A stretch of 64,000 nt of DNA, taken from Protonemura montana. Taxonomy: Eukaryota; Arthropoda; Insecta; Plecoptera; Nemouridae. The translations under genes were made by a program, and so were the position numbers. How positions within the stretch are numbered: the first letter of the stretch is position 1; every line of letters begins with the position of its first letter. The notes beneath the pieces are model-generated. The model saw only the letters and a program-made list of their open reading frames with translations. It was not told the origin of the DNA and made no database searches. This document shows positions 1 through 64,000 of this stretch, piece after piece. The stretch is from contig CANOQG010000002.1 in NCBI GenBank assembly GCA_947568835.1, forward strand, positions 186,001-250,000, in the 5' to 3' direction.

Positions 1-209
1 AGTTGATCGTCTCGAGCAACACCACCTTCACCAAGAACATCGTGTACCAGGAGGTGCTCGAGATTCATGCGCCGAACCACCAGGCAGCGGATCCTTCCTC
101 GCGTAGTGGCTATCAAGAGGCTGACCAGCAGGCCCTTGAGCAGTCGCTTAGTCAACTCGCTGTATCGGATGCGGATGAAGAAGTTCCAATGGACACCTCC
201 TCCTCCTAA
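1..209 (+). CDS. RepHel protein, C-terminal fragment (RepHel-1)
   Basis: This is the last part of a Helitron Rep/helicase gene that starts before the window. The frame is open from the first bases and ends at TAA 207-209. The 68 visible residues match the C-terminal tail of the intact gene at 38492-44173 with very few changes (for example NHQ for DHQ) and end in MDTSSS. The tail lies beyond the last helicase motif, is rich in Gln, Ser and acidic residues, and has no catalytic residue. The first codon in view is TTG, but it is internal, not a start. Whether the missing part is intact cannot be judged here. Confidence 0.88.
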   Translation, partial: LIVSSNTTFTKNIVYQEVLEIHAPNHQAADPSSRSGYQEADQQALEQSLSQLAVSDADEEVPMDTSSS

Positions 210-497
210 ATCCTATCATTGTTCTATCCCTTACATTTGCAATAGCGGTAAAATTTCCTAGATAAATTTAAATTCAGTAATGCTAGGTAGGGCAGACCAG
301 GAACCGTGACTAGCACGGCAGGTAGCAACCCAATTCCCATATATTTCACCATGCTGACACGCTTTTCTGCTGCAGGTATAAAGCACCGGACGCCGCATAG
401 CCCTTTAACTTCACGACCATTGCGCTCGCATGTGGACACTCTAACGGAACTGCTCCTCCCAGAGCTAGACAATTATGCATGTAAATTAATTGATAGA

Positions 498-1000
498 TTA
501 TATTGTACATACATTTAGTAAAGTAGTTACTTCTAACTAATAGTATTAGAAATGCAGCCTGCTGTTTTCCATCTGCATGTCATGCATGTTCCAAAAAAAA
601 TAAAAATAAAAATAAAAAACATATCGTAGATTTATTAAAGTAGTTACTAAGTAGTAAGTAGTAGTAGTTGGTAAGCAAGTAGTAAATAGTTATGCAACCT
701 GCTGTTTTCCATCTGCATGTCATGCATGTTCAAAAAAACAAAAAAACAAAAAAAAATCATAGATTTAGTAAAGTAGTTACTAAGTAGTAAGTAGTAGTAG
801 TTGGTAAGTAAGTAGTTTATAGTTATGCAACCTGCTGTTTTCCATCTGCATGTCATGCATGTTCAAAAAAACCAAAAAACCAAAAAAAAATATCATAGAT
901 TTAGTAAAGTAGCTACTAAGTAGTAAGTAGTAGTAGTTGGTAAGTAAGTAGTTAATAGTTATGCAACCTGCTGTTTTCTATCTGCATGTTTGCAATTTTT
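498..1000 (+). repeat. Subterminal tandem repeat, about 135-bp unit, 4 copies
   Basis: Each unit carries a TTAGTAAAGTAGTTAC-like block, a GTAG/TAAG-rich stretch, CCTGCTGTTTTCCATCTGCA, a TGCATGTCATGCATG near-palindrome and an A-rich spacer of A-runs broken by C. The first copy (498-593) is the most diverged. The same repeat lies in the same place in E6 (about 34593-34945, 3 copies) and E7 (about 44528-45010, 4 copies), so copy number varies between otherwise near-identical elements. Confidence 0.85.
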
Positions 1001-1272
1001 TTAAGGTCACAATCTTACTTTCGTGTCGGTCTTTTTACTGCATGTTTCTCTTTTCTTGATTCCATCTTGGAATGTCAAACCAACTAACCACCAAGCATGA
1101 TAGCATTGCACCAGTCTAAAAACTGAACAATGCATCCTACCTATCCGACACAGTTGATCCTTGCATGAATCCTTGCATGTCCGCACATCAGAGATTCCTG
1201 TTGCTTGCAACGGGCTGCACAATCTTTGATAGTGTAAGGCAGAGGCGATGTAGTGTGCGACGATCGCCATGC

Positions 1273-1299
1273 TGCCGGGGCGGGATGGGGGCCCCGGCA
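1273..1299 (+). other. GC-rich 9-bp hairpin in Helitron tail
   Basis: TGCCGGGGC (1273-1281) and GCCCCGGCA (1291-1299) are perfect inverted repeats around the loop GGGATGGGG. It stands out in AT-rich DNA and recurs unchanged at 35177-35203 (E6) and 45427-45453 (E7). The G-runs could also stack. Its role is unknown; an RNA structure in the 3' UTR is possible. Confidence 0.75.
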
Positions 1300-2018
1300 T
1301 AACAAATATTTTTAAAATTCTCTCACTTAACAGCTTGAATACATTTAGAAACTTTTCATTTCTCCAAGAATGGTGCCTCGCTCTTGCCGTCTATTTTTAT
1401 TTTGTTTTAGACCCCCCCTCCCCCTGCCAATCGTGGAGAAGGAACTTCTTCATGGCACCATTGCGGAGATTACTTTCAATTACGAATGAACAGTGGCGAT
1501 ACTGCGACATGGCTGGTCTGCATTGACTGTTGCTTTCAAATGGTCAAAGTTTTCAACGCAAATCGTCGTAAACATGTGAATATTTCTTATATTTGTAAAA
1601 ATGATCATAATATTGGCAAATAAAAATTACAATAATGAATAGGTACATTTTTGTGTGTTTAATCTTCAAAAAAAAAAAACCTTCGTCGCTGAAACCAAAC
1701 CAAAAATATTTGTAATGATTCCTTTCTGTCCAAAAAGCACACCAAATGGTTGTGTCCTTATAAGCAATGCTGCTGGTTAGCCATCATCGTTGAAGGTACT
1801 GGCGGAAATCAGGTATAGTATGGTATATCAAGTCGTAAGAGCATAATACTTTGTTTTCTTGCCATTTTTTCAGTACTTTATTTTGTTGTCCCATAAAAGT
1901 TTCTTAAATGTATGCGTAGAGGCTACATTAAGTGCTAAGTCTCAGTTCGGTCCCAGGGCTTAGGGACTAGATTTTGGCCTAGGCCCATATATTTTTGTCA
2001 TGATCTATCCTATCGGCA

Positions 2019-2035
2019 TATGCCCTATGGGCATA
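2019..2035 (+). other. 7-bp hairpin about 130 nt before the 3' terminus
   Basis: TATGCCC-TAT-GGGCATA. Identical copies are at 35919-35935 (E6) and 61391-61407 (tail of chimera E11); E7 keeps a 6-bp version (46239-46253). It is separate from the terminal Helitron hairpin and may be an accessory terminator or RNA structure. Confidence 0.6.
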
Positions 2036-2161
2036 GGGTACTAGAAAAACAGTAGTGAGCTTTTTTTAATTGTTAATCCAAGTTCAAAGACAATACTAAT
2101 ACTAAAATAAAACCACTCGGGATAAGAACAACAGGTGCCGTTAGGCATCGGGTACTGCTAG

Positions 2162-5100
2162 TTAACCTTATATAAAAGCCTTAAAATGTGATGTTCAACT
2201 TTTTAGTTTGTGGGTGGGTGGCTGGCTGGCTGGCTGGGATGTAACCGGCCGCTCTACTGGTTATGGAAATTGCGAAATGCGACTCAATACGTACGAAAAT
2301 GGGCTAGCATTTTTCAGAATTAACTTTTCCATTGGCAGGCGACATTTTCACAGCGATTTAAAATCGTTTTCATGGTGAAAAGTTGCTAAATATGACGGCA
2401 AGATATCTCAGAGCCAGGCGATGCAGCTCGATTTTTAAAACTCTTTTTATACCAAAGTTTTTCTAGCCTTGAGCTCCACGGTTATTTTTCATGCATTTGT
2501 AATAAAGTTGTTGATGTAATTGAGCGAAAACACATTCAATTGCGATCGTTTTACGTAAAAAAGAATTAATTTTGCTAATAAACTGACAGCTTTGATCAAT
2601 TGTTTGCTTTTTTGACACCACGGCAAGGTGTACGAAATCGTAAATGTATCTTTTCGGCAGTGCATTCAGGAAATTCAAACGTCAAATTTAAACGTCAAAG
2701 TCAACGTCAATGTCAAATTCAATTTCAAAATCTCCAAAACTGAACGGAAAACGTGTAAAATTGGCTTCTATTGTTCAAATACAGTTTTATATCCCGCTAC
2801 GTCTTTTTCACGATGATTTAAAAGTGTTTTAGTATAGTAAAGTATCAAAAATATTGTTGGTGTTCGGCTATCAAGATACAAAAGAGTCACTTGATTGATC
2901 TCGACATTGTATGGTATTGTATATGATTGTATTATACTGCATGGTATTGTATGGTATTTTATTGTTATGTATGGTATTCTTTGGTATTGGATGTTTTTGG
3001 ATGGTATTTAATATTATTGTTTGATATTGTATGGTATTATTTAGTATTCGACAGTATTCTATGGTATTCTATGGTATTCTATGGTATTCTATGGTGTTCT
3101 ATGGTGTTCTATGGTGTTCTATGGTGTTCTATGGTGTTCTATGGTATTCTATGGTATTCTATGGTATTCTATGGTATTCTATAATATTCGATGAATTTCT
3201 ATGAATTTCTATGGTATTCTATGGTATTGTATGGTATTGTATGGTATTGTTTGTTATTCTAAGGTATTCTTTGGTATTCTATGGTGTTCTATGGTGTTCT
3301 ATGGTGTTCTATGGTGTTCTATGGTATTCTATGGTATTCCATGGTATTCTATGGTATTCTCTAATATTCTATGAAGTTCTATGATATTCTATGATATTGT
3401 ATGGTATTGTATGGTATTGTATGGTATTATATGGTTTTCTATGGTATTTAATGGTTTCTATGGAGTTTTATGGTATTCTATGATATTGTATGGTATTCTA
3501 TGGTCTTCTATGGTATTCTATGTTATTGTATGGTATTCTATTGAATTATATAATATTATATGGTATTCTATGGTATTCTATGGTATTCAATGGTATTCTA
3601 TGGTATTTTATAATATTCTTCGGAGTTCTATGGTATTATATGGAGTTAATGGTATTCTATGGTGTTCTTTGGTGTTCTATGGTGTTTTATGGTATTGTTT
3701 TGTGTTCTATGGTGTTCTATGGTATTCTATGGTATTCTATAGTGTTCCATGGTGTTCTATGGTGTGCTATGGTATTCTATGGTATTCTATTGTGTTCTAT
3801 GGTATTCTTTGGTGTTCTATGGTATTCTAAGGTATTCTATGGTATTCTATGGTATTCTATGGTATTTTATAATATTCTATGGTATTCTATGGAGTTCTAT
3901 GGTATTCTATGATATTGTATGATATTCTATGGTATTATATGGTATTCTTTGGTATTCTATGGTATTCTATGGTAATCTATGGTGTTCTTTGGTATTCTAT
4001 GGTGTTCTATGGTATTCTATGGCATTCTATGGTAATCTATGGTATTCTTTGGTATTCTATGGTATTCTATGGAGTTCTATGGAATGCTATGGAATTCTAT
4101 AGTATTCTGTTGTAATCTAAGAATTCTATGGTATTCTATGGTATTCTATGGTATTTTATGGTTTTAATGGTATTATATGGTATTCTTTGGTATTCTTTGG
4201 AATTCTTAGGTATTTTTTGGTATTCTATAGTATTCTTTGGTATACTATGGTATTCTAAGTTATTCTATGGAGTTTTATGGTATTCTTTGATATTGTATGG
4301 TATTGTATGGTATTCTATGGAATTATATGATATTGTATGGCATTGTATGGTGTTCTTTGGTATTCTATGGTATTCAATGATATTCTACGGTATTCGATGG
4401 TATTCTATGGTATTCTACGGTATTTTATGGTATTCTATGGTAATCCATGGTATTCTATGGTATTCTTTGGTATTCTTATGTATTCTTTGGTATTATATGG
4501 TATTGTTTAGTATTTTATGGTATTCTATGGTATTCTATGGTATTCTATAGTATTCGAAGGTATTCGAAGGTATTCTTTGGTATTCTATGGTATTCTTTGA
4601 TATTGTATGGTTTTCTATGGTATTCTATGGAATTCTTTGATATTGTATGGCATTGTATGGTATTTTATGGTATTTTATGTTATTATTTGATATTGTATGG
4701 TATTCTATGGTATTCTATGGAATTCTATGATATTTTATGGTATTCTATGGTATTGTATGGTATTGTATGGTATTGTATGGTATTGTATTGTATTCTATGG
4801 TATTCTATGGTATTGTATGGTATTGTTTGGTTTTGTTTGGATGTGTATGGTATTAAATGTTTGTGGATGGTATTCTATGAAATTTTATGGGTTTCTTTGA
4901 TATAATATTGTTCTCTATGGTATTTGGAGGTATTCGATAGTATTATTTGGTATTCTATGATGTTGTATGGAATGGTATGGTATTCCATATGTTCCTATGG
5001 GTTTCTATATTATTTTATGGTTTTTTTTTGGTATCCTCTGGTATTTTATGAGTTTCAATGGATTTCTATGGTATAAGAAGATACTTTATGGTGTTGTTAG

Positions 5101-5391
5101 GAATTGAATGGTATTCGATGATACAGTTTGGTATTTTTAGGTATTCTATGGTATTGTATGGTATTGTATGGTATTCTTTTGTATTGTATGGTATTCTAGG
5201 TCCCCTTTGGTATTGTATGATATTGTTTGGTATTTTATGGGTTTGTTTGGTATTTTATGGCATTTTATTGTATTGTATTGTATTGAATGGAATTTCATGG
5301 TTTTCTATCAAAGAAAACTCGAGACACGTTTAAACCAAAATGCCCACTCCCTCAAAATCGTAAGGTGCCGTTAGGCATCGGGTACTGCTAG
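2162..5391 (+). mobile_element. E2: non-autonomous Helitron, subfamily A (3230 bp)
   Basis: It starts TTAACCTTATATAAAAG directly after E1's CTAG and ends with hairpin plus CTAG at 5388-5391. The first 740 bp or so carry the 5' region shared by the family, including a conserved AAGATATCTCAGAGCCAGGC block and GTCAA-type direct repeats at about 2678-2720. The rest is the 10-bp minisatellite and an 80-bp tail. There is no Rep or helicase sequence, so it would depend on RepHel supplied by another copy. Confidence 0.88.
2904..5310 (+). repeat. 10-bp minisatellite array in E2
   Basis: About 240 units of TTCTATGGTA, with a run of GGTGTTCTAT variants near 3090-3140 and again near 3280-3320, and more degenerate GGTATTGTAT and GTTTGGTAT units toward the 3' end. 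ORFs across it (for example 3381-3830, 4447-4905) all spell variants of MVFYGILWYS and are a product of the repeat. The last third is similar to 8500-9060 in E3. Confidence 0.95.
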
Positions 5392-8300
5392 TTAACCTTA
5401 TATAAAAGCTTTAAATTGCGATGTTCAACTTTTTAGTTTGTGGGTATGTGGGTGGATGGCTGGGATGTAACCGGCCGCTCTACTGGTTATGGAAATTGCG
5501 AAATGCGACTCAAAACGTACGGAAATCGGCTAGAATTTTTCAGAATTAACTTTTACATTGGCAGGTGATATTTTCACAGCGATTTAAAATCGTTTTCATG
5601 GTGAAAAGTTGCTAAATATGACGGCAAGATATCTCAGAGCCAGGCGATGCAGCTCGATTTTTACAACTCTTTAATACTCAAGTTTTTCTAGCCTCGAGCT
5701 CCACGGTGATTTTTCATGCATTTGTATTAAAGTTGTTGATGTAATTGAGCAAAAACACATTCAATTGCGATCGTTTTAAGTGAAAAAGAATTAATTTTGC
5801 TAATAAACTGACAGCTTTGATCAATTGTTTGCTTTTTTGACACCACGGCAAGGTGTACGAAATTGTGAATGTATCTTTTCGGCAGTGCATTCAGGAAATT
5901 CAAACGTCAAATTTAAACGTCAAAGTCAACGTCAATGTCAAATTCAATTTCAAAATCTCCAAAACTGAACGGAAAACGTGTGAAATTGGCTTATATTGTT
6001 CAAATACAGTTTTACATCCCGCTGCGTCTTTTTCACGATGATTTAAAAGTGTTTTAGTATAGTAAAGTATCAAAAATATTGTTGGTGTTCGGCTAGCAAG
6101 ATACAAAAGAGTCACTTGATTCATCTCGACATTGTATGGCATTGTATAAGATTGTATTATACTGCATGGTATTGTATGGTATTTTATTGTTATGTATGGT
6201 AATCTTTGGTATTGGATGTTTTTGGATGGTATTTAATATAATTGTTTGATATTGTATGGTATTGAATGAAAATGTATGGTATTCTTTAGTATTCGACAGT
6301 ATTCTATGGTATTCTATGGTGTTCTATGGTGTTCTATGGTATCCTATGGTATTCTATGGTATTCTATAATATTTAATGAATTTCTATGGTATTCTATGGT
6401 ATTGTATGGTATTGTATGGTATTGTATGGTATTCAAAGGTATTCTTTGGTATTCTATGGTGTTCTATGGTGTTCTATGGTGTTCTATGGTATTGTATGGT
6501 ATTCTATGGTATTCTATGGTATTCTATAATATTCTATGAAGTTCTATGGTATTCTATGATATTGTATGGTAATGTATGGTATTGTATGGTATTGTATGGT
6601 ATTGTATGGTATTGTATGGTATTGTATGGTATTCTATGGTATTTCATGGTATGCTATGGAGTTATATGGTATTCTATGGTCTTCTACGGTATTCTATGGT
6701 ATTCTATGGTATTCAATGGTTTTCTATGGTATTTTATAATATTCTACGGAGATCTATGGTATTATATGGAGTTAATGGTATTCAATGGTGTTCTATGGTG
6801 TTCTATGGTATACTATGGTATTCTATGGTTTCATTGGTGTGCTATGGTATTCTAAGGTATTCTATTGTGTTCTAAGGTATTTTTTGGTGTTCTATGGTAT
6901 TCTATTGTATTCTATGGTATTCTATGGTATTTTATAATATTCTTTGGTATTCTTTGGAGTTCTATGATATTCTATGATATTGTATGGTATTGTTTGGTAT
7001 TCTATGGTATTCTTTAGTATTCTATGGAGTTCTAGAGTATTCTATTATATACTATGGTATTCTATAGAGTTCTTTGGTATTCTATAATATTCTATGGTAT
7101 TCTATGGTGTTCTATGGTATTCAATGGAGTTCTATGGTATTCAATGGAGTTCTATAATATTATATGGAGTTAATGGTATTCTATGGTGTTCTTTGGTGTT
7201 CTATGGTGTTTTATGGTATTCTTTTGTGTTCTATGGTATTCTATTGTGTTCTATGGTATTCTTTTGTGTTCCATGGTATCCTATTGTGTTCTTTGGTATT
7301 CTATTGTGTTCTATGGTATTCTATTGTGTTCCATGGTATTCTATTGTGTTCTATGGTATTCTGTGGTGTTCTATGGTATTCTATGGTATTCTATGGTATT
7401 CTATGGTATTCTACGGTATTTTATGGTATTCTATGGTATTCTTTAATATTCTATGAAGTTCTATGGTATTCTATGATATTGTATGGTATTGTATGGTATT
7501 GTATGGTATTGTATGGTATTGTATGGTATTCTATGGTATTCTATGGTATTCTATGGTATTCTATGGTATTTCATGGTATGCTATGAAATTATATGGTATT
7601 CTATGGTCTTCTACGGTATTCTATGGTATTCTATGGTATTCAATAGTTTTCTATGGTATTTTATAATAATCTACGGAGTTCTATGGTATTAAATGGAGTT
7701 AATGGTATTCTTTGGTGTTCTATGGTGTTTTATGGTGTTCTATGGTGTTCTATGGTGTTTTATGGTATTCTATTGTGTTCTATGGTATTCTATTGTGTTC
7801 TATGGTATACTATTGTGTTTTATGGTATTCTGTGGTGTTCTATGGTATTCTATGGTATTCTATGGTATTCTATGGTATTTTATGGTATTTTATGGTATTC
7901 TTTGGAGTTCTATGGTATTCTATGATATTCTTTGCTATTCTATGGTATTCTTTGGCATTCTATGGTATTCTTTGGTATTCTATAAAGTTCTATAGTATTC
8001 TATTATATACTATGGTATTTTATAGAGTTCTTTGGTATTCTATGATATTCTATGGTATTCTATGGTATTCTATGGTATTCTATGGTAATCTATGGTGTTA
8101 TATGGTGTTTTATGGTGTTCTATGGTATTCTATGGCATTCTTTGGTATTCTATGGTATTCTATGGTATTCTATGGAGTTCTATAGAATTCTATGGATTTC
8201 TATGGTTTTATGTTGTAATCTAAGAATTATATGGTATTCTTTGGCATTCTATGGTATTCTATGGTATTTTATGGTATTCTATGGTATTCTATGGTATTCT

Positions 8301-9143
8301 TTGGTATTCTAAGTTATTCTATGGAGTTATATGGTATTCTTTGATATTGTATGGTATTCTATGGTATTCTATGGAATTCGATGATATTGTATGGCATTGT
8401 ATGGTTTTCTATGGTATTCTATGGTATTCTATGGTATTCTATGGTAATCCATGGTATTCTATGGTATTCTATAGTATTCTATGGTATTCTATGGTATTCT
8501 ATGGTATTCTATAGTATTCTTTGGTATCCTATGGTATTGTATGGTATTGTTAGGTTTTGTTTGGAAGTGTATGGTATTTAATGTTTTTGGATGGTATTCT
8601 ATGAAATTTTATGGGTTTCTTTGATATAATATGGTTCTCTATGGTATTTGGAGGTATTCGATAGTATTATTTGGAATCCTATGATGTTGTATGGAATGGT
8701 ATGGTTTTCCATATGTTCCTATGGGTTTCTTTATTATTTTATGGTATTTTTTGGTATCCTCTGGTATTTTATGAGTTTCAATGGATTTCTATGGTATAAG
8801 AAGATACTTTATGGTGTTGTTAGGAATTGAATGGTATTCGATGATACAGTTTGGTATTCGTAGGTATTCTATGGTATTGTATGGTATTGTATGGTATTCT
8901 TTTGTATTGTATGGTATTCTAGGTCCCCTTTGGTATTGTATGATATTGTTTGGTATTTTATGGGTTTGTTTGGTATTTTATGGCATTTTATGGTATTGTA
9001 TTGTATTGAATGGAATTTTATGGTTTTCTTAGGGTTTCTTTGGTATTGAATGGTTTTCTATCAAAGAAAACTCGAGACACGTTTAAACCAAATGCCCACT
9101 CCCTCAAAATCGTAAGGTGCCGTTAGGCAGCGGGTACTGCTAG
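5392..9143 (+). mobile_element. E3: non-autonomous Helitron, subfamily A (3752 bp)
   Basis: It starts TTAACCTTATATAAAAG after E2's CTAG. It ends with the TGCC-GTTA-GGCA hairpin and a GCGGG spacer variant before CTAG 9140-9143. It is near-identical over about 3.7 kb to 57361-61110 (E11), including the order of minisatellite variants, so these two are recent copies of one element or products of conversion. There is no protein-coding gene beyond repeat-derived ORFs. Confidence 0.9.
6129..9062 (+). repeat. 10-bp minisatellite array in E3
   Basis: TTCTATGGTA units with blocks of ATTGTGTTCTATGGT (7220-7370, 7770-7830) and runs of GGTATTGTAT (6570-6620, 7480-7520). It begins directly after CTCGACATTGTATGG and ends just before a TCAAAGAAAACTCGAG tail. 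Short stretches recur inside it, pointing to unequal exchange. Confidence 0.95.
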
Positions 9144-9889
9144 TTAACCATATATAAAAGCCTTAATTTAGCGATGTTCAACTTTTTAGTTTGTATCTGG
9201 CTGGGATGTATGTGACGTTAGCTGAAATGTTGATAGAAATTGCGAAATTTGGTCAAAAACGTGTGCAATTGGGTTATATTTGTTCGTAATTCTGCTCTCC
9301 ATTGCTGGGTGACATTTTGACGGCGATTTGAGAGCGTTTTCATGGTGAAAAGTTGCTAAATATGACGGCAAGATATCTCAGAGCCAGGCGATGCAGCTCG
9401 ATTTTATAACTCTTTTAATACTCGAGTTTTTCTTGCCTAGAGCTCCACGGTGATTTTTCATGCATTCGTATTAAAGTTGTTGATGTAATTGAGCGAAAAC
9501 ACATTCAATTGCGATCGTTTTACGTGAAAAAGAATTAATTTTGCTAATAAACTGACAGCTTTGATCAATTGTTTGCTTTTTTGTCACCACAGCAAGGTGT
9601 ACGAAATCGTGAATGTATCTTCTCAGCAGTGCATTCAGGAAATTCAAACGTCAAATTTAAACGTCAAAGTCAACGTCAAAATAAACGTCAATGTCAAATT
9701 CTTTTCAAAATCTCCAGAACTGAACGGAAAACGTGTGAAATTGGCTTAATTTGTTCAAATACAGTTTTACATCCCGCTACGTCTTTTTCACGATGATTTA
9801 AAAGTGTTTTAGTATAGTAAAGTATCAAAAATATTGTTGATGTCTTGGCTAGCAAGATGAATAAGAGTCACTTGATTTATCTCGATTTT

Positions 9890-11033
9890 TGATTGATGCA
9901 AAACTTGCCTCTTACTGACCTGCAGCAATTCGATAATACTTTGCATGCATGCCTGTTTCAGTTATTGAAGAAATTGAGTGAAAACGCTTTTATTCGCGAT
10001 CGGTTTACTTAAAATAGAAATAATTTATGCAAACATTTGTTTGGTTTTTTGACCACTGCAAGGCGAAAGAATTCTTAAAGTTATCTTTTCATTTCAAAAA
10101 GGATTGGAAAGTTAAACGATCTATTTACACCTCTATTGGAATTGGAATATCGAAAATCGGTCAAAAACGGCTGGAATTTGAACATAAATTCTGATCGCGA
10201 CCCAAAGCGATATTTCTACGAGGATTTTATGAGATTTTCATGAGACATTTTTTTTAAAACTGGCTGGCAAGGAAAGATTTTGACAGTTATCAAACAATGC
10301 ACAACAACTACATTTTCGAAGAAACTTATTTTATCAATTTTAAGTTGCTATCCGTCTTTTAAACATGTTTTTCGTAAGATTTGGTGGAGATGTAACACGT
10401 GTTTAATAAGTTTTACTCTCTAAGAAAGATTTCAAGAAATCATGGACGGAAATCTTTTGACAGCCAGCATCGTTTGTTTTCGAAATTGTCATCGTGATCA
10501 CTTTGGAATTCACAGAGTTTCCACAATGCAGTGACCCCGAGTGACATAAGCGGCAAATTTCAAATACAAAGAAAGCGTTTCAAAACATGAAAAGAACATT
10601 GCTATGAAAATGTGCAGCGTAATAGACGGCTGAAAGTGGTTTAATTTTGCACATTATACAAAATTGTTGATTCTTTACAGATGGGATCACACAACTTTAT
10701 GGAAATAAATCTTCTTTTTTGTTATGTTAAGTTTCAATGCGTGTTTTTAATGTTTTTTAAGTAATATTTAGTAAATATTCAACCCGTATTTAATCTTATC
10801 TCTCAAAGATAGATTATTACAATTTTTGACCACATTATTATGACAGCTAGCGTCAATCATTTGCTTGAATCTTTAATTTTTTGCTTGATTCAAAACTTGA
10901 ATCTGATAGACATGATTGAGGAATGAACTGGAAATACGAAGCATTAAAAACATTTTCAATATATATATTTTGTTTAATTTTTTTATTTATATTCAGTTAT
11001 TACAATATTGTTTATTATATATTATTATATGTA
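9890..11033. other. AT-rich stretch of E4 without a gene
   Basis: No supported gene. About 9900-10085 is a diverged second copy of the 5' module at about 9440-9600, with the same order of blocks (GCATGC, GAAATTGAG, GCGATCG, TTTGACCACTGCAAGG). The same diverged version occurs at about 16080-16310 in E5. The rest is unassigned AT-rich sequence. Two AATAAA signals read on the minus strand lie at the right end (about 10981-11016). Confidence 0.6.
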
Positions 11034-11040
11034 TAACTAT

Positions 11041-11075
11041 TAACTAATAACTAATAACTAATAACTAATAACTAA
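11041..11075. repeat. 7-bp simple repeat (TAACTAA)5
   Basis: Five perfect TAACTAA units followed by degenerate ones up to about 11092. It abuts the stop codon of the candidate minus-strand gene. Confidence 0.9.
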
Positions 11076-11085
11076 TAAATATTAA

Positions 11086-12271
11086 CTAATAACAACTGCG
11101 GCCGCAGTGGCTCGGACGGCAGCTCGGGCTGCGGCTTCTGTCGCGGCGCTCCGGGCGACGGTGGCTGCAGCAGCTGGTGTTGTCGGGGCTGCAGCCCCCT
11201 CTCCCCCCGAAGCGCTGGCCGCGACGTTGCTCCCGTGATGGCCCAGGCTGTTGTTCGCGGGGGCGACCTGCCACGGCTGTAGCCCCCGCGACTATCAATG
11301 TCACCTGGGCCTCGGCCCTAGCCAGCCGCTCCCGCGCCAGCTGCTCGGCTGCAGCGACAATAGCTGCAGCAGCGACGCGGGCTTCTTTAACGATGGCCCG
11401 GGCCTCTTCACGGGCGTCCTCTTCTGTGGCAGGAGCCGCAGCCTCCGCCTCCGCCTCCGTCTCGCTCTCTAATGGAAATTAAAAATTACACTGCTCAGAG
11501 AATGTTTGATGATTTAAATCATATTTAATAACAATATCCGGAATATCCTGTCTTGACTGCGTTTCATGTTAAGATTGAGAGTGGATTTCCATATTCCTCA
11601 GGGACTTTCTGATTTTTGACACGAGCTAAGAGTTTTTCAAAATAACAAGCAATTCCTTGAGTCTGACAAAATGCTTCATGGGCAGTTTACAAACTATTAT
11701 ATGTTCATGCCTAGCTTCAGTGGAGCCTTGATGAAAGTTTTAAAATACTCGCCTTATTGACGTGAAATGGACTTAAGATACCCAATATCGAGCAGTGTAA
11801 AGAACCATAAAATATTGGCTTCCTTAAGTTTCATTGATAATATAAGAACGATCACAAACATCCAAAAATAAGTTATACGTAGGTTAGAACGTATCCAGTG
11901 AGATGAACATATCAAAAACTGCACCACTATATAACTCAAAACATATCCATTTAATATCAGGGTATACCTATTGCCTAAACATGTCTTATCTTATATAATA
12001 ATGTATAGTATTTTGATAACCACGGCTAAGAAAAGTAAGAAAGACAATTTAACTCACCAAATTCTGTTTCTTGCGAACTGAAAATTGCACCCATCGTGTT
12101 TACTTTCTTGATTCCTGCTGAATGCTCGGTTAGGCGATTACCCGTGTCATATGTTCTAACAATGTGATCCAACCAGATATCGATCATACTGAACATACTG
12201 AACATTCGATATATGAGGTGATTGTTACATGGATATTTATGCAAATCGCATTTGCAGGCCAATCTCAACAT
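11086..12271 (-). CDS. Candidate two-exon minus-strand gene in E4, Ala/Glu-rich protein of unknown function
   Basis: Exon 1 reads 12271 to 12058 and ends at a strong donor (GTGAGT from 12057). Exon 2 starts at 11468 after an acceptor-like TTTCCATTAG and runs to TAG at 11088-11086. The phases match: exon 1 leaves one base, and joining opens the frame ESETEAEAEAAAPATEED, giving about 198 residues. Exon 1 includes WLDHIVRTYDTGNRLTEH; exon 2 is an Ala/Glu/Arg-rich likely coiled coil followed by an Arg/Gly-rich end. Exon 2 is a GC-rich island in AT-rich DNA. AATAAA signals follow about 70-105 bp past the stop. Another ATG in good context at 12353-12351 opens only 13 codons. I do not recognise the protein; it may be a captured host gene fragment. 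The first exon and start are uncertain. Confidence 0.42.
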
Positions 12272-12645
12272 TCGATTTGTAGAGCGATTGTTGTTGGTCC
12301 CATTCGATTAGTCACTGCCTCATTGTCGTCGAACTGTTTGCGATGGCAGCCATGTTTGTTCTTCTCTTTTCTCACTAGCTAGACAGACGTTAAAGAAGCC
12401 GGTTTACTTTATCGTATCTCCAGTTGATAATTACCATTTCATAGTGTTATTACTGTCACGTTGGTTTGAATTGGTCTTAAATTGGATCATTATATCTAAT
12501 ATTGTGATTTGGTGCAATTTTCATTGATTGCGAGTCGCAAATCAACCGATAAATCAAGTGTGAAGTTAATCTTTTCAAGACCCTGGCCGTGGACCGGTCA
12601 ATACGGCAATCCTGTAAGTACCGAATCTACTATACCTACATAGTG

Positions 12646-12671
12646 ATATTATTATTATTATTATTATTATA
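12646..12671. repeat. (ATT)n microsatellite
   Basis: About eight ATT units inside the predicted RepHel-2 leader intron. Confidence 0.9.
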
Positions 12672-12722
12672 AATATACATTGTTTAATGGAATTGAATAG
12701 CATGATAGCTTAGTTTACCCAC

Positions 12723-12755
12723 GTCAAGCACTATTCCAGTCAAGAAGTGCTTGAC
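12723..12755 (+). other. 10-bp inverted repeat in leader intron
   Basis: GTCAAGCACT (12723-12732) and AGTGCTTGAC (12746-12755) are perfect reverse complements with a 13-nt loop that itself contains AGTCAAG. It could form a hairpin in RNA or bind a dimer. There is no counterpart in E6 or E7. Confidence 0.65.
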
Positions 12756-13019
12756 TGGTGCCTTTACAAAACCATAATTGATTTTGTTTTGTCGATAATG
12801 GACGCTGTGCCATGACTTCTAATTTCAAATGGAATTCGCAAATTGTTGTTCACGCAGTAATATTCAACCCCTCTTATCGTCATCAGAGGAATTAAGATAC
12901 CTACAGGTACAGGTCAAACGGATACCCAGTAGATAAATAACAAAGGTTATCTGATATCAATAAATGGTGTTTGGCAATGGTGGGCAAGGTAGTATTTAAT
13001 CATCGTTTTCTTCCCACAG

Positions 13020-15818
13020 ATGCCACCTAAAAAGCGTGCACACCTGACGCGTCGAAAAATTACTAAAAATGCGAAGACAAGTGCTGAGATTATTGCAGCA
13101 AAGGAAAGGACGGCAGCCGAAAGAGCAAGACTGAAGCGAGCGGCCGAGCGAGCTGACCAGGAGCCGACTGATGCCCCGCAGCGTCGTGTTATTATTTCAG
13201 AGCAGGCGCGTTTGCACATAGAGCATGAGACCGCAGACGAGCGGAGTGCCCGCCTCGCGAAAATGGCAGAAAATGCTCGCCAGCGCAGAGAGGCCGAGAC
13301 GGAGGCCCAGCGTACAGAGCGTCTGGCCCAGGTGGCTGAGTCAAAGCGTCGCCGCTTGAACGAAGCAACCGAGGAACGGCGCATACAGCTTCTAGCTGAA
13401 AAGGTCGAGTCAGAGCGCCTCCGTTTGGTGAAATATTCCGACAAACAGCGACTCCAGCGACTGGCCCAGAGGGCAGAGGCAGAGCGTCGCCGCTTGAGTG
13501 ACGCTACAGAACAACAGCGTCTCCAGCGATTGGCTCAAATGGCAGACCATATACGAGCTCAGAGGGAAATCGAGACTACAACAGCACACGAGAGTCGATT
13601 GGTCGCCGTAAGGGAGCGATCGCAGCAGCGTCGCAGTGCCGAGACAAGGGACCGGCTTGCAGCGGCCGAAGTGGAAGTCTATCAGCGCGCCGAGGAGGCT
13701 GAACAAGAGCAAAGCCAGCGAGTCGAGGTCGAGGCCATTGATGTGGCAGAGGAACCGATCGAGCCCGATCTTGCACCGGTTAACCTACATCCTTTGCACT
13801 TGGAAGCTGCCCGGCAAGACGTGACTGACGTCGCATTGTTTCACTGTGGCAACCTGGACCAAGAATGCAGGATTTGCAGGGCTCTACATTTCAAAGGAGA
13901 GAGGCCTTCAGACAAGATTTACAAGCTCTGTTGTCACGCGGGAAATGTCATGCTAGAGCCGCTCCTCCCGTATCCGGACTTGATGCTTGCGTTGCTTACC
14001 GGCGACCATTGCGGATCAAAGAACTTCCGTAAGAACATCCGGTCTTACAACAGTTCGCTCTCCTTCGCGTCGGTCGGAGCAAAGACGGATATCCCGCAGG
14101 GTCGTGGCACGTATTGTTTCCGTGTCCATGGAAACATTCAGCACAGGATCGGACACATGGGGCAGGCGGTGCAGAAGCCACTCTATTCCCACCTGTACTT
14201 TCTCGACGCGGAGCAGGCGAAGACGCATCGAATGGACAGGCGTGAGAATGCTGATCTGATGCCCGACCTGCTGAACGAGCTGGACTCGCTGGTTCGCGAC
14301 ATTAATCCTTTCGCCCAAGGGCTCAAGACGCTGGGGCAGGTGGAGGCAGAGGACCGCGTCCGTGCCGCGGCCGAGGGGCGCCCCGAAGTGCGGGCCGAGT
14401 TGCGCTTTGTAGATGACCGGCGACGTCTTTACGAGAATCCGACGGCGCACGAGGTGGCCGTGGTGTATCAGAGCGTGGACGGTGGAATGCCTCCGCTTGG
14501 CCGCGACATTCGCATCCATACCCACAGCGGCTTCTTTGAGCAGCTGTCCGTCCTGTCGCCCAACACGGATCCGTTGAGCTACGTCCTGTTGTTCCCGCGA
14601 GGAGAGCCCGGCTGGCAAAGAGACATGCCACACACGAGGCAATCAGCGCACAGTGTCGTCACACTGATGGAGTTCTACAGCCATCGACTCCACGAGCGTG
14701 CTGGTTCCTTCCACCCCGTGCTGCACGCCGGCAAGCTGACGCAGCAGTTCATGGTGGACGCGTACATCAAGGTGGAGGGGAATCGTCTTGAGTTCGTGAT
14801 CCGGAACCAGAAAACTCTGCGCGCCGAGCTTTATCGCGGTCTGATGGACCACATAGAGCACCGTGCCGAGCAGCAGGGCTGCAATGTCGGCAAAATGGTG
14901 ATCCTGCCGTCAAGTTTCATCGGCAGCCCCAGGCATTGTCAGCAACTCTATCAAGACGCGATGAGCATCGTCACCAAGTTTGGGAAGCCCGATCTTTTCC
15001 TGACGATGACGTGCAACCCGAAGTGGCCCGAAATTCAGGAGAGCCTTGCGGCGTTTGAAAGGGCCGAGGACCGACCCGACCTCACCGCCCGAGTGTTTCA
15101 ACTGAAACTCAAGGAACTGATGGCCGACCTGACAAAAAGACACGTGCTGGGCGTACCCATGGCTCACTTCCACGTGATCGAGTTCCAAAAACGAGGACTC
15201 CCGCACGCCCACATTTTGGTCATCCTCCGCGACGAGGACAAGATCCGCACTCCCGAGGAGGTAGACGCACTCATCTGTGCCGAGTTGCCCGATCCGGTGA
15301 CCGAGGAGAGACTTCACAAGGTGATCGTGTCGTCAATGATTCACGGCCCGTGCGGCGCTCGGAACATGCGCTCTGTGTGCATGGAGGACGGCAAGTGCAA
15401 GAAGAAGTTCCCAAAGTCGTTCACAGCGCAGACTGTGGTCAACGAAGGGGGCTTCACCGTCTATCGCCGTAGAGAAAGCGGACCGACGCATACCATCTCA
15501 GGGAGAGTGGTGGACAACCGAGACGTAGTGCCTTACAACAAGTACTTGAGCTCGAAGTTCGACTGCCACCTGAACATCGAGCACTGTGGATCCGCGAAGA
15601 CGGTCAAGTACCTGTGCAAGTACGTGTACAAAGGTCACGACTGTGCCAGGGTGCAGCTTCGCGTCTCTGTCCCCGCGGAGGGCGAACACGAGCAGCGTCC
15701 GGCGCGCGGTGCCCAGCACGAGTTGGTATGGGACGAGGTCTCACACTACATTGACTCTCGCTACGTGAGTCCCCAAGAGGCGGTGTGGCGCATTTTCGGA
15801 TTTGAAATGCACGATAAA
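13020..15818 (+). pseudogene. RepHel-2, 5' part (Rep nuclease), interrupted by E5
   Basis: First 933 codons of a Helitron Rep/helicase gene. Start: ATG 13020, directly after an acceptor, matching the starts of RepHel-3 and -4 (MPPKK). Domains: basic N-terminus; six tandem 23-residue STPR-like repeats (from DERSARLAKM, about residues 76-213); a Cys/His cluster (CRIC...CCH); Rep motif 1 (FLTMTCNPKW); HUH motif PHAHIL with His729 and His731; and the tyrosine motif YLCKYVYKG with Tyr864 and Tyr868. The reading frame has no defects up to Lys933, where E5 begins. The frame then runs 15 codons into E5 to a stop at 15861-15863. It differs from RepHel-3 and -4 mostly at silent sites, so it was under protein-level selection before disruption. 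A truncated Rep without helicase could still be translated. Confidence 0.92.
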
Positions 15819-15826
15819 TTAACCTT

Positions 15827-15836
15827 ATATAAAAGC
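15827..15836 (+). promoter_or_regulatory. TATA-box-like site at the 5' terminus (representative)
   Basis: TATATAAAAG lies 8 nt inside the start of E5. The same site is at the same distance from every other unit start seen: 2162, 5392, 9144, 27026, 36064, 46383, 50129, 53001, 57361 and 61534. It matches the TATA consensus exactly. If used, transcripts would start about 30 nt further in, and upstream control would lie in the 3' end of the preceding unit. It may instead be kept as part of the Rep recognition sequence. Confidence 0.5.
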
Positions 15837-16823
15837 CTTAAATTGCGATGTTCAACTTTTTAGTTTGTATCTGACCAGCTGACCAGCTGGGGTAACATTT
15901 TTCTGTACATGTTGATTTAAATTGCGAAATTTGGTTAAAAACGTGTGCAATTGGGTTATAATTGTTCAAAATTAAAATCTCTATCCTATTGTGACACTTT
16001 GAGGGTGATTTGAAAGCGTTTTTTTGGTGAAATATTGATAATTGTGTTTGAAATTTCCTGCCTAGGAAAATTGGAGCCATGTCTCACAGTTCGATTTTTA
16101 TTTCATTCAAAACTTGCCTTTAAATGACCTGCAGCAGTTTGGTAATACTCTTCATGCATGCCTATGAAAGTTATTGAAGAAATTGAGCACAAACGCTGTT
16201 ATTTACGTTCGTTTTAAGTGAAATAGAAATAATTTTGCAAAAAGTTTGACAGATGCATTCATTTGTTTGGTTTTTTGACCACTGCAGGGTGAACGAATTC
16301 TTAAACTTATCTTTGCGGCAGTGCATTCAGTGATTCAGGATATTCAAACGTCAATGTCAATGTCAACGTCAATGTCAAATTCTTTTCAAAATCTCTAGAA
16401 CTGAAGGAAAAACGTGTGAAATTGGCTTATTTTGGTTCTTTATTCAGGATTTAATCCAACTACGTCTTTTTCACGGTGATTTTAAAGAGCATTATTATAG
16501 TAAAGTATCAAAAATATTGTTGGTGTCTTGGCTAGCAAGATGAAAAATAGCCACTTGACAAGCCCGTGGCATTCTTGTGGAGGTTATTTACACGTCAAAA
16601 AGGTTTGGAAAGTTAAACAATCTATTAACACAACTATTGGAATCTTTTGTAAACATATTTAAAGATATTTATTGTAAATAGTATACGAAAGACAAGAAAT
16701 TTCTTAAAATACGACGATTTTTCTCCATCCCCAGCCTAGACAAGATCACACAGTTGATTCCAAGCCATCAATGATATTTGTGACAAATATGTAAATCAAT
16801 AACAATCCTAACTTTCTTTGCAG

Positions 16824-17016
16824 GTCTTTTACACATTAAATAGGGTTTTTAAACAAACAAAACACACTTGATTAGTTTTTTATTGATAATTTTGCCAAAA
16901 CTAGATTTAAAGTGACATTGACAGATCAAAGATAAACATTTGACAGATATCTTTCATCGAATCAGGACGCCGTGGATACTTATTTTATTTTCGAGGATGC
17001 CGTGATTATTCAACAG
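16824..17016 (+). other. Exon-like 193-nt module of subfamily B
   Basis: It is bounded by a textbook acceptor (CCTAACTTTCTTTGCAG, with a branch-point-like CTAAC) and a donor-like CAACAG|GTATTT. It recurs with the same borders at 47392-47584, 51135-51326, 54000-54192 and 62541-62733, and in diverged form in E7 at 37044-37228. All frames contain stops, so it would be a non-coding exon. It could be a captured UTR exon or an internal splice trap. Confidence 0.45.
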
Positions 17017-17100
17017 GTATTTAAATTCAAAACGTCATTAATGACAGAGTGCAGTTTTATCAAATCTAATCCAAATAAGCAATCTAAGTTTAATACGGTT

Positions 17101-19265
17101 TTCTATGGAAGTGTTTAATATTGTATAGTACTTTAAGGTGTTACATGGTAGTCTATGTTATTCTATGGTATTCTATGGTATTCTATGGTATTCTATGGAG
17201 TTCTATGGTATTCTATGGTATTCTATGGTATTCTATGATATTCTATGGTATTCTATGGTATTCTATGGTATTCTATAGTATTCTATGGTATTCTATGGTA
17301 AACTATGGTATTCCAAGGTATTCTATGGTATTCTATGGAGTTCTATGGTATTCTATGATATTGTTTGGTATTTTATGATTTTGTATGGTATTATATGGTA
17401 TTATTTAGAGTTATATGGTATTCTATGGTATTGTTTGGTATTCTATGGTATTGTTTGGTATTCTATGGTATTGTTTGGTATTCTATTATATAGTTTGGTA
17501 TTCTATGGTATTTTATGGTATTTTATGGTATTGTTTGGTATTCTATGGTGTTCTATGGTAATCTATGATATAGTTTGGTATTCTATGGTATTCTATGGTA
17601 TTTTATGGTATTCTATGGTATTCTATGGTATTCTATGGTATTCTATGGTATTCTATGGTATTCTATGGAGTTCTATGGTATTCTATGATATTGTTTGGTA
17701 TTCTATGATATTGTATGGTATTGTATGGTATTCTATGGAGTTCCATGGTATTCTATGGTATTCTATGGAGTTCTATGGTATTCTATGATATTTTTTGGTA
17801 TTCTACGATATTGTATGGTATTCTATGGTATTCTATGGTATTCTATGGTATTCTATGGAGTTCTATTGTATTCTATGGTATTCTATGGTATTCTATGATA
17901 TTGTTTGATATTCTATGGTATTCTATGGTATTCTATGGTATATTATCGTGTACTATGGTATTCTATGGAGTTCTATGGTACTCTATTATATTTTTTGGTA
18001 TTCTATGATATTGTATGGTATTGTATGGTATTGTATGGTATTGTATGGTATTCTTTGGAGTTCTTTGGTATTCTATGATTTTGTTTGGTATTTTATGATA
18101 TTCTATTGAGTTCTATGGTATTCTTTGATATTTTTTTGTATTCTATGATATTGTATGGTATTCTATGATATTCTATTAAGTTCTATGGTATTCTATGGTA
18201 TTCTATGGTATTCTATGGAGTTCCTTGGTACTCTATTGTATTTTTTGTATTCTATGATATTTTATGGTATTCTATGGTATTCTATGGTATTCTATGGTAT
18301 TCTATGATATTGTTTGGTATTCTATGGTATTCTATGGTATTCTATGATATTGTTTGGTATTCTATGGTATTTTATGGCATTCTATCGTGTACTATGGTAT
18401 TCTATGGAGTTCTATGGTACTCTATTATATTTTTTGGTATTCTATGATATTGTATGGTATTGTATGGTATTGTATGGTATTCTATGGTATTCTATGGTAT
18501 TCTATGGCATTGTTTGGTATTTTATGATATTCTATTGAGTTCTATGGTATTCTATGATATTGTTTGGTATTTTATGGTATTCTATGGTATTGTTTGGTGA
18601 TCTATGGTATTCTATGATATTGTTTGGTATTCTATGGTATTCTATGGTATTCTATGGAGTTCTATGGTACTCTATTATATTTTTTGGTATTCTATGATAT
18701 TATATGGTATTCTATGGTATTCTATGGTATTCTATGACATTGTTCGGTATTTTATGATATTCTAGTGAGTTCTAGGGTATTCTATGATATTTTTTTTTGT
18801 ATTCTATGATATTGTATGGTATTCTATGGAGTTCTATGGTATTCTATGGTATTCTATGGTATTCTTTGGAGTTCTTTGGTATTCTATGATTTTGTTTGGT
18901 ATTCTTTGGTATTCTATGGAGTTCTATGGTAGTCGATGATATTATTTGGTATTCTTTGGTATTCTATGGTATTCTATGGTATTCTATGGTATTCTATGGA
19001 GTTCTTTGGTATTCTATGATATTGTTTGGTATTCTATGGTATTCTTTGGAGTTCTATGATATTCTATGAAATTCTATTGAGTTATATGGTATTCTATGGT
19101 ATTCTATGGAGTTCTATGATATTCTATGGTATTCTATGGTATTGTATGGAGTTCTATGGTATTCTATGGTATTGTTAGGTATTCTATGGTGTTCTATGGT
19201 ATTCTATGGTATTCTATGGTATTCTATGGTATTCTATGGTATTTTATGGAATTGTATGGTATTTA
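17101..19265 (+). repeat. 10-bp minisatellite array in E5
   Basis: TTCTATGGTA units with many GGAGTTCTAT and GATATTGTTTGGTAT variants. Blocks of about 250 bp recur, for example the CGTGTACTATGGTATTCTAT segment at about 17947 and 18385. ORFs up to 167 codons are repeat by-products. Confidence 0.95.
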
Positions 19266-19442
19266 ACAATATTGTTAGGTGTTGTTTGGCACTTTTGGTT
19301 GTGGCCCTATTTAAAACTTTTGGAACGGCATCTGACAAATTTCGAAAACTTTTTAAAATATGCTTCAAGTCAAGTAAAATATAAATCAAAATGCCCACTC
19401 CCTCAAAATCTTAAGGTGCCGTTAGGCATCGGGTTCTGCTAG

Positions 19443-22412
19443 TCGCATACCATCATTCGTCTGGCGATCCACCTCGAGGGTGAGCACACAGTCACGTTCC
19501 GGCCCGGAGACGAGGAAGCCGCAGCAGAACGCGGCAGCACTGCGCTGACCACGCTCACAGCATGGTTTGCATTGAACCAGACCAACTCGGCGGCACGACA
19601 GTTCAAGTACGTCGACATACCGTACCACTTCCGATTCGAAGGAAAAGCGTGGAAGCCGCGCAAGCGAGGTGCCGGCAGCATCATTAGCCGCATGTACTCC
19701 GTAACGCCCCGGCAGATCGAGCGATACCATCTGCGTCTTCTTCTGCTACACGTGGCCGGCGCCACCTCCTACGAGGACGTGCGCACGCACCAGGGCACGG
19801 TGTACGCTAGCTTCAAGGAAGCTGCCATGGCGCGCAACCTGCTCATGGACGACGACGAGTGGCAAAAGTGCCTCGAGGAGGCGGTTGCGATCCAGATGCC
19901 GAACGAACTTCGTCAGCTGTTTGCCGTGATTTGCGCTTTCTGCCAGCCGGTTGACCCACTGACTCTGTGGCAGCGATTCAAGGACGATTTCTGCGAAGAT
20001 TTCGCCCGAGACCACGACCCCATCGAGGCGGAACAGTTGGCGCTGAACGCAATCCAGTCCGTGCTTGCCCTGCACCGACTGACCAACGCCGAACTCGGTT
20101 TGCCGGCGCCCCGAGTGCCAGTCATCGTTGCTGTCGACGAGCAGTTCGATCAGGCCGCCGAAAGGGAAGAGGCCGAGGAGAACTTGGTGAAGCTCAACGA
20201 CAGACAGCGCGTGGCATTCGAAGCGGTGATGACAGCAATCGATGATCCGTACGCCGAGCAGAGGTGCTTCTACCTAGACGGCCCGGGCGGCAGCGGGAAG
20301 ACCTTCCTATACAACACCCTCATCAGCACGCTGCGAGCCCGAGGCGAGCGAGCCGTGGCCGTCGCGTGGACGGGCATTGCGGCGACGCTGCTGAAGGGAG
20401 GGAGGACCTGCCACTCACGGTTCCGATTGCCCGTTCCCATTGTGGAGAACAGCACGTCTGGCGTGAAGCCCAACTCCGCCGAGGGCGCTTCGCTGAGGGC
20501 GGCCAAGGTCATCATCTTGGATGAAGGACCCATGGCGCCTCTGCTGGCCCTAAACGTGATCGAGCGGACGCTAAGAGACGTGACCAACGATGAGCGTCCG
20601 TTCGGCGGAAAGGTGATCGTTATCGGCGGAGATTTTAGGCAGTGCCTACCAGTCGTTCGAAATGGCAACCGAACGACCATTGTCGAGCAGTGCATTAAGC
20701 GAGGCGCGCTTTGGTCGTTGTTCCGGACCCTCGAGCTGCGCGCAAACATGCGCGCGAACGCAGGCGAAGTAGAGTTCGTCGAGTGGCTGCTGCGCGTGGG
20801 AAACGGCGAGCTTTTGAACGACCGCCACCTCCCGGACGACACCATTGCCCTGCCCGATCTGTGTGTCGTGGACTGCGTAATCGACGCCGTCTTCGGCAAG
20901 AGCATTAGTGCTGCCGAGATGGCCGAGATGCAGGACCATGCCATTCTGTGTCCGAAGAACGTGGAATCTTTGAACATCAATGACACAGTTCTGGAGCGCC
21001 TCGAAGGCGACGCACACGAATACTGCAGCGCAGACTCAGTAGACGTAAGTGAAGGCGAAGATGGCGACGCTTTGGCTACCGACTATCCTGTTGAGTATCT
21101 CAATTCGTTGACGCCATCCGGGATGCCACCGCACAAGCTGCGCCTGAAAGTGCATGCAATCGTGATGCTCATGAGGAACGTGAACGTGAGAGCCGGCCTG
21201 TGCAATGGAACTCGGCTCAGCGTAGTTGCACTCCACGAGCACGTGATCGACTGCAGGATTATAGGAGGACGCTACACAGGAGATCGAACTTTTCTCTGCC
21301 GAGTGAACCTCACGCCCTCAGACATTGGTTTGCCATTCACCATGACAAGGCGCCAGTTCCCGATTCGTCTGGCATTCGCCATGACAATCAACAAAGCACA
21401 GGGACAGTCTTTGAGGCGAGTGGGTGTGCATCTCGAAAAACCAGTGTTTGGACACGGCCAGCTCTACGTGGCGCTGTCTCGAGCTCGATCTCTGGACTCG
21501 GTCTTCCTGGCAGTCACCGGTAACGAGGCGCAGGGCATGTTGATTGCTTCGAGCAAGACCACTTTCACCAAGAACATCGTGTACAAGGAGGTGCTCGAGA
21601 TCCATACGCCGGAACAGCTGGCAGCGGATCCTCCCTCGCACAGTGTCCGTCGCAGTGACGATCACAAGGCTGACCAGGAGGCCGTTGAGCAGTCGCTCAG
21701 TCAACTCGCGGTCTCGGATGCTGGTGAGCTAATCGAACCGATGGACACAAGCGACTGTGGCGCGCCGCACACTTGCATTGTGCGTGCTTCGTTTCACCAG
21801 GGAGACGCTCGATCTGTCAATGCAGGGAGGCAATGCACGGCAGTGGCTGCTTGCGCAGTCGCCATGGCACATAGCCGATGCCCTTCCACCTGGCACACTG
21901 ACACTCTGGACAGCATCCTCGAAGCCGGCGATTCACTGTACACTCTCAGTGCACACAATCTGCCGTTCGGCGAGGAATTTCTCGCTGTGAATGATTTGCA
22001 CGATAGCTTCTCCGTTATGGGATTGAAATTTTGCATTGCTTCTGATCCTGTCGTGGAAAATGCTAAGCACGGTTTGATCCGGCCACAAAACATCCCTGTC
22101 CAACCTAGCCAAGACGCCTGGCCCGACCTCCTGACAGGACTGACCGAGTTTCTCGCCAGCTCGGCCTGTGGGATTTTAACATCTGCGGACGTGTCGGTAG
22201 CATTGGGCCGAGCAGACGACGGGACCTACTGGATGTTTGATTCCCATTCCAGAGACCAGCACGGATTCTCGAGTCCTGATGGCACAGCGTGTCTGACAAT
22301 TCACCCGGACTTGAGAGCGCTTGGTGAACTGTTCTGCGCCAACGTTCTCTCTGCGCAGGCACTCAGCCCTAAGCCATTCACAATCGAGAAATTGCCGATT
22401 GCACGTTCTTAA
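19443..22412 (+). pseudogene. RepHel-2, 3' part (PIF1 helicase plus C-terminal protease-like domain)
   Basis: It continues RepHel-2 in frame after E5 (989 codons; with the 5' part 1922). It has no ATG at its start, the first internal Met being at 19572. PIF1-family helicase motifs are all present: Walker A GPGGSGKT (Lys1219 in joined numbering), TGIAATLLKGGRTCHS, Walker B ILDEGPM, GGDFRQCLP, INKAQGQS and YVALSRARS. Where RepHel-1, -3 and -4 stop at MDTSSS or MDASSS, this one continues about 215 residues with QGD, AGRQC (Cys1731) and FDSH (Asp1866, His1868), the layout of papain-fold C76/OTU-like deubiquitinases. The frame is intact to TAA 22410-22412. As placed it lacks a promoter and start, so it is probably not expressed whole. 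Confidence 0.92.
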
Positions 22413-23030
22413 CTGACACTCGCTCATGAAGTCACTGAACAATTACACCCCGGATAATACTGCCGCACTGGAAACTTGGCTTGGCCAAATGATTTCTCTC
22501 GGACGAACGCAAAACCCAATAGTTAGCTACTGTGCTAGCAACGCGTATTCGAAAGATTTCCAGCAGTTAAAGAATTAATTACCTTCTGGTCATTAATGGT
22601 CTTCTTAATCCAAGTGATTTATTCACTGCGTGAAAACTTACCAAATATGAGAGCTACACATTTGTTGAGAAATATTTTCTCAGATAATATATCAAGGACA
22701 TCGTCTCTGTTAATAAAACGGTCGAAAATAATGTGTCATCACTAAGGTTGACAAACAATGTCACCTAACTAAAAAATGACTGTGCAAATGCTTTAAAAAA
22801 CCATAAATATGATAAATATTACCTAAGCTGAAAGTTACTTGGAAATGTTAAATTTCCAATGATATTCCAAACTCGGAGATTGTATTGAAAGATATTCCAC
22901 TGACATTGTTAATGCAGCCGATGATATATTCCTAACATAATCCGCTTGCATTACCGGAGAATAAATTGAACATGTCTTATCAGAGAGATATACAATGGAC
23001 AGACATTCAATTACAGAGTACTGCTGAGCT
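22413..23030 (+). other. AT-rich 3' flank of RepHel-2
   Basis: No gene, RNA or clear repeat was seen. Several AATAAA/ATTAAA-like signals could serve as poly(A) sites for RepHel-2. It shows no similarity to the sequence just after the stop in E1, E6 or E7. Confidence 0.6.
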
Positions 23031-24335
23031 GGTGACTATGCTTATTTAATTGACCTATGGGTGTACGCGATTCCTAACAGAGTACTCTGTCCACTTGGAT
23101 TATTCGAGTGAGTTCGCACGGGCGAGCGACAGACTACTGCTGTACTATTACTGGTCCTTTGGTTAAAATTTGACCGCCAGAGTGCTTTGGTCCTTTGGTT
23201 AAACGTCAACAGCCAAAGTGCTTTGGTCCTTTGGTTAAACGTCGACAGCTGGAGTGCGTCAACAGCCAGAGTGCTTTGGTCCTTTGGTTAAACGTTGACA
23301 GCCAGAGTGCTTTGGTCGATCAACATACATAGTAACAAAAAAAAAAACAAAAAAAACGACATCACATCAAAGAACGATCAACAACATCATACTGCGAAGC
23401 TGGTGACTATGCTTATTTAATTGACCTATGGGTGTACGCGATTCCTAACAGAGTACTCTGTCCACTTGGATTATTCGAGTGAGTTCGCACGGGCGAGCGA
23501 CAGACTACTGCTGTACTATTACTGGTCCTTTGGTTAAAATTTGACCGCCAGAGTGCTTTGGTCCTTTGGTTAAACGTCAACAGCCAAAGTGCTTTGGTCC
23601 TTTGGTTAAACGTCGACAGCTGGAGTGCGTCAACAGCCAGAGTGCTTTGGTCCTTTGGTTAAACGTTGACAGCCAGAGTGCTTTGGTCGATCAACATACA
23701 TAGTAACAAAAAAAAAAACAAAAAAAACGACATCACATCAAAGAACGATCAACAACATCATACTGCGAAGCTGGTGACTATGCTTATTTAATTGACCTAT
23801 GGATGTACGCGATTCCCACCAGAGTACTACTGTCCACTTGGATTATCCGAGTGAGTTCGCACGGGCGAGCGACAGACTACTGCTGTACTGGACACTTGGT
23901 TGCTTGGGTGCCTCCTCATGGACGTACGCGATTCCCAACAGAGTACTCCTGTCCACTTGGCTTAACCAAGTGAGTTCGTGCGTGCGAGCGACAGACTACT
24001 GCTGTACTGGACACTTGGTTGTTTGAGTGCCTCCTCATGGTCGGACACAATTACCAACAGAATACTGTTGTACATATAACTTATCAGAGTGATTATCTAC
24101 AGAAGAACGATCAACAACATCATGGACGTACGCGATTCCCACCAGAGTACTACTGTCCACTTGGATTATCCGAGTGAGTTCGCACGGGCGAGCGACAGAC
24201 TACTGCTGTACTGGACACTTGGTTGCTTGGGTGCCTCCTCATGGACGTACGCGATTCCCAACAGAGTACTCCTGTCCACTTGGCTTAACCAAGTGAGTTC
24301 GTGCGTGCGAGCGACAGACTACTGCTGTACTATAC
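23030..24335 (+). repeat. 371-bp tandem repeat and derivatives in E4 tail
   Basis: Two full 371-bp units (marker CTTATTTAATTGACC at 23041, 23412 and again at about 23783) contain GTACGCGATTCC, a GAGTTCGCACGGGCGAGCGA block, a few 36-bp-type units and an A-run. From 23799 a shorter unit of about 120 bp is repeated and the whole is duplicated again at about 24120. ORFs here (23799-24026, 24089-24385) share the peptide because of the repeat. Confidence 0.85.
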
Positions 24336-24336
24336 T

Positions 24337-24490
24337 GGTCCTTCGGTTAAAGTTGACCACCAGAGTGCTTTGGTCCTTTGGTTAAACGTCGACAGCCAGA
24401 GTGCTTTGGTCCTTTGGTTAAACATTGACCACCAGAGTGCTTTGGTCCTTTGGTTAAACGTCGACAGCCAGAGTGCTTTGGTCACTCAAA
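24337..24490 (+). repeat. 36-bp minisatellite, short satellite block
   Basis: Four or so units of the GCCAGAGTGCTTTGGTCC repeat, separated from the main array by about 290 bp of the 371-bp repeat family and hairpin DNA. Scattered single units also lie inside the 371-bp units at 23170-23320 and 23540-23690. Confidence 0.85.
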
Positions 24491-24728
24491 CAACACTAGG
24501 TTGTTTGAGTGCCTCTTCATCGACGAACACGATGCCCAACAGAATACTGTTGTACATATATGGCTTATCAAAGAGATTATTAACGGACGAAAGATCGCCA
24601 AACAGAGCTGGATATATCACAATTGATAATACAATTCTAATCGTGTTTTGGTAATTGAGCTTATATCATATTTTATCATATGGTTCTATTTGCATAGAGG
24701 CGGCAATATTTTTGGATGGCTGTCATAG

Positions 24729-24752
24729 CTGTGAGCGGGGCGGTGCTCACAG
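24729..24752 (+). other. 8-bp hairpin before the 36-bp array
   Basis: CTGTGAGC (24729-24736) and GCTCACAG (24745-24752) flank the loop GGGGCGGT; a G-T and an A-T pair can extend the stem. It is GC-rich in an AT-rich setting, right upstream of the main array. No other copy was seen in the window. Confidence 0.65.
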
Positions 24753-24779
24753 TTTTGCACAATAAGATAAAATGTATCT

Positions 24780-25765
24780 TTTGACAGCCAGAGTGCTTTG
24801 GTCCTTTGGTTAAAAGTTGACAGCCAGAGTGCTTTGGTCCTTTGGTTAAAAGTTGACAGCCAGAGTGCTTTGGTCCTTTGGTTAAAAGTTGACAGCCAGA
24901 GTGCTTTGTGCCTTTGGTTAAATATTGACAGCCAGAGTGCTTTGGTCCTTTGGTTAAAAGTTGACAGCCAGGGTGCTTTGGTCCTTTGGTTAAAAGTTGA
25001 CAGCCAGAGTGCTTTGGTCCTTTGGTTAAAAGTTGACAGCCAGAGTGCTTTGGTCCTTTGGTTAAAAGTTGACAGCCAGAGTGCTTTGTGCCTTTGGTTA
25101 AATATTGACAGCCAGAGTGCTTTGGTCCTTTGGTTAAAAGTTGACAGCCAGAGTGCTTTGGTCCTTTGGTTAAACGTTGACAGCCAGGGTGCTTTGGTCC
25201 TTTGGTTAAAAGTTGACAGCCAGAGTGCTTTGGTCCTTTGGTTAAACGTTGACAGCCAGGGTGCTTTGGTCCTTTGGTTAAAAGTTGACAACCAGAGTGC
25301 TTTGGTCCTTTGGTTAAAAGTTGACAGCCAGAGTGCTTTGGTCCTTTGGTTAAAAGTTGACAGCCAGAGTGCTTTGGTCCTTTGGTTAAACGTTGACAGC
25401 CAGGGTGCTTTGGTCCTTTGGTTAAAAGTTGACAGCCAGAGTGCTTTGGTCCTTTGGTTAAAAGTTGACAGCCAGAGTGCTTTGGTCCTTTGGTTAAAAG
25501 TTGACAGCCAGAGTGCTTTGGTCCTTTGGTTAAACGTTGACAGCCAGGGTGCTTTGGTCCTTTGGTTAAAAGTTGACAGCCAGAGTGCTTTGGTCCTTTG
25601 GTTAAAAGTTGACAGCCAGATTGCTTTGGTCCTTTGGTTAAATGTTGACAGCCAGAGCGCTTTGGTCCTTTGGTTAAATGTTGACAGCCGGAGTGCTTTG
25701 GTCCTTTGGTTAAATGTTGACAGCCGGAGTGCTTTGGTACTTTGGTTAAACGTTGACAGCCATAA
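24780..25765 (+). repeat. 36-bp minisatellite array, about 27 copies
   Basis: The unit contains GACAGCCAGAGTGCTTTGG and TCCTTTGGTTAAA, with variants at a few positions (AAAAG, AAACG, AAATG; GAGTGC or GGGTGC). Since 36 is a multiple of three, both strands stay open: + reads ALVLWLKVDSQS repeats (24798-25787), - reads WLSTFNQRTKAL repeats (25774-24686). No gene start or splice site argues for either. It lies in the 3' region of E4, in the position of the 135-bp repeats of E1, E6 and E7. Confidence 0.92.
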
Positions 25766-27021
25766 TAAATTCAATAATTATATTTAAATAAAAGTTCAAT
25801 AAAAATTCAATACAAATTTAAAAAATTAAAAAAATTATAAAAAAATTATAAAAAAATTATAAAAAATTGGGATTTGTTTGAGATTTTTTTTCTTTATTCA
25901 TTATTCTATTTTTATCACTTGATCAACGACTTTTTTTTAGTTCCAACGAGATACCACTTTTATGATGGCAACGGTTAGAAGATCCTGTTGAATTCATCTG
26001 GACACTTTTCATTTCCCGAAGAATGGTGCCTCTCTGTTGCTGTCTTTTTTGTTTTTGTTTTAGCCCCTGTCAAGTTCCTGAGAAGGAACTTCTGCATTGC
26101 ACTGATGCGGCGATTACTTTCAATTACAAATGAGAACGAACCCTTCGGTTTAATGGTGAGCATTAAGTTTTTCAACGAGTAATAGTGGAGCAGTAGTAGT
26201 AATAGTAACGAGTAATAGTAAAAGTATTGTGAATAGTTTGTAGTTCACCTACCAATCCTTGATTAACAAACTCCATTGCAGTCAACTAAAATGTTATTGT
26301 GGCCTTTTAAGTAGAAATTTTCCTTAGAAGGGGCCCGCCTTTCATTGGGATTTAGGGTTGTAAGAAAATTTGACTGATCAAAAACCTTTTAGAGGCTGTT
26401 TTTTATGCAGACGATAATTTCTAAATCTTATAAAAGGTTTTTTTTATCTAACCGTGCACTTTAAAAAATCACAACTTCTTCTTTCCTTCAGGCCCAGACT
26501 CCAGTGGCGCTGTTCGCTGCAACATGGCTCTGCATTGATTGTTGCTGTCGAAAGGTCAAAGTTTAAAACGCAAATCCTAAACTTTTGAATAATTATCATA
26601 TTTGTCAAAAAGATCATGATGTTCGCAATTACAAATTACATTTCTGTACATTTTGAAACATGTTTATGTTATCTCAAATAAAACGCACCGTCAATGTAAA
26701 CAAAATAATGAATATAATTATTTGTAATGAGTGATTTCTGTCCAAAAAGCACATAAAATATTGTGTCCCTTAGCCATGCAACTCATCAACGTTTAAGGTA
26801 CTGGCGTAGAGGCAAAAGGCTTCTTCAACGAGTCTTTAGGGAATAAAATATGATTTTCTTAGCATTTTCATAGTACTCTTGGTTGTGGGCCTATAATTGG
26901 CTTTCAAAGAGCATCTGGCAAAACTCGGAAAAATTTGTAAACATAATTTAGATCGAGAAAATTTTCAACCAAAATGCCCACTCCCTCAACATCAACAGGT
27001 GCCGTTAGGCATCGGGTACTG
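25766..27021 (+). other. 3' tail of E4
   Basis: An A/T-rich stretch (25770-25900) with AATAAA signals, then a module (25990-26570) clearly related to 1330-1560 of E1: GAATGGTGCCTC, a TTTTGTTTTAG acceptor-like tract and GGCGATTACTTTCAATTAC. The last 150 bp resemble the tails of subfamily B elements (AATGCCCACTCCCTCAA), which links E4-like elements to the origin of the non-autonomous copies. No gene is supported; ORF 25988-26182 is the translated module. Confidence 0.65.
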
Positions 27022-27025
27022 CTAG

Positions 27026-28012
27026 TTAACCTTATATAAAAGCTTTAAAATGCGATGTTCAACTTTTTAGTTTGTGGGTATATGGGTGGATGGCTGGGAT
27101 GTAACCGGCCGCTCTACTGGTTATGGAAATGGCGAAATGCGACTCAAAACGTACGGAAATGGGCTAGAATTTTTCAGAATTAACTTTTCCATTGGCAGGC
27201 GACATTTTCACAGCGATTTAAAATCGTTTTCATGGTGAAAAGTTGCTAAATATGACGGCAAGATATCTCAGAGCCAGGCGATACAGCTCGATTTTTAAAA
27301 CTCTTTTAAAACTCAAGTTTTTCTAGCCTTGAGCTCCACGGTGATTTTTCATGCATTCATATTAAATTTGTTGATGTAATTGAGCGAAAACACATTCAAT
27401 TGCGATCGTTTTACGTGCAAAAATAATTAATTTTGCTAATAAACTGACAGCTTTGATCAATTGTTTGCTTTTATGTCACCACGGCAAGGTGTACGAAATC
27501 GTGAATGTATCTTTTCAGCAGTGGATCATCAGGCCAAATTAAACGTCAAAATGGGTTGAAATGTCAAACTATCTACTAACTATCCCTTTGTTTCTGGCGA
27601 AAATCGGTCAAAAACGACAGGAAATGGTTATAATTTGGACATGATTTCAAAGCACTATATGAAACGCGACATTTTTAAGGTGAGTTGATGGGATACGGCG
27701 ATTTAAACAGGATTTAAAAAGCAACTTCATATGAAACAGGTAGGTAAAGAAAAAGTTTGACTAAAATACAGACGTGAAATTGTATTTATATTGCACATAT
27801 TGTGTTCAATTGTGTTTCTTTAATGAGTTTTCAGATATATTTAGTAGTTATTTAACCCGTAATTAATTACCTAACCTCTTAAGACACATTATTATGATCA
27901 CTGTTCGCAATAATTTGACTTCTGACTTCATTCATTTACAGCGTGTAGCATCGACAGCTTCTAATGGCACGTAATTTAAATTGTCGCGCGTGGTGTAAAG
28001 TTTGAATTTGCC
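27026..28012 (+). other. 5' region of E6 upstream of the first CRE-like site
   Basis: No gene. It holds the shared 5' block to about 27530 (with AAGATATCTCAGAGCCAGGC), then sequence shared only with E7. It has fewer GTCAA-type direct repeats than the non-autonomous units (one AACGTCAAA and one AATGTCAAA near 27540-27570). Confidence 0.6.
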
Positions 28013-28020
28013 TGACGTCA
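28013..28020 (+). promoter_or_regulatory. CRE-like palindrome TGACGTCA
   Basis: A perfect ATF/CREB-type site upstream of the predicted leader exon. It is conserved at 37808-37815 in E7. A second perfect copy at 28381-28388 (E7: 38176-38183) falls inside the predicted leader intron, and both are followed by TTTTACGTA. This suggests cAMP or stress-responsive host factors could act on RepHel; no binding evidence is available here. Confidence 0.5.
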
Positions 28021-28131
28021 TTTTACGTAGCGGGATGTTGGCTTAGCGCTTTTTGATCGGCATCTACGCTCGGCAATTAGTCACACTCCCAACGCCCGCC
28101 AACCGCCATTTGCTATAGCAGTTAGTATAGC

Positions 28132-28196
28132 ATGAGAGTGCGGATTACCTACACGGCGAAACACTCTTGTGGGGAAGAATTTCGTCGCTATTCAAG
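28132..28196 (+). other. Upstream ORF in predicted leader exon of RepHel-3
   Basis: An ATG at 28132 opens 21 codons plus two bases (MRVRITYTAKHSCGEEF...) to the donor AAG|GTAATC. After splicing to 28694 the frame would cross the RepHel ATG out of frame and stop at 28713-28715. E7 has the same structure (37927-37991). It would lower RepHel translation if used. Confidence 0.35.
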
Positions 28197-28693
28197 GTAA
28201 TCTTATTTCAGATTTAATTTGCATGTCACAATATCCACTAATAGTCCACCCCTAATGTCATCAAGTGATTCAATTATTTATAGTGATTTTATAGCGTTTA
28301 GCTTCTAAATTATTATTAAAATGATCGTTCATCATCAAGACTGGAAAGCATACATTTTGCCCGTCTTGTGGATATTTCCATGACGTCACTTTTACGTAGC
28401 ACGATGCAATCGCTCGACGCGATTCTCATCCCCCTCCCCAACCCTCCCATGCCCACCGTTCCAACAATTAGAAGTGTGTTCAACATGGCGTCCAAGCTCG
28501 CATTCGAAGCAAATTAGCATATTTCTTTGTAAAGAAACTGAATTGATTGTTGTGCATATTAAAGCATACATTTAGCCTGGCATGATATTTGAGTTAGGTC
28601 ATTTTTACAAAACATGGCGGTTGGTTCGTGCTCAGCCACGCTCCGCTTCAGCTCGGCGACGCTAGGCACTAAAACCTCCCTTTCTTCACACAG
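28197..28693 (+). other. Predicted 5'-UTR intron of RepHel-3
   Basis: Donor TTCAAG|GTAATC at 28197; acceptor CTCCCTTTCTTCACACAG ending 28693, immediately before the start codon. The matching intron in E7 is 37992-38491. It contains the second CRE-like site and an ATG-rich stretch with no in-frame extension of RepHel. Confidence 0.65.
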
Positions 28694-31600
28694 ATGCCAC
28701 CTAAGAAGCGTGTAAATCTGACGTCTCGGAAAGGCGGGAAAGGTGCAACGGCAAGAGCGGAGAGCGCGGCGGCGAAGAAAAGGGCTGCTGCTGACGAGAG
28801 AGCGAGGACGAGAGAGACGGCCGAGCACGCCGACCATCAGGCGACTGCTAGCCCGTCGACTTCGACGCTCGACGAGCAGCGTCCTTTTCTTTCCGCTGTT
28901 CTTAGAGAAGCCCCGGTGAGTGTCTTAAAGCATGATTCATTATTAGAACAGGCCGCCCCCGCTTCTCTTCCAGCTTTTTATGATCAACCCTCTACAAGCC
29001 GCTATATGCATTCCTTTTCCGACAATGTGCCATCTGTACACCCATCCCTTGACCAGACTCAGATCCTAGAAAATTCAGTTGGCCAGCTCCAAGAGGACAA
29101 GAACGTTCAAGTAGCAGCAAACGAACGAAGTGCCCGACTAGCGGAAAAAGCTAGAAATGCTCGCCAGCGCAGAAAGGCTGAGGATGAGGCCCAGCGTCTT
29201 CTGCGTCTGGCTCAGGTTGCCGAGTCGAAGCGTCGACGACTAGACGAAGCTTCTGAGGGACGACGCCTACAGCTTCTTGCTGAAAAGGCCGAGTCTGAGC
29301 GCCTCCGCTTGGCAAAATGTACGGAAGAACAGCGCCTTCAGCGACTGGCCCTTAAGGCAGAGTCAGAGCGTCGCCGCTTGAGTGACGAAGCTGACCAACA
29401 GCGCCTTCAGCGACTAGCCCTTAAGGCAGAGTCAAAGCGTCGCCGCTTGAGTGACGAAGCTGACGAACAGCGCCTTCAGCGACTAGCCCTTAAGGCAGAG
29501 TCAGAGCGTTGCCGCTTGAGTGACGAAGCTGACAAACAGCGCCTTCAGCGACTAGCCCTTATGGCAGAGTCGAAGCGTCGCCGCTTGAGTGACGAATCTG
29601 AGGAACAGCGCCTTCAGCGATTAAGCCAGAAGGCAGTCCAAACGCAGTCTGAAAGGCAGCATGAGACTCCAGAGGCGCGCGAGAACCGATTAGTCGCCGC
29701 GCGGGAGCGATCTCAGCAGCGTCGAAATGCCGAGACCAGGGATAAGCTCGCTGCGTTCGAAGTGGAAGTCTCTCAGCGCGCTGAGGAGGAGGCGTCTCAA
29801 CGCGCCCAAGAGGCTGAACTAGAGCAAAGCCAGCGAGTCGCGGTCGAGGCTATTGACGTGGTAGACGATCAGTTCGAACCTGATCTTGCTCCAGTGAACC
29901 TTCACCCTTTCCACTTGGAAGCTGCCCGGCAAGACGTCGCTGACGTCGCCCTCTTTCACTGCGGCAGCATGGACGAAGTATGCAGGGTGTGCGGCGCTCT
30001 GTACTTCGCAGGAGAGCGTCCATCTGACAAAATTTACAAACTCTGTTGTCACTCGGGCAACGTAATCCTCGAGCCTCTCCTCGCGTATCCCGATTTAATG
30101 CATGCGTTGCTGACCGGAGATCATTGCGAGTCTAAGAACTTCCGCAAAAACATCCGGTCGTACAACAGTTCGCTCTCCTTCGCTTCAGTCGGAGTTAAGA
30201 CGGACATCCCCCAGGGCCGTGGCACATACTGTTTTCGTGTCCATGGCAACATCCAGCATAGGATCGGCCATATGGGGCAGGCGGTGCAGAAGCCCCTCTA
30301 TTCGCACCTGTACTTTCTTGACGCGGAACAAGCGAAGACGCATCGAATGGACAGGCGCCAGAATGCTAATCTGCTACCCAACCTGCTTCATGAGCTGGAC
30401 GCGCTGGTTCGCGAAATAAATCCTTTTGCCCAAGGGCTTAAAACGTTAGGTCAGGTGGAGGCCGACGACAGGATCCGTGCAGCTGCCGAGGGGCGACCCG
30501 AGGTCATGGCCGAACTGCGTTTCGTGGATGACCGACGGCGGCTGTACGAAAATCCTACGGCCCACGAGGTGGCCGTTGTTTATCAGAGCGTTGACGGTGG
30601 CATGCCTTCTCTAGGACGTGATATTCGTATCCATACTCGTGGCGGATTTATTGAGCAGCTGTCTGTCCTGTCGCCCAACACGGATCCGCTCAGCTACGTG
30701 CTGTTGTTCCCGCGTGGAGAACCCGGCTGGCAACGAGGTATGCCGCACACCAGGCAATCTAAGCACAGCGTCGTCACTCTAATGGAGTTTTATAGCCATC
30801 GACTCCACGAGCGTGTCGGCGCCTTCCATCCAGTGCTGCACGCCGGCAAGCTGACGCAGCAGTTTATGGTAGACGCCTATATCAAGGTTGAGGGCAATCG
30901 CCTTGAGTTCGTCATCAGGAACCAGAAAACGCTGCGCGCCGAACTCTACAGTGGGCTCATGGACCACTTGGCGAACCGTGCTGAGCGGCAGGGCTGCAAT
31001 GTCGGGAAGATGGTGATTCTGCCTTCCAGTTTCATCGGAAGCCCCAGGCATTGCCAGCAGCTATATCAAGACGCCATGAGTATCGTCACCAAGTTTGGAA
31101 AACCCGATCTTTTCCTTACTATGACGTGTAATCCGAAGTGGCCTGAGATTCAGACGAGCCTAGCGGCGTACGAAAGGGCAGAAGACCGACCCGATCTCAC
31201 CGCGCGAGTATTCCAACTTAAACTCAAGGAGCTCATGTCTGATCTCACCAAGAGGCACGTGCTGGGCGTTCCCATGGCTCACTTCCACGTGATCGAGTTC
31301 CAAAAACGTGGACTCCCTCACGCCCACATCCTGGTAATCCTTCGCGACGAGGACAAGATCCGCACTCCCGAGGAGGTAGACGCACTTATCTGTGCCGAGT
31401 TGCCCGATCCGGTGACCGAGGAGAGACTGCACAAGGTCATCGTGTCGTCGATGATCCACGGCCCGTGCGGCGCTCGGAACATGTCCTCTGTGTGCATGGA
31501 GGACGGAAAGTGTAAGAAGAAGTTCCCCAAGTCGTTCACAGATGTGACTGTGGTCAACGAGGGGGGTTTCACCGTCTATCGCCGTCGAGAGAGCGGGCAG

Positions 31601-34237
31601 ACGCATTCCATCTCAGGAAGAGTGGTCGACAACCGAGACGTAGTGCCTTACAACAAGTACTTAAGCTCCAAGTTTGACTGCCACCTGAACATCGAGCACT
31701 GTGGATCCGCGAAGACGGTCAAGTACCTGTGCAAGTACGTGTACAAAGGTCACGACTGTGCCAGGGTCCAGCTCCGCGTCTCTGTCCCCGCGGAGGGCGA
31801 TCATGAGCCACGTCCAGCGCACGGTGCCCAGCAAGAGTTGGTGTGGGACGAGGTCTCACAGTTCATCGACTCTCGCTACGTGAGTCCCCAAGAGGCTGCG
31901 TGGAGAATTTTCGGATTCGAAATGCACGAAAAGTCGCACACTATCATCCGTTTGGCGATCCACCTCGAGGGTGACCACATGGTCACGTTCCGTCCTGGAG
32001 ACGAGGAAGCCGCAGCAGAACGCGGCAGGGCTGCGCTGACTACGCTGACGGCATGGTTTGTGCTGAATAGTAGCAACCCGGCGGCACGGCAGTACAAGTA
32101 CATCGACATCCCGTACCACTTCCGTTTCGAGGGCAAAGCGTGGAAGCCACGTAAGCGAGGTGCCGGCTCCATCATCAGCCGAATGTACTCCGTGACGCCC
32201 CGGCAGATCGAGCGATACCATCTTCGTCTCCTTTTGCTACACGTCGCCGGCGCCACCTCATTCGAGGACGTGCGCACGTTCCAGGGTAGGGTTTACGCTA
32301 CCTTCAAGGAAGCTGCCATCGCACGCAACCTGCTAATGGACGACGACGAGTGGCAGAAATGTCTGCAGGAGGCGGTTGCTATAAAGAAGCCAAACGAACT
32401 TCGTCAGCTGTTTGCCATCATTTGCGCGTTCTGTCAGCCTCTTGACCCGCTGTCTCTATGGGAGCGTTTCAAGGGCGATTTCTGCGAAGATTTCGCCCGA
32501 GAACACGACCCCATCGAGGCAGAACAGTTGGCCCTGAATTCCATCCAGTCCGTCCTTGCCCTACACCGCCTGACCAACGCCGAAATCGGTTTGCCGGCGC
32601 CTCGAGTGCCAATCATCGTTGCTGTCGACGAGCAGTTCGACCAGACCGCCGAAAGGGAAGAGGCCGAGGAGAACTTGGTGAAGCTCAACGGCAGACAGCG
32701 CGTGGCATTCGACGCGGTGATGGCAGCAATCGACGACCCGAACGCCGAGCAGAGGTGCTTCTACCTGGACGGCCCGGGCGGCAGCGGGAAGACCTTCCTA
32801 TACAACACCCTCATCAGCACGCTGCGAGCCCGAGGCGAGCGAGCCGTGGCCGTCGCGTGGACGGGCATTGCGGCGACGTTACTGAAGGGAGGGAGGACCT
32901 GCCACTCGCGATTTCGATTGCCTGTTCCGATTGTGGAAAACAGCACGTCTGGCGTGAAGCCCAACTCCGCCGAGGGCGCTTCGCTGAGGGCGGCCAAGGT
33001 CATCATCTTGGATGAAGGACCCATGGCGCCTCTGCTGGCCCTGAACGTGATCGAGCGGACGCTAAGAGACGTGACAAACGATGAGCGTCCGTTCGGCGGA
33101 AAGGTGATCGTTATCGGCGGGGATTTTAGGCAGTGCCTCCCAGTCGTTCGAAATGGCAACCGAACGACCATAGTCGAGCAATGCATTAAGCGTGGCGCGC
33201 TTTGGTCGTTGTTCCGCACCCTCGAGCTGCGCGCGAACATGCGCGCCAACCCAGGCGAAGTAGAGTTCGTCGAGTGGCTCTTGCGTGTCGGAAACGGCGA
33301 GATTTTGAATGACTGCCACCTCCCGGATGACACCATCGCATTACCTGTCCAATGCGTCGTGGACTGCGTCATTGACGCCGTCTTCGGCACGAGCATTAGT
33401 GCTGCCGAGATGGCCGTGATGCAAGACCATGCCATCCTCTGCCCGAAGAACGTGGAGTCTTTGAACATCAATGACAACGTTCTTGAGCGCCTCGAAGGTG
33501 ACGTGTTCGAATACTGCAGCGCCGACACTGTCGATGTCAGTGAAGGCGAAGATGGCGACGTTTTGGCTACCGATTATCCCGTAGAATATCTAAATTCATT
33601 AACGCCATCCGGGATGCCACCGCACAAGCTTCGTCTGAAAGTTCATGCAATCGTGATGCTCATGAGGAACGTCGACGTGAGAGCCGGCCTATGCAATGGG
33701 ACTCGACTCAGCGTTGTTGCACTCCACGAGCACGTGATCGACTGCAGGATCATCGGAGGGCGCTGTGCGGGACGACGCACTTTCCTATGTAGAGTCAACC
33801 TAACTCCCTCGGACATTGGCATGCCCTTTACGATGACAAGGCGCCAGTTTCCGATCCGTCTGGCATTCGCCATGACCATCAATAAAGCCCAGGGTCAATC
33901 TTTAAAGAGGGTGGGAATTCATTTAGAAAAACCAGTATTCGGACACGGTCAGCTATACGTGGCGCTTTCTCGGGCTCGCTCTTTGGACTCGATCTTCGTG
34001 GCAGTCGCCGGTAACGAGGCGCAGGGCAAGTTGATCGTCTCGAGCAACACCACCTTCACCAAGAACATCGTGTACCAGGAGGTGCTCGAGATTCATGCGC
34101 CGGACCACCAGGCAGCGGATCCTTCCTCGCGTAGTGGCTATCAAGAGGCTGACCAGCAGGCCCTTGAGCAGTCGCTTAGTCAACTCGCTGTATCGGATGC
34201 GGATGAAGTAGTTCCAATGGACGCCTCCTCCTCCTAA
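28694..34237 (+). CDS. RepHel-3: intact Helitron Rep nuclease/helicase, 1847 aa
   Basis: The protein nicks, transfers and unwinds single-stranded element DNA in rolling-circle transposition. Residues 1-20 are basic and nuclear-signal-like. About residues 143-349 are nine tandem 23-residue STPR-like repeats (core QRLQRLALKAES), predicted DNA-binding helices. Cys430, Cys433, Cys451, Cys452 and His453 form a likely zinc site. Rep motifs: FLTMTCNPKW (807-816), HUH PHAHIL (His876, His878), YLCKYVYKG (Tyr1011, Tyr1015). PIF1 helicase: Walker A Lys1366, Walker B Asp1440-Glu1441, GGDFRQ (1475-1480), INKAQGQS (1729-1736), YVALSRARS (1755-1763). All catalytic residues are present. The start follows a splice acceptor and is conserved in three genes. 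It lacks the C-terminal protease-like domain of RepHel-2. Private change: Lys where the others have Met in VAIKMPNELRQ. Confidence 0.96.
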   Translation: MPPKKRVNLTSRKGGKGATARAESAAAKKRAAADERARTRETAEHADHQATASPSTSTLDEQRPFLSAVLREAPVSVLKHDSLLEQAAPASLPAFYDQPSTSRYMHSFSDNVPSVHPSLDQTQILENSVGQLQEDKNVQVAANERSARLAEKARNARQRRKAEDEAQRLLRLAQVAESKRRRLDEASEGRRLQLLAEKAESERLRLAKCTEEQRLQRLALKAESERRRLSDEADQQRLQRLALKAESKRRRLSDEADEQRLQRLALKAESERCRLSDEADKQRLQRLALMAESKRRRLSDESEEQRLQRLSQKAVQTQSERQHETPEARENRLVAARERSQQRRNAETRDKLAAFEVEVSQRAEEEASQRAQEAELEQSQRVAVEAIDVVDDQFEPDLAPVNLHPFHLEAARQDVADVALFHCGSMDEVCRVCGALYFAGERPSDKIYKLCCHSGNVILEPLLAYPDLMHALLTGDHCESKNFRKNIRSYNSSLSFASVGVKTDIPQGRGTYCFRVHGNIQHRIGHMGQAVQKPLYSHLYFLDAEQAKTHRMDRRQNANLLPNLLHELDALVREINPFAQGLKTLGQVEADDRIRAAAEGRPEVMAELRFVDDRRRLYENPTAHEVAVVYQSVDGGMPSLGRDIRIHTRGGFIEQLSVLSPNTDPLSYVLLFPRGEPGWQRGMPHTRQSKHSVVTLMEFYSHRLHERVGAFHPVLHAGKLTQQFMVDAYIKVEGNRLEFVIRNQKTLRAELYSGLMDHLANRAERQGCNVGKMVILPSSFIGSPRHCQQLYQDAMSIVTKFGKPDLFLTMTCNPKWPEIQTSLAAYERAEDRPDLTARVFQLKLKELMSDLTKRHVLGVPMAHFHVIEFQKRGLPHAHILVILRDEDKIRTPEEVDALICAELPDPVTEERLHKVIVSSMIHGPCGARNMSSVCMEDGKCKKKFPKSFTDVTVVNEGGFTVYRRRESGQTHSISGRVVDNRDVVPYNKYLSSKFDCHLNIEHCGSAKTVKYLCKYVYKGHDCARVQLRVSVPAEGDHEPRPAHGAQQELVWDEVSQFIDSRYVSPQEAAWRIFGFEMHEKSHTIIRLAIHLEGDHMVTFRPGDEEAAAERGRAALTTLTAWFVLNSSNPAARQYKYIDIPYHFRFEGKAWKPRKRGAGSIISRMYSVTPRQIERYHLRLLLLHVAGATSFEDVRTFQGRVYATFKEAAIARNLLMDDDEWQKCLQEAVAIKKPNELRQLFAIICAFCQPLDPLSLWERFKGDFCEDFAREHDPIEAEQLALNSIQSVLALHRLTNAEIGLPAPRVPIIVAVDEQFDQTAEREEAEENLVKLNGRQRVAFDAVMAAIDDPNAEQRCFYLDGPGGSGKTFLYNTLISTLRARGERAVAVAWTGIAATLLKGGRTCHSRFRLPVPIVENSTSGVKPNSAEGASLRAAKVIILDEGPMAPLLALNVIERTLRDVTNDERPFGGKVIVIGGDFRQCLPVVRNGNRTTIVEQCIKRGALWSLFRTLELRANMRANPGEVEFVEWLLRVGNGEILNDCHLPDDTIALPVQCVVDCVIDAVFGTSISAAEMAVMQDHAILCPKNVESLNINDNVLERLEGDVFEYCSADTVDVSEGEDGDVLATDYPVEYLNSLTPSGMPPHKLRLKVHAIVMLMRNVDVRAGLCNGTRLSVVALHEHVIDCRIIGGRCAGRRTFLCRVNLTPSDIGMPFTMTRRQFPIRLAFAMTINKAQGQSLKRVGIHLEKPVFGHGQLYVALSRARSLDSIFVAVAGNEAQGKLIVSSNTTFTKNIVYQEVLEIHAPDHQAADPSSRSGYQEADQQALEQSLSQLAVSDADEVVPMDASSS

Positions 34238-36035
34238 ATCCTATCATTGTACTATCCCTTACATTTGCAATAGCGGTAACATTTCCTAGATAAATTTAAA
34301 TTCAGTAAGGCTAGGTAGGGCAGACCAGGAACCGTGACTAGCACGGCAGGAAGCAACCCAATTCCCATATATTTCACCATGCTGACACGCTTTTCTGCTG
34401 CAGGTATAAAGCACCGGACGCCGCATAGCCCTTTAACTTCACGACCATTGCGCTCGCATGTGGACACTCTAACGGAACTGCTCCTCCCAGAGCTAGACAA
34501 TTATGCATGTAAATTAATTGATAGCCCTATCGTAGATTTGGTAAAGGTACTTCAAATTTGAATGCTGTTTAAAAAAAAAAAAAAAAAAAAAGTATATTGT
34601 ACATACATTTAGTAAAGTAGTTACTTCTAACTAATAGTATTAGAAATACAGCCTGCTGTTTTCCATCTGCATGTCATGCATGTTCCAAAAAAAGAAAAAA
34701 AAGAAAAAAACATATCGTAGATTTAGTAAAGTAGTTACTAAGTAGTAAGTAGTAGTAGTTGGTAAGTTAGTAGTTAATAGTTATGCAACCTACTGTTTTC
34801 CATCTGCATGTCATGCATGTTCAAAAAAACAAAAAAACAAAAAAAAATATCATAGATTTAGTAAAGTAGTTACTAAGTAGTAAGTAGTAGTAGTAGTTGG
34901 TAAGTAAGTAGTTAATAGTTATGCAACCTGCTGTTTTCTATCTGCATGTTTCTCTTTTCTTGATTCTATCTTGGAATGTCAAACCAACTAACCACCAAGC
35001 ATGATAGCATTGCATCGGTCTAAAAGCTGAACAATGCATCCCACCTATCCGACACAGTTGATCCTTGCATGAATCCTTGCATGTCCGCACATCAGAGATT
35101 CCTGTTGCTTGCAACGGGCTGCACAATCTTTGATAGTGTAAGGCAGAGGCGATGTAGTGTGCGACGATCGCCATGCTGCCGGGGCGGGATGGGGGCCCCG
35201 GCATAACAACAATTTTTTTAAATTCTCTCACCTAACAGCTTGAATACATTTAGAAACTTTTTATTTCTCCAAGAATGGTGCCTCTCTCTTGCCGTCTTTT
35301 TTATTTTGTTTTAGACCCCCTCCCCCTGCCAATCGTAGAGAAGGAACTTCTTCATGGCACCATTGCGGAGATTACTTTCAATTACGGATGAACAGTGGCG
35401 CTACTGCGACATGGCTGGTCTGCATTGACTGTTGCTTTCAAATGGTCAAAGTTTTCAACGCAAATCGTCGTAAACATGTGAATATTTCTTATATTTGTAA
35501 GAATGATAATAATATTGGCAAATAAAAATTACAATAATTAATAGGTACATTTTTTTTTGTTTAATCTTCAAAAAAAAAACCTTCGTCACTGAAACCAAAC
35601 CAAAAATATTTGTAATGATTCCTTTCTGTCCAAAAAGCACACCAAATGGTTGTGTCCTTATAAGCAATGCTGCTGGTTAGCCATCATCGTTTAAGGTACT
35701 GGCGGAAATCAGGTATAGTATGGTATATCAAGTCGTAAGGGCATAATACTTTGTTTTCTTGACATTTTCTCAGTACTTTATTTTGTTGTCCCATAAAAGT
35801 TTCTTAAATGTATGCGTAGAGGCTACATTAAGTGTAAAGTCTCAGTTCGGTCCCAGGGCTTAGGGACTAGATTTTGGCCTAGGCCCATATATTTTTGTCA
35901 TGATCTATCCTATCGGCATATGCCCTATGGGCATAGGGTACTAGAAAAACAGTAGTGAGCTATTTGTAATTGTTAATCCAAGTTCAAAGACAATACTAAT
36001 ATACTAAAATAAAACCACTAGGGATAAGAACAACA
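34238..36035 (+). other. 3' tail of E6
   Basis: No supported gene. It contains the 135-bp-type repeat (about 34593-34945, 3 copies), the 9-bp GC hairpin (35177-35203), the conserved tail module (35250-35470), AATAAA at about 35519-35526 and the hairpin at 35919-35935. The order is the same as in E1 and E7. Confidence 0.7.
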
Positions 36036-36879
36036 GGTGCCGTTAGGCATCGGGTACTGCTAGTTAACCTTATATAAAAGCTTTAAAATTGTGATGTTCA
36101 ACTTTTTAGTTTGTGGGTATATGGGTGGGTGGATGGCTGGCTGGGATGTAACCGGCCGCTCTACTGGTTATGGAAATTGTGAAATGAGACTCAAAACGTA
36201 CGAAAATGGGCTAGAATTTTTCGGTATTAACTTTTCCATTGGCAGGCGACATTTTCACAGCGATTTGAAAGCGTTTTCATGGTGAAAAGTTGCTAAATAT
36301 GACGGCAAGATATCTCAGAGCCAGGCGATGCAGCTCGATATTATAATTCTTTTAATACTCAAGTTTTTCTAGCCTCGAGCTCCACGGTGATTTTTCATGC
36401 ATTCGTATTAAAGTTGTTGATGTAATTGAGCGAAAACACATTCAATTGCGATCGTTTTAAGTGCAAAAAGAATTAATTTTGCTAATAAACTGACAGCTTT
36501 GATCAATTGTTTGCTATTTTGACACCACGGCAAGGTGTACGAAATCGTGAATGTATCTTTTCAGCAGTGGATCATCAGGCCAAATTAAACGTCAAAATGG
36601 GTTGAAATGTCAAACTCTCAACTAAAACCCCTTTGTTTCTGGCGAAAATCTGTCAAAAACGACAGGAAATGGTTATCATTTGTACCTGACTTCTAAGCAC
36701 TTTATGAAACGCGACATTTTTAAGGTGAGTTGATGGGATACGGCGATTTAAACAGGATTTTAAATTAAACTTCAAAGGAAACAGGTGAGTTAGGAAAAAG
36801 TTTGACTTATAACAGGCGTAAAAATCGTATTTTTACGTATTGCATGTAATATGTATAAATATTAAATATAAATATTTTA

Positions 36880-37425
36880 TTTTATTGTATTGTATACAAA
36901 AGACAAAAAATTCTTTAAAATACGACGATTTTACTCCATCCCCAGCCTAGACAAGATCACGCAGTTGATTCCAAGCGATCAATGATATTTGCGGCATTAA
37001 TGCAAATTATCAGTAACTTTAACGGATTTCGCAAGCTTTACAGGCATAAAATATAGTTTTTTCAACAACTAAGACACACTTGATTAGTTTTTTATTGATA
37101 ATTTTGCCAAAACTAGATTTAAAGTGACATTGACAGATCAAAGATAAACATTTGATGGATGTTTTTCATCGACTCAGGACGCCGTGGATATTTATTTTAT
37201 TTTCGAGTCTGCCGTGATCATTCAACAGGTATTTAAATTCAAAACGTCATTAATGACAGAGTGCAGTTTTATCAAATCTAATCCAAATACGCAATCTATG
37301 GTTTTATATGAAATTGTATGGTTTTGTATGGTATTGTATTGTATGGTATTCTATGGTATTCTATGATATTGTATGGAAATGTTATTCAATGGTATTCATT
37401 GGTATTGTATGGTTTTTTACAGGCG
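36880..37425 (+). other. Subfamily-B segment inside autonomous E7, with a tiny 10-bp array
   Basis: This part is absent from E6. It matches the region before the array in E5, E8, E9, E10 and E12 (TACGACGATTTTACTCCATC..., exon-like module 37044-37228, GACGCCGTGGATATTTATTT) and ends in about ten units of the TATGGTATTG/C minisatellite (37305-37415). It is a direct structural link between autonomous and non-autonomous copies: either an ancestral seed array or a piece copied in by recombination. Confidence 0.75.
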
Positions 37426-37807
37426 TACAAATTGTATTTTTATTGCATATTTTGTGTTTGTTTGTTTGCATATTATGTTTGGCAAAATGCTTATTTAAAT
37501 CGAAAGGGCCAAAAACTATATTTTCTTATTCATTTTCTTAGTTCTTTGGGTGGTGGTCCCATGAAAGGCTTTAAAAAGGCACAGGTGCACATTTTGTGTT
37601 CAATTGTGTTTCTTTAATGAGTTTTCAGATATATTTAGTAATGATTTAAACCGTAATTAATAAGCTAACCTCTAAAGACACATTATTATGATCACTGTCC
37701 GCAATAATTTGACTTCTGACTTCATTCATTTACAGCGTGTAGCATCGACAGCTTCTTATGGCACGTAATTCAAATCGTCGCGCGTGGTGTAAAAGTTTGA
37801 ATTTGCG

Positions 37808-37815
37808 TGACGTCA
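37808..37815 (+). promoter_or_regulatory. CRE-like palindrome TGACGTCA in E7
   Basis: Counterpart of the E6 site, upstream of the predicted leader exon (uORF ATG at 37927, donor at 37992). A second copy is at 38176-38183 inside the predicted intron 37992-38491. Confidence 0.5.
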
Positions 37816-37991
37816 TTTTACGTAGCGGGTAGTTGGTTTAGCGCTTTTTGATCGGCATCTACGCTCGGCAATTAGTCACAATCCCAAAGCTCGCCAACCG
37901 CCATTTGCTAAAGCAGTTAGTCTAGCATGAGAGTGCGGATTACCTACACGGCGAAACACTCTTGTGGGGAAGAATTCCGTCGCTATTCAAG

Positions 37992-38491
37992 GTAATCTTA
38001 TTTCAGATTTAATTTGCATGTTACAATATCCAGTAATAGTCAACCACTAATATCATCAAGTGATTCAATTATTTATAGTGATTTTATAGCGTTTAGCTTC
38101 TAAATTATTATTAAAATTATCTTTCATCATCAAGACTGGAAAGCATACATTTTGCCCGTCTTGTGGATATTTCCATGACGTCACTTTTACGTAACATGAT
38201 GCAATCGCTCGACGCGATTCTCATCCCCCTCCCCAACCCACCCATGCCCACCGTTCCAACAATTAGAAGTGTGTTCAACATGGCGTCCAAGCTCGCATTC
38301 GAAGCAAATTAGCATATTTCTTTGTAAAGAAACTGAAGTGATTGTTGTGCATATTAAAGCATACATTTAGCCTGGCATGATATTTGAGTGAGGTCATTTT
38401 TACAAAACATGGCGGTTGGTTCGTGCTCAGCCACGCTCCGCTTCAGCTCGGCGACGCTAGGCATTACTAAAGCCTCGCTTTCTTCACACAG
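37992..38491 (+). other. Predicted 5'-UTR intron of RepHel-4
   Basis: Donor TTCAAG|GTAATC and acceptor TCGCTTTCTTCACACAG directly before ATG 38492; 500 bp. The structure matches E6 and, with a different leader sequence, E4. Confidence 0.65.
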
Positions 38492-41400
38492 ATGCCACCC
38501 AAGAAGCGTGTAAATCTGACGTCTCGGAAGGGCGGGAAAGGTGCAACGGCAAGAGCGGAGAGCGCGGCGGCGAAGAAAAGGGCTGCTGCTGACGAGAGAG
38601 CGAGGACGAGAGAGACGGCCGAGCACGCCGACCATCAGGCGACTGCTAGCCCGTCGACGTCGACGCTTGACGAGCAGCGTCCTTTTATTTCCGCTGTTCT
38701 CAGAGAAGCCCCGGTGAGTGTCTTAAAGCATGATTCATTATTAGAACAGGCCGCCCCCGCTTTTATTCCAGCTTTTTATGATCAACCCTCTACAAGCCGC
38801 TATATGCATTCATTTCCAGACAATGTGCCATCTGGACTCCCATCCCTTGACCAGACTCAGATCCTGGAAAATTCAGTTGGCCAGCTACAAGAGGACAAGA
38901 ATGTGCAAGTAGCAGCAAACGAACGGAGTGCCCGACTAGCGGAAAAAGCTAGAAATGCTCGCCAGCGCAGAAAGGCTGAGGATGAGGCCCAGCGTCTTCT
39001 GCGTCTGGCCCAGGTTGCCGAGTCGAAGCGTCGACGACTAGACGAAGCTTCTGAGGGACGACGCCTACAGCTTCTTGCTGAAAAGGCTGAGTCTGAGCGC
39101 CTCCGCTTGGCAAAATGTACGGAAGAACAGCGCCTTCAGCGACTGGCCCTTAAGGCAGAGGCAGAGCGTCGCCGCTTGAGTGGCGAAGCTGACCAACAGC
39201 GCCTTCAGCGATTGGCCCTTAAGGCTGAGGCAGAGCGTCGCCGCTTGAGTGACGAAGCTGACCAACAGCGCCTTCAGCGACTAGCCCTTAAGGCAGAGTC
39301 AAAGCGTCGCCACTTGAGTGACGAAGCTGACGAACAGCGCCTTCAGCGACTAGCCCTTAAGGCAGAGTCAAAGCGTCGCCGCTTGAGTAACGAAGCTGAC
39401 GAACAGCGCCTTCAGCGACTAGCCCTTAAGGCAGAGTCAGAGCGTCGCCGCTTTAGTGACGAAGCTGACCAACAGCGCCTTCAGCGACTAGCCCTTATGG
39501 CAGAGTCCAAGCGTCGCCGCTTGAGTGACGAATCTGAGGAACAGCGCCTTCAGCGATTAAGCCAGAAGGCAGTTCAAACGCAGTCTGAAAGGCAGCATGA
39601 GACTCCAGAGGCGCGCGAGAGCCGTATAGTCGCCGCGCGGGAGCGATCTCAGCAGCGTCGAAATGCCGAGACCAGGGATCAGCTCGCGGCGTTCGAAGTG
39701 GAAGTCTCTCAGCGCGCTGAGGAGGAGGCGTCTCAACGCGCCCAAGAGGCTGAACTAGAGCAAAGCCAGCGAGTCGTGGTCGAGGCAATTGACGTGGCAG
39801 ACGATCAGTTCGAACCTGATCTTGCTCCAGTGAACCTTCACCCTTTGCACTTGGAGGCTGCCCGGCAAGACGTCACTGGCGTCGCCGTATTTCACTGCGG
39901 CAGCATGGACGAAGTATGCAGGGTGTGCGGCGCTCTGTACTTCGCAGGAGAGCGTCCTTCTGACAAAATTTACAAACTCTGTTGTCACTCGGGCAACGTA
40001 ATCCTCGAGCCTCTCCTCGCGTATCCCGATTTAATGCATGCGTTGCTGACCGGAGACCATTGCGAGTCTAAGAACTTCCGCAAAAACATCCGGTCGTACA
40101 ACAGTTCGCTCTCCTTCGCTTCAGTCGGAGTTAAGACGGACATCCCCCAGGGCCGTGGCACATACTGTTTTCGTGTCCATGGCAACATCCAGCATAGGAT
40201 CGGCCATATGGGGCAGGCGGTGCAGAAGCCCCTCTATTCGCACCTGTACTTTCTTGACGCGGAACAAGCGAAGACGCATCGAATGGACAGGCGCCAGAAT
40301 GCTAATCTGCTACCCAACCTGCTTCATGAGCTGGACGCGCTGGTTCGCGAAATAAATCCTTTTGCCCAAGGGCTTAAAACGCTAGGTCAGGTGGAGGCCG
40401 ACGACAGGATCCGTGCAGCTGCCGAGGGGCGACCCGAGGTCATGGCCGAACTGCGTTTCGTGGATGACCGACGGCGGCTGTACGAAAATCCTACGGCCCA
40501 TGAGGTGGCCGTTGTTTATCAGAGCGTTGACGGTGGCATGCCTCCTCTAGGACGTGATATTCGTATCCATACTCGTGGCGGATTTATTGAGCAGCTGTCT
40601 GTCCTGTCGCCCAACACGGATCCGCTCAGCTACGTGCTGTTGTTCCCGCGTGGAGAACCCGGCTGGCAACGAGGTATGCCGCACACCAGGCAATCTAAGC
40701 ACAGCGTCGTCACTCTCATGGAGTTTTATAGCCATCGACTCCACGAGCGTGTCGGCGCCTTCCATCCAGTGCTGCACGCCGGCAAGCTGACGCAGCAGTT
40801 TATGGTAGACGCCTATATCAAGGTTGAGGGCAATCGCCTTGAGTTCGTCATCAGGAACCAGAAAACGCTGCGCGCCGAACTCTACAGTGGGCTCATGGAC
40901 CACTTGGCGAACCGTGCTGAGCGGCAGGGCTGCAATGTCGGGAAGATGGTGATTCTGCCTTCCAGTTTCATCGGAAGCCCCAGGCATTGCCAGCAGCTAT
41001 ATCAAGACGCTATGAGTATCGTCACCAAGTTTGGAAAACCCGATCTTTTCCTTACTATGACGTGTAATCCGAAGTGGCCTGAGATTCAGACGAGCCTAGC
41101 GGCGTACGAAAGGGCGGAAGACCGACCCGATCTCACCGCGCGAGTATTCCAACTTAAACTCAAGGAGCTCATGTCTGATCTCACCAAGAGGCACGTGCTG
41201 GGCGTTCCCATGGCTCACTTCCACGTGATCGAGTTCCAAAAACGTGGACTCCCTCACGCTCACATCCTGGTAATCCTTCGCGACGAGGACAAGATCCGCA
41301 CTCCCGAGGAGGTAGACGCACTTATCTGTGCCGAGTTGCCCGATCCGGTGACCGAGGAGAGACTGCACAAGGTCATCGTGTCGTCGATGATCCACGGCCC

Positions 41401-44173
41401 GTGCGGCGCTCGGAACATGTCCTCTGTGTGCATGGAGGACGGAAAGTGTAAGAAGAAGTTCCCCAAGTCGTTCACAGATGTGACTGTGGTCAACGAGGGG
41501 GGTTTCACCGTCTATCGCCGTCGAGAGAGCGGGCAGACGCATTCCATCTCAGGAAGAGTGGTCGACAACCGAGACGTAGTGCCTTACAACAAGTACTTAA
41601 GCTCCAAGTTTGACTGCCACCTGAACATCGAGCACTGTGGATCCGCGAAGACGGTCAAGTACCTGTGCAAGTACGTGTACAAAGGTCACGACTGTGCCAG
41701 GGTCCAGCTCCGCGTCTCTGTCCCCGCGGAGGGCGATCATGAGCCACGTCCAGCGCACGGTGCCCAGCAAGAGTTGGTGTGGGACGAGGTCTCACAGTTC
41801 ATCGACTCTCGCTACGTGAGTCCCCAAGAGGCTGCGTGGAGAATTTTCGGATTTGAAATGCACGAAAAGTCGCACACTATCATCCGTTTGGCGATCCACC
41901 TCGAGGGTGACCACATGGTCACGTTCCGTCCTGGAGACGAGGAAGCCGCAGCAGAACGCGGCAGGGCTGCGCTGACTACGCTGACGGCATGGTTTGCGCT
42001 GAATAGTAGCAACCCGGCGGCACGGCAGTACAAGTACATCGACATCCTGTACCACTTCCGTTTCGAGGGCAAAGCGTGGAAGCCACGAAAGCGAGGTGCC
42101 GGCTCCATCATCAGCCGAATGTACTCCGTGACGCCCCGGCAGATCGAGCGATACCATCTTCGTCTCCTTTTGCTACACGTCGCCGGCGCCACCTCATTCG
42201 AGGACGTGCGCACGTTCAAGGGTAGGGTTTACGCTACCTTCAAGGAAGCTGCCGTGGCACGCAACCTGCTTATGGACGACGACGAGTGGCAGAAATGTCT
42301 GCAGGAGGCGGTTGCTATAAAGATGCCAAACGAACTTCGTCAGCTGTTTGCCATCATTTGCGCGTTCTGTCAGCCTCTTGACCCGCTGTCTCTGTGGGAG
42401 CGTTTCAAGGGCGATTTCTGCGAAGATTTCGCCCGAGAACACGACCCCATCGAGGCAGAACAGTTGGCCCTGAATTCCATCCAGTCCGTCCTTGCCCTAC
42501 ACCGCCTGACCAACGCCGAAATCGGTTTGCCGGCGCCTCGAGTGCCAGTCATCGTTGCTGTCGACGAGCAGTTCGACCAGACCGCCGAAAGGGAAGAGGC
42601 CGAGGAGAACTTGGTGAAGCTCAACGGCAGGCAGCGCGTGGCATTCGACGCGGTGATGGCAGCAATCGACGACCCGAACGCCGAGCAGAGGTGCTTCTAC
42701 CTGGACGGCCCGGGCGGCAGCGGGAAGACCTTCCTATACAACACCCTCATCAGCACGCTGCGAGCCCGAGGCGAGCGAGCCGTGGCCGTCGCGTGGACGG
42801 GCATTGCGGCGAAGTTACTGAAGGGAGGGAGGACCTGCCACTCGCGATTTCGATTGCCTGTTCCGATTGTGGAAAACAGCACGTCTGGCGTGAAGCCCAA
42901 CTCCGCCGAGGGCGCTTCGCTGAGGGCGGCCAAGGTCATCATCTTGGATGAAGGACCCATGGCGCCTCTGCTGGCCCTGAACGTGATCGAGCGGACGCTA
43001 AGAGACGTGACCAACGATGAGCGTCCGTTCGGCGGAAAGGTGATCGTTATCGGCGGGGATTTTAGGCAGTGCCTCCCAGTCGTTCGAAATGGCAACCGAA
43101 CGACCATTGTCGAGCAATGCATTAAGCGTGGCGCGCTTTGGTCGTTGTTCCGCACCCTCGAGCTGCGCGCGAACATGCGCGCCAACCCAGGCGAAGTAGA
43201 GTTCGTCGAGTGGCTCTTGCGTGTCGGAAACGGAGAGATTTTGAATGACTGCCACCTCCCGGATGACACCATCGCATTACCTGTCCAATGCGTCGTGGAC
43301 TGCGTCATTGACGCCGTCTTCGGCACGAGCATTAGTGCTGCCGAGATGGCCGTGATGCAAGACCATGCCATCCTCTGCCCGAAGAACGTGGAGTCTTTGC
43401 ACATCAATGACAACGTTCTTGAGCGCCTCGAAGGTGTCGTGTTCGAATACTGCAGCGCCGACACTGTCGATGTCAGTGAAGGCGAAGATGGCGACGTTTT
43501 GGCTACCGATTATCCCGTAGAATATCTAAATTCATTAACGCCATCCGGGATGCCACCGCACAAGCTTCGTCTGAAAGTTCATGCAATCGTGATGCTCATG
43601 AGGAACGTCAACGTGAGAGCCGGCCTATGCAATGGGACTCGACTAAGCGTTGTAGCACTCCACGAGCACGTGATCGACTGCAGGATCATCGGAGGGCGCT
43701 GTGCGGGACGACGCACTTTCCTATGTAGAGTCAACTTAACTCCCTCGGACATTGGCATGCCCTTTACGATGACAAGGCGCCAGTTTCCGATCCGTCTGGC
43801 ATTCGCCATGACCATCAATAAAGCCCAGGGTCAATCTTTAAAGAGGGTGGGAATTCATTTAGAAAAACCAGTATTCGGACACGGTCAGCTATACGTGGCG
43901 CTTTCTCGGGCTCGCTCTTTGGACTCGATCTTCGTGGCAGTCGCCGGTAACGAGGCGCAGGGCAAGTTGATCGTCTCGAGCAACACCACCTTCACCAAGA
44001 ACATCGTGTACCAGGAGGTGCTCGAGATTCATGCGCCGGACCACCAGGCAGCGGATCCTTCCTCGCGTAGTGGCTATCAAGAGGCTGACCAGCAGGCCCT
44101 TGAGCAGTCGCTTAGTCAACTCGCTGTATCGGATGCGGATGAAGAAGTTCCAATGGACACCTCCTCCTCCTAA
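38492..44173 (+). CDS. RepHel-4: Helitron Rep nuclease/helicase, 1893 aa
   Basis: Same architecture as RepHel-3 but with eleven 23-residue STPR-like repeats instead of nine; the extra 46 residues are exactly two repeats, so all later residues shift by 46. Rep HUH His922/His924, tyrosines 1057/1061, Walker A Lys1412 and Walker B Asp1486-Glu1487 are all present, and the frame is uninterrupted to TAA. It has several private changes at positions where RepHel-2 and -3 agree: Lys for Thr in the helicase block TGIAATLLKGG, Leu for Pro in DIPYHF, His for Asn in ESLNIND and Val for Asp in LEGDVFEY. The first could weaken the helicase. It may be intact but less fit than RepHel-3. It ends MDTSSS like RepHel-1. 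Confidence 0.95.
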   Translation: MPPKKRVNLTSRKGGKGATARAESAAAKKRAAADERARTRETAEHADHQATASPSTSTLDEQRPFISAVLREAPVSVLKHDSLLEQAAPAFIPAFYDQPSTSRYMHSFPDNVPSGLPSLDQTQILENSVGQLQEDKNVQVAANERSARLAEKARNARQRRKAEDEAQRLLRLAQVAESKRRRLDEASEGRRLQLLAEKAESERLRLAKCTEEQRLQRLALKAEAERRRLSGEADQQRLQRLALKAEAERRRLSDEADQQRLQRLALKAESKRRHLSDEADEQRLQRLALKAESKRRRLSNEADEQRLQRLALKAESERRRFSDEADQQRLQRLALMAESKRRRLSDESEEQRLQRLSQKAVQTQSERQHETPEARESRIVAARERSQQRRNAETRDQLAAFEVEVSQRAEEEASQRAQEAELEQSQRVVVEAIDVADDQFEPDLAPVNLHPLHLEAARQDVTGVAVFHCGSMDEVCRVCGALYFAGERPSDKIYKLCCHSGNVILEPLLAYPDLMHALLTGDHCESKNFRKNIRSYNSSLSFASVGVKTDIPQGRGTYCFRVHGNIQHRIGHMGQAVQKPLYSHLYFLDAEQAKTHRMDRRQNANLLPNLLHELDALVREINPFAQGLKTLGQVEADDRIRAAAEGRPEVMAELRFVDDRRRLYENPTAHEVAVVYQSVDGGMPPLGRDIRIHTRGGFIEQLSVLSPNTDPLSYVLLFPRGEPGWQRGMPHTRQSKHSVVTLMEFYSHRLHERVGAFHPVLHAGKLTQQFMVDAYIKVEGNRLEFVIRNQKTLRAELYSGLMDHLANRAERQGCNVGKMVILPSSFIGSPRHCQQLYQDAMSIVTKFGKPDLFLTMTCNPKWPEIQTSLAAYERAEDRPDLTARVFQLKLKELMSDLTKRHVLGVPMAHFHVIEFQKRGLPHAHILVILRDEDKIRTPEEVDALICAELPDPVTEERLHKVIVSSMIHGPCGARNMSSVCMEDGKCKKKFPKSFTDVTVVNEGGFTVYRRRESGQTHSISGRVVDNRDVVPYNKYLSSKFDCHLNIEHCGSAKTVKYLCKYVYKGHDCARVQLRVSVPAEGDHEPRPAHGAQQELVWDEVSQFIDSRYVSPQEAAWRIFGFEMHEKSHTIIRLAIHLEGDHMVTFRPGDEEAAAERGRAALTTLTAWFALNSSNPAARQYKYIDILYHFRFEGKAWKPRKRGAGSIISRMYSVTPRQIERYHLRLLLLHVAGATSFEDVRTFKGRVYATFKEAAVARNLLMDDDEWQKCLQEAVAIKMPNELRQLFAIICAFCQPLDPLSLWERFKGDFCEDFAREHDPIEAEQLALNSIQSVLALHRLTNAEIGLPAPRVPVIVAVDEQFDQTAEREEAEENLVKLNGRQRVAFDAVMAAIDDPNAEQRCFYLDGPGGSGKTFLYNTLISTLRARGERAVAVAWTGIAAKLLKGGRTCHSRFRLPVPIVENSTSGVKPNSAEGASLRAAKVIILDEGPMAPLLALNVIERTLRDVTNDERPFGGKVIVIGGDFRQCLPVVRNGNRTTIVEQCIKRGALWSLFRTLELRANMRANPGEVEFVEWLLRVGNGEILNDCHLPDDTIALPVQCVVDCVIDAVFGTSISAAEMAVMQDHAILCPKNVESLHINDNVLERLEGVVFEYCSADTVDVSEGEDGDVLATDYPVEYLNSLTPSGMPPHKLRLKVHAIVMLMRNVNVRAGLCNGTRLSVVALHEHVIDCRIIGGRCAGRRTFLCRVNLTPSDIGMPFTMTRRQFPIRLAFAMTINKAQGQSLKRVGIHLEKPVFGHGQLYVALSRARSLDSIFVAVAGNEAQGKLIVSSNTTFTKNIVYQEVLEIHAPDHQAADPSSRSGYQEADQQALEQSLSQLAVSDADEEVPMDTSSS

Positions 44174-46355
44174 ATCCCATCATTGTACTATCCCTTACAT
44201 TTGCAATAGCGGTAACATTTCCTAGATAAATTTAAATTCAGTAAGGCTAGGTAGGGCAGACCAGGAACCGTGACTAGCACGGCAGGTAGCAACCCAATTC
44301 CCATATATTTCACCATGCTGACACGCTTTTCTGCTGCAGGTTTAAAGCACCGGACGCCGCATAGCCCTTTAACTTCACGACCATTGCGCTCGCATGTGGA
44401 CACTCTAACGGAACTGCTCCTCCCAGAGCTAGACAATTATGCATGTAAATTAATTGATAGCCCTATCGTAGATTTGGTAAAGGTACTTCAAATTTGAATG
44501 CTGTTTAAAAAAAAAAACAAAAAAAAAGTATATTGTACATACATTTAGTAAAGTAGTTACTTCTAACTAATAGTATTAGAAATGCAGCCTGCTGTTTTCC
44601 ATCTGCATGTCATGCATGTTCCAAAAAAAAAAAAAAAAAAACATATCGTAGATTTAGTAAAGTAGTTACTAAGTAGTAAGTAGTAGTAGTTGGTTAGTAA
44701 GTAGTTAATAGTTATGCAGCCTGCTGTTTTCTATCTGCATGTCATGCATGTCCAAAAGAAAAATAAAAAAACATATCGTAGATTTAGTAAAGTAGTTACT
44801 AAGTAGTAAGTAGTAGTAGTTGGTAAGCAAGTAGTTAATAGTTATGCAACCTGCTGTTTTCCATCTGCATGTCATGCATGTTCAAAAAAAACAAAAAAAC
44901 AAAACAAAAATATCATAGATTTAGTAAAGTAGTTACTAAGTAGTAAGTAGTAGTAGTAGTTGGTAAGTAAGTAGTTAATAGTTATGCAACCTGCTGTTTT
45001 CTATCTGCATGTTTGCAATTTTTTTAAAGTCACAATCTTACTTTCGTGTCGGTCTTTTTACTGCATGTTTCTCTCTTCTTGATTATATCTTGGAATGCCA
45101 AACCAACTAACCACCAAGCATGATAGCATTGCATCAGTCTAAAAACTGAACAATGCATCCTACCTATCCGACACAGTTGATCCTTGCATGAATCCTTGCA
45201 TCTCTCTTCTTGATTCCATCTTGGAATGCCAAACCAACTAACTACCAAGCATGATAGCATTGCACCAGTCTAAAAACTGAACAATGCATTCTACCTATCC
45301 GACACAGTTGATCCTTGCATGAATCCTTGCATGTCCGCACATCAGAGATTCCTGTTGCTTGCAACGGGCTGCACAATCTTTGATAAGGTAAGGCAGAGGC
45401 GATGTAGTGTGCGACGATCGCCATGCTGCCGGGGCGGGATGGGGGCCCCGGCATAACAAATATTTTTAAAATTCTCTCACTTAACAGCTTGAATACATTT
45501 AGAAACTTTTCATTTCTCCAAGAATGGTGCCTCGCTCTTGCCGTCTATTTTTATTTTGTTTTAGACCCCCCCTCCCCCTGCTAATCGTGGAGAAGGAACT
45601 TCTTCATGGCACCATTGCGGAGATTACTTTCAATTACGAATGAACAATGGCGATACTGCGACATGGCTGGTCTGCATTGACTGTTGCTTTCAAATGGTCA
45701 AAGTTTTCAACGCAAATCGTCGTAAACATGTGAATATTTTGCATTGACTGTTGCTTTCAAATGGTCAAAGTTTTCAACGCAAATCGTCGTAAACATGTGA
45801 ATATTTCTTATATTTGTAAAAATGATCATAATATTGGCAAATAAAAATTACAATAATGAATAGGTACATTTTTTGTGTGTTTAATCTTCAAAAAAAAACC
45901 TTCGTCACTGAAACCAAACCAAAAATATTTGTAATGATTCCTTTCTGTCCAAAAAGCACACCAAATGGTTGTGTCCTTATAAGCAATGCTGCTGGTTAGC
46001 CATCATCGTTGAAGGTACTGGCGGAAATCGGGCATAGTATGGTATATCAAGTCGTAAGGGCATAATACTTTGTTTTCTTGCCATTTTTTCAGTACTTTAT
46101 TTTGTTGTCCCATAAAAGTTTCTTAAATGTATGCGTAGAGGCTACATTAAGTGTTAAGTCTCAGTTCGGTCCCAGGGCTTAGGGACTAGATTTTGGCTTA
46201 GGCCCATATATTTTTGTCATGACTTATCCTATCGGCACATGCCCTATGGGCATAGGGTACTAGAAAAATAGTAGTGAGCTATTTGTCATTGTTAATCCAA
46301 GTTCAAAGACAATGCTAATATACTAAAATAAAACCACTAGGGATAAGAACAACAG
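44174..46355 (+). other. 3' tail of E7
   Basis: No supported gene. It holds four copies of the 135-bp-type repeat (about 44528-45010), a 131-bp tandem duplication (about 45071-45330), the GC hairpin (45427-45453), the tail module with a 68-bp tandem duplication (about 45673-45808) and the 6-bp version of the second hairpin (46239-46253). Confidence 0.7.
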
Positions 46356-46382
46356 GTGCCGTTAGGCATCGGGTACTGCTAG

Positions 46383-49300
46383 TTAACCTTATATAAAAGC
46401 CTTAAATTGTGATGTTCAACTTTTTAGTTTGTGGGTATATGGCTGGGTAGCTGGCTGGGATGTAACCGGCTGCTCTACTGTTTATGGAAATTGCGAAATT
46501 CGACTCGAAACGTACGGAAATGGGCTAGAATTTTTCAGTGTTAACTTTTACATTGGCAGGCGACACTTTCACAGCGATTTGAGAGCGTTTTCATGGTGAA
46601 AAGTTGCTAAATATGACGGCAAGATATCTCAGAGCCAGGCGATGCAGCTCGATTTTATAACTCTTTTAATACTCGAGTTTTTCTTGCCTGGAGCTCCACG
46701 GTGATTTTTCATGCATTCGTATTAAAGTTGTTGATGTAATTGAGCGAAAACACATTCAATTGCGATCGTTTTACGTGAAAAAGAATTAATTTTGCTAATA
46801 AACTGACAGCTTTGATCAATTGTTTGCTTTTTTGACACCACGGCAAGGTGTACGAAATCATAATGTATCTTTTCGGCAGTGAACCTAGGATATTCAAACG
46901 TCAAATTCAAACGTCAAAGTCAACGTCAAAGTCAACGTCAATGTCAAATTCTTTTCGAAATCTCCAGAACTGAAGGAAAAACGTGTGAAATTGGCTTATA
47001 TTGGTTCAAATTCAGGTTTACATTCCGCTACGTCTTTTTTACGGTGATTTTAAAGTGCATTATTAGAGTAAAGTATCAAAAATATTGTTGGTGTCTTGGC
47101 TAGCAAGATGAAAAATAGCCACTTGACAAGCCCGTGGCATTCTTGTGGAGGTTATTTACACGTCAAAAAGGTTTGGAAAGTTAAACAATCTATTAACACA
47201 ACTATTGGAATCTTTTGTAAATATATTTAAAGATATTTATTGTAAATAGTATACGAAAGTCAAGAAATTTCTTAAAATACGACGATTTTTCTCCATCCCC
47301 AGCCTAGACAAGATCACACAGTTGATTCCAAGCCATCAATGATATTTGTGACAATTATGTAAATCAATAACGATCCTAACTTTCTTTGCAGGTCTTTAAG
47401 ACATTAAATAGGGTTTTTAAACAAACAAAACACACTTGATTAGTTTTTTATTGATAATTTTGACAAAACTAGACTTAGAGTGACATTGACAGATCAAAGA
47501 TAAACATTTGACAGATATCTTTCATCGAATCAGGACGCCGTGGATATTTATTTTATTTTCGAGAATGCCGTGATCATTCAACAGGTATTTAAATTCAAAA
47601 CGTCATTAATGACAGAGTGCAGTTTTATCAAATCTCATCCAAATAAGCAATCTGATTTTAATATGGTTTTCTATGGAATTGTATAATATTGTGTAGTACT
47701 TTAGGGTGTAACATGGTAGTCTATGGTATAAGGTGATATTGTATGATATTGTATGGCATTCTATGTTATTCTATGGTATTCTATGGTATTCTATGATATT
47801 CTATGGTATTCTATGATATTCTATGATATTCTATGGTATTCTATAGTATTCTATGGTATTCTATGGTATACTATGGTATTCCAAGGTATTCTATGGTATT
47901 CTATGGTGTTCTATGGTATTCTTTGGAATTCTATGGAGTTCTATGGTATTCTATGATATTGTATGGTATTCTATGGTATTCTATGGAGTTCTATGGTATT
48001 CTATGGTATTCTATGGTGTTTAATGGTATTTTATGGTATTTTATGGTATTCAATGGTATTCTATGGTGTTATATGGTATTCTATGGTGTTCTATGGTATT
48101 CTTTGGTATTCTATAGTATTCTATGGTATTCTATGGATTTCTATGGTATTTTATGATATTCTATGACATTCAATGGTATTCTTTGGTATTCAATGGAGTT
48201 CTATGGTATTCTATGGAGTTCTATGTTATTCAATGGTATTCAATGGTATTCTATGGTATTCTATGGTATTCTATGGTATTCTTTAGTATTCTATGGTATT
48301 CTATGGTATTCTATGGTGTTGTATGGTATTCTATGGAATTCTATTGTATTCTGTGGTATTCTATGGTATTATATGGTATTCTTTGGTGTTTTATGGTATT
48401 CTATGAAATTCTATGGTGTTCTATGATATTCTATGGTATTCTATGGTATTTTATGGATTTCTATGGTATTCTGTGGTATTCTATGGTATTCTATGGAGTT
48501 CTATGGTATTCTATGGTATTCTATGGTGTTTAATGGTATTTTATGGTATTTTATGGTATTCAATGGTATTCTATGGTGTTATATGGTATTCTATGGTGTT
48601 CTATGGTATTCTTTGGTATTCTATAGTATTCTATGGTCTTCTATGGAGTTCTATGGTATTTTATGATATTCTATGATATTCAATGGTATTCTTTGGTATT
48701 CAATGGAGTTCTATGGTATTCTATGGAGTTCTATGTTATTCAATGGTATTCAATGGTATTCTATGGTATTCTATGGTATTCTATGGTATTCTTTAGTATT
48801 CTATGGTGTTCTTTGGTATTCTATGGTGTTGTATGGTATTCTATGGAATTCTGTGGTATTCTATGGTATTCTATGGTATTCTTTGGTGTTTTATGGTATG
48901 CTATGAAATTCTATGGTGTTCTATGATATTCTATGGGGTTCTATGGTATTCTAAGGAATTCTATGGTAAGCCATGGTATTCTATGGTATTCTATGGTATT
49001 TTATGGATTTCTATGGTATTCTATGGTATTCTATGGTATTCTATGGAGGTATATGGTATTCTTTGATCATGTTTGGTATTATATGGTATTCTATGATATT
49101 CTATGGAGTTCTATGGTATTCTATGGTATTCTATGGAGTTCTTTGGTATTCTTTGGTGTTCTATGGTATTCTATGGAATTCTATGGTAAGCCATGGTATT
49201 CTATGGTATTCTATGGTATTTTATGGAGTTCTATGGTATTCTATGGTATTCTATGGTATTCTATGGAGTTCTATGGTATTCTATGATCATGTTTGGTATT

Positions 49301-50128
49301 ACATGGTTTTCTATGGTATTTTATGGTGTTCTATGGTATTCTATGGTACCCTTTGGTATTCTATGGTATCCTATGGTATTCTATGGAATTCTATGGTAAT
49401 CTATGGTATTCTATGGTATTCTTTGGTTTTCTATGGTATTCTATGGTGTTCTATGCTATTCTATGGTATTCTATGGTATTCTTTGGTGTTCTATGGTATT
49501 TTATGGTATTTTATGGTATTTAATGGTGTTCTATTTCATTCTATGGTGTTCTATGGTATTCCATGGAATTCTTTGGTAATCTATGGTTTTCTATGGTGAT
49601 CTATGGTATTCTTTGGTGTTCTATGGTATTATTTGGTATTCTTTGGTATTCTATGGTATTCTATGGAGTTCAATGTTAGTCTATGGAATTCTATTGTATT
49701 CTATAGAGTTCAATGGTATTCTATGGTATTCTATGGTATTCTATGGAGTTCTATGGTATTCTATGGTATTCTATGGTATTCTATGGAGTTATATGGTGTT
49801 CTTTGATCATGTTTGGTATTATATGGTATTCTATGGTATTCTATGGTATTCTATGGAATTCTATGGTATACTATGGTATTCTATGGAGTTCTTTGGTATT
49901 CTATGAAATTGTATGGTTTTCTACGGTATTTTATGATATTCTATGGTATTGTATGGTATTGCATGGTACTTTTAGCTGTGGTCCTTTTTAAAGAATTTGG
50001 ATAGGGCATCAAAGAAAACTCGAGAAAGTTGTCGATGTTTTATGGATTGTTTATAATGTGGACAGTTTAAACCAAAATGCCCACACCCTCGACATCAACT
50101 GCAGCCGTTAGGCAGCGGGTACTGCTAG
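46383..50128 (+). mobile_element. E8: non-autonomous Helitron, subfamily B (3746 bp)
   Basis: It starts TTAACCTTATATAAAAG after E7's CTAG and ends with CTAG 50125-50128. The terminal hairpin is degenerate: AGCC-GTTA-GGCA leaves a 3-bp core, although CTGC and GCAG around it offer another pairing. The 5' part has the exon-like module at 47392-47584 and GTCAA-type repeats at about 46897-46949. Confidence 0.88.
47660..49965 (+). repeat. 10-bp minisatellite array in E8 with higher-order units
   Basis: TTCTATGGTA units. A block of about 440 bp (from 47981) recurs 510 bp downstream with the same order of variants (GTGTTTAATGG at 48017 and 48527; GGTGTTATATGG at about 48066 and 48576). A second block recurs at 220 bp (GGTAAGCCATGG at about 48965 and 49185; TGATCATG at about 49064, 49284 and again 49804). 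Array growth therefore used segments of hundreds of bp as well as single units. Confidence 0.93.
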
Positions 50129-53000
50129 TTAACCTTATATAAAAGCTTTAAAATTGTGATGTTCAACTTTTTAGTTTGTGGGTATATGGGTGGGTGGATG
50201 GCTGGGATGTAACCGGCCGCTCTACTGGTTATGGAAATTGCGAAATGCGACTGAAAACGTACGAAAATGGGCTAGAATTTTTCAGTATTAACTTTTCCAT
50301 TGGCAGGCGACATTTTCACAGCGATTTAAAATCGTTTTCATGGTGAAAAAATGCTAAATATGACGGCAAGATATCTCAGAGCCAGGCGATACAGCTCGAT
50401 TTTTAAAACTCTTTTAATACTCAAGATTTTCTAGCCTGGATCTCCACGGTGATTTTCCATGCATTCGTTTTAAAGTTGTTGATGTAATTGAGCGAAAACA
50501 CATTCAATTGCGATCGTTTTACGTGCAAAAATAATTAATTTTGCTAATAAACTGACAGTTTTGATCAATTGTTTGCTTTTTTGACACCACGGCAAGGTGT
50601 ACGAAATCGTGGATGTATCTTTTCGGCAGTGAACCTAGGCTATTCAAACGTCAAAGTCAACGTCAAAGTCAACGTCAATGTTAAATTATTTTCAAAATCT
50701 CCAGAACTGAATAAAAAACGTGTGAAATTGGCTTATATTGGTTCATAATTCAGGATATAATCCCGCTACGTCTTTTTCACGGTAATTCAAAGTGTATTAT
50801 TATTATTATAGTAAAGTATCAAAAATATTGTTGGTGTCTTGGCTAGCAAGATGAAAAATAGCCACTTGACAAGCCCGTGGCATTCTTGTGGAGGTTATTT
50901 ACACGTCAAAAAGGTTTGGAAAGTTAAATAATCTATTAACACAACTATTGGAATCTTTTGTAAACATATTTAAATAGATTTATTGTAAATAGTATACGAA
51001 AGACGAGAAATGTCGTGAAAATACGACGATTTTTCTTCATCCCCAGCCTAGACAAGATCACACAGTTTTTCCAAGCCATCAATGATATTTGTGACAATTA
51101 TGTAAATCAATAGCAATCCTAACTTTCTTTGCAGGTCTTTAAGACATTAGATAGGTTTTTAAACAAACAAAACACACTTAATTAGTTTTTTATTGATAAT
51201 TTTGCCAAAACTATATTAAAAGTGACATTGACAGATCAAAGATAAACATTTGACAGATATCTTTCATCGAATCAGGACGCCGTGGATATTTATTTTATTT
51301 TCGAGGATGCCGTGATCATTCAACAGGTATTAGAATTCAAAACGTCATTAATGACAGAGTGCAGTTTTATCAAATCTAATCCAAATACGCAATCTAAGTT
51401 TAATATGGTTTTTTATGGAATTGTATGGTATTGTTTAGTACTTTATGGTGTTATATGGTAGTCTATGTTATTCTATGGTATTCTATGGTAATCTTTGGAG
51501 TTATATGGTATTCTATGGTAATCTATGGTATTATATGGTATTCTATAATATTCTATGGTATTCTTTGGTATCCTATGGAGTTCTATGGTATTCTATGGAA
51601 TTCTATGGTATTCTATGGTATTCTATGGTATTCTATGAATATTCTTTTGTGTTCTATGGTATTCTATGATATTCTTTGGTATTCTATGATATTGTATAGT
51701 ATTGTAAGGTATTCTAGGAATTCTATAATATTCTATGGTATTATATGGTATTCCATGGTATTCTATGATATTCTATGTTATACTATGAAGATTCTATGGT
51801 ATTTTATGGTATTCTAGTGAGTTCTATGGTATTCTATGGTATTATATGGTGTTCTATGATATTGTTTGGTATTCTATGGTATGGTATGGTATTCTTTGGT
51901 ATTCTATGATATTGTATGGTATTATAAGGTATTATATGGTATTCTATAATATTATATGGTATTATATGGTATTATATGGATTTCTCTGGTATTCTATGGT
52001 ATTCTTTGGTATTCTATGGTATTATATGAATATTCTTTGGTATTCTATGATATTTTATGGTATTCTATGGTATTCTATCGAGTTCTATGTTATTCTATGA
52101 TATTTTATGGTATTCTATGATATTCTATGGTGTTCTATGGTATTCTATATTGTTTGGTATTCTATGGTATTCTTTGGTATTCTATGGTATTCTATCGTAT
52201 ATAATGGTATTCTATGGTATGCTTTGGTATTCTATGGAGTTCTATGGTATTCTATGGTATTGTTTGGTGTTCTATGGTATTGTTTGATATTGTTTGGTAT
52301 TCTATGGTATTCTATGGTATGCTATGGTATTCTATGATATTGTTTGGTATTCTATTATATTCTTTTAAGTTCTATGGTATTCTATGGTATTCTTTGGTAT
52401 TCTTTGGAGTTCTTTGGTATTCTATGATTTTGTTTGGTATTATTTGGTATTCTATGGAGTTCTATGGTATTCGATGGTATTGTTTGGTATTCTATGGTAT
52501 TCTATGGTATTCTATTGTATTCTATGGAGTTCTTTGGTATTCTATGATATTGGTTGGTATTCTATGGTATTCTTTGGAGTTCTATGGTATTCTATGATAC
52601 TGTTTGGTATTCTTTGAAATTCTATTGAGTTATATGGTATTCTATGGTATTCTATGGTATTCTATGGTGTTCTATGGTATTCTATGATATTGTATGGTAT
52701 TCTATGGTATTTTATGGTATTCAATGGAGTTATATGGTATTCTATGGTATAGTTTGGTATTCTATGGTGTTCTATGATATTCTATGGTATTCTATGGTAT
52801 TGTATGATATTGTATGGTATTTAACAATATTATTAGGTGTTGTTTGGCACTTTTGGTTGTGGCTCTATTTAACACTTTTGGAACGGCATCTGACAAATTT
52901 CGAAAACTTTTTAAAATAAGCTTCAAGTCAAGTAAAATATAAATCAAAATGCCCACTCCCTAAAAATCTTAAGGTGCCGTTAGGCAGCGGGTACTGCTAG
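50129..53000 (+). mobile_element. E9: non-autonomous Helitron, subfamily B (2872 bp)
   Basis: The shortest complete unit in the window. It starts TTAACCTTATATAAAAG and ends with the TGCC-GTTA-GGCA hairpin, GCGGGTACTG and CTAG 52997-53000. It has the exon-like module at 51135-51326 and GTCAA-type repeats at about 50644-50681. Its tail (about 52815-52975) is like that of E5. Confidence 0.9.
51405..52815 (+). repeat. 10-bp minisatellite array in E9
   Basis: Shorter and more heterogeneous than the other arrays, with many GGTATTATAT and GTTTGGTATTCTATG variants and several units of 9 or 11 bp (for example near 51640, 51795, 52030 and 52150) that break the strict 10-bp phase. Confidence 0.93.
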
Positions 53001-56000
53001 TTAACCTTATATAAAAGCTTTAAATTGCGATGTTCAACTTTTTAGTTTGTGGGTAGGTAGGTGGGTCTCTGGGATGTAACCGGCCGCTCTACTGGTTATG
53101 GAAATTGTGAAATGAGACTCAAAACGTATGGAAATGGGCTAGAATTTTTCAGAATTAACTTTTACATTGGCAGGCGACATTTTCACAGCGATTTAAAATC
53201 GTTTTCATGGTGAAAAGTTGCTAAATATGACGGCAAGATATCTCAGAGCCAGGCGTTGCAGCTCGATTTGATAATTATTTTAATACTCAAGTTTTTCTAG
53301 CCTGGAGCTCCACGGCGCATTTTCATGCATTCGTATTAAAGTTGTTGATGTAAGTGAGCGAAAACATATTCAATTGCGATCGTTTCACGTGAAAAAGAAT
53401 TAATTTTGCTAATAAACTGACAGCTTTGTTCAAATGTTTGCTATTTTGTCACCTCGGCAAGGTGTACGAAATCGTGAATGTATCTTCTCAGCAGTGGATT
53501 ATCAGGCCAAATTAAACGTCAAATTCAAACGTCAAAGTCAACGTCAATGTCAAATTATTTTCGAAATCTCCAGAACTGAAGGAAAAACGTGTGAAATTGG
53601 CTTACATTGGTTCATAATTCAGGTTTACATCCCGCTACGTCTTTTTCACGGTAATTTCAAAGTGCATTATTATAGTAAAGTATCAAAAATATTGTTAGTG
53701 TCTTGGCAAGCAAGATGAAAAATAGCCACTTGACAAGCCCGTGGCATTCTTGTGGAGATTATTTACACGTCAAAAAGGTTTGTAAAGTTAAACAATCTAT
53801 TAACACAACTATTGGAATCTTTTGTAAACATATTTAAAGATATTTATTGTAAATAGTATACGAATGACGAGAAATGTCGTGAAAATACGACGATTTTTCT
53901 TCATCCCCTGCCTAGACAAGATCACACAGTTGATTCCAAGCCATCAATGATATTTGTGACAATTATGTAAATCAATAACAATCCTAACTTTCTTTGCAGG
54001 TCTTTAAGACATTAAATAGGGTTTTTAAACAAACAAAACACACTTAATTAGTTTTTTATTGATAATTTAGCCAAAACTAGATTTAGAGTGACATTGACAG
54101 ATCAAAGATAAACATTTGACAGATATCTTTCATCGAATCAGGACGCCGTGGATTTTTATTTTATTTTCGAGAATGCCGTGATCATTCAACAGGTATTTAA
54201 ATTCAAAACGTCATTAATGACAGATTGCAGTTTTATCAAATCTAATCCAAATACGCAATCTTAGTTTCATATGGTTTTCTATGGAATTGTATAATATTGT
54301 ACAGCACTTTATGGTGTTCTTTGGAAGTCTATGGTACAAGGTGTTATTGTATGATATTGTATGGCATTCTATGTTATTCTATGGTATTCTATGGTGTTCT
54401 ATGGTATACATTGATATTCTAAGGTATTCTATGGTATTCTATGGTATTCAATGGAGTTCTATGGAGTTCTATGGTATTCTATGGAGTTCTATGATATTCT
54501 ATGGAGTTATATGATATTCTATGGTGTTCTATGGTATTCTTTGGTATTCTATGTATTCTATTGTATTCTATGGTATTCTATGGTATTCAATGGTGTTCTA
54601 TGGTATTGTATGGTATTGAATGGAGTTTTATGGTAATCTATGGTATTCTTTTGAGTTCTATGGTATTCTATGGTATTCAATGGTATTCTATGGTATTCTA
54701 TGGGGTGCTATGGTATTCTATGGTATTCTATAGAGTGCTATGGTATTATATGGTATTGTTTGGTATTCTATGGTATTCTATCGATATCTTTTGTATGATA
54801 TGATATTGTATGGTATTGTATGGAGTTCTATGGTATTCTATGGTATTGTTTGGTATTCTATGGTGTTCTATGGTATTGTATGGTATTCTATGGTATTCTA
54901 TCGTATTCTATGGTATTCTATGGAGTGCCCTGGTATGTTATGATATTCTATGGTATACTATGGTATTCTATGGTGTTCTATGGTGTTCTTGGGTGTGCTA
55001 TGGTATTCTATGGTATTCTATTGTGTTCTATAGTACTCTTTGGTGTTCTATGGTATTCTATGGTATTCTATGATATTTTATGGTATTCTATGGTATTCTA
55101 TGGTATTTTATGGTATTCTATGGTATTCTATGGAGTTCGAAGGTATTCTATGATATTATATGGTATTCTATGAAGTGCTATGGTATTCTATGATATTCTA
55201 TGGTATTGTATGGTATTTTATGGTATGGTATGGTATGGTATTTAATGGTATTCTATGGTATTCTTTAGAGTTATATGGTATTCTATGGTATTCAATGGTA
55301 TTCTATGGTATATTATAATATTCTACTGAGTTCTATGGTATTATATGGAGTGAATAGTATTCTATGGTGTTCTATGGTGTTCTATGGTGTTTTATGGTAT
55401 TCTATGGTATTCTATGGTGTTTTATGGTGTTCTTTGGTGTGCTTTGGTATTCTATGGTATTCTATTGTATTCTATGGTTTTCTTTGGTGTTCTATGGTAT
55501 TCTATAGTATTCTATGGTATGTTATGGTATTCTATGGTATTCTATGGTATTTTATGGTATTCTATGGTATTCTATGGAGTTCTATGATATTCTATGATAT
55601 TGTATGGTATTCTATGGTATTCTTTGGTATTTTATGGTATTCTATGGTATTCTATGGTATTCTATGGTATTCTATGGAGTTCTATGGTATTCTATGATAT
55701 TGTATGGTATTCTATGGTATTCTATGGTATTCTTTGGTATTCTATGGAGTTCTATAGTATTCTATTATATACTATGGTATTCTATAGAGTTCTTTGGTAT
55801 TCTATGATATTCTATGGTATTCTATGGTGTTCTATGGTATTCAATGGAGTTCTTTAATATTATATGGAGTTAATGGTATTCTATGGTGTTCTATGGTGTT
55901 CTATGGTGTTTTATGGTATTCTATTGTGTTCTATAGTGTTCTATGGTATTCTATGGTATTCTATGGTATTCTATGTTATTCTATAATATTCTATGAAGTT

Positions 56001-57360
56001 CTATGGTATTCTATGATATTGTATGGTATTGTATGGAACTGTATGGTATTTTATGGTATTATATGGTATTATATGGTATTTAATGGTATTATATGGAGTT
56101 ATATGGTATTCTATGATATTGTATGGTATTCTATGGTCTTCTACGGTATTCTATGGTATTCTATGGTATTATTTTGTATTATATTATATTATATGGTATT
56201 CTATGGTATTCTATGGTATTCAATGGTATTCTATGGTAATTTATAATATTCTACGGAATTCTATGGTATTTTAAGGAGTTAATGGTATTCTATGGTGTTC
56301 TATGGTGTTCTATGGTGTTTTATGGTATTCTATTGTGTTCTATGGTATTCTTTGGTATACTATGGTATTCTATGGTGTTCCATGGTGTTCTTTGGTGTTC
56401 TATGGTATTCTATGGTATTCTATGGTATTGTATGGTATTCGATGGTATTCTATGGTATTTTATTGTATTCTATGGTATTCTATGGAGTTCTATGGTGTTC
56501 TATGATATTATATGGTATTCTATGGTATTCTATGGTATTCTATGTTGTCCTATGGTATTCTATGGAGTTCTATAGTATTATATGATATAGTATGGTATTC
56601 TTTGATATTGTATGGTATTCTATGGTAGTGTATGGTATTCTATGGTATTCTTTGGTATTCTATGGTATTCTTTGATATGCTTTGGTATTTTATGGTATTG
56701 TTTGGTTTTGTTTGGAAGTGTATGGTATTAAATGTTTTTGGATGGTATTCTATAAAATTTTGAGGGTTTCTCTGAAATAATATGGTTCTCTATGGTATTT
56801 GGAGGTGTTCGATTGTATTATTTGGTAGTCTATGATGTTGTATGGAATGGTATGGTATTCCATGGGTTCCATGGGTTTCTATATTATTTTATGGTATTGT
56901 TTGGTATCCTCTGGTATTTTATGAGTTTCTATGGATTACAATGGTATTATAAGGTACTTTATGGTGTTGTTAGGAATTGAATTGTATTCGATGATATAGT
57001 TTGCCATTCTTAGGTTTTCTATGGTATTGTATGGTATTGTATGGTATTGTATGGTATTTTAGGAACTCTTTGGTATTGTATGATATTGTTTAGTATTTAA
57101 CGGGTTTGTTTGGTATTCTATGGTATTTTATGGTATTGTATTGTATTGAATGGAATTTTATAGTTTTCTTAGGGTTTCTTTGGTTTTGAATGGTTTTTTA
57201 TGGTATTTTATGATATTCTATGGTATTGCATGGTATTGCATGGCTGTGGTCCTTTTAAGAGGCTTTAGATAGGGCATCAAAGAAAACTCGAGACACGTTT
57301 AAACCAAAATGCCCACTCCCTCAAAATCGTAAGGTGCCGTTAGGCATCGGGTACTGCTAG
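53001..57360 (+). mobile_element. E10: non-autonomous Helitron (4360 bp), subfamily B 5' part
   Basis: It starts TTAACCTTATATAAAAG and ends with the canonical hairpin and CTAG 57357-57360. At about 53490-53520 it carries GGATTATCAGGCCAAATTAA, like the autonomous E6 and E7, next to the GTCAA repeats of the non-autonomous units, so the 5' part looks recombinant. The exon-like module is at 54000-54192. Its 3' part (about 56690-57360) resembles E2 and E3 (subfamily A), so it is a B/A mosaic. Confidence 0.88.
54270..57245 (+). repeat. 10-bp minisatellite array in E10
   Basis: The largest array, close to 3 kb. Segments resemble E3 (the GGAGTTAATGGTATTCTATGG junctions at about 55865 and 56275, ATTGTGTTC units), in line with a subfamily A origin of the 3' half. 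Single long ORFs such as 55275-55697 are repeat by-products. Confidence 0.94.
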
Positions 57361-58101
57361 TTAACCTTATATAAAAGCTTTAAATTGCGATGTTCAACTT
57401 TTTAGTTTGTGGGTATATGGGTAGGTGGATGGCTGGGATGTAACCGGCCGCTCTACTGGTTATGGAAATTGCGAAATGCGACTCAAAACGTACGGAAATC
57501 GGCTAGAATTTTTCAGAATTAACTTTTACATTGGCAGGTGATATTTTCACAGCGATTTAAAATCGTTTTCATGGTGAAAAGTTGCTAAATATGACGGCAA
57601 GATATCTCAGAGCCAGGCGATGCAGCTCGATTTTTACAACTCTTTAATACTCAAGTTTTTCTAGCCTCGAGCTCCACGGTGATTTTTCATGCATTTGTAT
57701 TAAAGTTGTTGATGTAATTGAGCAAAAACACATTCAATTGCGATCGTTTTAAGTGAAAAAGAATTAATTTTCCTAATAAACTGACAGCTTTGATCAATTG
57801 TTTGCTTTTTTGACACCACGGCAAGGTGTACGAAATTGTGAATGTATCTTTTCGGCAGTGCATTCAGGAAATTCAAACGTCAAATTTAAACGTCAAAGTC
57901 AACGTCAATGTCAAATTCAATTTCAAAATCTCCAAAACTGAACGGAAAACGTGTGAAATTGGCTTATATTGTTCAAATACAGTTTTACATCCCGCTGCGT
58001 CTTTTTCACGATGATTTAAAAGTGTTTTAGTATAGTTAAGTGTCAAAAATATTGTTGATGTTCGGCTAGCAAGATACAAAAGAGTCACTTGATTCATCTC
58101 G

Positions 58102-61052
58102 ACATTGTATGGCATTGTATAAGATTGTATTATACTGCATGGTATTGTATGGTATTTTATTGTTATGTATGGTAATCTTTGGTATTGGATGTTTTTGGAT
58201 GGTATTTAATATAATTGTTTGATATTGTATGGTATTGAATGAAAATGTATGGTATTCTTTAGTATTCGACAGTATTCTATGGTATTCTATGGTGTTCTAT
58301 GGTGTTCTATGGTATCCTATGGTATTCTATGGTATTCTATAATATTTAATGAATTTCTATGGTACTCTATGGTATTCTATGGTATTGTATGGTATTGTAT
58401 GGTATTCAAAGGTATTCTTTTGTATTCTATGGTGTTCTATGGTGTTCTATGGTGTTCTATGGTGTTCTATGGTATTGTATGGTATTCTATGGTATTCTAT
58501 GGTATTCTATAATATTCTATGAAGTTCTATGGTATTCTATGATATTGTATGGTAATGTATGGTATTGTATGGTATTGTATGGTATTGTATGGTATTGTAT
58601 GGTATTGTATGGTATTCTATGGTATTTCATGGTATGCTATGGAGTTATATGGTATTCTATGGTCTTCTACGGTATTCTATGGTATTCTATGGTATTCAAT
58701 GGTTTGCTATGGTATTTTATAATATTCTACGGAGATCTATGGTATTATATGGAGTTAATGGTATTCAATGGTGTTCTATGGTGTTCTATGGTATACTATG
58801 GTATTCTATGGTTTCATTGGTGTGCTATGGTATTCTAAGGTATTCTATTGTGTTCTAAGGTATTTTTTGGTGTTCTATGGTATTCTATTGTATTCTATGG
58901 TATTCTATGGTATTTTATAATATTCTTTGGTATTCTTTGGAGTTCTATGATATTCTATGATATTGTATGGTATTGTATGGTATTCTATGGTATTCTTTAG
59001 TATTCTATGGAGTTCTAGAGTATTCTATTATATACTATGGTATTCTATAGAGTTCTTTGGTATTCTATAATATTCTATGGTATTCTATGGTGTTCTATGG
59101 TATTCAATGGAGTTCTATGGTATTCAATGGAGTTCTATAATATTATATGGAGTTAATGGTATTCTATGGTGTTCTTTGGTGTTCTATGGTGTTTTATGGT
59201 ATTCTTTTGTGTTCTATGGTATTCTATTGTGTTCTATGGTATTCTTTTGTGTTCCATGGTATTCTATTGTGTTCTTTGGTATTCTATTGTGTTCTATGGT
59301 ATTCTATTGTGTTCCATGGTATTCTATTGTGTTCTATGGTATTCTGTGGTGTTCTATGGTATTCTATGGTATTCTATGGTATTCTATGGTATTCTACGGT
59401 ATTTTATGGTATTCTATGGTATTCTTTAATATTCTATGAAGTTCTATGGTATTCTATGATATTGTATGGTATTGTATGGTATTGTATGGTATTGTATGGT
59501 ATTCTATGGTATTCTATGGTATTCTATGGTATTCTATGGTATTTCATGGTATGCTATGAAATTATATGGTATTCTATGGTCTTCTACGGTATTCTATGGT
59601 ATTCTATGGTATTCAATAGTTTTCTATGGTATTTTATAATAATCTACGGAGTTCTATGGTATTAAATGGAGTTAATGGTATTCTTTGGTGTTCTATGGTG
59701 TTTTATGGTGTTCTATGGTGTTCTATGGTGTTTTATGGTATTCTATTGTGTTCTATGGTATTCTATTGTGTTCTATGGTATACTATTGTGTTTTATGGTA
59801 TTCTGTGGTGTTCTATGGTATTCTATGGTATTCTATGGTATTCTATGGTATTTTATGGTATTTTATGGTATTCTTTGGAGTTCTATGGTATTCTATGATA
59901 TTCTTTGCTATTCTATGGTATTCTTTGGCATTCTATGGTATTCTTTGGTATTCTATAAAGTTCTATAGTATTCTATTATATACTATGGTATTTTATAGAG
60001 TTCTTTGGTATTCTATGATATTCTATGGTATTCTATGGTATTCTATGGTATTCTATGGTAATCTATGGTGTTATATGGTGTTTTATGGTGTTCTATGGTA
60101 TTCTATGGCATTCTTTGGTATTCTATGGTATTCTATGGTATTCTATGGAGTTCTATAGAATTCTATGGATTTCTATGGTTTTATGTTGTAATCTAAGAAT
60201 TATATGGTATTCTTTGGCATTCTATGGTATTCTATGGTATTTTATGGTATTCTATGGTATTCTATGGTATTCTTTGGTATTCTAAGTTATTCTATGGAGT
60301 TATATGGTATTCTTTGATATTGTATGGTATTCTATGGTATTCTATGGAATTCGATGATATTGTATGGCATTGTATGGTTTTCTATGGTATTCTATGGTAT
60401 TCTATGGTATTCTATGGTAATCCATGGTATTCTATGGTATTCTATAGTATTCTATGGTATTCTATGGTATTCTATGGTATTCTATAGTATTCTTCGGTAT
60501 TCGAAGGTATTCTTTGGTATCCTATGGTATTGTATAGTATTGTTAGGTTTTGTTTGGAAGTGTATGGTATTTAATGTTTTTGGATGGTATTCTATGAAAT
60601 TTTATGGGTTTCTTTGATATAATATGGTTCTCTATGGTATTTGGAGGTATTCGATAGTATTATTTGGAATCCTATGATGTTGTATGGAATGGTATGGTTT
60701 TCCATATGTTCCTATGGGATTCTTTATTATTTTATGGTATTTTTTGGTATCCTCTGGTATTTTATGAGTTTCAATGGATTTCTATGGTATAAGAAGATAC
60801 TTTATGGTGTTGTTAGGAATTGAATGGTATTCGATGATACAGTTTGGTATTCGTAGGTATTCTATGGTATTGTATGGTATTGTATGGTATTCTTTTGTAT
60901 TGTATGGTATTCTAGGTCCCCTTTGGTATTGTATGATATTGTTTGGTATTTTATGGGTTTGTTTGGTATTTTATGGCATTTTATGGTATTGTATTGTATT
61001 GAATGGAATTTTATGGTTTTCTTAGGGTTTCTTTGGTATTGAATGGTTTTCT
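58102..61052 (+). repeat. 10-bp minisatellite array in E11
   Basis: Near-copy of the E3 array (6129-9062), with the same series of variants. Small differences include one fewer repeat at about 59500 and a local change near 60490-60540 (TATTCTTCGGTATTCGAAGG). Confidence 0.94.
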
Positions 61053-61112
61053 ATCAAAGAAAACTCGAGACACGTTTAAACCAAATGCCCACTCCCTCAA
61101 AATCGTAAGGTA

Positions 61113-61505
61113 ATCAAATGGTTGTGTCCTTATAAGCAATGCTGCTGGTTAGCCAGCATCGTTGAAGGTACTGGCGGAAATCAGGTATAGTATGGTATAT
61201 CAAGTCGTAAGGGCACAATACTTTGTTTTCTTGCCATTTTTTCAGTACTTTATTTTGTTGTCCCATAAAAGTTTTTTAAATGTATACGTAGAGGCTACAT
61301 TAAGTGTAAAGTCTCAGTTCGGTCCCAGGGCTTAGGGACTAGATTTTGGCCTAGGCCCATATATTTTTTTCATGACTTATCCTATCGGCATATGCCCTAT
61401 GGGCATAGGGTACTAGAAAAATAGTAGTGAGCTATTTGTCATTGTTAATCAAAGTTCAAAGACAATACTAATACTTAAATAAAACCACTAGGGATAAGAA
61501 CAACA
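61113..61505 (+). other. Autonomous-type tail segment in E11
   Basis: No gene. It is the last 0.4 kb of the E1/E6/E7 tail (AAATGGTTGTGTCCTTATAA, GGTACTGGCGGAAATC, the TATGCCC hairpin) joined to a non-autonomous body. Confidence 0.85.
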
Positions 61506-61533
61506 GGTGCCGTTAGGCATCGGGTACTGCTAG

Positions 61534-64000
61534 TTAACCTTATATAAAAGCTTTAAAATTGTGATGTTCAACTTTTTAGTTTGTGGGTGGGTGGCTGGGT
61601 GGATGGGTGGATGGCTGGGATGTAACCGGCCGCTCTACTGGTTATGGAAATTGTGAAATGAGACTCAAAACGTACGAAAATGGGCTAGAATTTTTCAGAA
61701 TTAACTTTTACATTGGCAGGCGACATTTTCACAGCGATTTAAAATCGTTTTCATGGTGAAAAGTTGCTAAATATGACGGCAAGATATCTCAGGGCCAGGC
61801 GATGCAGCTCGATTTTTATAATTCTTTTAAAATTCAAATTTTTCTAGCCTCGAGCGTCGCGTTGATTTCATGCATTCGTATTAAAGTTGTTGATGTTATT
61901 GAGCGAAAACACATTCAATTGCGATCGTTTTACGTGAAAAAGAATTAATTTTGCTAATAAACTGACAGCTGTGATCAATTGTTTGCTTTTTTGGCACCAC
62001 GGCAAGGTGTACGAAATCGTGAATGTATCTTTTCGGCAGTGCATTTAGGAAATTCAAACGTCAAATTTAAACGTCAAAGTCAACGTCAATGTCAAATTCA
62101 ATTTCAAAATCTCCAGAACTGAAGGAAAAACGTGTGAAATTGGCTTATATTGGTTCAAATTCAGGTTTACATTCCGCTACGTCTTTTTCACGGTGATTTT
62201 TAAGTGCATTATTATAGTAAAGTATCAAAAATATTGTTGGTGTCTTGGCTAGCAAGATGAAAAATAGCCACTTGACAAGTCCGTGGCATTCTTGTGGAGG
62301 TTATTTACACGTCAAAAAGGTTTGGAAAGTTAAACAATCTATTAACACAACTATTGGAATCTTTTGTAAATATATTTAAAGATATTTATTGTAAATAGTA
62401 TACGAAAGTCAAGAAATTTCTTAAAATACGACGTTTTTTCTCCATCCCCAGCCTAGACAAGATCATACAGTTGATTCCAAGCCATCAATGATATTTGTGA
62501 CAATTATGTAAATCAATAGCAATCCTAACTTTCTTTGCAGGTCTTTAAGACATTAAATAGGGTTTTCAAACAAACAAAACATACTTTATTAGTTTTTTAT
62601 TGATGATTTTGCCAAAACTAGGTTTAGAGTGACATTGACAGATCAAAGATAAACATTTGACAGATATCTTTCATCGAATCAGGACGCAGTGAATATTTAT
62701 TTAATTTTCGACGATGCCGTGATCATTCAACAGGTATTTAAATTCAAAATGTCATTAATGACAGAGTGCAGTTTTATCAAATCTAATCCAAATACGCAAT
62801 CTAAGTTTAATATGGTTTTCTATGGAATTGTATAATATTATATAGTACTTTATGGTGTTATATGGTGGTCTATGTTATTCTATGGTATTCTATGGTATTC
62901 TATGGAGTTCTAAGGTATTTTATGATATTGTTTGGTATTCTATGATATTTTTGGGTATTGTATGGTATTCTATGATATTCTATGGTATTGGATGGTATTC
63001 TATGGTATTCTATGGAGTTGTATGGTATTCTATGGTATTATATGGTATTCTATGGAGTTCTATGGTATTCTATGATATTGTATGGTATACTATAGTATTC
63101 TATGGTATACTATGGTATTCTATGGTATTCTATGGTATTTTATGGTATTCTATGGTATTCTATAGTGTTCTATGGTATTCTATGGTATTCTATGGAGTGC
63201 TACGGTACGCTATGGTATTCTATAGAGTGCTATGGTATTCTATGATATTCGATGGTATTCTATAGAATGCTATGGTATTCTATGATATTTTATGGTATTG
63301 TATGGTATTCTATGGTATTCTATGGAGTGCTATGGTATTCTATGGTATTCTAGGGTATTCTATTGATTTCTATTGTATTCTTTGAAATTGTATGGTATTG
63401 TATAGAGTTCTGTGGAATTCTATGGTATTCTATGGTATTCTATAGAATTCTATGGCATTCTATGATATTCTATGGTATTTTATGGTATTCTATGATATTG
63501 GATGGTATTCTATGGTATTCGAAGGAGTTTTCTGGTATTCTATGGTATTCTATGGTATTCTATGGTATTCTATGGTATTCTATGGTATTCTTTGGTATTG
63601 TATGGTATTCTATGGTATTCTATAAAGTGCTATGGTATTCTATGATATTCTATGGTGTGGTATGGTATTCTATGGTATTCTATAGAGTGCTATAGTATTC
63701 TATGGTATTCTATTGCATTCTATGGTATTCTATTGATTATTATTGTATTCTATGATATTGTATGGTATTGTATGGTATTATATGTTATTGTATGGATTTA
63801 TATGGTATTATATGGTATTCTATGGTATTCTATGGTATTCTATGGTTTTCTATAATATTCTATGGCAATCTATGGTATTCTATGATCTTCTATGGTATTC
63901 TATGGAGTGTTATGGTATTCTATGGAGTGATATGGTATTCTATGGTATTGTATGGTATTGTATGATATTGTATGGTATTGTATGGTATTGTATGGTATTC
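61534..64000 (+). mobile_element. E12: non-autonomous Helitron, subfamily B, cut by window end
   Basis: It starts TTAACCTTATATAAAAG after E11's CTAG. The 5' region (GTCAA-type repeats at about 62057-62099, exon-like module at 62541-62733) matches E5, E8, E9 and E10. The 3' end is outside the window. Confidence 0.88.
62810..64000 (+). repeat. 10-bp minisatellite array in E12, incomplete
   Basis: TTCTATGGTA units with many GAGTGCTATGG variants (63190-63340, 63620-63700) that are rare in the other arrays, so this copy expanded on its own. It continues past the window. Confidence 0.94.

Follow-up and report, generated by a model that had tools for sequence, protein, structure and literature searches.

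The 64,000-nucleotide stretch of Protonemura montana DNA analysed here (the window; C7:186001-250000 of the 258-Mb genome) lies within a near-megabase head-to-tail array of one Helitron family. Members of the family have the 5' terminus TTAACC and the 3' terminus CTAG, and they target A/T sites. On balance, the data modestly favour an origin in which elements were repeatedly joined, in trans, at the termini of resident copies, followed by the spread of multi-unit blocks and by recombination.

The window contains 11 units and one nested copy, as a sequence-only reading had counted them, with the first and last units clipped by the window edges. All ten junctions proposed in that reading lie where it placed them and read CTAG/TTAACC with zero spacer on the + strand; the - strand of the window has none, in agreement with the single orientation claimed for the units. 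By chance, this 10-mer is expected at 0.04 copies per 64 kb on the + strand (first-order Markov, mean of 100 simulations). The proposed mix of autonomous and non-autonomous units was also borne out, except that the unit at 9144-27025, described as chimeric, proved to be an autonomous-type unit with a nested copy and an extra repeat array. The features are as follows.

1..2161, +: U0, 3' portion of an autonomous unit (main matches 94-99% to 3' parts of U4 and U5)
2134..2149, +: 3'-terminal hairpin of U0 by folding, stem of 6 bp with a GTTA loop, stopping 12 nt short of the U0 end
2161/2162, 5391/5392, 9143/9144, 27025/27026, 36063/36064, +: zero-spacer junctions (exact CTAG/TTAACC search)
46382/46383, 50128/50129, 53000/53001, 57360/57361, 61533/61534, +: zero-spacer junctions (same search)
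2162..5391, +: U1, non-autonomous, with a 10-bp minisatellite (ATGGTATTCT-like) (junctions, tandem repeats, unit comparison)
5392..9143, +: U2, non-autonomous minisatellite unit (same evidence as U1)
9144..27025, +: U3, 17.9 kb, autonomous-type, from a second subfamily, with the nested copy splitting it (coding part 84-89% like U4)
13020-15863, +: U3 Rep ORF (ORF list, Pfam)
15819..19442, +: nested minisatellite copy within the U3 coding part (A/T empty-site comparison)
19572-22412, +: U3 helicase ORF (ORF list, Pfam)
24781-25762, +: U3 36-bp repeat array (tandem-repeat search)
27026..36063, +: U4, autonomous Helitron (junctions, ORFs, Pfam, unit comparison)
28694..34237, +: U4 Rep-helicase gene, 1847 aa, open (Pfam, motifs)
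36064..46382, +: U5, autonomous Helitron (5.6 kb matching U4 at 98.5%)
38492..44173, +: U5 Rep-helicase gene, 1893 aa, open (ORF list, Pfam, motifs)
46383..50128, +: U6, non-autonomous minisatellite unit (same evidence as U1)
50129..53000, +: U7, non-autonomous minisatellite unit (same evidence as U1)
53001..57360, +: U8, non-autonomous minisatellite unit (same evidence as U1)
57361..61533, +: U9, non-autonomous with an autonomous-type 3' end (junctions, unit comparison)
61534..64000, +: U10, non-autonomous, clipped by the window end (same evidence as U1)

U0 probably starts at C7:178959, following the preceding autonomous-type 3' end at C7:178958, and junctions may intervene. The first 742 bp of U2 match U9 at 98.8% and the adjacent U1 at 95.2%, while the last 418-420 bp of U9 are ~96% like U0, U4 and U5. 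Units of the family span C7:8789 to C7:920 kb (C7 sampled in places); the first, at C7:8789, is preceded by A, and autonomous-type 3' ends reach C7:919,940. As it reads, one C7 unit also appears to hold a nested 363-kb array on the opposite strand.

The nested copy at 15819-19442 fixes the unit boundaries because U4 and U5 both have the corresponding sequence without the interruption. Its flanks read GATAAA/TTAACC at the start and CTAG/TCGC at the end, and comparison with the empty sites places the insertion between A and T, with no target-site duplication.

The family belongs to the Helitrons and has a variant 5' terminus. One protein combines an HUH Rep, with two tyrosines, and a PIF1-type helicase (Pfam); that of U4 matches Helitron_like_N (5.5e-61), PIF1 (1.9e-56), Pif1_2B and STPRs. 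Inspection of the Rep-helicase sequence finds HAH, KYLCKYVYK and GPGGSGKT, which we take to be Rep and helicase signature motifs. Insertion between A and T without duplication is that of Helitrons, as is a CTRR 3' end (here CTAG) after a short hairpin. This CTAG is delimited by the empty site in the nested copy and recurs at the ten junction ends, for which the search itself required it. Three of four 3' ends folded share the hairpin (two of the three are identical in sequence) and the fourth forms a different stem; in these four ends, hairpin stability is no greater than in shuffles (z -0.36 to -1.07). The 5' terminus, fixed by the empty site, is TT rather than the canonical TC. Helitron2/Helentron elements, characterized by asymmetric terminal inverted repeats, insert between T and T, and the A/T insertion site places the present family outside that group. 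The family looks recently active, since 21 of the 24 longest Rep-helicase matches in the genome (best candidates only) lack a stop codon.

Rfam gave no matches in the window at gathering thresholds. An ARAGORN tRNA-His call at 19521-19592 overlaps the helicase ORF start and was taken as spurious, as were Pfam matches on the repeat ORF 24798-25787. TTAGG repeats are plentiful in the genome, in keeping with an arthropod source.

A genome-wide search for CTAG/TTAACC junctions, suggested by the sequence-only reading, found 644. Of 969 exact 5' ends, these 644 directly follow a CTAG end with no gap, a count that omits copies whose 5' end varies, as at junction 9143/9144. They make up nearly all of the 659 exact 5' ends preceded by G; 310 more ends follow another base, which is A in 98 and T in 2 of the first 100 listed. 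Complete units without an upstream junction follow A in 26 of 26 cases (one being a damaged junction), and those without a downstream junction precede T in 19 of 19. Exact 3' ends without a following T number 7 genome-wide for one pattern, which does not count T-bearing ends. Because outer 5' ends follow A and few 3' ends lack T, arrays occupy single A/T targets. Among 30 non-G 5' ends retrieved, a junction follows in 16, 5 belong to single copies and 9 are undecided within 1.5 kb.

These counts support repeated targeting of an existing terminus, one of two origins that the sequence-only reading had offered. Junctions fall 644 times at the exact terminus versus 4 times just inside it, and A and T are found at array ends. 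Moreover, 19 left and 13 right end haplotypes form 51 combinations over 78 junctions (haplotypes were counted by coordinate, over 78 junctions and 46 adjacent pairs).

How might such joining proceed? The HUH transposase has to nick exactly at element ends to begin and finish transposition, and the same nicks on resident copies may make them preferred targets. Growth on the 5' side would join an incoming CTAG end to a resident 5' end, with the host A and the first T of the resident serving as a normal A/T target; growth on the 3' side would join an incoming 5' end to a resident CTAG end. Every joining event would create a new exact junction and preserve the outer A and T. Some multi-unit blocks would later move together, plausibly through bypass of an internal 3' terminator, and within-unit recombination would then shuffle bodies and duplicate segments.

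Terminal branch lengths may count against simple 5'-side growth. Branches are longer in head units than in those from the middle of arrays (medians 0.0147 and 0.0029; uncorrected p 0.02, the two classes being sampled differently; against tails, p 0.085), as if heads were older, and the head branch is longer in 5 of 6 arrays measured at both ends, a small number of arrays. Identical units were counted once here and in the distance-correlation test below. A more far-reaching reading, to which we give slightly less than even credence, is that of a self-addressing Helitron: acting in trans and across subfamilies, its transposase would land at the cleavable ends of resident relatives in preference to AT sites in the host. 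Arrays would then be modular composite transposons, in which multi-unit blocks move and nest whole to build near-megabase arrays around intact autonomous copies.

Recombination alone is a serious rival, which we judge possible and distinctly less probable than joining at resident termini. It holds that a few founding junctions, derived for example from a Helitron circle or dimer, grew in number as circles integrated homologously into resident copies and as unequal crossing-over and gene conversion took place. Exchange would occur in the shared ~500-bp 5' and ~400-bp 3' regions, and transposition would do no more than seed new sites, in part with multi-unit blocks. PMC4778049 describes Helitron circles whose ends are joined exactly. 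Outside the window and the C7 loci, linkage is as strong across junctions as within units (distance correlation rho 0.34, n 56, vs 0.27, n 59), unlike the expectation from pure independent insertion. Neighbours also share their 3' haplotype more often than shuffled units do (19 of 46 pairs; shuffled mean 13.8, with 0.75% of shuffles reaching 19). Both results weigh against the joining model, as do an alpha-beta junction recurring at 5 loci, with patchy divergence in the 5' part of alpha, and a ~1.1-kb block of C3 and C4 (compared likewise outside the window and C7) that is centred on a junction, 98.3% alike and ends inside both units. Recombination is further favoured by in-array duplicates of the AA and ABAB kinds and by C1, where a 375-bp spacer occurs twice with 1 difference and dimers differ at 0-1 (B) and 6-12 (A) positions.

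Tests of shared junctions depend on the threshold. A Mantel-type test gave r 0.55, which no shuffle reached, and is confounded by family structure. Shared junctions exceed shuffles at a 1% cut-off (5 pairs vs mean 0.46, maximum 4), are not clearly above them at 2% (14 pairs vs mean 4.1, maximum 15) and are not above them at 3% (29 pairs vs mean 11.4, maximum 43).

Two observations argue against recombination as the sole source. First, the nearest variable sites flanking the junction are 27 nt apart, and all four of their combinations are common (27, 19, 19 and 13 of 78). The haplotype graph has a cycle number of 20 (17 with haplotypes seen at least 3 times; 11 without C7), so at least 20 recurrent events would be needed, and under recombination alone exchange within this very short interval would need to be frequent. 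Second, arrays begin at many different host A/T sites.

The other origin offered by the sequence-only reading, a simple rolling-circle concatemer, would have one element copied several times into one site as its 3' terminator is ignored. Such a mechanism has been put forward for bats (as reported in PMC2267711) and for truncated copies in plants (as reported in PMC12628747). It would suit zero-spacer head-to-tail junctions in a single orientation, arrays bounded by A and T, and the 98.5% likeness of the neighbours U4 and U5. A few local duplications, namely an AA pair 99.7% alike in L050 (within which L003 lies) and an ABAB arrangement in L048, would fit it too, as would the excess of shared 3' haplotypes. 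We nevertheless reject it as the main source, and consider it improbable: only 3 of 46 adjacent pairs agree in both end haplotypes, close to the shuffled mean of 2.43, and autonomous and non-autonomous units are intermixed. Most neighbours differ by 2.5-15%, with nearest relatives elsewhere; of 40 small units compared (850-1400 bp only), 36 have a closer relative than the next unit.

An assembly artefact, in which the assembler chained repeats, is very improbable. The round 925,000-bp length of C7 might hint at one, but the same junctions occur in few-kb arrays with their own outer flanks (C1, C2, C3), the units differ and can therefore be ordered, and 17 loci checked contain 0 N. Least probable of all, and rejected, is random insertion into AT-rich hot spots that include the TATA-containing 5' end of the element: Helraiser favours AT-rich targets (according to PMC4778049), but the exact terminus is used by 644 junctions, and the two A/T sites inside TTAACCTTATATA, which lie 9 and 11 bp in from the 5' end, account for 4 arrangements.

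Arguments over the origin of tandem Helitrons have so far drawn on isolated examples, a pair in maize among them (in the account of PMC2267711). With its hundreds of junctions and numerous open autonomous copies, the present genome allows the models to be separated by counting. If true, end-targeted joining would mean that an HUH transposase chooses its targets in an unusual way; such joining would concentrate insertions in self-DNA and provide a route from transposon to satellite-like blocks.

Known systems share parts of this arrangement. The tandem Helitrons of Myotis lucifugus (Pritham and Feschotte, as cited in PMC2267711) have perfect head-to-tail junctions and are read there as tandem repeats, whereas neighbours here are mostly unlike. 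Centromeric plant Helitrons amplified by rolling circle (Xiong et al. 2016, via PMC12628747) likewise form long tandem stretches. As characterized there, however, those copies are homogeneous, truncated and partly decayed, and many of the arrays have several 5' ends to one 3' end; here both ends meet 3'-to-5' at every junction, neighbours are unlike and many genes are open. For three tandem copies in Metarhizium acridum, PMC5148889 considers the same two explanations, insertion into the 5' end twice or rolling circle, in a single case from fungi with mostly Helitron2-like elements. According to PMC4778049, cleavage by the Helraiser transposase is exact at both ends, and the 3' end is bypassed in ~11.7% of events; as presented in PMC4778049 and PMC5876387, Helraiser/Helibat1 resembles the present family in A/T insertion, CTAG end, 3' hairpin, exactly joined ends and 3'-end bypass, and differs in its 5' TC, here TT. 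A further parallel is a pair of adjacent head-to-tail Helitrons in maize, for which insertion next to a resident was proposed (Du et al. 2008, PMC2267711). The text of that paper describes an exact CTAG-to-5'-end junction with a G/T contact between different elements, and proposes use of the A/T formed by the host A and the first T of the resident. There, as here, growth could have run in either direction, the left element occurring without the right one in three lines. Maize has one such pair and a 5' TC, in contrast to the hundreds of junctions and the 5' TT found here.

The sequence-only reading placed ten CTAG–TTAACC junctions in the window, each joining the 3' end of one Helitron unit directly to the 5' end of the next. 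All ten were confirmed at the positions claimed, with zero spacer and a single orientation; a Markov model predicts 0.04 junctions per 64 kb. The nested copy at 15819–19442 splits the coding region of U3, a second-subfamily unit, and the same region is unbroken in the autonomous units U4 and U5, which fixes unit boundaries within the window. This empty-site comparison yields A/TTAACC...CTAG/T (slashes mark the boundaries) with no target-site duplication, so the 5' end is TT and not TC, the usual Helitron 5' end.

The remaining features of the units are Helitron anatomy. Their 3' end is CTAG, and a short hairpin of not unusual stability ends 12 nt ahead of it in three of four ends folded. The autonomous units combine Rep and a PIF1-type helicase in a single protein, whose motifs we take to be HUH and double-tyrosine:

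28694–34237: Rep-helicase protein of U4, with STPR repeats
38492–44173: Rep-helicase protein of U5, with STPR repeats

The two genes carry unequal numbers of a 69-bp repeat in their coding sequence (4.3 and 6.3 copies). When the U4 protein was searched against the genome, the best 25 of 2042 candidates were scored and yielded 36 rows, U4 itself among them; of the 24 rows from these best candidates that reach 1,618 aa or more, 21 are stop-free, and identity is 98–100%. This shows that many open Rep-helicase copies are present, in a best-candidate sample that is biased towards intact copies and does not give their share. Within U3, a 36-bp tandem repeat (24781–25762, 27.3 copies) has open frames on both strands, and the Pfam hits on it look spurious. 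Terminal regions (first ~530 bp, last ~400 bp) are common to autonomous and several non-autonomous units while the bodies differ, so bodies appear to have been exchanged between shared ends.

A genome-wide search for CTAG–TTAACC junctions and A/T-flanked insertions, suggested by the same reading, found 644 junctions, with single insertions and array ends at A/T. Exact 5' ends (TTAACCTTATATAAAAGC) number 969: 659 follow a G, 644 of these following CTAG, and 310 follow another base. Among the first 100 listed of the 310, the flank is A in 98 and T in 2; one A-flanked case, C4:71808, is a damaged junction, and two sit just inside a resident 5' end. Genome-wide, the pattern GCAKCGGGTWCTGCTAG marks seven 3' ends at which some base other than T comes next, a count of the exceptions alone. 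Across the fetched loci and the window, complete units without an upstream junction are preceded by A in 26 of 26 cases (one a damaged junction), and those without a downstream junction are followed by T in 19 of 19. When 30 non-G 5' ends were fetched, 16 ran into a junction, which places arrays at many separate host sites; five were single and nine were not classifiable within 1.5 kb, one of these (L030) being the head of the L052 array. Two loci, L019 and L020, lie within a duplicated region.

Mere preference for AT-rich DNA is rejected: the 5' end TTAACCTTATATA contains two more A/T sites, 9 and 11 bp inside, at which four exact arrangements occur genome-wide, two each, against 644 at the terminus.

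Are neighbours copies of one element, as a rolling-circle concatemer would have it? The nearest relative is not the next unit for 36 of the 40 small units compared, and most neighbouring small units are 85–97.5% alike; the 5' region of U2 is 98.8% like U9 and 95.2% like its neighbour U1. Both end haplotypes are shared in 3 of 46 adjacent complete pairs (shuffled mean 2.43), or in 1 of 39 once the duplicated C1 region is left out (1.85). A point for the concatemer is that the 3' haplotype, considered singly, is common to neighbours more often than under shuffling: 19 of 46 pairs (shuffled mean 13.8, reached by 0.75% of shuffles), or 15 of 39 without that region (mean 10.7, 3.65% of shuffles). 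Three exceptions would fit local duplication: U4 and U5 (98.5% alike over 5.6 kb), the AA pair of L050 (99.7% alike) and the ABAB order of L048.

Pure independent insertion does not fit either, as distances correlate no less strongly across junctions (rho 0.34, n=56; 0.35 with C1 left out) than inside units (rho 0.27, n=59; 0.21 with C1 left out), and junctions and blocks are shared. One alpha–beta junction is common to five loci on C1 and C2, forming the array head at two loci with different flanks and the tail at one; from ~700 bp into alpha through beta, locus pairs differ by 0.3–1.4%, and alpha's first part is patchy. Junctions on C3 and C4 have ~1.1 kb in common at 98.3%, stopping inside both units. 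At C1:282–297k a 375-bp spacer plus dimer is repeated, and the same dimer elsewhere ends at a different flank. In our reading, blocks of several units have spread, with recombination coming later. Helraiser bypasses its 3' end in about 11.7% of events, according to the accessible text of PMC4778049.

The 78 junctions compared pair 19 left haplotypes (positions −36 to −5) with 13 right ones (+19 to +27) in 51 different ways, and the variable sites closest to the junction, 27 nt apart, show all four pairings (27, 19, 19 and 13 times), which implies repeated joining of different 3' and 5' ends, or frequent exchange in a short interval. Twenty independent cycles are present in the graph of these haplotypes; the number is 17 when it is limited to haplotypes seen at least three times, 18 without the C1 region and 11 without C7.

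The cuts of HUH transposases fall precisely at the ends of the element. In Helraiser, according to the accessible text, the top strand is cleaved between flank and 5' end, and both strands are cut at the 3' end (PMC4778049). If the transposase also nicks the end of a resident copy, that end would offer an incoming element a ready target. CTAG-OH could be joined to the resident 5' end, using the normal A/T site, or a new 5' end could be joined to the resident CTAG, giving growth on the 3' side; either route would produce the observed junction and preserve the outer A and T. Terminal branch lengths, the only age data, are 0.0147 for heads (n=19) and 0.0029 for middles (n=25; p 0.02, uncorrected), with p 0.085 for heads versus tails (n=10). 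The longer head branches argue against simple 5' growth, on uneven sampling of positions.

The assembly spans 258.5 Mb in 34 contigs, and on C7 (925,000 bp), where the window occupies 186001–250000, a first Helitron unit starts at 8789 with A before it. Autonomous-type exact 3' ends number 157 genome-wide, and 52 of the first 100 listed are on C7: 20 before 341 kb, all plus; 19 at 341–704 kb, all minus; and 13 beyond, all plus. A minus-strand 3' end at C7:341157 and a minus-strand 5' end at C7:704021 each adjoin the minisatellite of a plus-strand unit, with A at one side and T at the other. One nested array is a likely explanation of the strand switches. Since its interior was read in part and no empty copy of its insertion site was found, we infer, rather than observe, a 363-kb minus-strand array in a single A/T target within one plus-strand unit. 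Among the autonomous-type 3' ends listed, strand changes as on C7 occur on C8 (8 plus at 186–274 kb, then 12 minus at 300–506 kb) and C4 (6 plus at 328–486 kb, then 7 minus at 626–719 kb). Other repeats are also present: 105-bp (51.6 copies) and 89-bp (31.5 copies) satellites occupy most of the 10 kb at C4:1–10000, and TTAGG repeats abound, with 13,014 exact 30-mer matches, overlapping ones included (e.g. C1:16524876–16526433), the 100 matches listed being scattered over C1.

Tandem Helitrons are on record, in the accessible portions of the sources, from bats, maize, rice, Drosophila and one fungus (PMC2267711, PMC5876387, PMC5148889), and rolling-circle amplification is the explanation given for centromeric arrays of truncated copies in plants (review, PMC12628747). 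A phrase search on Helitron arrays turned up a single mention, in one paper, and titles and abstract openings from other searches yielded no comparable Helitron array, which is weak evidence of absence as subscription journals are thinly covered. Use of the A/T site at a resident 5' end was already noted for one maize pair in the available text of Du et al. (PMC2267711), and that joining is the first route proposed here. Tandem Helitrons are already known; the array described here is real and larger than the sequence-only reading had it.
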